35,674 nucleotides of DNA from Streptococcus danieliae (GTDB lineage: Bacteria > Bacillota > Bacilli > Lactobacillales > Streptococcaceae). The DNA lies in contig NZ_WSRS01000008.1 in the NCBI RefSeq assembly GCF_009767945.1, positions 1 to 35,674 on the forward strand, given 5' to 3'. A program made the translations under genes and the position numbers. Positions 1 to 35,674 of the stretch are shown here, one piece after another. The first letter of the stretch is position 1; the number at the start of each line of letters is the position of its first letter. Below the pieces are notes generated by a model. The model was not told the DNA's origin, did no database searches, and saw only the letters and a program-made list of their open reading frames with translations.

Positions 1-177
1 CCAGTCACTCCAGCTCAACCTGAAAAACCAGCAACTCCTGTTGCTCCAGCTAAAGAAGAGCCAGTGAAGACTCTTCCGAATACTGGTACAGCAGCGTCTG
101 GACTAGGATTAATGGGTCTTGTGAGTGGTCTGTTTGGACTTGGTACAGTTGGCAAACGCAAAAAAGATTCAGAATAA
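1..177 (+). CDS. C-terminal end of an LPXTG-type wall-anchored surface protein (partial)
   Basis: Frame 1 is open from the window edge and reads a proline, alanine and lysine-rich wall-spanning stretch, then LPNTG, a hydrophobic segment and a positively charged KRKKD tail before TAA at 175-177. This is the complete sortase A sorting signal, so the protein is covalently linked to peptidoglycan. The functional N-terminal part lies outside the window. Conjugative elements of streptococci often carry an antigen I/II-type adhesin of this kind, which could help mating-pair contact, but that is inference from context only. A strong terminator follows directly. Confidence 0.9.
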   Translation, partial: PVTPAQPEKPATPVAPAKEEPVKTLPNTGTAASGLGLMGLVSGLFGLGTVGKRKKDSE

Positions 178-188
178 CTAGCAGCTAT

Positions 189-216
189 GAGAGGGTTCGC
201 CCTCTCTTTTTCTTTG
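189..216 (+). terminator. Rho-independent terminator after the surface protein gene
   Basis: A perfect 7-bp stem GAGAGGG/CCCTCTC (189-195 with 200-206) closes a TTCG tetraloop and is followed by a T-rich run. It lies 12 bases after the stop codon, so it ends the surface protein transcript. Confidence 0.9.
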
Positions 217-244
217 TAATCGTGAGGGAGTAGTAGGGATATTT

Positions 245-544
245 ATGAGCATGAGTAATGTGAAAGTCGGATTTAGAGAAGAATTATTGAACTTGATAAG
301 GCCTGCGGATTGGATCCGGTTGGGTTTGATTATCTACGAGTCTGAAGAAGAGGCTGCTTATCGGGAGACTGAATTTGTCAGTCTCATTGTGGTCTATAAG
401 GTTCAAGAAATGAATTATCAAGAATTTCAGATGATACTTCCCTACTTTTTTGTTGTAGATGGGGATGAGGCAGAACCTTTGAAAGTAAGAGAAGCAGAGT
501 TTCGAGCTTTTAAAGCTAATTTAAGGGCTTCTTTCAACCTTTAA
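245..544 (+). CDS. Small acidic protein of unknown function
   Basis: 99 residues, acidic, with no signal peptide or membrane segment. I do not recognise the family. A GGG-rich ribosome site lies 5-6 bases before ATG 245; a second ATG at 251 is an alternative start. It is the first of a run of short co-directional genes reaching 2811. No clear promoter is visible between the terminator at 189-216 and this gene, so the promoter of the run is not established. Confidence 0.7.
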   Translation: MSMSNVKVGFREELLNLIRPADWIRLGLIIYESEEEAAYRETEFVSLIVVYKVQEMNYQEFQMILPYFFVVDGDEAEPLKVREAEFRAFKANLRASFNL

Positions 545-601
545 TGCAGATACCGCTGCCGTATGAACTAGATAGAGATGAAGAGATTAGGAGGAGAGAT
601 G

Positions 602-1111
602 ATGGGAATAGATCTAGATGATTTATACAATCAACTGGTTGCTAGTGAGCCTATTGGATTTATCGATCCCTTTAATGATCTGGGGGAGTTTGATTATATC
701 CAGATGAAATTTATGGATCCGGCAAACAGCCTGGTTAATAAGTATTCAGGAAAGCCCTATAATGCCATGTGGATCCAAAAAATCGAGGAGATGAGACTTC
801 TATTTATTGCTTATCAAAAAGCCCTTCATAGCCATGATCAGAAGGTTAATTTTCAAAGACGGATTGTCTATGAGTCAAACGATCATTTAGATGCGATTGT
901 GCGTACCTACCTGGAGCTAGGATTTAATTTTAAAGAGATTGAATCCCGTGTATCTATTTCTTATAGGCAGCTGCGGCGAGGTTGGAAAAGAAGTGACTAT
1001 GTCAAAATGAGCCAACCAGAATTTTATTCAAAGATAGATTTGTCGCAAGGCCAATATATTCCTCATGACCGTATTCCTGAGTCTCTAGGGGCTCCTGAGA
1101 GGCTTTGTTAG
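602..1111 (+). CDS. Protein of unknown function with a possible helix-turn-helix
   Basis: About 169 residues. An AGGAGG at 589-594 gives 7-base spacing to ATG 602 and 4-base spacing to ATG 599, so I prefer 602. The in-frame ATG at 578 lies upstream of that ribosome site and is unlikely. Residues about 97-130 (LDAIVRTYLELGFNFKEI, then a stretch ending in RQLRRGW) look like a helix-turn-helix of the kind that recognises DNA after a short all-helical domain. It could be a small regulator of the element, but I have no family match and leave the function open. Confidence 0.7.
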   Translation: MGIDLDDLYNQLVASEPIGFIDPFNDLGEFDYIQMKFMDPANSLVNKYSGKPYNAMWIQKIEEMRLLFIAYQKALHSHDQKVNFQRRIVYESNDHLDAIVRTYLELGFNFKEIESRVSISYRQLRRGWKRSDYVKMSQPEFYSKIDLSQGQYIPHDRIPESLGAPERLC

Positions 1112-1218
1112 GACTATGTGGGTTTCTGTATTAGAAGAGTCTCAGGAGTGTTAGAGGGCTATTGTGAGCGATTTGTGATGTAGGTTTCAACAACTGAGTG
1201 GAAGGAGATGATTTTATT

Positions 1219-1434
1219 TTGAGGAAAGCAAAAGTTAAATATGTGATTTTTAGTTTTGAGATGGGAGATTATCTTTGTAACGAAGACAATCATATTCTTG
1301 TTTTTGACACCTTAGGATTGGCCTATCAGTATTTACAGCTGAGGCATCAAAAACCAGTTCCTGCTCACAGGACGAACAAACTCGTCAATCCAGATGTCTA
1401 TCAAGCACCGTTTAAATTATTGAAAGTTTGTTAG
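1219..1434 (+). CDS. Small protein of unknown function, probable TTG start
   Basis: 71 residues from TTG 1219. An AAGGAG at 1202-1207 lies about 11 bases before this TTG, while the alternative GTG at 1198 sits upstream of the ribosome site and has none of its own. The protein has mixed composition, no membrane segment and no recognisable motif. It ends at 1434 inside the ribosome site region of the next gene, which suggests translational coupling. Confidence 0.65.
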   Translation: MRKAKVKYVIFSFEMGDYLCNEDNHILVFDTLGLAYQYLQLRHQKPVPAHRTNKLVNPDVYQAPFKLLKVC

Positions 1435-1445
1435 GAGGGGTTATA

Positions 1446-1865
1446 TTGGAAGCTAAAGCGTTTAAAGTTATTCGAGGCTATTATTTGATTGCAGTTGGTC
1501 AAGAAGCCTTTGCTCATTATTTTAAAATACCTGAAGATCATGCGAATTTTGAGGGGATAGTTACTGGAGATATTGCCCTTACTTTTTATCAAAATGATGG
1601 GAATATAACGAGTATTCCTGCCTTAATTCGTATTGATGGGGTGATTGAAAGTCAGAAGATGGTCAAGGACTGTTTGCAGCGAGAGGCCAAAGATGGCTTC
1701 CCCATGTTGCCGATTGTGCATGTCTTAGAGAGAAGCCAATTTGATCCCTTGTTGTATCGACAGATGACAAATGAATTTCAGAACTTGAAGAAAGAGATGG
1801 AGCGGCTAGCTACAGCAAGATATGTACAGGGAACTATTTTTGATTATTTGGAGGAAGAAAAATAA
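1446..1865 (+). CDS. Protein of unknown function, probable TTG start
   Basis: 139 residues from TTG 1446, which is preceded at good distance by AGGAGGGG (about 1432-1439). The frame is open further back to a TTG at 1428, but that lies before the ribosome site. The sequence looks globular in its N-terminal two thirds and helical at the end (residues about 95-139, rich in K, E, L and Q). I do not recognise the family. It is packed between its neighbours and probably cotranscribed. Confidence 0.7.
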   Translation: MEAKAFKVIRGYYLIAVGQEAFAHYFKIPEDHANFEGIVTGDIALTFYQNDGNITSIPALIRIDGVIESQKMVKDCLQREAKDGFPMLPIVHVLERSQFDPLLYRQMTNEFQNLKKEMERLATARYVQGTIFDYLEEEK

Positions 1866-1867
1866 GT

Positions 1868-2341
1868 ATGAAATTTTTATTGACTGTGTTCCAGTTTTGG
1901 AAAATGCTTTTGGCAGGATTCATTGTGGTTCTACTTCTTAGTTTAGCGGGTGTTGGCTTGATTTCTCTACTGGAAAAGCACTATGTTAGGGATTACGATC
2001 AACATTTGACTCAAGAAGTTTATGTGGATGTTGTTGAAAATGAGAATGTGAATCTGGTTTTTTATAAGCGGACTTGTCCTTATTGTAAAGCAGGCAAACA
2101 GGACATTATAGAAGCAGCAAGGGACAGTGATATTTCGACATTTTATATCAATGTTGATACAGAAGATGGGCAGTCCCTAGTTCAAAAATACAAGGTAGAA
2201 AGAGCTGCTACTATTGTGCAAATTCGAGGTGGTAAAGTGAAGTTATTTGATTATGCTGCTGAGGATAGAAAGGGAAATATTAAGGCTGACAAGGCAGCTA
2301 TTCAGGAGGCTTTAAATGACTCGAAAAATGAAGATCAGTAA
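1868..2341 (+). CDS. Membrane-anchored thioredoxin-like protein (CPYC)
   Basis: 157 residues. An N-terminal membrane segment (residues about 12-34) is followed by an outside-facing thioredoxin-like domain with C70-P-Y-C73 after a VNLVFYKRT strand, the usual place for the redox-active cysteines. The family's cis-proline loop (TPT) reads A113-A114-T115 here, so the conserved proline is missing. Membrane-tethered thioredoxins in conjugative elements are thought to oxidise or reduce cysteines of exported proteins outside the cell; substrates here are unknown. The ribosome site is GGAGGAAG, 10-12 bases before ATG. The 3' end overlaps the next gene by 26 bases. Confidence 0.82.
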   Translation: MKFLLTVFQFWKMLLAGFIVVLLLSLAGVGLISLLEKHYVRDYDQHLTQEVYVDVVENENVNLVFYKRTCPYCKAGKQDIIEAARDSDISTFYINVDTEDGQSLVQKYKVERAATIVQIRGGKVKLFDYAAEDRKGNIKADKAAIQEALNDSKNEDQ

Positions 2342-2546
2342 GTGGGCTGAAACTGCTTTTCAGTTTGAAAATGAGTTGTGGAGGGTAAGGACACATGGAA
2401 ATATGGTTGTTTTAGGGAGATTACCTGATGGAATTTTTACCTTGCATCGATTCAATGATGAAGGTGGGCAACTAACTCATATTTCAGAAAGTGAAGCTTT
2501 GTGGTTAACACTTGAGCTTGTTCCAGAAAAGATGAATTGTATTTAG
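2316..2546 (+). CDS. Small protein of unknown function
   Basis: 76 residues. It begins inside the thioredoxin-like gene, with AGGAGG and a 6-base spacer before ATG 2316, so the 26-base overlap is real and implies translational coupling. The sequence looks like a compact beta-rich fold (WRVRTHGNMVVLGRLPDG), with no membrane segment. I do not recognise it. Confidence 0.72.
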   Translation: MTRKMKISKWAETAFQFENELWRVRTHGNMVVLGRLPDGIFTLHRFNDEGGQLTHISESEALWLTLELVPEKMNCI

Positions 2547-2559
2547 GAGGATTAAAGAA

Positions 2560-2811
2560 ATGGAACAAAAATATTATGCTGTGCTGATTCAAATTAATAT
2601 TGGAAAAAGTGTCTGGTTAGTTCCGCAAAAAAGAGGGGAAGTAGCTTGGTCAGATGAAATTAGCGGGACAAGAGTTTTTTCTAGTTATGAAGAGGCAAAG
2701 CAAACTGTTGAAACTCATTTCCAAGAAGATTTTGGCTTTATTGGTTCCTATAAAATTATTGAGTTTACTTATCAAGAATTGATGGATTTTGAAATATTAA
2801 CTGATGACTAA
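2560..2811 (+). CDS. Small protein of unknown function
   Basis: 83 residues, starting at ATG 2560 after AGGAGG with an 8-base spacer. It has a beta-alpha pattern (YYAVLIQINIGKSVWLVP, then FSSYEEAKQTVE), similar in style to the product at 4849-5175, which also has an FSS-x-x-x-AK motif after its first strands. The two may be distant relatives; this is a visual impression only. Its last 15 bases overlap the 3' end of the convergent minus-strand gene. Confidence 0.7.
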   Translation: MEQKYYAVLIQINIGKSVWLVPQKRGEVAWSDEISGTRVFSSYEEAKQTVETHFQEDFGFIGSYKIIEFTYQELMDFEILTDD

Positions 2812-3732
2812 GTAATCTAAAATCTCTTCATAACCTACATCGGGATTGATGTACTTATTGGTGCTGTGTTTACGAAACTTACCAAAGTAAAATAATTTAA
2901 TAGGCTGTTTGTCTTTTGCTGCTTTTTCCAGAGTTTTGAGTTTTCCCTTGACTCCATGATGGTCGGCGAGGCTCTTGTTGATCGTAATAGATGGATAATT
3001 AGTAACGCCATCTATCGTACATTTACTATTAAATTTAACTAGAAAATAGCTATTTTCAGGCTGAAGCTTGTTATCAAAATATTTTACTGTAGCAGTGTCG
3101 TAATAGATATGAACGTCCTCTAAGTTGATTCCTCTTTGGTCGACTTCTGCTAGATTGACAAAGTGTCTTTTCAGTTGAATTTCTTGCCTATTCTTGTTGT
3201 AAAAAGTGTATTTTTCTCCAGATTGATATTCTAAAAAATAGTGGACAAGGGCACTGAGTTGTTTTATATGGCTCCGAAAGGTTTTATCAATGTTAGAAGA
3301 TGAGTTGGATGACCGAGGTATAATTCCAGTGCTACTTGTTTTAGATGATTGAGTATTTTTATTCAGTTGTTTAGGATTAGCGATATTAGCTAGAGTCCCT
3401 TTAACAAGATTTAGATCTATAATGATTTTATTTTTCTCACGAGAAAAGCTTCCGTAATTTTTTGATCTTTCCTCTTGTTCTCTTTTCTGATAATGATCAA
3501 TTATACGTTGGCAATTGGAGTCATGTATCTGGTTACGTTCTCCAGGAGTAAAATAAGGCGTTTTTGTATAGTCTGGCTTATTGAAGTTCGCTAAGGTTAA
3601 TTTGAAGGAACAGTTTTCACCACATTGAAAATTTTTAGCATCAGTTAAAATCTGATTGCAAGAATAATCATGGGCTTTCTCAGCGGTTAAATCAGTTTCT
3701 AACTCAAGACTATAAGCAAATGGAAAACTCAT
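2797..3732 (-). CDS. Minus-strand orphan protein with a putative zinc-binding N-terminus
   Basis: 311 residues, the only convincing gene on the minus strand. The N-terminal 80 residues hold H21, C25, C37, C41, H70, C74 and H80. The layout C-x3-C, then a YFTPGE stretch and H-x3-C, resembles a metal-binding module. Residues about 120-150 are a serine/asparagine-rich linker. The C-terminal half is probably a globular alpha/beta domain (a YFLVKFNSKCT strand, an SITINKSL strand and a lysine-rich end). A GAGGGG ribosome site lies about 9 bases before the start. It is convergent with the 2560 gene and divergent from the 3806 gene, as expected of cargo rather than a transfer gene. Function unknown. 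Confidence 0.75.
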   Translation of the reverse strand: MSFPFAYSLELETDLTAEKAHDYSCNQILTDAKNFQCGENCSFKLTLANFNKPDYTKTPYFTPGERNQIHDSNCQRIIDHYQKREQEERSKNYGSFSREKNKIIIDLNLVKGTLANIANPKQLNKNTQSSKTSSTGIIPRSSNSSSNIDKTFRSHIKQLSALVHYFLEYQSGEKYTFYNKNRQEIQLKRHFVNLAEVDQRGINLEDVHIYYDTATVKYFDNKLQPENSYFLVKFNSKCTIDGVTNYPSITINKSLADHHGVKGKLKTLEKAAKDKQPIKLFYFGKFRKHSTNKYINPDVGYEEILDYLVIS

Positions 3733-3805
3733 AAATTTATACCCCTCAATGATAAATTATTATCTTTATTTTAACAGTTATTACCCTAGAAAGGACATGT
3801 CATTT

Positions 3806-4804
3806 ATGAAAGATTTATTACAAGAATGGGCTGGGAAAATTACTTCTAACCCTATTTTAATACCGTTTAAATGGATCAGAAACTGGATGGAGACAAATGT
3901 TATCAAGCGAAAGATATTCATTTTTTTGACCATGTTTTCGGTTTGGATCAGTCTTCTAATGGGAGCTATGTTGTCTCCTCAAAGACAAACGTTTACGGAA
4001 GAACAGTTGAAGACAAAGCATATATTTAGAAATGGGACAGGTGAGATTAAGCTGGTCAGCCAGGAATATTCACCGAAAACAGGAGTCATTGTTTTGCAGT
4101 TTGAAACTCGAGATTCTACGTCACCAATTGCTAGAGGCATCGATCCAAAACGTTTAAAATGGAACCTCTATGCTCAACAGAAATCTTCCAAAACAACCAT
4201 GGATGTGGTGCCAATTTTAGATAATAAAATCTCGGTTATTATTCGAGATGTTTCTAAAAATTTTGGAGCTTTTGCGATTGATGTGACCAATAATACCGTT
4301 TCTACTAACCTAGTTGATATTGAAATTTCTTCGTCTGATGAAGAAGTACGAGTCTTACAGAAAAATTCTGATGAAGATAAAGTCGTTCAATTTTATGTAA
4401 CGCCTCAAAATTCAGAACTAAAAACGAAAACAATAAAAGTTGTCTCTCGGGAAGAATTTACACTTCAGGAGATCAAAAGAGAGCGAGAATTTCAAAAGGG
4501 ACAGGAAGCCAAAATTAAAGCATCAATCAAACAATTACAGGCTTCTATTGAAGATGATGAATCTCGCAAAGATAGTCTTTCTTCTGAATCTAAGTATCTA
4601 GCAGGTGAAGATTTAGAAGACAACAGACGAGGTATTTTGTTGCTGGATAGTAACATCGAATCTAAAAATCAATCCATTCGAGTAGCGTCTGATAATATCG
4701 AAAAAATTAATCTCAAGTTGGAAACTTTGGATAGAAAACAACGAGATGTAGAAAATGGAACCTTTGAATTTTCAAGTCCAATTGAAACAGTCGAGATGGA
4801 ATGA
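3806..4804 (+). CDS. Membrane-anchored coiled-coil protein, probably part of the transfer system
   Basis: 332 residues from ATG 3806. An AAAGGA at 3790-3795 gives 10-base spacing to this ATG and only 1 base to ATG 3797; the frame is open back to 3749. One membrane segment (residues about 35-55) follows a short amphipathic N-terminus. The middle looks beta-rich (residues about 75-210). The last 110 residues are charged and strongly predicted to be coiled coil. This layout suits an envelope protein reaching outward or bridging components, but I cannot name a family. The thioredoxin-like protein nearby also faces outward. Confidence 0.75.
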   Translation: MKDLLQEWAGKITSNPILIPFKWIRNWMETNVIKRKIFIFLTMFSVWISLLMGAMLSPQRQTFTEEQLKTKHIFRNGTGEIKLVSQEYSPKTGVIVLQFETRDSTSPIARGIDPKRLKWNLYAQQKSSKTTMDVVPILDNKISVIIRDVSKNFGAFAIDVTNNTVSTNLVDIEISSSDEEVRVLQKNSDEDKVVQFYVTPQNSELKTKTIKVVSREEFTLQEIKREREFQKGQEAKIKASIKQLQASIEDDESRKDSLSSESKYLAGEDLEDNRRGILLLDSNIESKNQSIRVASDNIEKINLKLETLDRKQRDVENGTFEFSSPIETVEME

Positions 4805-4848
4805 CGGAGAGTTGCTAGACGATTTTTAGTAATTATATGAGGAATAAA

Positions 4849-5175
4849 ATGAATGTTTACGTAGTAGAATATTCTACTTGTGTTGAAATAGACTATCCTC
4901 TATATTCTGGTAAAAGAGAGAGACAGAGTTGCACCGTTGGAGTATTTTCGTCACGTTTAAAAGCAAAAAGAGCTATAGTGACTTTCGTAGAAAGTTTTGG
5001 GATTTGTGATGTAATAAAGTTGTCCGATCTAGATTTAGAGAGTCTAGTTGTAGAAGATTACACTAAAACCATAGTAGTTCATAAGAAACAATTTCTAGAT
5101 CAAAATTCAGATGGAACAGTTAAGTCTTATAGACATGAAGCCATTAAAATAGCAAAGTACAAGTTAAATGAATAG
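4849..5175 (+). CDS. Small protein of unknown function
   Basis: 108 residues from ATG 4849, which has GAGGA with a 5-base spacer; ATG 4837 in the same frame overlaps the ribosome site. It has beta strands at the N-terminus (NVYVVEYSTCVEI), then FSSRLKAKRAI, similar in pattern to the 2560-2811 product. It has no membrane segment and no known motif. Confidence 0.68.
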   Translation: MNVYVVEYSTCVEIDYPLYSGKRERQSCTVGVFSSRLKAKRAIVTFVESFGICDVIKLSDLDLESLVVEDYTKTIVVHKKQFLDQNSDGTVKSYRHEAIKIAKYKLNE

Positions 5176-5219
5176 TATCAAATATCAAAGAAGGGGGTAT
5201 GGATTTATCCATGAGCTGT

Positions 5220-5255
5220 CCCTTTAAAATGAAAATTTTGATTATCTCTTATACT
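5220..5255 (+). promoter_or_regulatory. 21-bp-spaced promoter element, copy A
   Basis: CCC-TTTAAA at 5220-5228, a spacer of exactly 21 bp, and TATACT at 5250-5255. The hexamer 17 bp before the -10 box is not like TTGACA. It lies 30 bases before the 5285 gene. It is one of nine copies in the window. Confidence 0.7.
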
Positions 5256-5284
5256 AAACTAATCACAGAAAAGGAGGCCAACAA

Positions 5285-5572
5285 ATGGCAAAAAAAGGTT
5301 TGAAAAAAATTGAATTGAAGTTAGAAAAAGCACTAAAACAAGTTGCAGTTTTGGAAGAAGAAAAAAGGATTGCAGAGGAAACTATTCAAAGAGAAATTGG
5401 GAAAAATTATTTTAAAATTCAAAAGAAAAAGAATAAAGAACAGACCTATGATTCTGTTTTGGAGGATTTAAAATTGGAACTTGCTGTCTTAAAAGAAGAG
5501 GAAAAGAAGCAGCGTTTGGAGAAGAGAGATGAATCAGAAACGGAGAATTTTTCAGGTGAATTTCCACAATAA
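5285..5572 (+). CDS. Small charged coiled-coil protein
   Basis: 95 residues, starting at ATG 5285 after AAAGGAGG. It is almost wholly helical, very rich in lysine and glutamate with heptad-like leucines (KKIELKLEKALKQVAVLEEE), and so probably a coiled coil. It is transcribed alone from promoter copy A and ends 26 bases before the likely oriT. That position suggests an accessory of the DNA-processing complex, but the sequence gives no direct proof of DNA binding. Confidence 0.7.
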   Translation: MAKKGLKKIELKLEKALKQVAVLEEEKRIAEETIQREIGKNYFKIQKKKNKEQTYDSVLEDLKLELAVLKEEEKKQRLEKRDESETENFSGEFPQ

Positions 5573-5597
5573 GGACGCTTTTAGACACAGATAATAA

Positions 5598-5670
5598 GTG
5601 TGTTTCAGTGTGTTATCCGAGTGTGTTATTGTACACACTAGTGTGTTTGAGTGTGTTATGTGTGTGTGTT
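5598..5670 (+). repeat. Six GTGTGTT iterons in two blocks with 43-bp period
   Basis: The copies at 5598, 5608 and 5621 recur as 5641, 5651 and 5664. The two-site unit GTGTGTTTCAGTGTGTTA at 5598 recurs at 5641 with one change. A 14-bp palindrome ACACACTAGTGTGT (5633-5646) covers the junction of the blocks. The 10-bp step places sites on one face of the helix, as expected for dimeric ribbon-helix-helix proteins; two such genes lie just downstream. Confidence 0.8.
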
Positions 5671-5758
5671 TCAGTAGGCGAAGCCGAGAGAATTTGGGGA
5701 CACGGGAAACGTTGATACTATCAACTCCCCACGGTATGTGGGGACAGTTTCCCTTATG

Positions 5759-5794
5759 CTCTTTTCACTAGTTTGGGCTAGAAATTCCTATTAT
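5759..5794 (+). promoter_or_regulatory. 21-bp-spaced promoter element, copy H, for the DNA-processing operon
   Basis: CTC-TTTTCA at 5759-5767, a 21-bp spacer, and TATTAT at 5789-5794. It is read into the genes at 5878-10717. Two iteron copies (5803 and 5813) lie at and just after the expected transcription start, so a protein bound to oriT iterons could also repress this promoter. Confidence 0.62.
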
Positions 5795-5877
5795 GTATTT
5801 GTGTGTGTCTCAGTGTGTTTAAAAATGGGATAAATTTTGTTTCATTGTCCGAGAGTTTAAAGATAGGAGTGACTGAT

Positions 5878-6219
5878 ATGAAAAAGAATCAAACAGAAAT
5901 TAAGATTCGGGGATTAAGTAATCATGAAGTTGAGTATTTAAAATCTATGGCAGAACAGAAAAAATTTAAATCTTTCAATGAATTTCTCGTAGCCATGTGT
6001 CGTGAGAAAATTGAGTATGGATATTTTAATGGAGCTCAAAGTTTGTATTTATCACATTTAGAAAATATGAAGTTGGCTTCGGATCATATGCTCTCACAGC
6101 TACAAAAGCAAGATAAAATTTTGACAGACTTAGATGCAAAAATGAATGATTATGGTCAGCGTATTTCTCGCTGGTTGGAATATGAGGGTGAGGTAGAAAA
6201 TCATGACCAGGGAAATTAA
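5878..6219 (+). CDS. Ribbon-helix-helix-like relaxosome accessory protein 1
   Basis: 113 residues from ATG 5878, which follows an AGGAG-type site; the frame is open back to 5803 but lacks a ribosome site there. Residues about 5-45 (TEIKIRGLSNHEVEYLKSMA, then a helix with SFNEFLVAM) fit a ribbon-helix-helix fold: a short basic strand and two helices. A helical tail follows. Such dimers bind iterons at oriT and help the relaxase. It is a paralogue of the next product and overlaps it by 17 bases. It probably binds the GTGTGTT iterons and may regulate its own operon; that is inference. Confidence 0.78.
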   Translation: MKKNQTEIKIRGLSNHEVEYLKSMAEQKKFKSFNEFLVAMCREKIEYGYFNGAQSLYLSHLENMKLASDHMLSQLQKQDKILTDLDAKMNDYGQRISRWLEYEGEVENHDQGN

Positions 6220-6565
6220 AATTCGGAATATATCATCTGGTACCTTGGAACAGTTACGAGAGATTTCTACAAAATATAACTATCCAAGTTTTAATGAATT
6301 TATGTTGGCGCAGGTTCAAAACATTGCCGTGAATGATGGATTGAATCTTTATCAAAATCAATTTGCGGAATTGTTGGCAGAGATTAAGTCCCAACAAAAT
6401 GAGATTTTAGAAATGCTGGTGAGGCAAGAAATTTCTCTCACAGCTTTAAATGTGAAACAGGATGTAGTAGAGGAATTGACAGTTTCCTGGTTAGAATTTG
6501 TAGATGATGTGGAGGCACTTGGCGTTGAACGAAATGAAGGGAGGATAATTCATGAAGAAAAATAA
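6203..6565 (+). CDS. Ribbon-helix-helix-like relaxosome accessory protein 2
   Basis: 120 residues. It starts within the preceding gene. EIKIRNISSGTLEQLREIST and the following PSFNEFMLAQV match the strand and second helix of accessory protein 1 (both have KIR near the start and SFNEF at about residue 30-36), so the two arose by duplication. The rest is helical and acidic. The two could form heterodimers on oriT. The gene overlaps the next one by 14 bases, so the operon is translationally coupled. Confidence 0.75.
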   Translation: MTREIKIRNISSGTLEQLREISTKYNYPSFNEFMLAQVQNIAVNDGLNLYQNQFAELLAEIKSQQNEILEMLVRQEISLTALNVKQDVVEELTVSWLEFVDDVEALGVERNEGRIIHEEK

Positions 6566-7307
6566 ATTGTTAGTGGTCAGTGTTTTGTTCTTGTTGATTC
6601 TATTGATACAGCCGGGTAATTTTACGTATCTAAAAGAAGTTTTTACGCAACATGATTTAGCCAGCCAATTAAATATTGTCGATTCAACTGAAGAAAAAAA
6701 TCAAGCTCTGACTGAGTTGATTCGGCTACAAAATCGAGAGTTACGGTTTAAAGATTTTGATGAATATGCTTTGGTGTCTGAGGTAAACAATCAGGCAAAC
6801 TTCACTGCACAGGAACTGAGTTTAGAAAAAGGAACTTGGATTCATTATTCAGATTTGGATTGGTTAGATCGAGCAGGAATTGTAAATGTCATGTTGGGAA
6901 AGGAATCATTCTCTCTGAAAAAAGATCGAGGTGATACTTTGATTTTTCCAGCTGGTTGGAAAAAAATTAATGAGCAAATCTATGTTCCTTCTCAGTTATT
7001 AGGAGCTGCGCTTGGAGGTGAACCTGGAAATAAAAAGAATCTCGTTACGGCTACAAATGCTTTGAACAAGGAAGCGCAAGTCTATGAGAAATTAGTGGTA
7101 GATTATATCCAAGAAACCGGGAATCATGTTCGCTACCGTGTAACTCCTATTTTTAAAAATGTTGAATTGTTGCCGAGGGGAATTCGACTAGAAGCACAAA
7201 GTATTGAAGATGATTCGCTTTCTTTTGATGTCTATATTTGGAATGTTCAAATGGGATATGAAATATATCATTTGACAGGATCATTCCGAGAATCAAGGAG
7301 GAACTAG
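6552..7307 (+). CDS. EndA/DNA-entry-nuclease-like membrane protein lacking the catalytic motif
   Basis: 251 residues with one N-terminal membrane segment (about 6-20). Residues about 95-245 follow the EndA beta-beta-alpha-metal nuclease pattern: YSDLDWLDRAG, a FPAGWKK stretch, NKKNL, a VDYIQETGNHVRYRVTP block and YIWNVQ near the end. The catalytic DRGHLLGYAL motif reads VPSQLLGAAL (residues 145-154), so the general-base histidine is Q148 and the arginine is P146. The metal-site asparagine region (N160, N163) remains. I infer a nuclease fold that may still bind DNA but should not cut. Its place in the relaxosome operon points to a role in DNA handling at the membrane. Confidence 0.82.
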   Translation: MKKNKLLVVSVLFLLILLIQPGNFTYLKEVFTQHDLASQLNIVDSTEEKNQALTELIRLQNRELRFKDFDEYALVSEVNNQANFTAQELSLEKGTWIHYSDLDWLDRAGIVNVMLGKESFSLKKDRGDTLIFPAGWKKINEQIYVPSQLLGAALGGEPGNKKNLVTATNALNKEAQVYEKLVVDYIQETGNHVRYRVTPIFKNVELLPRGIRLEAQSIEDDSLSFDVYIWNVQMGYEIYHLTGSFRESRRN

Positions 7308-7308
7308 T

Positions 7309-7764
7309 ATGTCAAAACGAATCAATATTTATTTTAATCAAGAAACGAATGAAAAACTGGAGCAGATTAAAGAGTATTTGGTAGATTCTTCTGCCTTACC
7401 TCGCCAACAAAAAATTAATTCTGCAGCCTTGGTGATGTTGATTGATACATTCTATAAATTGTTTCTAGAAAATGATGGCAGGCAGAATTATTTTGAACGA
7501 CTGTCTCAGTTGGAAAAAAATTTTGCTGGTTCCCAAAATCAAATGGATAGTGATTTGAAATTGCTACACCAACAGCTAGACCAGTTGCTCTATTTAGAGT
7601 TAACCAATTTTCATGCGATTACCAAAGGTGAAGAGTTTGATGTCCAAAATTTAGAGTCTGTTCATTCGAGAATGGATCCGCTACAACATGAACTTATGGC
7701 CAGAATTAAAGAAATCATAAAAGAAGATAGGACAAGAGGCAAGACAATGAAATATTCTCATTGA
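7309..7764 (+). CDS. Possible third DNA-binding accessory protein of the relaxosome operon
   Basis: 151 residues, starting after GGAGGAACTAGT, one base after the EndA-like stop codon. The first residues SKRINIYFNQETNEKLEQI look like the strand and first helix of a ribbon-helix-helix or MobC-like protein. The segment that follows (SALPRQQKINSAALVMLIDTF) is a plausible second helix. The C-terminal half is helical. It probably assists the relaxase, by position. There is no direct family match. Confidence 0.68.
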   Translation: MSKRINIYFNQETNEKLEQIKEYLVDSSALPRQQKINSAALVMLIDTFYKLFLENDGRQNYFERLSQLEKNFAGSQNQMDSDLKLLHQQLDQLLYLELTNFHAITKGEEFDVQNLESVHSRMDPLQHELMARIKEIIKEDRTRGKTMKYSH

Positions 7765-7774
7765 GGAGGGAGAA

Positions 7775-8335
7775 ATGAAAGATATTATTGAAATATACTT
7801 AGAGACAGGTGATTTTCATGAATCTGTTAGACAGTCGGGCTTACCTACTCATATAGCTCATCTAAAACTGATTCAGAGTGGTTGTTTGAAAATTCAGGAT
7901 AAAATTAATTATGGTTCCAGAACAGCTAGACTTGGTGGTATGGCTAAAGAGCTTTTTCAGAAATATGTTCCATCTGCAACAGATGCTAATAAGTTTTTTG
8001 AGAAAAATAATCCTATCTATGATTTTTGGTTTGAAGGTCTAACGGTTGATGTAAAATACAGTTCCTTGCATAAAAAGAAAAATGGGAACACTTACTATTG
8101 GCATATTCGGACAAAAGGGAGTCAGGATTTTATAGTTGCTTTCTTGGAACGAGAAAGTGGTTTAGAATTAGAAAATTCAAATATTTTATTAATTCCCATG
8201 CAATTTATTGTTGATAAAAAGGATTTACATATTTCTCAATCAGGGGTATGGTTTAGTGAATTTAAGGTTGAATCTGAGGAATTACAACCATTGTTAAAAG
8301 ATTATGCCAGATTAAGAAAAGAAGGCTTATTCTGA
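7775..8335 (+). CDS. Helix-turn-helix plus PD-(D/E)XK-like protein next to the relaxase
   Basis: 186 residues. Residues 3-40 (DIIEIYLETGDFHESVRQSG and onwards) form a likely helix-turn-helix. Residues about 52-125 resemble a PD-(D/E)XK nuclease core: GGMAKELFQKY with E59, then D83 in IYDFWFEG and D92-V-K94, followed by a YYWHIRTKG strand and a QDFIVAFLE strand. Such cores hydrolyse DNA or act as structural DNA binders. The spacing E, D, DxK fits, but the fold is inferred from pattern only. It is cotranscribed with the relaxase, 15 bases upstream of it. Possible roles: relaxosome cofactor, exclusion function or restriction-like defence. Confidence 0.68.
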   Translation: MKDIIEIYLETGDFHESVRQSGLPTHIAHLKLIQSGCLKIQDKINYGSRTARLGGMAKELFQKYVPSATDANKFFEKNNPIYDFWFEGLTVDVKYSSLHKKKNGNTYYWHIRTKGSQDFIVAFLERESGLELENSNILLIPMQFIVDKKDLHISQSGVWFSEFKVESEELQPLLKDYARLRKEGLF

Positions 8336-8350
8336 TGAAAGGGAGAAAAA

Positions 8351-10717
8351 ATGAGTAAATCGTCTAGTCCAGCTGTTACATTCATGCTGCAATACACAGA
8401 GCCGACTTCTCGTTATGTTGATTATATGAATCGAGATGAAGCTGTTCAGCTAACTAATGAACTTGAATTGGAAAATCGTATGCAGGGAATGGAACTATTG
8501 ACGGAGAGTGAGATTACAAAAATAAGGCAAGATGTTCCTGAATTGCAGTTAAATTTTGAAGACTATATTGGTTACATGAATCGCTCTTATGCGACAGGTA
8601 AACAAACAGAAGAAGTGACAGCGATTTTTACGCAAGATACAAATCACATGCAACGAAGCAAAGTTAGTGAATTAAAAGAAAAATTGAATCAGGCTTATCA
8701 AAATGGCTCTCTCCTTTGGCAGGGAGTCATTTCATTTGATAATCAGTTCTTGGCTCAAGAGGGACTCTATGATCTTGCGACTGGCCAAGTGGATCAACAA
8801 GCCATTAAAGCTGTTGTGCGGGAAGCACTTCCTAAAATGATTGCCAGAGAGGGCTTGTCTGATTCTGCTTTTTGGTGGGCGAATATCCATCTCAACACCG
8901 ATAACATTCATGTTCACTTTGGCTTATCGGAGGTTGAATCAAATCGGGAACAGATTTTCTACCGTCCACGTGGGCGAATGGAGTATAAGGGTAATTTCTC
9001 GCAAAAAACAATGGATCGTTTGAAAAGTGAGATCTTTCATGGTTTGATCCACGAAAATACGAGATCTAATATTATCCGAAAAGAACAGGTACTGGTCAAT
9101 TTGAAAAGTCAGCTTCTTGATCAAGTTTTCCGTGATAATCAAGTTCGGACGGCAACTGAAAAAAATTTTTTGGAACAAGCCTATAATCATCTCCCATTAT
9201 CCAAAAAGTGGCGGTATGGATCCAATGCAAGGGATTTTGCGGTTAGTAAGTTCTTTATCGACCGTTACCTAGACTCTTATTTGAAAAATGATGGGCGAGA
9301 GCTTTATCAGGAATTCTTAGATGAGACTAGGCAATTTTTACAGGTCTATCAGAATGTCTATTCAGCAGATGAAAATAAATCTTATGAGAAGCTGCGGCAG
9401 ATTGATGGGAACCTTGTTCGTTCTCAGGAATTATCCAAGGGTTATCAGTTGGAAAAGTTGCTGGCTGCTAGGGAGTATGAACTTAGGGAACACTTGGCCA
9501 ATAAGATTCTAGTGACTTTTCGCCAGGAAGCTCCTCGTATTCAAGAGAAGTGGGCACAGAGTAATCTTTCAACATTCTCTCAAAGGAATCAAGAACGAAT
9601 TTGGAAGCAGTACCCAGCTGCCAGAATCGTTCGGACGGGCAAAGACTGGGAGAAGCTGGGGTATCAGTTAAAAAATGGGGAGCAGCCTCTCAAGATTATC
9701 AAACCAGTCTACGCTGCTTATGATAAGTATGGGAATGGTCTTGGAGAGGCTAGCTTTGTAGAGGAGGCTGTCTATGATATTGGGCAAATGGAGGAGAATA
9801 TCGATCAAAAGCAACTAGGATTGAAAGATCTGTCCGTTTTTTCAAGGGACGAATTAAAAGCACTGGTGGATGCGGCCAAAAAGAAGCCGGATCCTAGTCC
9901 TAAAGAAGTCCAGGAGCTGGGTATCTTCCGCTATGCTCTTAAACTGTCCAGTCTAGAGGAACGAAAAGGGCAGCTATTGGCACAGCAGAAACTATTGAAC
10001 CAGGTGGATGCCCTGGATATGGACAGGCCATTTGTAATCTTTAAACAGCAGCAATTACAGGAGGAATTGAAACTAGTTAATCTCCAGTTGATTCCTAACT
10101 ATAAATTGAGTCCAGAAGATAGGGCTTTAAAAGAACGGTTATCTGCTAAATTTCAGGATAGTGTGACTTTATCTATTGATAAGGCGGAGGCAGGAGTAAT
10201 CCAGCTCCCAATCAGACGGCTGAGAGAAGAGATGAACTATGTCCAGGGACTTAAGGATGAAGGAATCTTATTGTTGCTACAAGGAAAATCGATTTCTAAG
10301 AAGGAGTATTTAAACGATTTACAAACTCATATCTCTATTTTTCAGCTGAAAAATAGGATCCAGGTTCGTAATCGCAAAATAGAGGCAGGAATCGACAATC
10401 GAGAACTGAAAATCGAAAATGCTAAGGCTTTTCAAGAGTTGAAAAATCTTTATGCTAGCTTATCAGTCAATAGGGATCAGGATAATCAATTATCGGCCGT
10501 TGTTTCTAAGCGGATGGAAGCACAAAAAGTATTAAAAAAAGAGAACCTTCTGCAATCCAAGGGAAAGGCGCAGTTTAATCTACAATTTCTGAATAGCTTA
10601 TCTCGTTCATTGGATAGTGCTCAGAGGGCTAATAGAAGAGCCCTGATGGAAAGAGAGAGGGGCGAGGATCAAGAAAGATACGAACAAGATCAGGAGGAGA
10701 AGGAGCAGCTTCTCTGA
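8351..10717 (+). CDS. mobL: MobL/MobP2-type relaxase
   Basis: 788 residues. The N-terminal 300 residues hold the relaxase signature: INIHLNT-type strands read as H180 in NIHLNTDN, then H187-x-H189 in IHVHFGLSE, the metal-binding histidines of the nicking domain, after a tyrosine-rich N-terminus (RYVDYMNR, EDYIGYMNRSYATG) that could supply the catalytic tyrosine. The rest is long, charged and helical, and ends in a run of E, Q, R and K. The protein nicks one strand at oriT, stays attached to its 5' end and guides it to the coupling protein. The family is that of Firmicutes plasmids and ICEs (MOB_L, MobP2). It starts at ATG 8351 after AAAGGGAG. It is the last gene of the operon from promoter H. 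Confidence 0.88.
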   Translation: MSKSSSPAVTFMLQYTEPTSRYVDYMNRDEAVQLTNELELENRMQGMELLTESEITKIRQDVPELQLNFEDYIGYMNRSYATGKQTEEVTAIFTQDTNHMQRSKVSELKEKLNQAYQNGSLLWQGVISFDNQFLAQEGLYDLATGQVDQQAIKAVVREALPKMIAREGLSDSAFWWANIHLNTDNIHVHFGLSEVESNREQIFYRPRGRMEYKGNFSQKTMDRLKSEIFHGLIHENTRSNIIRKEQVLVNLKSQLLDQVFRDNQVRTATEKNFLEQAYNHLPLSKKWRYGSNARDFAVSKFFIDRYLDSYLKNDGRELYQEFLDETRQFLQVYQNVYSADENKSYEKLRQIDGNLVRSQELSKGYQLEKLLAAREYELREHLANKILVTFRQEAPRIQEKWAQSNLSTFSQRNQERIWKQYPAARIVRTGKDWEKLGYQLKNGEQPLKIIKPVYAAYDKYGNGLGEASFVEEAVYDIGQMEENIDQKQLGLKDLSVFSRDELKALVDAAKKKPDPSPKEVQELGIFRYALKLSSLEERKGQLLAQQKLLNQVDALDMDRPFVIFKQQQLQEELKLVNLQLIPNYKLSPEDRALKERLSAKFQDSVTLSIDKAEAGVIQLPIRRLREEMNYVQGLKDEGILLLLQGKSISKKEYLNDLQTHISIFQLKNRIQVRNRKIEAGIDNRELKIENAKAFQELKNLYASLSVNRDQDNQLSAVVSKRMEAQKVLKKENLLQSKGKAQFNLQFLNSLSRSLDSAQRANRRALMERERGEDQERYEQDQEEKEQLL

Positions 10718-10729
10718 TAGCCTTGGAAA

Positions 10730-10740
10730 TATGGTACAAT
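10730..10740 (+). promoter_or_regulatory. Possible extended -10 promoter after the relaxase gene
   Basis: TATGGTACAAT carries a TGN-TACAAT extended -10 box (TACAAT at 10735-10740), 18 bases after the relaxase stop codon. No good -35 box is visible. Transcription from here would meet a terminator about 45-70 bases on, giving a very short RNA. Confidence 0.45.
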
Positions 10741-10752
10741 GGTTAAAAATTT

Positions 10753-10769
10753 AATGGAAAGGTTCCATT
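10753..10769 (+). repeat. Short inverted repeat AATGGAA-agg-TTCCATT
   Basis: A perfect 7-bp inverted repeat with a 3-base loop lies between the extended -10 box and the first terminator. It could be an operator or the first hairpin of a small RNA. Confidence 0.6.
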
Positions 10770-10783
10770 GATTTTCTAACACC

Positions 10784-10812
10784 AGCCGTCTCATACTCGA
10801 GGCGGTTTTTTT
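10784..10812 (+). terminator. Rho-independent terminator of the relaxase operon
   Basis: CCGTCTC (10786-10792) pairs with GAGGCGG (10799-10805), with one G-T pair, and is followed by seven T. Two more pairs are possible at the base. It ends the 5878-10717 operon. Confidence 0.85.
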
Positions 10813-10837
10813 GCTGCAACTGGTATTTTGAGCGATT

Positions 10838-10893
10838 GGCAAATTTTCTGAATCGTTAACATCATACATACACTGTTAATGATTTGCCTTTTT
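10838..10893 (+). terminator. Long interrupted hairpin with T tract
   Basis: GGCAAAT (10838-10844) pairs with ATTTGCC (10882-10888), and the inner TTAACA (10856-10861) pairs with TGTTAA (10874-10879); a TTTTT run follows. It may be a second terminator or an RNA structural element. The long interrupted stem is weaker than the hairpins on either side. Confidence 0.5.
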
Positions 10894-10922
10894 ATCAAAA
10901 AAACGTCAACTTTTCCTATAAT
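10887..10922 (+). promoter_or_regulatory. Weak ninth copy (I) of the 21-bp-spaced promoter element
   Basis: CCT-TTTTAT at 10887-10895, a 21-bp spacer, and a perfect TATAAT at 10917-10922. The upstream part matches less well than in the other copies. It would start an RNA that ends after about 35-40 bases at the next terminator. Confidence 0.4.
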
Positions 10923-10933
10923 TTTCGAAGGCT

Positions 10934-10968
10934 AGTCGTCTCCAGTGGGGGGCGGCTTTTTTGTTTTG
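10934..10968 (+). terminator. Third hairpin terminator, related to the first
   Basis: AGTCGTCTCC (10934-10943) pairs with GGGGGCGGCT (10948-10957), with four G-T pairs and an AGTG loop, then a T-rich run. Sequence and shape resemble the terminator at 10784-10812 (both have a GTCTC left arm and a GGCGG right arm), so the two may be copies of one element. Confidence 0.72.
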
Positions 10969-10997
10969 TTTTTATTCTAATTTTTTCAGTCAGATAG

Positions 10998-11033
10998 CCC
11001 TTTACAAGAGATTTTTTAATGATTACTTAGACT
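10998..11033 (+). promoter_or_regulatory. 21-bp-spaced promoter element, copy B
   Basis: CCC-TTTACA at 10998-11006, a 21-bp spacer that begins AGAGATTTTT, and TAGACT at 11028-11033. It lies 28 bases before the 11062 gene, which leads the primase operon. It is near-identical upstream to copies C and F. Confidence 0.75.
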
Positions 11034-11061
11034 AACTATAAAAAGTGAAAGGAGTAGTCAA

Positions 11062-11322
11062 ATGGGCTTATTATTTCCAGGAGTCTCTTTAGACGAGTTT
11101 GATTTTCAAGAGGAATGGTTGGTGTTGGATCTGGATCCAGTTGGAAAGAACGTGACCTTTGGTGGTCTTGGTGCCAATTCAAAGCTTGAGTTGATGCTTG
11201 ATTTTAAAGAAAATCCCGAACAGTATTTTCAATTTGCAGTTGGGGACTTAGTTGAGTTGCCAGAAGATATGGTCAAGGACTCAAAACCTGAAGGCTATGT
11301 TCCGTTGTTTGAAAGATTTTAG
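11062..11322 (+). CDS. Small acidic protein of unknown function
   Basis: 86 residues, starting at ATG 11062 after AAAGGAG. It is acidic, with DEFDFQEEWLVLDLDP near the start and several short strands (KNVTFGGLGANSKLELML). It is the first gene under promoter copy B and lies 11 bases before the giant polyvalent gene, so the two are cotranscribed. I do not recognise the family. Confidence 0.72.
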   Translation: MGLLFPGVSLDEFDFQEEWLVLDLDPVGKNVTFGGLGANSKLELMLDFKENPEQYFQFAVGDLVELPEDMVKDSKPEGYVPLFERF

Positions 11323-11333
11323 GAGGATTAGAG

Positions 11334-14300
11334 ATGAATCATCAAGGAAAATCAAGAAGAGAACGAATTGAATATGCTCGTTCTCGTTCGATTTTGGATG
11401 TAGCTCGTGACCTGGGCATGGAACTCTTTCGTTCAGGTAAGGATTATCGTTGGAAGGAACATGATTCATTAGTCATTAATCCTGACAAGAACCTATGGAA
11501 TTGGTTTTCAAGGGAAGGTGAAGGAGGGGATGTTATTGCCCTTGTCGAGAGTATGAAGAAAGTCAATTTTAACCAGGCTATAGACTTTTTGAATGATAGA
11601 CAATTTAAAGATTTTCAATTAACTGAGTCTCGACGAGAAGCATTTCACTATTATTTAGAATCTTATGAGAAACCTTTGATCGAGGGACGGCAATTTCTAA
11701 AAGAACAACGGGGTCTTTCTGATGAGACGATTGATTTTTTCCTCAAGCAAGGGGTGCTTTCTCAAGCGAATGCGAAACTAGATGCTTTCTGGGATGAGCC
11801 TGCGAAACGCTTGGGTGGTCAGTCACTTCCGGAGCCTGTTATTGTGTTCAAGTCTCTATCTTTTTCTAAAGAGCTAGTAGGAGCTTCTTTGCAAGGAATT
11901 GAGGAAAACTGGGATAAATGGAGTAAACATGGCTATGCCAAGGTGATTCTGAAAAATTCGGATTCGCTAACAGGCTTTCATGTCGATATTGGCCAGCCTC
12001 AGCGTTTAGTTTTTGCAGAGTCTCCTATCGATCTCATGTCTTATTATCAATTAAAGAGAGAAGATCTAGCTGATGTTCGTTTGGTATCGATGAATGGATT
12101 GAAAGAATCAACCATCTCCTATCATCTAGCGCAGCTTGAAGCAGAATTGTCTGGCCGTCCATTGCATTGGACTAAAAAGGAGCTTGAAAAAGCCTTGGAT
12201 GCAGCCCTAGCAAGGGGTTATTTTGCGGACAACAAAAACCAGGGCAAAATTACTCTAGCAGTTGATAATGATGAGGCGGGAAGGAATTTTATTGGTTCCT
12301 TAGAGAGGAAAGGTGTGTCTGTCAGCGTTGATTTACCGCCGATTTTGGAGGAGGGACAGGTGAAGTCTGATTGGAATTATGTTCTCAAAAAGCAGTCTTC
12401 TAAACAAGGTGACTTGTTTCAAGATGTCGATATTCAAAGCGAAGTCGATGCCTATACTACATCAATCACACAGGATGATTCATCTTATTATTTATGGCAG
12501 GATGAAGAACTCCTAAATCTTGGAGCAGATGATGCTATCTTAGAGGATTTTCATAGTCTTCTGGAAGATCAACAGTATCAGATTGATGGAGTTCCCTTGT
12601 ACGTCGAAGAATCGGCTAATGATGGAGCAACGGGGTATCTTTCTATTGATGGGACTGTACTCGATAGGGACGGGATTCGAGACTATCTAGCTGAGCAAGA
12701 TTTTTCAGAACAAAGGTCGGTTGAGTTTCTCACTAAATTGGAGGATCAATTACCTGAAATTTGGGAGGACGTAGTGGAGCATTACAACCAAGCAGCTGAA
12801 AAAATTATGGAGAAATACAAGCTGGGGGAACAGCAAGATCCGTCTATTTCTCAGGTGAAAACCTATGATGAGATTAAACAAGAAAACAAGCAACTTGCTA
12901 AACGAATTGAAGAACGAATTAAAGCAGGGGAACTCACGATTAGTTTTGATACAGATGTTTACCTGTATGATGTTTTTAAAAAGCTTGGCAATAGCCATCC
13001 GACTAAGTATGTCAATGATAAACGATTCGAAATCCTGGCTCCCCTTAGATCAATCTTAGCCTCTATTGATGATGAAACCGTAAACCTGTATAAGAAGAAA
13101 GGGACGGTAGAACAAGATTCACTCTATCAAGCCCTAAAACCGTATCAGCGTACATTGAGCGTGGACATTTCAACCCGCTTTATTGGCGAATTGGCGATAG
13201 CTGCTTATAACACTAATAGGCAAGTCGAGAGTCTCTCAGGTGATCATTTTGGCCATTCCTACGGTGCGCAAACCCTCAATAGCCTGTCACAGTCTATTGA
13301 GCGGATGCTGGAATATCCTTTAATTGAATCAGGAGTTAGAGATTATAATTACGGGTTTGTGACGATTCCAAATGCTTTTTATCATTACCTGGATGAACAA
13401 GAGGGGGATCTTGTATTAAGCCGTTCTGACTTGGATTTGTTACTGGCACGAATTGAGGAACAGCCTCTTCAGGTAGTAGATGATATTCGAGAGGAAGGGC
13501 TTGTTGTTCCAAAAGCACAAGAAAAAGCCTTTGAAGTGAATCAAAAGGCTGGTCAAGTGCTAGCTCCAGAAGTAATCAAGATGGATTCAGCTAGATATTC
13601 CATCTATCAGGACTATTCTGTTTTTCTTAAAGAAGGTGTTGTCTACCTAGGAAAACACGATAACTATCAGGGTTCGCAAGGATACGATAATAGGGATCAG
13701 TCGCTGATACGGGTTTCTGATAATAAAAAGATGTGGTCATTGCTTTCGGAAGATGGATGGGTTTACCCTGTTCAAACGATGGTCAAAATGGGAACCTTTA
13801 CGGAATCAGATATACAGGAGTTTGAGGACTTGAAGTCAGGTCTATTGAAAGATTTGATCTTGCCACCGATTACTCAGTATTCAGTTCAAATTCAAAGCAC
13901 CACCCACCCTGATTTCACAAAAGAAAAGATTGATGAGGCTTATGTATCTCTGCATCCTAACTTGGAAGAATGGGGCTTAGTTCCTTATCGAGAATTCATG
14001 ACCGAATTGTATACAGCTAACCAAACTAGTAGTGAAGAGAGCTTTTCAATCGAGTTTAACATTCTCGCTAAATATCCCCATGAGAACATCCAATTAAAAC
14101 ATATTCATTATGAAATTGGACAGGAGACTGAGTCTTTAGGGGAGCGCTTGGGTTGGAGGATAGAGCAGCCCATACTTTACCAATTGGATCAGGAAGCTTT
14201 CAATGACGTGAAGGAGCAGATACAGGCTCATCAGGAAAAAGTAGACGAGTTGATTCAAGATATAGTATCGCTTGATGAAAAAGGCTTCTATTTGGAGCAG

Positions 14301-17300
14301 GATTCCGAATTATATGATAGGGGAGCTTCTTCTGATGAGATAGAAGTCTTCCATGGTTTAGTTCCAACTATTGAGAATAAGGATGATTTATTCACAGTAT
14401 CCCTTAAAAATTCTTCTGAGGTTGGAGTCAGTGGCTTCCTGGCTTTAAATGGGGATCCTATTGATGAATCGAATATTCATAATCATCTGGACAAGCTAGA
14501 TTTGAACTCTGAGTATCAACTTGCTTTCTTAGAGGATTTAAAGGCAGCCGTTTCTTCTACTTGGAATGAGGCAAAAACAGCTTATGACAAGGCATTTGAC
14601 GAGGTAGTGGCTATGTATAACTTGGAAAAGACAGGCAAGGATTATTTTGTCCGCTTTGAATTTTCAGAGCATGATTTTAACTATCAATCAGGAGAAATCA
14701 TTCCGTATGAGGCATTTGCGAGGGAGCTTTACAGTAAGTATCATTTTAGTCCCCAGGGCTATTATAAGACCTATTTTGAAGTTTTGGATGCGAATCAGGA
14801 ATCTATTTCAGGACAGATGCGAATCGATATTGGATCTGACTGGGAATCCATTGGTTTCTATCTGTCAGAAGGTAATCCTCATAAATCAGCTTTGTTAGAA
14901 AAAGATGCACTTGTGGTGAAAAGTTTAGATGAAGAGATTAAGGTAGCTGAACAAAAAGAAAAATCTCCTGAGAAAACTCAAGAGATTTTGGATGATAGGG
15001 CCAGTGTTGGGGAGGGTTTTTTACAACTCGAGGCTGAAGGCAGTACCAAACCCGTAGCAGAAACTGCTACCTTTGAGCAAACTGTTACCAGTCACCCGAC
15101 ATCACCCTATCATTACCTACATTTTAACACAAATTTTGAACCAGTACAAAGAAGAAAATCCAAGTATCACCCTATCAATGCAGAGGATCTGAAGCGAATG
15201 AATCAGTATTCTCCATCGATTCAAAGAACAGCTCAATGGTATTTGGATGAGCTATCAGGTAGTCATATTCATTATTTTTATTCTGATAAAGGAGAGATGA
15301 ATATACTGGATGTGTCATTCAAGCAAGAGAATTTTTTACACTTAACAGGAATTAGACCCATTGATTCTGTAAAACAGGCTTCTGATTTTGTAGTAGATTT
15401 TGCACAAGGCTATGGAAACTATAATCAAATATTGGTAAGCAATAACTTGAAGGATAAGTTACAAGTATTACCAATGTTAGAGGATATTTTGGATCCAACC
15501 TCATTTGTCTTAGATAACTTAGAAGAAGTCAGAACTGCTAAGCGTTTAAACCTGTCTGAGGCAATAAAAAGCAAGGATGAAGACTTCTTATTGCTGTTTA
15601 AAGATATTGGTGATGAGTTAGTACCAGCATCACTTATGAAAATTAAAGGTGAGATTAAAGCAGATTTGGATAACACTGATGAAAAAATCATTCTTGGTGT
15701 TTTTCGGAATCGTGATGGCATCATTGAACAACTTTCTATTAACGAGGAATACGTTAAAGACGGTGGCCAGGAAATGTTGTCTATCCTGCAAAATAAGCAG
15801 TATGAAGAGTCTATTGATGTTGAGACAGTTCAAGAGGTGAAGGAAAGTGTGGATAGAAGTATTGAAGAAATGTTAGGTACCAATGCAGCTAATAGTCTAG
15901 TTTCTTCCATCCCTCAAATTCAAGAGAATTTATCAGCTGAGAGAAATCTGCTAGCTATGGCTCAAGATGATGGTCGAGTCTTATATACAAATCAAGAAGA
16001 TTTTGGTCAGGAACATCAAGTAGAGCTAGTGGTACATAGTGGAATAGAGCTGAACCAACTATCTGAAGCACAGGCTCCATGGACTTTAGCACTTATCAAG
16101 GGAGAAGAAAAGTTGGGTTATCTTGCTTATGGTAGTGACTGGGGAAATGATTTTCAAATTGAAAATGAGCTAGAGAATATAGCTGGACAGATTAATTCTG
16201 TCCAGATTAGTGTAGCCGATTCAGGTCTCTATAAACAAGAGGAAGTGGAAGCTTTTCTTGCTTCTAATATTGAAAATACAGATGGCCAGGAAATGCTGTC
16301 TATTTCAGCTGAAGAATTTACACCTGTTTTAGATACTGCTTACAATCTAGGAGATGTTAGAAATCTAGGAATAGAGCCTCTTGAAAAATTTCAAGCAGCC
16401 TGGGAGCGTTATTATGAGCTTTCAGATGCTCATGAAGGTGATTTTACGGCTGTCGTTGAAGCTGCGGATCAATTAGGGTTGGTCAATAAAGAATCAGCTT
16501 TTTATCGGGACTGGAGTCAAGATCGTATTTATGAGGAAAGCTATCATGTACAGATTCAATGGTTTGAACGCTGGCCTGATAGCCCTCAGCTTCCGTTTAA
16601 CGAGATAGACCGTGTAGACTATCAGAGCTTTGCGGAAGTGCTTTATGAACAAAATAAGGCGTTTTATGAGCGGAATAAGGAGAGCGCAGAAATTGCCAAT
16701 GAAACAGGGAATCAGGACGCTTATATTCCTTACACCAAGATTAAATTTGATGTCTATGCTCCTGGAGGGAAACTGATTAAAGAAGGTGTTCGTTATAACA
16801 TCGGGGATGAAATTGAACCTATTTCAAGGCTTTTAGGGATGGGCTACCGTCGTTTGGAAGGTTATGAAGCCTTGGCCAAGATGGATGAAGAAATCTTCAA
16901 TCAACTGGAAAATAGGGTTACGGTTGCTGAAAATGATTCTCAGGTAGAGGAAGAGAGTTACGCTCTTAGACGGTCTAGAGCCAAGTTAGAACGCTTGAAA
17001 AAGGAGCGAGATGAGGCGATTGGTGCCGCTATGGATCATCAGAAACTAACAAATGGCCAGCCGATGAATGATAAACGGGGTGGTCAATCTTTCTTGAAAA
17101 AACAAGGCCAGAAAGAAGACAAGGTCTTTGCTCTGTTAGATGAAATTAAAAAACAAGAAGAAAAGGTAGCGTCTTTAGAGGATAAGGAGCGCTGGAAGAA
17201 ACAAGGATTAAACCGTAGGGGAACAGGACTTGATATTAGTGTAGAGAACATTCCTCTGATTGAAGCCGAAATCGCTAAGGCTGAGAAGGGTGAAGGTTCT

Positions 17301-18875
17301 TACTCTCCTCAAACCATTAAGCGTTACAAGGCTGAATTGGTTAAATTGAAGGCTATGCAGGATAAGATGGACAATGTTACCATTCATCCCAAGGTTCAAG
17401 AATTGATTGATGCTGGTAAATTAAGCCAATGGAAAAAGCAACCAACGATTTACTTTGTCAAAGGGCTCCGGAAGGTTGCTGTGGAATTGACCGATGATGG
17501 GCAGCTACAATTGCCAAGCTCTGGGAAATTTCATCCGAAAACAGAAAAAGATAAGGATGCAGTCCAAGAACTATTGTCTTCAGTATCTCAGGAGAAGGAG
17601 GAAGAAAAGGAGCTGGAAAGTCTCCCTGATCCTTCCCAGCTGAAAGAAAAAGAAGAGCAACAATCTGACTCTGTGTTTGTGGAGGAAGGGCAGGATCCAC
17701 TCCAAGCAGAGAAGGTAGGCTACAGCCAAATTTCAGCTCATGAACTCAGTGAAGTGGCCTTTCAGAAAATCCGAGAGTTTTCGCAGTCTCCAGAAGCTCT
17801 AAAAGAATACCTGGATTTCATGAGCCGTTTTCCGCAACTGTCTCCGAGAAATGCTGCTTTGATTCAAGCACAATGGCCAGGTGCTAATGCAGTCGCAACT
17901 TACAAGCAATGGCAAGGTATGGGTGAAAGTCTAGGAATTACTCCAGAAGATGTTATTGGAACCAAGGCTATCTATAAGAACAAGAAGATAGGAGAAGTAA
18001 ACGAGGTGATTTATCGGAATCTGTCTGTTAAGGCAGGAGAGAAGGCTCAAATTACCCTGTTTCGTCCGATTATGGTTGATATGATTCCAGTCCTTGATGA
18101 ACAGGGGCGGCAGCTGAAAAATGATAAGGGCAATCCTCAGTATAAAAAGTTATCCCAGGCTACTCCGCAAGAAAAAGCCCTAATAAAAGAAGGCAAGCTC
18201 CCTGTTCGTCAATTCCAACAAAGAGATCCGGAGACAGGCTATCCTCGGTATACAACTTACAAGGTATTTGAATTGTCCCAGACAACCTTAAAACCTGAAG
18301 CCTATCCGAAGGCCATGCCAAACCGCCACTATGATTTTAATCTTGATCAGGTGCGTACAAAGGAAGTCTTGTCAGGCTTGTGTGACTATTCTAAGAAGAT
18401 TGGGGTGCCCATTGTAGAAGATGATGCTCAGATACTGGGAAATGCAAAGGGCGGTTTCGATCGAGCATCTCAGACCATTCTCTTGAATAAGAGGAATACA
18501 CCTGGAGAAATGATTGGAACCACTATCCATGAACTAGCCCATGCGACACTGCATAATCCTAAATTTACGGATTTGTATCGAGAAAGTATTGGGATGGTTC
18601 AAATGGAACTAGAGGCTGAAATGACTAGTTACCTGGTATCCAATCATTTTGGACTCGATACTTCAGAGAAGTCTATTTCCTACATGGCTATCTGGACGAA
18701 AAACCTTTCTTCTTTGACGGATCAGGAGTTAACCCAGTCTATGAAAAGGATCCACCAAACAACTGCTAGAATTGTCCAGTATGTTGAACAGCACACAAAG
18801 CCCTATTCTTTAGCGCAACAAATAGAAGAACAGAGAAGTCTGTTTCAGGAGAAAAAGAAAGGATTGAACCCCTAA
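11334..18875 (+). CDS. Giant polyvalent protein: TOPRIM primase, repeats, ArdC-like and zinc metallopeptidase regions
   Basis: 2513 residues. Residues 1-110 resemble a primase N-terminal domain (DSLVINPDKNLWNWFSREGE). About 220-330 is a TOPRIM domain, with E229 in VFAESPIDL and D311-N-D313 in LAVDNDEAGR. Two copies of a domain occur at about 384-499 and 983-1102. Three LPD25-like beta domains occur at about 846-945, 1102-1178 and 1734-1846. Residues about 1257-1420 resemble a PBECR4-type RNase-like domain (SPYHYLHFNTNF, NFLHLTGI). About 2140-2330 looks ArdC-like (ssDNA-binding, antirestriction), and H2399-ELAH-2403 is a zincin motif. It is of the LtrC/PcfD/TraC kind. Probably it primes or protects incoming strands and may be sent into the recipient. 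Domain names other than TOPRIM and HELAH are by eye. Confidence 0.82.
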   Translation: MNHQGKSRRERIEYARSRSILDVARDLGMELFRSGKDYRWKEHDSLVINPDKNLWNWFSREGEGGDVIALVESMKKVNFNQAIDFLNDRQFKDFQLTESRREAFHYYLESYEKPLIEGRQFLKEQRGLSDETIDFFLKQGVLSQANAKLDAFWDEPAKRLGGQSLPEPVIVFKSLSFSKELVGASLQGIEENWDKWSKHGYAKVILKNSDSLTGFHVDIGQPQRLVFAESPIDLMSYYQLKREDLADVRLVSMNGLKESTISYHLAQLEAELSGRPLHWTKKELEKALDAALARGYFADNKNQGKITLAVDNDEAGRNFIGSLERKGVSVSVDLPPILEEGQVKSDWNYVLKKQSSKQGDLFQDVDIQSEVDAYTTSITQDDSSYYLWQDEELLNLGADDAILEDFHSLLEDQQYQIDGVPLYVEESANDGATGYLSIDGTVLDRDGIRDYLAEQDFSEQRSVEFLTKLEDQLPEIWEDVVEHYNQAAEKIMEKYKLGEQQDPSISQVKTYDEIKQENKQLAKRIEERIKAGELTISFDTDVYLYDVFKKLGNSHPTKYVNDKRFEILAPLRSILASIDDETVNLYKKKGTVEQDSLYQALKPYQRTLSVDISTRFIGELAIAAYNTNRQVESLSGDHFGHSYGAQTLNSLSQSIERMLEYPLIESGVRDYNYGFVTIPNAFYHYLDEQEGDLVLSRSDLDLLLARIEEQPLQVVDDIREEGLVVPKAQEKAFEVNQKAGQVLAPEVIKMDSARYSIYQDYSVFLKEGVVYLGKHDNYQGSQGYDNRDQSLIRVSDNKKMWSLLSEDGWVYPVQTMVKMGTFTESDIQEFEDLKSGLLKDLILPPITQYSVQIQSTTHPDFTKEKIDEAYVSLHPNLEEWGLVPYREFMTELYTANQTSSEESFSIEFNILAKYPHENIQLKHIHYEIGQETESLGERLGWRIEQPILYQLDQEAFNDVKEQIQAHQEKVDELIQDIVSLDEKGFYLEQDSELYDRGASSDEIEVFHGLVPTIENKDDLFTVSLKNSSEVGVSGFLALNGDPIDESNIHNHLDKLDLNSEYQLAFLEDLKAAVSSTWNEAKTAYDKAFDEVVAMYNLEKTGKDYFVRFEFSEHDFNYQSGEIIPYEAFARELYSKYHFSPQGYYKTYFEVLDANQESISGQMRIDIGSDWESIGFYLSEGNPHKSALLEKDALVVKSLDEEIKVAEQKEKSPEKTQEILDDRASVGEGFLQLEAEGSTKPVAETATFEQTVTSHPTSPYHYLHFNTNFEPVQRRKSKYHPINAEDLKRMNQYSPSIQRTAQWYLDELSGSHIHYFYSDKGEMNILDVSFKQENFLHLTGIRPIDSVKQASDFVVDFAQGYGNYNQILVSNNLKDKLQVLPMLEDILDPTSFVLDNLEEVRTAKRLNLSEAIKSKDEDFLLLFKDIGDELVPASLMKIKGEIKADLDNTDEKIILGVFRNRDGIIEQLSINEEYVKDGGQEMLSILQNKQYEESIDVETVQEVKESVDRSIEEMLGTNAANSLVSSIPQIQENLSAERNLLAMAQDDGRVLYTNQEDFGQEHQVELVVHSGIELNQLSEAQAPWTLALIKGEEKLGYLAYGSDWGNDFQIENELENIAGQINSVQISVADSGLYKQEEVEAFLASNIENTDGQEMLSISAEEFTPVLDTAYNLGDVRNLGIEPLEKFQAAWERYYELSDAHEGDFTAVVEAADQLGLVNKESAFYRDWSQDRIYEESYHVQIQWFERWPDSPQLPFNEIDRVDYQSFAEVLYEQNKAFYERNKESAEIANETGNQDAYIPYTKIKFDVYAPGGKLIKEGVRYNIGDEIEPISRLLGMGYRRLEGYEALAKMDEEIFNQLENRVTVAENDSQVEEESYALRRSRAKLERLKKERDEAIGAAMDHQKLTNGQPMNDKRGGQSFLKKQGQKEDKVFALLDEIKKQEEKVASLEDKERWKKQGLNRRGTGLDISVENIPLIEAEIAKAEKGEGSYSPQTIKRYKAELVKLKAMQDKMDNVTIHPKVQELIDAGKLSQWKKQPTIYFVKGLRKVAVELTDDGQLQLPSSGKFHPKTEKDKDAVQELLSSVSQEKEEEKELESLPDPSQLKEKEEQQSDSVFVEEGQDPLQAEKVGYSQISAHELSEVAFQKIREFSQSPEALKEYLDFMSRFPQLSPRNAALIQAQWPGANAVATYKQWQGMGESLGITPEDVIGTKAIYKNKKIGEVNEVIYRNLSVKAGEKAQITLFRPIMVDMIPVLDEQGRQLKNDKGNPQYKKLSQATPQEKALIKEGKLPVRQFQQRDPETGYPRYTTYKVFELSQTTLKPEAYPKAMPNRHYDFNLDQVRTKEVLSGLCDYSKKIGVPIVEDDAQILGNAKGGFDRASQTILLNKRNTPGEMIGTTIHELAHATLHNPKFTDLYRESIGMVQMELEAEMTSYLVSNHFGLDTSEKSISYMAIWTKNLSSLTDQELTQSMKRIHQTTARIVQYVEQHTKPYSLAQQIEEQRSLFQEKKKGLNP

Positions 18876-18902
18876 AAGAGTGCTCGTGAGAGCCTCTTTT
18901 TT
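18874..18902 (+). terminator. Rho-independent terminator of the primase operon
   Basis: AAAAGAG-t-GCTC (18874-18885) pairs with GAGC-CTCTTTT (18890-18900) around a GTGA loop; the stem ends in the T run. It begins at the stop codon of the giant gene. Confidence 0.88.
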
Positions 18903-18906
18903 CATG

Positions 18907-18942
18907 CCCTTTACAAGAGATTTTGGAAGTATTTCTTATGAT
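18907..18942 (+). promoter_or_regulatory. 21-bp-spaced promoter element, copy C
   Basis: CCC-TTTACA at 18907-18915, a spacer of 21 bp beginning AGAGATTTTGG, and TATGAT at 18937-18942. It lies directly after the terminator and 24 bases before the AAA+ gene. Confidence 0.78.
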
Positions 18943-18965
18943 GGAACTATCAAAGGAGGAATAAA

Positions 18966-20801
18966 ATGAAACAGGTAACACCATTTTTAGAGAAGTATAC
19001 GGATAATCTATCTCAGAAGGTTGCTAAAAAGTCCGAAGATTATCAGGTTTACGGTCGAGAAAAAGAGATCCGGGCGGTTCAAATCTCCTTACTCAGACGA
19101 AGCAAGAATAATCCCATTTTAGTGGGAGAGGCTGGAGTCGGAAAGACTGCGATTGTTGAAGGGCTGGCCTTGGCCATTTTAAAGGGTGAGGTCGCTCCTC
19201 GACTGAGAAATTTAACAGTTCGCTCTTTAGAATTATCCAGTTTGATGTCAGAAGCCGATGGGGGCTTTATTGTGAAGTTTAAAAAGATTATTGAGGAGAT
19301 GATTGAAACGAGAGGCGAGAATCTTCTCTTTATTGATGAGCTTCATACAATTGTGGGTGCTGGAGGTCAAGAAGGGCAAGCGCTGGATGCTGGAAATGTC
19401 ATTAAGCCTGCCTTAGCACGTGGAGATATTCAGCTGATTGGGGCTACAACGCTTGATGAATTTCACGAGTATGTTGAAACGGATCGAGCGTTAGAGAGAC
19501 GGATGCAGCCTGTGATGGTGGCGGAGCCGACCATTCCCCAAGCCATTGAGATTTTAAAGCAGGCAAAATTCATTTATGAGAACTTTCATCAGGTAAAGAT
19601 TAGTGATGAGGCAGTGAGACAAGCCGTGGTACTATCGGTTCGCTATCTGACCGATCGTTTTTTACCGGATAAGGCCTTTGATCTGATTGATGAGGCAGCA
19701 ACAATTGCTTCAGCTGAAAATCTGAATCTGATTACGGATCGAGAGATTGCGCAAGTAATCAAGGATAAAACAGGAATCCCGGTGACCACGATTTTAAAAG
19801 CCGATCGAGAACGGCTAGCAGGTTTAAAAACAAAGATTATGGAACGGGTCAAGGGACAGGATGAGGCCGTGGATACAGTGATTAATGCGGTTACGATTGC
19901 CCAGGCAGGGCTACAGGATGAAAACAAGCCGATCTCTTCTTTTCTCTTTTTGGGATCGACTGGTGTTGGAAAGACTGAGTTAGCCAAAGCTTTGGCAGAG
20001 GGACTTTTTGATGATGAGGCTGCCATGATTCGTTTTGATATGTCTGAGTATAAGCAGAAAGAGGATGTCACAAAATTAATAGGAGATCGAAAAACAGGGA
20101 CTAAGGGCTTATTGACAGAGGGAGTTAAACGGAAGCCTTACTGTGTGCTATTGATCGATGAGATTGAGAAGGCGAACGGGGAGGTTGTTGACTTGTTTCT
20201 CCAGGTGCTAGATGATGGACGTTTGACAGATTCGTCAGGGCGACTAGTGAGCTTTAAGAATACGATTGTTGTGATTACAACCAATATCGGAGCGCAAAAA
20301 ATTATCAAACAGTATGAGCTGAAGGGCAGTTTTAAGGATTTAACAGTCAGGGATCGGAAACAGTTTGAGAAAAGCATGGGAACAGAATTAAGAACAGAGT
20401 TCCGACCTGAATTTCTGAACCGAATTGAGCATAAGCTGATTTTTAATATGCTAGATGAAATGGTTGGGAAGGAAATTATTGTGAAAAACCTTCAAAAAAT
20501 GAAGGAGAGAATGGCCAATAAACAGCTTTTGTTTGCTTATTCGCCTGAGCTAGTCGATTATTTGTCAGATGTCGGAACGGATGTAGAGAATGGGGCACGG
20601 CCTTTGGAGCGGATTATCAAACAGAAGATTTTAGCCCCGATAGCCAAAATGAGCCTTGATTTAGAAGACAATGGCTTGGCTCACCGTATCTATGCCTGGA
20701 TCGATGGAGAAGCCCCTGATGAATATCATCGGATTGATCAGCGAGAGATTCGTTTTGATATTCAGTCTGACGATTTATTTTTAAATGAATCAGTGATGTG
20801 A
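18966..20801 (+). CDS. ClpA-like AAA+ ATPase without N-domain and with altered pore loops
   Basis: 611 residues, starting at ATG 18966 after AAAGGAGG. It has two AAA+ modules: Walker A GEAGVGKT (54-61) and Walker B LLFIDE (120-125), then Walker A GSTGVGKT (330-337) and Walker B LLIDEIEK (395-402), with intact arginine-finger regions (RALERRM, FRPEFLNRIE). It lacks the roughly 140-residue Clp N-domain and the coiled-coil middle domain. The first pore loop, usually KYRGEFE, reads GGFIVKF (99-105). The second, usually GYVG, is replaced by DRKTGTKG (374-381). The IGF/VGF ClpP-docking loop is not seen. So a chaperone-like remodeller acting without ClpP is likely. It is a single-gene unit under promoter C. 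Confidence 0.88.
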   Translation: MKQVTPFLEKYTDNLSQKVAKKSEDYQVYGREKEIRAVQISLLRRSKNNPILVGEAGVGKTAIVEGLALAILKGEVAPRLRNLTVRSLELSSLMSEADGGFIVKFKKIIEEMIETRGENLLFIDELHTIVGAGGQEGQALDAGNVIKPALARGDIQLIGATTLDEFHEYVETDRALERRMQPVMVAEPTIPQAIEILKQAKFIYENFHQVKISDEAVRQAVVLSVRYLTDRFLPDKAFDLIDEAATIASAENLNLITDREIAQVIKDKTGIPVTTILKADRERLAGLKTKIMERVKGQDEAVDTVINAVTIAQAGLQDENKPISSFLFLGSTGVGKTELAKALAEGLFDDEAAMIRFDMSEYKQKEDVTKLIGDRKTGTKGLLTEGVKRKPYCVLLIDEIEKANGEVVDLFLQVLDDGRLTDSSGRLVSFKNTIVVITTNIGAQKIIKQYELKGSFKDLTVRDRKQFEKSMGTELRTEFRPEFLNRIEHKLIFNMLDEMVGKEIIVKNLQKMKERMANKQLLFAYSPELVDYLSDVGTDVENGARPLERIIKQKILAPIAKMSLDLEDNGLAHRIYAWIDGEAPDEYHRIDQREIRFDIQSDDLFLNESVM

Positions 20802-20837
20802 CCCTTTATAAGCGTTTCGCTTATGATTCTGTATACT
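20802..20837 (+). promoter_or_regulatory. 21-bp-spaced promoter element, copy D, with a palindrome in the spacer
   Basis: CCC-TTTATA at 20802-20810, a 21-bp spacer, and TATACT at 20832-20837. Unlike the other copies, the -35 side and spacer hold a perfect inverted repeat ATAAGCG-ttt-CGCTTAT (20808-20824). It starts the pilin operon, and the palindrome may be an extra operator there. Confidence 0.68.
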
Positions 20838-20868
20838 GCTACTGTCAAAGAAAAAAAGGAGGACATTT

Positions 20869-21222
20869 ATGAAATATCATTTGACAAACCCGTTTAAGAA
20901 GGTAAAAGAAAAGCTAGACTTTGTGGCAATACCCTTTGCTACTTTTCTAGCTTCAGTACTTCCTACATCGGTGTCTGCGGACGATCCCTTTGCAAAGGTA
21001 AATACTTTATCCAATCAAGGAGTTACAAAATTCCAGGGAATTGCTATCGGTATCTTTTCACTCGCTCTGGTTGTGACAGGACTTATTTACGGCTTTGGCG
21101 GTCGTGAAATTAGAGCTAAGATTAAAGAGTATTGGTGGGCAATTGCGCTTGCAGTTGTGGTCGTATTTGCTGGAGTAAGTATTGTAACGTGGCTCGCTGG
21201 TTTTGTGAAGGGATCGGGGTAA
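20869..21222 (+). CDS. VirB2/TrbC-like pilin precursor
   Basis: 117 residues with a positively charged N-terminus, a hydrophobic signal (VAIPFATFLASVLPTSVSA) and probable signal peptidase cleavage after SVSA (about residue 37), leaving about 80 residues. Two membrane segments follow (about 58-78 and 88-110), separated by a short charged turn GGREIRAKIKEYW. This is the VirB2/TrbC layout: a major subunit that lines the transfer channel or pilus. It is the first gene of the pilin operon, with a ribosome site AAAAGGAGG. Confidence 0.8.
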   Translation: MKYHLTNPFKKVKEKLDFVAIPFATFLASVLPTSVSADDPFAKVNTLSNQGVTKFQGIAIGIFSLALVVTGLIYGFGGREIRAKIKEYWWAIALAVVVVFAGVSIVTWLAGFVKGSG

Positions 21223-21227
21223 TCTAG

Positions 21228-22286
21228 ATGAACTTTCCCTTATTAAAAAAATCGAGACCCTTGATCAGTGATGATCTATTTCTTGAAATAAGCTGGCTGG
21301 ATGGTAAGTCTCCGGAAGATGATCCGGAACTTTTACGGGTTATTGAAGAGTTAGATCAGAGATACCTGGAAATTTTTGATCATACAATTGAAGAAACGCT
21401 CCCTTGCCTGACCTTTCATCAAGCAGAAGTTCTATTTTCAGAGCTTAGAGAGGTTTATGGTCAGTACCAATTCAAAAAGATTGCCATTGCCCATCTAGAA
21501 GGGAAGGAAGTCATAACGGAGGGGGAAGTCTTTGCGAGTCCCCTAGTCATTGATAGTCACTATCAGAATATTTTACTTCCCCTTATTCAGTCGATTTTGA
21601 CTCATCCAGATTTTGAAGGCTATAGTTATCAAGAAAAGCGGGAATACTTTGAGAATCAGATTTATCCAGTCTATAAGCAGAGTCTCGATTTATTGGATTC
21701 TTCGCTTCCAATTTTTCCAGTTGAAGGTGAGGAAGTTTCCAGGGTTCCTGTCCAACCAATAATAGAGCAGCCTTCTTCAGTCGCAGAGGCAGCAATTCCA
21801 TCGCTCAAAAAAGTTTATCTTCTACTGAGTATTCTGGGTTTATTAGCGGGGACTGGTTTTGGATTATCTGCCTGGACGATGAGGCACTTGTCGCAGAAAA
21901 CAGAGCAACTCAACTATCTCTATAAAGAATTAAAGGATTTAAAGACAACTCTTTCAACTGAAAATGAAGTGGATGTTTTTAGTCGATACTTTTTAACCAG
22001 CTATTATTCTGGCAACAAGGAGGTATTGGTTGACTTTCTTTCAGACGGAGACGCTAAATACACCGCTCCGCAAGAAGGGCGCTTACAGTCAGTTTTGTTG
22101 GAGAAAATCGACTATGATTCGGACAAGGATGAATATGAGGTGACATATGTTTTATCTTTGAAACAGGAAGATAAGCTGGCTAGTCTTCGACAAACCTTTT
22201 CGATTCAGAAAAAGGATTCCGCAAAATACGGCTATATCATTGTTCGAGAACCTAAAGAAACAGAATATTTGAAATCTGAAGATTAG
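21228..22286 (+). CDS. Bitopic membrane protein, VirB8/TcpC-like candidate
   Basis: 352 residues. An acidic cytoplasmic domain (1-190) is followed by one membrane segment (about 195-216) and an outside domain of about 130 residues with a helical stalk (TEQLNYLYKELKDL) and mixed alpha/beta content (DVFSRYFLTSYYSGNKEVLV, then beta strands). The outside part resembles the NTF2-like fold of VirB8/TcpC scaffold proteins, but by pattern only. It follows the pilin by 5 bases and is cotranscribed. The large cytoplasmic domain is unusual for VirB8 and could contact the AAA+ protein or coupling protein. Confidence 0.7.
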   Translation: MNFPLLKKSRPLISDDLFLEISWLDGKSPEDDPELLRVIEELDQRYLEIFDHTIEETLPCLTFHQAEVLFSELREVYGQYQFKKIAIAHLEGKEVITEGEVFASPLVIDSHYQNILLPLIQSILTHPDFEGYSYQEKREYFENQIYPVYKQSLDLLDSSLPIFPVEGEEVSRVPVQPIIEQPSSVAEAAIPSLKKVYLLLSILGLLAGTGFGLSAWTMRHLSQKTEQLNYLYKELKDLKTTLSTENEVDVFSRYFLTSYYSGNKEVLVDFLSDGDAKYTAPQEGRLQSVLLEKIDYDSDKDEYEVTYVLSLKQEDKLASLRQTFSIQKKDSAKYGYIIVREPKETEYLKSED

Positions 22287-22289
22287 TTG

Positions 22290-22322
22290 AAAAGCAGCAG
22301 GTGAAGGACTTGCTGCTTTTTT
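22290..22322 (+). terminator. Rho-independent terminator of the pilin operon
   Basis: A perfect 10-bp stem AAAAGCAGCA/TGCTGCTTTT (22290-22299 with 22311-22320) ends in a T run, four bases after the stop codon. Confidence 0.9.
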
Positions 22323-22341
22323 GTACAAGAAGTTGTTCATT

Positions 22342-22355
22342 AAGTTATATAACTT
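22342..22355 (+). promoter_or_regulatory. AT-rich palindrome AAGTTATATAACTT upstream of the coupling-protein operon
   Basis: A perfect 14-bp palindrome, flanked by TTGTACA (22321-22327) and TTGTACA (22358-22364). It is a member of the four-copy AAGTTATATAA(T/C)T family also found before the lipoprotein gene and twice beside parA. It lies 23-36 bases upstream of promoter copy G. Confidence 0.7.
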
Positions 22356-22377
22356 TTTGTACATATCCTTTAGCTGT

Positions 22378-22413
22378 ACCTTTAGAAACTATTTGAGGAT
22401 TATTTTGTAGACT
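22378..22413 (+). promoter_or_regulatory. 21-bp-spaced promoter element, copy G
   Basis: ACC-TTTAGA at 22378-22386, a 21-bp spacer, and TAGACT at 22408-22413, ahead of the 22446 and coupling-protein genes. Its upstream half is the second-weakest match, but the spacing is exact. Confidence 0.6.
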
Positions 22414-22445
22414 AAGGGAGAAATACGCATCAGAAAGGATACAGT

Positions 22446-22679
22446 ATGGATAGTCTACAAGATCATTTTATTGACGATCTGCTGGCGGATTCTCTGCAGG
22501 CAGCTAGTTATTTAAGACAGATGAGTTGTTGCCATCTACAGGTTTTTACCTATGATTGCCAGCAATGGATGGGGAATTACCTCAAGAGATACTGGGCGGC
22601 TTCCCCAGAAATTCAATTACAAATCTTTTTGTTTTCGGGATTCTCTGCTCCTAGGAGGGAGGTAGAACAGATTGATTGA
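22446..22679 (+). CDS. Small protein of unknown function cotranscribed with the coupling protein
   Basis: 77 residues, with AAAGGA and a 6-base spacer before ATG 22446. It has helical content with a pair of cysteines (SCCHLQVF) and many aromatic residues; no signal peptide. It overlaps the coupling protein start by 8 bases, so its translation may control that of the next gene. I do not recognise it. Confidence 0.68.
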   Translation: MDSLQDHFIDDLLADSLQAASYLRQMSCCHLQVFTYDCQQWMGNYLKRYWAASPEIQLQIFLFSGFSAPRREVEQID

Positions 22680-25600
22680 TTTACTTGAAATATCGCTCTA
22701 TATACTCATGCAGTTGTCCAAGAAAAACACGGTCTTATTTATCATCCTACTAAGTTTAGTGAGCTATTTGGGATATAGGGGGTTAAAAATTGGATGGCCA
22801 TCTATTCATAGATGCAGCAAAGGTCTAGTTGCAGCTGTTAGAGATCCAAGGAAGATTCTCATTCAATTGAAAAGTTTGAAGAAAGTAGAGACTTTGCGGA
22901 AGGTTTCATTATGGCTACCAACTTATATCGGTCTGTGGTTGGGAAATCTCCTTTTTCGTCTAGTTTATACCCTCCCTTTCATAGGCCGTAAGCGGAAACG
23001 GTTCAACAAAGAGGTCAAACCGATTCTAGCTTTTAAAACCTTCCAGAGCTTTATTTACATGGGGCTTGGCTTTAGCTTCCTTGCTTTTTTACTGACAAGT
23101 TATTTAGTGACCGTTCTTCGAGCGATTATTCCCTATCTCTATTTCATGGTTTTATCCATTAAGGATGAAAGCCTCTATAGAGCCTTTGACTGGACGAGTT
23201 TGTTGATCCAAAATCTTTTGAATGCACGGGTCTTTGTCTTGGCTCCAATTCTAGCTTTTCCAATTTTTACTTTAGGTTTAATCGCTGCTTGGAGATCCGC
23301 TTGGATTAATTTTGAGCAGTATCGTGATTACAATCATAATGAGGAAGGAGACGATCGCTTTGCGACTATTAAAGAGATTCATCAGCAGTACAAGAAAGTC
23401 CCAAACAAGAGACTGACTTATCCAGGTGATGGTGGGGTGCCTGTTCTACATGAAACGAGGAAAAATTTAGCTGGTGTAACCTTAGCTTCTCAGATGAAGT
23501 GGCAGAATCGAACAGTTGGTAGGTATATCTATCAGGCACAGAGGATCTTAGGAAATTTAGGACAAGTGTCTGGGGATTACTATATAGAAGATGCTACGGT
23601 TAATCTTTTGGATATTGGGATCACCCGATCTGGTAAAGGGGAAAGCCGTGTAGCTCCAATTATCGATATTAATAGTCGAGCAGAAAAGCAGCCTTCGATG
23701 GTCATTCAGGATCCCAAGGGAGAACACTATCAAGCTTCTTATAAAACCATGCGAAAGCGTGGCTATGATGTCGAAGTTTTGTCCTTCCAGAATATGGATT
23801 GGTCAATGTCCTACAATCCCTTAGAGTTAGCGATTGCGGCCGCCAAAAGGGGATATTATGAAAAGGCTCAGACTCGTGTCAATGCCGTTGCAGAAGCGAT
23901 TTTCCCGCAGCCAAAAGGCGGAGGCAAGGGAAATTCAGAATACTTCCGGAAGTCCTCTATTTCATTGTTTAATGCCTTGACTATGGCGCTTATAGATCGA
24001 GCTAATGAAACTTTTCAAAATGGCGAGGAGGATGCCTGGGACACCATTACCATCCACAATATTGCTAAATTTTTGGCGAATTTGGGATCAGAGGATGTAT
24101 TTGTAGATAGTGATGGGGAAATCGTTGAAAACCCAGAAAAAGGACAGAGTGTCTGGAAGAAGTCTAAACTAACCGTTTATTTTGATAATCTCCGCAAAGT
24201 CAATCAAAAGCAGTTTTCTAAATTTAGACAGATGGCAGATATAGAGTTCCGAGCTTCGGATTTTGGAGGCGATGAGACAAAAGGAAATGTCTACTCCAGC
24301 ATGATGACGGGAATCAACCTATTCCTTCAAGACAATGTGGCCAAGTTGACTTCTAAAAATTCTATTGATTTGGAATCGGTGGGATTTCCAAGGCGCTTAT
24401 CGGTCAAGCTTCGTTCTAGTCGGAACCGCTTGATGGAGAATGAGTTTACCCATAAAACCGCTAGAATTACCATTAAAGATGCTAGAAACGGTAAAGTCTA
24501 TGTTCAAAATGCGACAGCCTTAATTGATGCGGAAGGTTATCTGACCTACTGTATTGCTCCTAAATTGCCTAATCAATTTGTGATCTCGATCGATTTTGAT
24601 CATGACAATAATGGAACTTCAGCTATTCGTTCTGTAGAAATTCAATTCTCAGCTGAAAAAATCTATGGGGGAGTGGATTCTTATACAGGTAAGCCCTCGT
24701 TAAGGGGTCTTCAAATTAGGATTGATAAAGCTAGCCAGTCCCTGATTAAGGAGCAGGATGTGGAGTTGATTTACTCAGACAATCCAAAAATCATTTATTT
24801 AGTAACTCCTCCCAATCGAACCGAATACAATTCGATTGTCTCGCTCTTCTTAGATCAGTTGTTTAATGCCAACTATGAGCTGGCCTTATCGAATGGTCGA
24901 AAATGTATCAATCGGATTCTCCATGTTCTAGATGAGTTTACAAACATGCCAGCCGTTCCGAACATGGATACTAAAATTTCAATTGGTCTTGGCCAGAATA
25001 TCTTGTATTATCTCTGGATTCAAAATTTAGAGCAGCTGGTGGCTGAGTACGGTGAGAATGTAGCTAAAACGATTCAGGATAACTGTTCACTTCAGGGCTA
25101 TATTAAGTCGACGTCACAAGAAACCAATGAACGTTTCAGCAAGCGCTTAGGCAGTCGAACCATTACTCGGAGAAGACGGTCAAGCAACATTCTCGATGAA
25201 GCCAATCCAAATGTTTCAGTCGATCATGTACGACAAGAATTGTTGACTCCTACACAACTGGCCAAACTCCAAGAGGGTGAGGCCGTGATTCTACGAGGTG
25301 TCAAAGGTCGGAATAATCAAGGTCACAAGGTAACGACTGATCCTATTTTCCTTCACGACAAGACTAGCCTGCCTTATCGTTACATGTTCCTACAAGAGGA
25401 GTTTGACCAGTCTATGACCTTGGCAGATATTCCAGTTGAAAGTGAACACCGGAACTTGAATTTACAAGATGTGGCTATCGATGGTGAAAGAGCCTTTAGA
25501 AACCTGATTGACTGGCGCCGTCACCTCAATGCCGGCCTCGGCAGCAATACAGGAGAGAGTCCAAAATTAGCAAGTCGAGGCAGGACTCAGATTCAAGGGC

Positions 25601-25731
25601 AGCCCCAAGCAGTCCAGTCGACTGAAGAATTATTTGAAGTCGCAGTAGCTAGTGTGATTGGCGGTGATGTTTTACCTGGCTATGAGGAGAGCTTCCTAGA
25701 CGATGATTTCTTCGTGGATGATGTGATGTAG
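22672..25731 (+). CDS. virD4: VirD4-type coupling protein (large Gram-positive, CD1115-like)
   Basis: 1019 residues, starting at TTG 22672 after AGGAGGGAGG with about 9 bases between. Several membrane segments lie in the first 215 residues. The P-loop is GITRSGKGES with K322, followed by a VIQDPKGEHYQ motif and Walker B LDEFTNMP (D754-E755), typical of TraG/VirD4 proteins, which draw the relaxase-DNA complex to the channel using ATP. A beta-rich insertion of about 150 residues (about 570-720) lies between the Walker motifs. The C-terminus is acidic (DDDFFVDD), a possible partner contact. It is the class of Firmicutes ICE proteins often named CD1115 family. Confidence 0.92.
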   Translation: MIDLLEISLYILMQLSKKNTVLFIILLSLVSYLGYRGLKIGWPSIHRCSKGLVAAVRDPRKILIQLKSLKKVETLRKVSLWLPTYIGLWLGNLLFRLVYTLPFIGRKRKRFNKEVKPILAFKTFQSFIYMGLGFSFLAFLLTSYLVTVLRAIIPYLYFMVLSIKDESLYRAFDWTSLLIQNLLNARVFVLAPILAFPIFTLGLIAAWRSAWINFEQYRDYNHNEEGDDRFATIKEIHQQYKKVPNKRLTYPGDGGVPVLHETRKNLAGVTLASQMKWQNRTVGRYIYQAQRILGNLGQVSGDYYIEDATVNLLDIGITRSGKGESRVAPIIDINSRAEKQPSMVIQDPKGEHYQASYKTMRKRGYDVEVLSFQNMDWSMSYNPLELAIAAAKRGYYEKAQTRVNAVAEAIFPQPKGGGKGNSEYFRKSSISLFNALTMALIDRANETFQNGEEDAWDTITIHNIAKFLANLGSEDVFVDSDGEIVENPEKGQSVWKKSKLTVYFDNLRKVNQKQFSKFRQMADIEFRASDFGGDETKGNVYSSMMTGINLFLQDNVAKLTSKNSIDLESVGFPRRLSVKLRSSRNRLMENEFTHKTARITIKDARNGKVYVQNATALIDAEGYLTYCIAPKLPNQFVISIDFDHDNNGTSAIRSVEIQFSAEKIYGGVDSYTGKPSLRGLQIRIDKASQSLIKEQDVELIYSDNPKIIYLVTPPNRTEYNSIVSLFLDQLFNANYELALSNGRKCINRILHVLDEFTNMPAVPNMDTKISIGLGQNILYYLWIQNLEQLVAEYGENVAKTIQDNCSLQGYIKSTSQETNERFSKRLGSRTITRRRRSSNILDEANPNVSVDHVRQELLTPTQLAKLQEGEAVILRGVKGRNNQGHKVTTDPIFLHDKTSLPYRYMFLQEEFDQSMTLADIPVESEHRNLNLQDVAIDGERAFRNLIDWRRHLNAGLGSNTGESPKLASRGRTQIQGQPQAVQSTEELFEVAVASVIGGDVLPGYEESFLDDDFFVDDVM

Positions 25732-25744
25732 TTATCGTTGGCAG

Positions 25745-25779
25745 AACTGAGCAGAGGAATCAACTCTGTTCAGTTTTTT
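25745..25779 (+). terminator. Rho-independent terminator of the coupling-protein operon
   Basis: AACTGAGCAGAG (25745-25756) pairs with CTCTGTTCAGTT (25764-25775), with one G-T pair and a 7-base loop, then TTTT. Confidence 0.9.
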
Positions 25780-25786
25780 AGACTCA

Positions 25787-25799
25787 AAGTTATATAATT
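25787..25799 (+). promoter_or_regulatory. AAGTTATATAATT motif upstream of the lipoprotein gene
   Basis: Identical over 13 bp to the copy at 35179-35191. A partial second half, TTTATAACTTTTG, lies at about 25814-25826. It sits 25 bases upstream of the -35 box of the lipoprotein promoter. Confidence 0.68.
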
Positions 25800-25823
25800 A
25801 ATTGGCCATCTTTTTTATAACTT

Positions 25824-25852
25824 TTGCTTTTTCCGATGGTCTCAGCTATAAT
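25824..25852 (+). promoter_or_regulatory. Sigma-A promoter of the lipoprotein gene
   Basis: TTGCTT (25824-25829), a 17-bp spacer and TATAAT (25847-25852). This gene has an ordinary promoter instead of the 21-bp-spaced element used by the transfer operons on each side. Confidence 0.78.
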
Positions 25853-25880
25853 AAAATTAGGAACGTAAAAGGAGAAGGTT

Positions 25881-26363
25881 ATGAAATTAGGGAAAGTTGC
25901 TCGTTTAGTAGTTTGTGGTCTCGTTATTTTCTTCCTAGCAGCCTGTGGCGCAAAATCACCAGAAGATCTTGAAAAAAATGTGTTGAAAGATAGCTATACA
26001 GGATATTCGCAAGAGTCTGGTTATCAAGGGCGAAAATTTATAGCGGGTGGAGATACTTTAACTTTTGATAAAAGTCAGAAATTGATCAAGAACAGCCATG
26101 GTGAAGAAATTAAATATGCAGTTGTTTCGGATGATCAAGCTAAGAAAATCCCTTCTAAATATAGAGGAGCACTAGTGGATCTTGAAGAGGAATTAAAAGA
26201 AACAGATAATTTTACAATTGCTGTAGGAGATAATCCTGAAAAAGCCAGTGCATATTACCAGGTTGCTTTACAAAATGGTGGTAAGAATATCCGAATCATT
26301 GAACTTCTCCGGGGATATAAATATGAGAATGCTTACTATGATTTTTCTGGTGTAGCGGATTAA
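25881..26363 (+). CDS. Lipoprotein of unknown function
   Basis: 160 residues with a clear type II signal: MKLGKVARL, a hydrophobic core and the lipobox LAAC with C22 as the lipidated residue. The mature part is small and beta-rich, with lysine and glutamate patches (GEEIKYAVVSDDQAKKIPS). It is transcribed alone between the coupling protein and VirB6-like genes, from its own sigma-A promoter and ended by its own terminator. It could act in surface or entry exclusion, as lipoproteins at this place often do, but nothing in the sequence proves that. Confidence 0.82.
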   Translation: MKLGKVARLVVCGLVIFFLAACGAKSPEDLEKNVLKDSYTGYSQESGYQGRKFIAGGDTLTFDKSQKLIKNSHGEEIKYAVVSDDQAKKIPSKYRGALVDLEEELKETDNFTIAVGDNPEKASAYYQVALQNGGKNIRIIELLRGYKYENAYYDFSGVAD

Positions 26364-26367
26364 AATG

Positions 26368-26392
26368 AAAGTCTCAGAAATGAGGCTTTTTT
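26368..26392 (+). terminator. Rho-independent terminator of the lipoprotein gene
   Basis: AAAGTCTCA (26368-26376) pairs with TGAGGCTTT (26381-26389), with one G-T pair, around a GAAA loop, then TTT. Confidence 0.88.
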
Positions 26393-26396
26393 GTTG

Positions 26397-26432
26397 CCCT
26401 TTAAAAGAAATTTTTAATTTATTCCTTATGAT
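26397..26432 (+). promoter_or_regulatory. 21-bp-spaced promoter element, copy E
   Basis: CCC-TTTAAA at 26397-26405, a 21-bp spacer beginning AGAAATTTTT, and TATGAT at 26427-26432. It lies directly after the lipoprotein terminator and 33 bases before the VirB6-like gene. Confidence 0.75.
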
Positions 26433-26464
26433 AGAATCATCAAATAGAAAGTAGAGGATTTTTC

Positions 26465-28642
26465 ATGAGGTATGGCACCTTTTCAGATTTAATGCATGAA
26501 GTAGAAAAACTTGATGGGGATATTCAAGGAGATAACGCTGTAAAATTGGCAGAGTTTTATTCCTATTGGATTAATTACTTAGAACCAGCCCCAGCTTTTT
26601 TGTCCTATCTATCTCACCTACCAGGAGGTATTGCTAAGGTTTTTTACCAAATCACAGTTAGTTTAGAACATGTGTTTAATAATATGTTTAAGTTATTTGG
26701 CTTATTTGGCTACCTGGGGGATAATTCGACCTTGATTGGTCAATTTTTCTATTGGTTTCAAGTGCTGGGAACAAGCATATTTACCTTAGTTCTGATTATT
26801 TCGGCTTTGCTTGGAGTGTTCACAAAACCTGTTAAGTATAAAAATGTGATTACTAATTTTTTGTTGGTCACTTTTATGACAACGGCTTTGCCTTTAGGAT
26901 TAACGATTATCACACAAGCAATGGCTGAGGATGCCCGAGCCATTCAAACCCTGTCTTCTGGGAAGGAAGATTATTCTTCCCTGGCTATTCAGCCCATCAA
27001 AAATAATGTGGTTGATCTAAAAATTTTAGTGGACAATGATTTTTCAACAAAACTGTTTCCGCTTGATAATTATGGATATATCAAACCTGTTCAGGAAGGA
27101 TCAACTCCCGTCAATAATATTACAGATGATCCCGAGAAAAGAGATACACTTGATTTTGTGACCAAAATTGATTTTGCGGCTACCTATGGTGCTACAAATG
27201 GAGTAGTTCTTGATGATATGGAGATCGAATTTGATGAGAAATATGGAGTGAAGGGAATTAAGGGCTTATTCCTTCATAGGCTAGATGCTAATCAGACTGG
27301 TGTTGAGACCATCACAGAACATCGATTTGTGAACGGTTTAAATGCTTTTGAACCTGTTTATATGAGGTACAAGGTAAACTGGATTGGAATGTTTATCCAG
27401 TATGGTATTCTGATGATTCTTTTAGGTACCATGGCCTTTAAATTTGTTAAATCGGTTTTCGATATTATCATTCAGGCTATGATTTCTCCCATTGTCGGTT
27501 ATAGCTCCGTTTCCAAGTCTACCAAGTATAAAGAATTACTGAGGACTATTGGAGGTGCTCTAGCAGGGATTATGTTTGAGGTGATCATCATTCGAGTTGT
27601 TTTAGAAATTTGTCGAGATTTACCAACCTTGTCTGTCTCTGCGGTTACCAAGTTATCAGGTGGTTTCTTTGATGGGCTAAATATGTGGGAACAGGTATTA
27701 TCGGCTTCTTTAGTCTATCTAGGCTTGTTCTATGCGACGATGCAAGGAATTGCCATGGTCGAACGTTGGTTGGGTGTGTCTACAGCTCAAAGCGATTCAG
27801 CTCAACAATTGATGAGTTCTGTGATGGCTGGAAATGCGCTTTTCAATGGCGCTCGTGGATTTGGGCATGGTGCTCTGGCTGCAGCTGATATGGGTGCTAA
27901 TCTTGCAGGGGCAGTACCTGGATTTGTGGCTGGAGGAAGTCGGGTTATCGGAAATAGCTTGTCTGCTACAGGTGGAGGTCTTCGTGGCTTTGGTGATGCT
28001 GTAAAAGATCAAGGTTTTGTGAATACTGCAACTGGCGGATTAAGTAACATGGTCAACCTGGCCGATGCGATGGGGCAAGATGCAGTTGGGAAGGTGAAGG
28101 ATTTTGCTGGAGGTGTCGCAGATAATCTAAGTCAGAAAGAGCAAGCTGGTCATGATGCGACTTATGCTGCCTTTAAAAATCCAGCAGCTGAACCTAAAGT
28201 AGGCTTTAATTCTAAGATGAGTGCCAATGCTGACTATGGTTTGAATCGTTCCGGGCATTATGGAGGAGAACCTCTCTTCTCAGATTCTGCCTCTGGTACT
28301 GGTTCGTCTCTAGGGACAAACACTAGTTCATCCGGTGGAGGAATCACAGATCCTACCTTGGCGGCAACAGATCTCTCAGCTCCTGATTTTACAGGTATTA
28401 GTGATCCTAGTCCTGTAGGTGCTGGAAATTATTCCAATGTGAGCGCTCCGAATCTGTATCCGGAGACAAGTCAGGATCCGTTGCTATCTGGTCAGAAAGT
28501 GGATCAAGAGAGGTTATCCTCAAACCAGAAATCGAACATTCCTAATGTAACCTCGCAGGTTGATCCGTTTGGTGCTCCTAGCGAACCTCTGCAGAGTCAA
28601 AATCCGCTGAGAGGTCTAGAATTTGATGAAGATGAAGGGTAG
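26465..28642 (+). CDS. VirB6/TrbL-like polytopic membrane protein
   Basis: 725 residues, starting at ATG 26465. Hydrophobic segments lie in the first 165 residues (around QVLGTSIFTLVLIISALLGV and FLLVTFMTTALPLGLTIIT), then an outside domain (about 170-300) and more segments at about 305-450 (FIQYGILMILLGTMAFKFV and following). This is the VirB6/TrbL inner-membrane channel layout. The C-terminal 270 residues are soluble, glycine-, serine- and alanine-rich, with poor sequence complexity, and probably lie in the cytoplasm or outside. It is the first gene of the operon from promoter E. Confidence 0.82.
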   Translation: MRYGTFSDLMHEVEKLDGDIQGDNAVKLAEFYSYWINYLEPAPAFLSYLSHLPGGIAKVFYQITVSLEHVFNNMFKLFGLFGYLGDNSTLIGQFFYWFQVLGTSIFTLVLIISALLGVFTKPVKYKNVITNFLLVTFMTTALPLGLTIITQAMAEDARAIQTLSSGKEDYSSLAIQPIKNNVVDLKILVDNDFSTKLFPLDNYGYIKPVQEGSTPVNNITDDPEKRDTLDFVTKIDFAATYGATNGVVLDDMEIEFDEKYGVKGIKGLFLHRLDANQTGVETITEHRFVNGLNAFEPVYMRYKVNWIGMFIQYGILMILLGTMAFKFVKSVFDIIIQAMISPIVGYSSVSKSTKYKELLRTIGGALAGIMFEVIIIRVVLEICRDLPTLSVSAVTKLSGGFFDGLNMWEQVLSASLVYLGLFYATMQGIAMVERWLGVSTAQSDSAQQLMSSVMAGNALFNGARGFGHGALAAADMGANLAGAVPGFVAGGSRVIGNSLSATGGGLRGFGDAVKDQGFVNTATGGLSNMVNLADAMGQDAVGKVKDFAGGVADNLSQKEQAGHDATYAAFKNPAAEPKVGFNSKMSANADYGLNRSGHYGGEPLFSDSASGTGSSLGTNTSSSGGGITDPTLAATDLSAPDFTGISDPSPVGAGNYSNVSAPNLYPETSQDPLLSGQKVDQERLSSNQKSNIPNVTSQVDPFGAPSEPLQSQNPLRGLEFDEDEG

Positions 28643-28647
28643 AGAGA

Positions 28648-28929
28648 ATGGATTTCAAAGATAAGATAGTTGTTATTACAGGAAGTCTACGGCCTCTCAG
28701 TCGTAAGGATGCTATTCGTTTGCTTGAAGCTAGGGGTGCAATTGTACATGCTTATATTTCAGCGGCTACAAATATTTTAATCACAGGTCACCGCCAATTG
28801 GATCTCTTTCAACCAGAGAAGCGATCCAAGAAGTACCAGGCAGCTATGCGAAGGATAGCAGAGGGGCAAGTGATTGAAATTGTGACGCAGGATCGATTTT
28901 TTCAGTTAGTAAAGGAGTCTCAGAGATGA
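28648..28929 (+). CDS. Stand-alone BRCT-domain protein
   Basis: 93 residues that form a single BRCT-like fold, similar to the C-terminus of bacterial NAD-dependent DNA ligase: KIVVITGSLRPLSRKDAIRL, then LLEARGAIVHAYISAATNILI and a buried C-terminal helix (RFFQLVKES). BRCT domains bind DNA ends, gaps or protein partners. With no ligase attached, it may dock on DNA or on host repair proteins. It begins 5 bases after the VirB6-like stop. The 3' end carries the operon terminator. Confidence 0.85.
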   Translation: MDFKDKIVVITGSLRPLSRKDAIRLLEARGAIVHAYISAATNILITGHRQLDLFQPEKRSKKYQAAMRRIAEGQVIEIVTQDRFFQLVKESQR

Positions 28930-28942
28930 GACTTCTTTTTTT
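28916..28942 (+). terminator. Rho-independent terminator overlapping the BRCT gene 3' end
   Basis: AGTCTCA (28916-28922) pairs with TGAGACT (28927-28933) around a GAGA loop, then TC and seven T. The BRCT stop codon TGA (28927-28929) is part of the right arm, so coding and termination share the same bases. Confidence 0.9.
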
Positions 28943-28954
28943 GCAGTGAAGTGA

Positions 28955-28990
28955 CTCTTTACAAGAGATATTGGTTTTATTTTTTACCAT
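28955..28990 (+). promoter_or_regulatory. 21-bp-spaced promoter element, copy F
   Basis: CTC-TTTACA at 28955-28963, a spacer of 21 bp beginning AGAGATATTGG, and TACCAT at 28985-28990. It heads the longest channel operon (29017-35160). The -10 box is the poorest of the set, so it may depend most on an activator. Confidence 0.65.
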
Positions 28991-29016
28991 AGAGGCAAAA
29001 GAATGGGGAGGAAGTT

Positions 29017-29322
29017 ATGGATGAAAAATATGGCGTACCTAGAGATGTTTATGCTCGGGTCAAAATTATTGGATTGTTTATGGTCGATCTTGTCTTTGTG
29101 GGAGGTTCAGGTGTTATGGCTTTGTCCTTTGCATTGAAGGTATTTCCACCGAGTCAGTGGGCTCAAATGCTGCTTTTTATCATTTTGAGTCCGGTTTTGA
29201 GTCTGTACCTGATTCTTCCTACCAATGGCGGGAAGAAGAATTGGAATAGTATGTACTTGTTTTTTAGACGGCGGCGCAAACGCTATGTCAGTTTAAATTA
29301 TATTCGAGGGGGAAAATTGTAA
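29017..29322 (+). CDS. VirB3-like small membrane protein
   Basis: 101 residues with two membrane segments (about 18-42 and 50-70) after a MDEKYGVPRDVYARVKI start, and a basic tail (FFRRRRKRYVSLNY). Two closely spaced segments just before VirB4 genes are typical of VirB3/TcpD/PrgI-like proteins, which anchor VirB4 to the membrane; the product resembles DUF5592-type proteins. It is the first gene of the operon, and its stop codon overlaps the next start by 1 base. Confidence 0.75.
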   Translation: MDEKYGVPRDVYARVKIIGLFMVDLVFVGGSGVMALSFALKVFPPSQWAQMLLFIILSPVLSLYLILPTNGGKKNWNSMYLFFRRRRKRYVSLNYIRGGKL

Positions 29323-29969
29323 TGGCTATTCGAAAAGCTGAAAAACCGGTTGAAAACAAAAAGCCCTTGGGGCGGGTATCTGAGCGAAAAGGCTATTCGG
29401 AGTCTTATTTTGACTTGAATTCCTGTGTTGATTTACTGGATGTAAAGTCGATTATTCCCAACCAACAAGCCTATATCCAACTGGTAGATTTGGGTTATCT
29501 CCAATTGATGGAAATACCAGGTAAAGATTTAGGCTCCCTGTCTTGGAATGAGATGATGCGTACCATTCAAAATTTTGAAAAGTGGCTTTCTGATTTTAAT
29601 ACAGATATTCAGATTGAGACGACAACCTTACCGACCAATACAGCTCCCCAAATTACTGATTTACGGCATCATTTGAGCCTGGTTCGGGAGGAGAAGGCCA
29701 AGTTGCCTGTAGATAGCCGGCGGTATCTTCAGCTACAAGATCGAGAGGAGTTGTTGCTTAATCAAATTCGTGTTGAAGAAAGTATTCAACAGGAAATTTA
29801 CAATACAGAGTTTATTTTATGGTTGTTTGCACCTACAACGATGGAACTAGATGATCTGGTTCGGAAGGCTAAAACGTATGGCAATAATGATTTTGTTCCT
29901 CAAGAAATTAGCTATGACAAGAAGGTACAAATTATGAAGCAGTATAACAACATGAATGAGAAGGTATAG
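29322..29969 (+). CDS. Separate VirB4 N-terminal-domain-like protein
   Basis: 215 residues with no membrane segment: an alpha/beta domain (SYFDLNSCVDLLDVKSIIPN, then QAYIQLVDLGYLQLMEIPGKD) and long helices (DLRHHLSLVREEKAKLPVD and on). This matches the non-ATPase domain that precedes the motor in VirB4/TraC proteins, here as its own gene, just ahead of the motor gene. The two may work as one split VirB4. It is similar in kind to the TraC/TrsD-like proteins of Gram-positive conjugation systems. Confidence 0.68.
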   Translation: MAIRKAEKPVENKKPLGRVSERKGYSESYFDLNSCVDLLDVKSIIPNQQAYIQLVDLGYLQLMEIPGKDLGSLSWNEMMRTIQNFEKWLSDFNTDIQIETTTLPTNTAPQITDLRHHLSLVREEKAKLPVDSRRYLQLQDREELLLNQIRVEESIQQEIYNTEFILWLFAPTTMELDDLVRKAKTYGNNDFVPQEISYDKKVQIMKQYNNMNEKV

Positions 29970-29979
29970 GAGGTAGAAG

Positions 29980-31929
29980 ATGCCTAGTTTATCAAAAAGA
30001 AAACAGCGGAAGCTCAGATCCCAGGGCTATGATTTAGCTTTTTTGAGTCAGATTCAACCACAAGGCAATATTGATTTCCGGAAAAATGATCGTTACTGGA
30101 TTAATGGTGATGGGTATCATACAGTTCTTCATTTTTACGAATATCCATCTAAAGATCTGGATCGTTTTTGGTTGTCGGAACTATTATTGATTCCAGGAAC
30201 CAGAGCATTCTTGTCCCTTTATCGGGAAAATAATAGGGTCTTGGCTCAAGAAATTGCAGATTCGATTGAAGAAAAGTCGACTAGGATTACTGGGAACAGT
30301 AAAATCGCCAATAACCAGAAAGAGCTAGATGAAATCCGAGACCTGGAACTTCTCAATCGAGAAATTGACAAGAAGAATATTGCCATGTTAGGGATGTATG
30401 TTCGAGTGTTTCTATCAGCTTCTACAGAGAGTGAGTTATTTAGAAAAGTCGATGAGGTTAAGGATAAGACTTCTAACTTCAAGTCAACAATTCTTGCAGG
30501 GGAGCTGGATTTTGAATACCATTCTCCCTTCATTCCAGCTAAATACCAGATTGATCTGCCAAACAGTCGCAGGGGGATTCCTGTTCCTGCCCATGATGTG
30601 GCAGGGGGTTATTTTTTTAACCATACCAAGCTCGAGGATCAGCGAGGGGTCTATCTTGGTTGGACTCCCACCAAGGGAGCGGTCAACTTTAATTTCTTAG
30701 AGCGGAATGACCGGCGGACTCGTTCCTTTATGATTTTATCGGGGAACCCTAAAATGGGACAGCGATCATTTTTGTTGAAGCATACTGATGGTCTTTACGC
30801 TAAAGGGCAGTTTATTCGGAATTTTGATGCCAACGGGACTTTCTTAGATCAGACTCGGCAACAACATGGCTTGATTTTGGATTTATCAGGAGAAGCTAAC
30901 CGCATCAATATTTTTCAAGTATTTCCAACAGTCACTAACGAAGACGGGACAGAGGTCGATAAGAAAAAATCCTATAACCTGCATACGCAAAAATTGAAGA
31001 GTATTTTCAAGCTCTTGAATGAGGATGTTAGTGGCGATGATTTAACCACTTTTGGAACCCTCTTAAATGATTTTTATATCTCAGAGGGGCTATGGGCTCG
31101 TAATCCGAAATTGCACCCTGAAAGACTCAAGGCGACTGACCTGGTCAATGAAGAGTATCCGATTCTGTCTGATTTTGTCTTGTATGTAGATGACTATCGT
31201 CGGCAGCTGGAACAGAAGAAGAGTTCCAATGAATCGGAATTAGCTTCGGTCAAACGAATCTACAATACTTTTAACGAACTTCTGACGACGCATGCGGATA
31301 TTTTTGAAGGGACAACAGAGTTTCGAGACATTACTTCAGAACAAGTGGTCACTTTTGATTTTTCTGGACTAAAGGGAACGCCGCAACTTTTAAATGCTCA
31401 AATCTTTTCTGTGCTCTCCCTAGTATCGGCTGATATTGTCAATAATGGAAAACGCTGCAAACAGCTGATGAAAGAGAACCCATCCTTATCTGAGATGGAT
31501 ATGCAGCACTACATTGTAAACATCAGTGAAGCTCAGACCTTGATTAATCCTAAGTATGAAAGCAGTGTGGAGCTTTTAGCAGATATTATTGATTCTATGG
31601 GGGATAACTTTGCAGGTGTCGTTCTATCTGTGAACTCGCTTCGAGGGATTCTTTTTGAGGGAGGTCAAGGCAGTCATAAGGATCCTTATGTAACAGCCGT
31701 GCAGCGGATTTTCGGCTTGATGCAGTATAGAGTTTTTGCTCAGACCGATGAAACCAGTATCCCTTTGTTGGCTCAAGCCCTGGCAGGATCGATGAATCAG
31801 TCAGAATTGGAAACTTTGCCACGTTTGATTAAGGGGCAGTTGTTTTTGAATATTGCTGGGGTGGGGAACCTGGTTTTCAACCAGCAGTTGTTAGCACCAG
31901 AACTAGGCCGCTACGGTGGGATTCAATAA
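29980..31929 (+). CDS. virB4: VirB4-like ATPase with degenerate Walker A and B motifs
   Basis: 649 residues. Residues 1-240 form the remaining VirB4-type N-terminal part (RGVYLGWTPTKGAVNFNFLE). The P-loop position reads LSGNPKMGQRSFLLKH (253-268): the essential lysine and serine/threonine of G-x4-GK(S/T) are Q261 and R262. The Walker B site, usually DE-A-H/W, reads IVNISEAQ with S516-E517, so the aspartate is lost. The rest follows the VirB4 pattern, including SLVSADIV and NIAGVGNLVFNQQLLAPELG near the end. It should sit at the cytoplasmic base of the channel. Either ATP binding is altered or the protein is structural. Confidence 0.8.
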   Translation: MPSLSKRKQRKLRSQGYDLAFLSQIQPQGNIDFRKNDRYWINGDGYHTVLHFYEYPSKDLDRFWLSELLLIPGTRAFLSLYRENNRVLAQEIADSIEEKSTRITGNSKIANNQKELDEIRDLELLNREIDKKNIAMLGMYVRVFLSASTESELFRKVDEVKDKTSNFKSTILAGELDFEYHSPFIPAKYQIDLPNSRRGIPVPAHDVAGGYFFNHTKLEDQRGVYLGWTPTKGAVNFNFLERNDRRTRSFMILSGNPKMGQRSFLLKHTDGLYAKGQFIRNFDANGTFLDQTRQQHGLILDLSGEANRINIFQVFPTVTNEDGTEVDKKKSYNLHTQKLKSIFKLLNEDVSGDDLTTFGTLLNDFYISEGLWARNPKLHPERLKATDLVNEEYPILSDFVLYVDDYRRQLEQKKSSNESELASVKRIYNTFNELLTTHADIFEGTTEFRDITSEQVVTFDFSGLKGTPQLLNAQIFSVLSLVSADIVNNGKRCKQLMKENPSLSEMDMQHYIVNISEAQTLINPKYESSVELLADIIDSMGDNFAGVVLSVNSLRGILFEGGQGSHKDPYVTAVQRIFGLMQYRVFAQTDETSIPLLAQALAGSMNQSELETLPRLIKGQLFLNIAGVGNLVFNQQLLAPELGRYGGIQ

Positions 31930-31944
31930 GGAAAGGAAATCATC

Positions 31945-32193
31945 ATATCACGTAATATTTTTGGATTTATTGGAAGAACAGTAGCTTCTGTTAAGAGTGG
32001 GATTGCTATTCGGAAAGCTGTCATGGAGAAAGAAAAGGCCTATTTTGCCTCCGAAGAATCTGATCCGGAACGCTTAGAGGCACAAAAACAAAGAGATCAA
32101 GAGTTTATCCAATCTCTGAAAAAGCTAGGGGTTGCTGTTCTTGTTTTTCTAGTTTTTTACGCTATTTTAAGAACGATTTTGAATCTTTGGTGA
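31945..32193 (+). CDS. Small single-pass membrane protein with a non-standard start codon
   Basis: 82 residues if read from ATA 31945; the frame has no ATG, GTG or TTG until ATG 32023. An AAGGAAAGG site (31928-31936) lies 8 bases before ATA, after two ATC codons. The product begins SRNIFGFIGRTVASVKSGIA, has a charged middle (EKEKAYFASEESDPERLEAQ) and a C-terminal membrane segment (about 61-78). ATG 32023 would give 56 residues with a weak GGAAAG site. Conservation of the region before 32023 in relatives would settle the start. It lies between VirB4-like and hydrolase genes without a gap and is probably part of the channel. Confidence 0.62.
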   Translation: MSRNIFGFIGRTVASVKSGIAIRKAVMEKEKAYFASEESDPERLEAQKQRDQEFIQSLKKLGVAVLVFLVFYAILRTILNLW

Positions 32194-32203
32194 GGATTGA
32201 ACG

Positions 32204-33811
32204 ATGAAAAAATGGTTAGCTAGTCTCTCTGTTTTTATCGTTATTCTTTGGATGGGGGTTACTCTCCTGGCTGGTATTTTTGGAGCTATTTCGGGAGGTC
32301 AGGATGCCGATTGTTCAGCAGCTGCTACTAGTTCTGGCACTGCTGCTCAAGCTCCAGAAGGAACCAGTGTGACAGAAGATCAACTGCTAGTCGCTAAAAA
32401 GATTCAAGCGGTCGCTTTAGAGTATGGCCTCGATGAAAACAAGGCCTATGGGGCGATTGGAAATGCGGAACAAGAAAGTTCTTTGATGCCGCCTTTTGTG
32501 GAGCTGAATCACCTTTGGAGTTACTGGGCGAATGCCAATAGTGTTGAGGATGCTGTGAGAGAGATTCAGAAACATGGTACCAAGGCGGAGGCCTTGTTTG
32601 TGAACGGATTTAATTCAGTGATTGCTGCTTATGGAGGCGGCCTTAGTGATGAAGGTTACCGAGGTGGTTCCCCTGATGGCAGTCACTGGGTTGGTTTTGG
32701 TATCTGGCAATGGACTGGTTACAACGGGGTTATGCCCTATTTTGATTGGGCAGATGCTAATAAGAAAACTAAGGCCGATATTGATAGTATCTTGTTGTTT
32801 GCTTTCTCAGATAGCAGCGAATTTTTCAAGCCCTATACGGCCGAAGGTGACTATTATTATAAGCGCTTGGAAAAAATTAAGGCCATGCCTGCAGCTAGTT
32901 CGCCAGCCGAAGGAGCTGCCATTTGGCTCAATCACTATGAGTATGCTGGACAAGCTCCAGGCGGAGGTGGTTTGGTTCATCTGGATCAGCGGCAACAATA
33001 TGCGACAAACTGGGCTGTTCGCCTTGGTAAGGAGAAGGTGGACACGGACTATGGGAAATCGATTATTAGCCAGGCCAATACTATGTCGGCTCAGAAAAAT
33101 TCTGAAAAGAACGCAAATAACTGTGGGAAATCCTCCTCCTCTGCCAAAGGTAAGGGTGGGCACCCCTATAATCATGATTACTATTGGACAGCAGCTTTTC
33201 GGACTTACAACAAAGCTCGCACCATAGCAGCAGCTAACTTTGGATTCTCTACTCATAACGGGATTGATGTTGTAGCAGACTGGGGAATTGCCTTCTCGCC
33301 AAAAGGGGAAAAGGGGGAGATCTTTTCAGTTTACAACGGAACCGTTGTCGGCAAGAGTCCTGGTTTTGGCCAAATCCTGATTAAAAGTGAGCCTGCCGAT
33401 ACTGGATTGGATAAACCGGTTGTCCTAGAGTATACCCATCTATTGATTGATGGAGCTTATGGCAATATCCAGATTGGCGATAAGATTGAGGCAGGGCAAC
33501 GAATTGGCACAGAAGGGGATACCGGTTCCCCAGGACTCACTCACTTACATTTCGGGGTTCTAAATGCGGAGGCGGTGGCCAATGGTGTTAACTTGTGGAC
33601 TGGTATTAACTTGGATGAAAAGAATTATGGCGGCAGCGTTGATGATCCTATCATCGATCCAGGTCTCGTGTTGGAAGGCATCGAAGTAGGCTGGTTTGAT
33701 ACAGCTGCGCCTAACTACCTAGGTGATGAATTTATTCAGCCGAACCCCTTACAGATTCGTGTCGATGGTACCACTAAAGAAGATCCGAGACTTGCAGGGA
33801 AAGTTAAGTAG
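32204..33811 (+). CDS. Bifunctional cell-wall hydrolase: lysozyme-like plus M23 endopeptidase (VirB1-like)
   Basis: 535 residues with an N-terminal membrane segment or signal (about 5-30). Residues about 60-290 resemble a phage-tail lysozyme-type domain (AYGAIGNAEQESSL with E89/E91, then VGFGIWQWTG). An asparagine/serine-rich linker follows, then an M23 endopeptidase domain with H351-NGI-D355 and H447-L-H449 as zinc ligands. The pair cuts glycan and peptide bonds to open peptidoglycan for the channel, the role of VirB1 in Gram-positive systems. It faces outward. Both sets of catalytic residues are intact, in contrast to other enzymes in the window. Confidence 0.88.
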   Translation: MKKWLASLSVFIVILWMGVTLLAGIFGAISGGQDADCSAAATSSGTAAQAPEGTSVTEDQLLVAKKIQAVALEYGLDENKAYGAIGNAEQESSLMPPFVELNHLWSYWANANSVEDAVREIQKHGTKAEALFVNGFNSVIAAYGGGLSDEGYRGGSPDGSHWVGFGIWQWTGYNGVMPYFDWADANKKTKADIDSILLFAFSDSSEFFKPYTAEGDYYYKRLEKIKAMPAASSPAEGAAIWLNHYEYAGQAPGGGGLVHLDQRQQYATNWAVRLGKEKVDTDYGKSIISQANTMSAQKNSEKNANNCGKSSSSAKGKGGHPYNHDYYWTAAFRTYNKARTIAAANFGFSTHNGIDVVADWGIAFSPKGEKGEIFSVYNGTVVGKSPGFGQILIKSEPADTGLDKPVVLEYTHLLIDGAYGNIQIGDKIEAGQRIGTEGDTGSPGLTHLHFGVLNAEAVANGVNLWTGINLDEKNYGGSVDDPIIDPGLVLEGIEVGWFDTAAPNYLGDEFIQPNPLQIRVDGTTKEDPRLAGKVK

Positions 33812-33820
33812 GAGGAGACA

Positions 33821-34477
33821 ATGACCCAAAAAAGGAATAGACAGGTGATGGCAGTTGCGACTTTAGCAATGCTAACGATTATTCCATTTACTGTTTATCA
33901 AGTCTTTAATAAGGATAAGCAGAATATGGAGAATCAGTTACTGGGGGAAAAGGCAGCGATTGTAACCTTGGACACTAAGAAAAATAAGGATGAAACCTTG
34001 CTAAAAGCTATTCAAAATGGCCAAACTCTAAAGAATTATGAAGAATTAGAAAACCGGAAAAAGACGGTTTTTGAAGAGTATTTCAAGTTATCGAAAGAGC
34101 TATTGGCAGCTGAAAAAGAGAAGCAGGCGAAAGAAGTCGAGAAACTGAGAGAAAAGATTGATGATGTCATGGTATTAGGTGAGAGTCGGGAACTCTTCCT
34201 TTACCGTGGATCTGATTGGAAAATGGTTCTTAACCGTCAGATTCCTGACTTTACCTTCACAGTACAAGCAGCTGATAGTATTAGTATTGTTGATGGGGAG
34301 GGAAGAACCGTACTTCTCATGAAGGTCTGGTACAATGAGGAGGCGAATAAATTTCAATTGTTGTCTATGGTCAAGACTTTGGAATGGTTGGCGCCGACGG
34401 ATGTCTTTGTACCAGGATCAGGAGAGGTTGGTGTCCTTTCTTCAAGTGAACAAGGGAAGGATGGTGATAATCAATGA
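33821..34477 (+). CDS. Single-pass membrane protein of the channel operon
   Basis: 218 residues, starting after AGGAGGAGACA. One membrane segment (about 9-27) is followed by a helical outside stalk (about 50-115, rich in K and E) and a beta-rich C-terminal domain (LFLYRGSDWKMVLNRQIPDF, then VLLMKVWYNEEANKFQLLS). It overlaps the next gene by 4 bases (ATGA), so the two are coupled and may form a pair in the outer channel, like TcpC or VirB8-type proteins. No family match. Confidence 0.72.
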   Translation: MTQKRNRQVMAVATLAMLTIIPFTVYQVFNKDKQNMENQLLGEKAAIVTLDTKKNKDETLLKAIQNGQTLKNYEELENRKKTVFEEYFKLSKELLAAEKEKQAKEVEKLREKIDDVMVLGESRELFLYRGSDWKMVLNRQIPDFTFTVQAADSISIVDGEGRTVLLMKVWYNEEANKFQLLSMVKTLEWLAPTDVFVPGSGEVGVLSSSEQGKDGDNQ

Positions 34478-35160
34478 GAAAACCGATTAAACTAGAGATC
34501 ATTTTACGGTCGATCATTGTAGTTTTATTGACAGCTCTTCTTGTCTTAGTGCCTTTAACGGTATCTGTATCTAAAAGCCTGATTTCAACAAACCTAGAAC
34601 TAGAGTCTACCCGTAAACTCAAGGAGAAGAAGGAAGAAGAGACTCGAAAACTTGGCCAAGAACTGGGCAGGGAACAGGAAAAACTTGTCCAGGACTTTTT
34701 AGGCTTTCCTCTCAGCGAGCTTAAACAGGATGAACATATTGTGACCGACTATCTCAACACAATCTTCTCTTGGAAAAATGGCCAAGAGTATGATGAGCAA
34801 AGACAGATTTTGGAAGCAGGCGCTGTCAAGGGAAGTGAGGAGCTACTCAAGGTCATTATGCCGCCTAACTATCGGGTTCCTGTTCCCAAGGAACTAGTCG
34901 GAAAAATTAAGGACAATGATATTGATATTAATGGCCTCAAATCAAAATTGGTTCAAACTCAATTAGAACGGCTTTCTTGGTCAAAATCAGCAGCAGCCGA
35001 GGTGACCTATGTAGCTATGATTACCTATCAGGTCTATGTCAATGAAGCAGATCTATCTGGCGACTATAAGACGACTCGTGATATGGTATTTACTTTTAAA
35101 GTATCAGGTACTGATGATAGAAAAGTTACAGAAGTTCAGTATGGATTTGTCCAACAATGA
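34474..35160 (+). CDS. Single-pass membrane protein, VirB8/TcpC-like candidate
   Basis: 228 residues. One membrane segment (about 10-32) is followed by a charged helical stalk (about 45-70) and a compact outside domain with strands at the end (AAEVTYVAMITYQVYVNEAD, then VFTFKVSGTDDRKVTEVQYG). Short N-terminus, one membrane helix, stalk and an NTF2-like domain are the layout of TcpC/VirB8-like scaffolds. It is the last gene of the channel operon; a strong terminator follows 6 bases after its stop. Confidence 0.72.
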   Translation: MRKPIKLEIILRSIIVVLLTALLVLVPLTVSVSKSLISTNLELESTRKLKEKKEEETRKLGQELGREQEKLVQDFLGFPLSELKQDEHIVTDYLNTIFSWKNGQEYDEQRQILEAGAVKGSEELLKVIMPPNYRVPVPKELVGKIKDNDIDINGLKSKLVQTQLERLSWSKSAAAEVTYVAMITYQVYVNEADLSGDYKTTRDMVFTFKVSGTDDRKVTEVQYGFVQQ

Positions 35161-35166
35161 TACAAT

Positions 35167-35205
35167 AAAATACACAATAAGTTATATAATTTATTGTGTA
35201 TTTTT
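35167..35205 (+). terminator. Terminator of the channel operon that holds an AAGTTATATAATT motif
   Basis: A perfect 14-bp stem AAAATACACAATAA/TTATTGTGTATTTT (35167-35180 with 35191-35204) has a 10-base loop. The loop and adjoining stem bases contain AAGTTATATAATT (35179-35191). The A run on the left lets the hairpin work in both directions, although no gene is known on the other strand here. Confidence 0.85.
35179..35191 (+). promoter_or_regulatory. AAGTTATATAATT motif upstream of the parA promoter
   Basis: Identical to the copy at 25787-25799. It lies 16 bases upstream of the parA -35 box, inside the terminator hairpin. Confidence 0.68.
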
Positions 35206-35206
35206 C

Positions 35207-35235
35207 TTGACTTAAAGCCGTATTTATAGGATAAT
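35207..35235 (+). promoter_or_regulatory. Sigma-A promoter of parA
   Basis: TTGACT (35207-35212), a 17-bp spacer and GATAAT (35230-35235), the best consensus promoter in the window. A reverse copy of the AAGTTATATAATT motif follows at 35247-35259, just past the expected start, as expected of an operator. Confidence 0.82.
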
Positions 35236-35246
35236 AGAGTCAGATG

Positions 35247-35259
35247 AATTATATAACTT
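35247..35259 (-). promoter_or_regulatory. Reverse-complement copy of AAGTTATATAATT at the parA start
   Basis: AATTATATAACTT is the exact reverse complement of the 35179 copy; the two flank the parA promoter 68 bp apart in opposite orientation. Confidence 0.7.
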
Positions 35260-35281
35260 TTCTATTTAAGAAGGGGGGGTT

Positions 35282-35494
35282 ATGAAGATACAAACCATTA
35301 ACCTTGATAAAGGTGGCGGTGGAAAAAGTAGTCATGCTTATAATCAGGCGTGGTGGTTGGCTACTGAAAAGAATAAGCGGGTCTTATTGATTGATGGTGC
35401 CAGGGAATGTAATCTTAGTCACTCCTTTGATGTGACCAGTGAAAAAACCATCTATGATATTTTTCAGACGGGAGAGTATGAAGGGCACCTCTAA
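35282..35494 (+). pseudogene. parA: ParA/Soj-like partition ATPase, truncated after residue 70
   Basis: The start follows a GGGGGG-rich ribosome site. Residues 1-70 match the N-terminus of ParA: the deviant Walker A DKGGGGKSS (about 9-17), a long helix, then RVLLIDGARECNLSHSF, where ParA proteins usually have LLIDGD or LLIDxDxQ. It then reads TIYDIFQTGEYEGHL and stops. ParA proteins are about 250-270 residues, so most of the ATPase, including Walker B, is gone. The base composition changes at about 35485 into IS-like sequence, so an insertion cut the gene. The remainder, if present, lies beyond the window. Partition would keep the element when it is extrachromosomal. Confidence 0.82.
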
Positions 35495-35674
35495 AAACCA
35501 GAAGTATTCCGTCATATAAAAAAAGAAGGGACGCTTGCCCTCTAATTTCCAGCAAGAGTCCTTGTATTTCCTACTTTTCTATCCCGATTATCGGGAGAAT
35601 TCTGATTTTTGGGCGCACTAAGCCCATGTATTCAAATTCAGTCGTTTGATCTGTTCAAAACGACAAATATTGTA
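35485..35674 (-). mobile_element. End of an insertion sequence or other foreign segment interrupting parA (family unknown)
   Basis: From about 35485 the sequence no longer codes for ParA. The likely end is near GGGCACCTCTAAAAACCAG. On the minus strand, an open frame from the window edge ends at a TAG near 35618-35620 and reads YNICRFEQIKRLNLNTWA, which could be the C-terminus of a transposase. Between them are short hairpins: CCCGAT/ATCGGG-like at about 35583-35595 and GGGC/GCCC at about 35609-35624. I cannot name the IS family, and the exact boundary needs the other end. Confidence 0.5.

Follow-up and report, generated by a model that had tools for sequence, protein, structure and literature searches.

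Transfer operons of mobile elements can be placed under a single switch, as in the AcaCD system of IncA/C plasmids and the SetCD system of SXT/R391 elements, where one motif precedes many transfer operons and one element-encoded activator serves them. AcaC and AcaD are two-subunit, FlhCD-like activators of Gammaproteobacteria. At T4 MotA-type middle promoters, a good -10 box is preceded by an activator site that takes the place of the -35 box. Predicted AcaCD sites also stand in front of the own genes of SGI1, including S004/rep (PMC4207636). Among Firmicutes, transfer control is likewise element-encoded in ICEBs1, where ImmR represses Pxis, the major promoter from which the genes are driven (PMC9956884). 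For the TnGBS family of integrative and conjugative elements, which insert 15–17 bp upstream of host sigma-A promoters, the portions of the literature covered by our search describe neither a promoter family or regulator of the kind reported below nor how elements of this type turn on transfer.

The locus analysed here resembles AcaCD and SetCD in that one motif stands before many transfer operons and, as we propose, one element-encoded activator acts on it; it differs in that a single small protein family of Lactobacillales, without match to FlhC or FlhD, would take this part. In contrast to ICEBs1, seven separate promoters carry one common signal, and an activator site in place of the -35 box would be a MotA-like feature, though with a box of other length and at another position.

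Source stretch and element type

The window, i.e., the whole stretch of 35,674 nt under study, comprises positions 1 to 35,674 (forward strand) of contig NZ_WSRS01000008.1 of Streptococcus danieliae (GCF_009767945.1). Family profiles revealed a conjugation module with a MobL/MobP2 relaxase and a CD1115-type VirD4, both above cut-off, and a split VirB4 with matches of 120.5 and 27 bits, below the family cut-off of 590; a pilin gene was also identified. In this set of genes (MobL relaxase, VirD4, VirB4-like, and pilin) the window is similar to TnGBS elements. The same holds for its relatives E13, E5, E19, and E9 on account of their transposases: E13 encodes an ISLre2/p-MULT3 DDE transposase (NF033529, 216.6 bits, cut-off 200) with homologues (71–78%) in E5, E19, and E9, and an ISLre2-type transposase is the type used by TnGBS elements (PMC3942029). 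Terminal repeats were located in relatives of the window element and not in the window, with the transposase gene just inside the right one in E5 and E9; the window element's own transposase lies outside the window.

Motif promoters in the window

The first-pass annotation had described nine copies of a promoter motif with an exact 21-bp spacer. All nine sequences are present with 21 bp, and seven of them are beyond chance (Table 1). With a leave-one-out matrix (training sites excluded), the copies at 5220, 10998, 18907, 20802, 22378, 26397, and 28955 each ranked first of 71,270 positions. Among 1000 dinucleotide-shuffled intergenic sequences, one attained their lowest score (20.88), and among 200 window shuffles none did, all scored with the full seven-site matrix, so that these copies stand well above the level of shuffled intergenic sequence. 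The two others were dropped: the score of 5759..5794 (+), 6.58, was at chance level (501 of 1000 shuffled intergenic sequences) and was surpassed at 4 other places using the leave-one-out matrix, while 10887..10922 (+), already called weak, was outscored by 544 other positions with that matrix. The syntenic elements E5, E13, E19, and E9 have a counterpart of promoter 1 (5220); from the homologue of 5285 to that of 5803, they show no motif site.

Table 1. Motif promoters and candidate regulator gene in the window.
Feature	Position	Strand	Genes headed and remarks
Candidate master regulator	599..1111	+	170 aa, HTH-like C-terminal part (by reading); proposed from co-occurrence, covariation, and Enterococcus homologue
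Motif promoter 1	5220..5255 (positions -42 to -7)	+	5285-5572, perhaps genes as far as the downstream relaxase
Motif promoter 2	10998..11033	+	11062-11322 and 2513-aa gene 11334-18875; preceded by terminator hairpin
Motif promoter 3	18907..18942	+	ClpB-like AAA+ gene 18966-20801; hairpin upstream
Motif promoter 4	20802..20837	+	TrbC/VirB2 pilin gene 20869-21222; counterpart sites in relatives
Motif promoter 5	22378..22413	+	22446-22679 and VirD4 coupling protein 22672-25731; hairpins upstream
Motif promoter 6	26397..26432	+	pLS20_p028-type membrane protein gene 26465-28642; hairpin upstream
Motif promoter 7	28955..28990	+	29017-29322 and split VirB4 29322-29969, 29980-31929; hairpin upstream

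Terminators had also been claimed before several copies. Folding of hand-chosen stretches gave a stable hairpin with a U-run directly upstream of five of the seven; of these hairpins, the one at 10934 alone also appears in a simple terminator scan. For the lipoprotein and parA genes, normal sigma-A promoters had been suggested; sites found by a sigma-A consensus scan were no more numerous than in shuffles. In E5, E13, E19, and E9, a topoisomerase-like gene (by reading) separates the promoter-3 site from the AAA+ gene.

Promoter architecture

Across elements, the consensus consists of TTGTCCNNTTA at -46 to -36 in a box reaching -31, ATTATC at -21, and a sigma-A-like -10. The motif extends beyond its first description, with TTG at -46 to -44 and ATTATC at -21 to -16 also kept from element to element; GT at -44/-43 is found in only two of the seven window copies. 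Conservation is strong at -21 to -13, concentrates at promoter positions, and drops outside. T(-12), A(-11), and T(-7), key bases for sigma-A, are invariant in 74 divergent sites. The same sites bore out the earlier statement that no TTGACA-like -35 is present, as mean matches to TTGACA at spacers 15 to 19 were 1.20, 1.78, 1.45, 1.97, and 1.57 compared to 1.71 for random positions, and four or more matches occurred in no more than two sites. The spacer of exactly 21 bp holds for the window, but among distinct sites of the related set 20 bp (3 sites) and 23 bp (1 site) occurred besides 21 bp (89 sites), in a count whose half-matrices derived from a 21-bp alignment of sites. Of the 99 distinct sites scoring above 14, 98 are followed by a Shine-Dalgarno sequence, loosely defined, and a start codon.

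Element-specific distal box

The motif heads operons in all 24 Streptococcus VirB4 loci scanned, with one to three sites each, and E5, E13, E19, and E9 harbor seven sites each. On the minus strand, one match was obtained in the first round and none above threshold thereafter. The distal box is element-specific and the proximal part is largely shared: the distal mismatch was 0.176 within an element versus 0.398 for the same operon between elements, a comparison in which one E19 site (20-bp spacer) stood one base out of register and raised the within-element distance, while the proximal mismatch was 0.218 within versus 0.206 between elements. Nonetheless, for the proximal part too, none of 5000 label shuffles gave a within-element distance as small as the observed one. 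The window displays a distal box of the CCCTTTA type versus the CCGCTTACTGCA type. Within its own genome, -39 is T in all seven window sites versus C in all six sites on contigs C172, C239, C230, and C176, whose regulator homologues differ from that of the window. Motif sites before corresponding operons and a distal box that varies in concert in each element lend good support to the idea that one element-specific switch serves the transfer operons.

Candidate regulator

No regulator had been recognised in the window before, and a search for a gene always occurring with the motif had been suggested. Such a search led to the family of 599-1111, a gene that is the leftmost conserved one in relatives. 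The motif was found in 43 of 284 genus genomes; motif and gene were both present in 39, the motif only in 4, the gene only in 3, and neither in 238 (Fisher p 9e-40, with survey models built partly from surveyed genomes). In one genome (G121), a large part of the transfer region and a divergent form of the regulator are present, yet no motif is detectable. No individual gene can be picked as regulator from co-occurrence on one element; together with the covariation described below, this co-occurrence suggests that this open reading frame probably encodes the regulator missing so far. We propose, with a probability of roughly 0.7, that its product, encoded by the element, acts as an activator together with sigma-A polymerase at the -35-less promoters of one regulon.

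At E 0.001, database searches of Pfam, NCBIfam, and PHROGs assigned 599-1111 to no family, and no HTH family passed its cut-off. A profile search against solved structures gave chance-like matches only (best E 0.047), and both structure predictions were poor (pLDDT 44.9 and 53.6 for the single-sequence and two-row models). Up to E 1, no FlhC/FlhD-related family in Pfam or NCBIfam matched the 18 homologues, and no ArpU/RinA-type phage late activator was among the described PHROGs families matching. In viral contigs, no homologue was found with a single protein as query and one regulator locus with an alignment; plasmid records contained two distant homologues, both from Ligilactobacillus salivarius, and VirB4 relatives all below 60% identity.

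The motif might instead be read by an alternative sigma factor dedicated to it and encoded by the element, with the distal and proximal boxes as equivalents of -35 and -10. The long conserved stretch at -21 to -13 beside the -10, unusual for a classical activator promoter, would fit, as would the HTH-like C-terminal part of the 599-1111 protein (by reading) and its size, which is that of a small sigma factor. We regard this as unlikely, since no sigma region 2 or 4 domain in Pfam or NCBIfam matched the 18 homologues up to E 1 (a very divergent one could escape profiles), the invariant T-12, A-11, and T-7 are key bases for sigma-A, and a -35 element would lie further downstream than the distal box.

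Covariation of candidate regulator and box

Covariation of the regulator with the box was analysed in two sets, comprising 20 elements and 15 of 25 regions. The first omitted genomes in which more than one distinct regulator occurs (L094, L101, L108, L113), elements duplicating the E set (L097, L098, L104, L109), and L103, C172, and C239. It retained L112, whose three copies score equally, as well as several elements of the S. oralis group that are nearly identical. Control genes also correlated with the box, through common descent. Partial correlations were determined for 12 shared genes in the 14 of 25 regions with all of them and the motif, and the regulator revealed the highest value (0.63, p 0.0005), with 0.49 (p 0.0015) for gene 11062 and 0.28 (p 0.02) for gene 1198.

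Another protein of the element, e.g., 5803-6219, 6203-6565, 1428-1865, or 11062-11322, could be the specificity factor, as 21 of the 25 regulator-anchored regions have a member of the 1428 family and 20 have one of the 5803/6203 family, and gene 11062 tracks the box as given above. This appears quite unlikely: the partial correlations of 5803, 6203, and 1428 were -0.21, -0.02, and 0.08, far from that of 599-1111, the 5803/6203 family is absent from two regions (G084, G012, both decayed) that keep motif and regulator, and 11062 has no Pfam family. By reading, 5803-6219 and 6203-6565 are ribbon-helix-helix-like, with no Pfam family.

Within the 599-1111 protein, the N-terminal part tracked the box better than the HTH. 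A 14-residue recognition segment was not significant after control in one of the two sets (partial correlation 0.20, p 0.07), and the regulator also correlated with the proximal part in one set (r 0.31 to 0.65). As the window boxes are relaxed at -44/-43 together with a near-standard helix segment, helix changes cannot account for every box change.

Enterococcus and Ligilactobacillus

An Enterococcus element encodes a regulator homologue with 35% identity and, on its plus strand, repeats the geometry nine times as TGTCCC-N27-TANNNT. TGTCCC was the first-ranked 6-mer at the streptococcal offset, with 9 of its 17 plus-strand copies so placed (p 2.5e-11). Five of the nine sites are on a contig not used for spotting the word and thus represent independent evidence; the four on L118 are not independent, as a de novo search there drew attention to it. 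This search did not clearly exceed its controls, as it scored 100.0 for L118 and 79.9 for L117 versus up to 98.6 and 86.5, respectively, in shuffles run with fewer restarts. The streptococcal motif was not found in Ligilactobacillus with regulator homologues.

Proposed mechanism

The motif regulon and its conservation, the element-specific distal part, the link to one gene family, and the geometry in Enterococcus emerge from computation; from these we infer binding of the box by a protein, activation instead of repression, and sigma-A as the sigma factor. The seven copies would be promoters of one regulon, with the -10 (TA at -12/-11, T at -7) recognised by sigma-A RNA polymerase. The 599-1111 protein would bind the box at about -46 to -31, perhaps -21 to -13 too, replacing the -35 contact, and would switch on the transfer operons jointly. 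With an own version of protein and box per element lineage, co-resident elements could run separate circuits. An activator at about -40 in place of the -35 box, as first suggested, is plausible, but the conservation at -21 to -13 exceeds what a simple site at -40 predicts.

That conserved stretch beside the -10 could also be an operator, with the 599-1111 protein as a repressor of these promoters; this is improbable, since no -35 box is present to give basal activity and the strict spacing to the -10 (21 bp in 89 of 93 distinct sites) is unexplained by repression alone. Recent duplication of one promoter without any trans factor would make distal parts alike within an element, but is extremely improbable given proximal parts equally alike between and within elements, conservation that falls off outside promoter positions, and the Enterococcus geometry.

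For the activator reading, the question of the transfer switch is directly testable, since the gene has been named, seven promoters are defined, and specificity variants occur naturally. Element-specific boxes, if true, would explain how several related elements can share a genome without setting one another off, and regulon genes and satellites can be searched for with the motif. Tentatively, a new promoter-recognition family of Lactobacillales mobile elements might commandeer sigma-A polymerase at -35-less promoters, with diverged specificities preventing cross-activation in one cell and with satellites keeping RepA_N behind the promoter of a helper, so that they would replicate only upon helper transfer. 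At some related loci, a RepA_N gene lies behind the motif, and these are possibly satellites using the helper's switch; the motif was present at 3 of the 20 RepA_N loci scanned (20 of 30 loci).

Motif copies in the window

The first-pass annotation counted nine copies of the -35-less promoter motif, all of which are present as strings with the 21-bp spacer, but only seven passed the matrix tests. A weight matrix was built from these seven look-alike copies, and each copy was scored with itself left out. Among 71,270 positions (both strands, training sites excluded), each of the seven had the top score, whereas the remaining two, at 5759 and 10887, were outscored by 4 and 544 places, respectively. 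When dinucleotide-shuffled joined intergenic DNA was scored with the full seven-site matrix, even the weakest leave-one-out score among the seven was reached in just 1 of 1000 shuffles; that of 5759 was reached in 501 of 1000. The family in the window thus has seven members (see table). The statement that several copies directly follow a terminator fits five of them, whose upstream hairpins with U-runs had z-scores of -2.85 to -6.14 in folding against shuffles; the stretches before the other two folded no better than shuffles. These hairpins support the view that the operons are separate transcription units.

Coordinates of motif sites and other features (L handles denote scanned loci, otherwise window)
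Feature	Position	Strand	Remark
Candidate regulator	599-1111	+	170 aa
Minus-strand gene	2797-3732	-	sole long non-nested minus-strand gene of the window
Motif, operon 5285	5220		upstream folding no better than shuffles
Motif, operon 11062	10998		U-run hairpin upstream
Motif, AAA+ operon 18966	18907		U-run hairpin upstream
Motif, pilin operon 20869	20802		upstream folding no better than shuffles
Motif, coupling-protein operon 22446	22378		U-run hairpin upstream
Motif, operon 26465	26397		U-run hairpin upstream
Motif, VirB4 operon 29017	28955		U-run hairpin upstream
BRCT-domain protein	28648-28929		small; within transfer region, kept in relatives
VirB4-like split	29322-31929		adjacent genes; both parts neighbours in relatives too
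Contig end	35478-35674		final ~190 bases
Motif in L204	7468	-	before RepA_N-type gene
Motif in L206	8611	+	before RepA_N-type gene
Motif in L207	7701	-	before RepA_N-type gene
Motif in L240		reverse	before RepA_N-type gene

Motif in related Streptococcus elements

A refined matrix scan revealed seven sites apiece in the syntenic elements E5 (Streptococcus MAG), E13 (S. varani), E19 (Streptococcus sp. WB01_FAA12), and E9 (S. sanguinis; all names presumed), and one to three sites per locus in 24 of 24 Streptococcus VirB4 loci; the streptococcal-type motif was absent from two further VirB4 loci, of Ligilactobacillus and Enterococcus. Sites in the four elements match the seven window operons in order, the third one preceding a gene that we read as topoisomerase-like, which itself lies before the AAA+ gene and is absent from the window. 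Minus-strand matches in relatives numbered one in the first scanning round and zero in later rounds, and 98 of 99 distinct sites had a loosely defined Shine-Dalgarno sequence and start codon within 100 nt downstream. Across 74 divergent sites, TTGTCC (-46 to -41), TTA (-38 to -36), a GCA-like part reaching to -31, and ATTATC (-21 to -16) were conserved, and T-12, A-11, and T-7 of the -10 box were invariant, while GT at -44/-43 occurs in only two of the seven window copies. As first proposed, there is no TTGACA-like -35 box, TTGACA not being enriched at spacers of 15 to 19 in these 74 sites. The exact 21-bp spacer was less strict in relatives, with 89 distinct sites at 21, three at 20, and one at 23.

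The distal box is element-specific. In five full elements, 17.6% of its positions differed between operons of the same element vs. 39.8% for the same operon across elements; the corresponding values were 43.1% vs. 58.3% for the middle part and 21.8% vs. 20.6% for the proximal part. Within-element distances as small as those observed were found in 0 of 5000 element-label shuffles for all three parts, so that an element signal is to some extent present in the proximal part, too. At position -39, all seven window sites have T and all six sites from contigs C172, C239, C230, and C176 of the same genome have C. The gene sets of these contigs fit a second element, and together they presumably form a single one; no site was found by matrix scan before the homologue of 22446 on C172.

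A candidate regulator

Though the regulator had been called unrecognisable in the window, co-occurrence and covariation with the motif point to a candidate ORF (see table). No library family matched it at E 0.001, with helix-turn-helix (HTH) matches below threshold only; we read its C-terminal stretch as an HTH. Homologues were detected in 22 of 147 and 42 of 284 genus genomes; of 24 Streptococcus genomes that had been chosen by VirB4 and bear the motif, 23 had one. The expectation that the gene always accompanies the motif held largely: among the 284 genomes, 39 harbored both and 238 neither, but four had the motif alone and three the gene alone (p 9e-40), a count to be read as an association survey and not as independent validation, since the models were partly built from the surveyed genomes themselves. 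Motif-only genomes were G157, in which about 1 kb of contig precedes the first site, G016, with a single site before VirB4 operon remnants, and G090 and G254, where the sole site stands in front of a RepA_N gene; gene-only genomes were G121, G148, and G201 (36-aa fragment).

A helix-like segment of the regulator varies between elements together with the box: SYKQLRRGW accompanies CCCTTTAAAA, NTRLRRNW CYSCTTAAYRCA-like boxes, and SYKKLRSDW TTAGAGCA. The altered segment SYKQLIRGR occurs in E13 and genome G095, and GTCC at -44 to -41 is missing from 7/7 and 2/3 of their sites, respectively. The window box is relaxed at -44/-43 without a change in the segment, which counts against a simple one-to-one reading of helix and box. 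Distance matrices of regulator and box correlated with r 0.66 (HTH part) and 0.87 (N-terminal part) in 15 elements, and with 0.78 and 0.86 in 20. Control genes likewise correlate with the box, by descent; the regulator correlation persisted after control for other genes, but for the 14-residue recognition segment it was lost in the first set (partial 0.20, p 0.07). The second set also showed a correlation of the regulator with the proximal part. When 12 genes were compared in 14 elements, the highest partial correlation with the box was that of the regulator (0.63, p 0.0005), followed by genes 11062 (0.49, p 0.0015) and 1198 (0.28, p 0.02), with all others at 0.09 or less.

Altogether, the data agree with a single element-encoded DNA-binding protein that would act at sigma-A promoters lacking a -35 box; binding of the box, activation, and sigma-A as the sigma factor are what we infer. 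The proposed activator at about -40 in place of the -35 box fits, but a simple one does not explain the strong conservation at -21 to -13, which would be compatible with a second contact or a sigma-like role.

Homologues outside the genus

Outside Streptococcus, regulator homologues were present in only two genomes, one of Ligilactobacillus and one of Enterococcus, among 395 sampled from the order. That of Enterococcus diestrammenae (35% identity over 151 residues) lies just upstream of the relaxase gene. Nine plus-strand sites of this genome fit TGTCCC-N27-TANNNT, with precisely the geometry seen in streptococci: four are on the contig with VirB4 and five on the one with the regulator. One more match is on the minus strand. 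Homologues of motif operons (11062, pilin, coupling protein, 26465, 29017) follow five of the nine plus-strand sites; behind the remaining ones are homologues of 3749 and 5803, an ORF near 8027, and an ORF at 12352 of locus L118. TGTCCC ranked first among 6-mers at that offset (9/17, p 2.5e-11; about 1e-7 once corrected for 4096 words); Ligilactobacillus revealed nothing comparable there.

RepA_N loci, short elements, and element ends

The motif stands before a replication gene in loci of genomes G090, G221, and G254, around which no transfer genes were seen. Pfam RepA_N is matched by the G221 protein at 58.3 bits (cut-off 30), and surface-protein genes resembling E19 cargo follow. In a fourth locus, of G122, the same block adjoins a coupling-protein operon. 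Listed by locus, motif copies before RepA_N-type genes (see table) lie where transfer genes are few or absent, and all these loci share adhesin-like cargo with E19; L206, L207, and L240 also have the small-ORF region of the elements' left end. Motif-bearing RepA_N loci may be satellites or decayed elements, and these four could be satellites using a helper's regulon, similar to SGI1, for which a passage of PMC4207636 gives predicted AcaCD sites upstream of genes of its own, rep among them. The motif was missing from 17 of 20 RepA_N loci scanned.

The element end GTGGTAAGAGTTTTTAGA lies at the left of 22 of 25 regulator regions (exceptions: window, G012, and G121), followed by a terminator-like hairpin in the ends displayed. 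Just about 100 nt separate the end from the regulator start in G107 and G164b, which leaves little space for a promoter of its own, so that the end, the flank, or circularisation may govern its expression. Short elements L123, L133, and L136 (in G107 and G164) harbor the regulator, a few left-end genes, a homologue of the ISLre2-type transposase, and one motif before a homologue of 26465-28642, their terminal repeats being separated by about 10 kb. Contig L139, from a viral collection, comprises the left portion of a related element, including regulator and motif, and is therefore probably not purely viral.

Gene content of the element

Domain searches of the window revealed a MobL/MobP2 relaxase, a ClpB-like AAA+ protein, a VirB2 pilin, a VirD4 coupling protein, a pLS20_p028-type membrane protein, and a VirB4-like protein. 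The latter is split between two genes and was identified from matches that stay under the family cut-off; the larger of its two genes shares 99% identity with the counterpart in S. danieliae strain STR. E13 encodes an ISLre2-family transposase with homologues in E5, E19, and E9, located just inside the right terminal repeat in E5 and E9; TnGBS elements use the same type, as stated in a passage of PMC3942029. A full-text literature search (titles, abstract beginnings, and passages) returned no description of motif or regulator; as subscription papers lay outside it, an earlier description is possible, e.g., in the 2013 TnGBS paper cited by PMC4701971. The minus-strand gene (see table), likely cargo, has close homologues in E5, G012, and G095 and weak or no ones in other regions. 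Near-copies (95-98%) of the window's final bases are present at 11 places elsewhere in this genome, on other contigs; eight or more of these places are at a contig end, which indicates that the window contig stops in a repeat.
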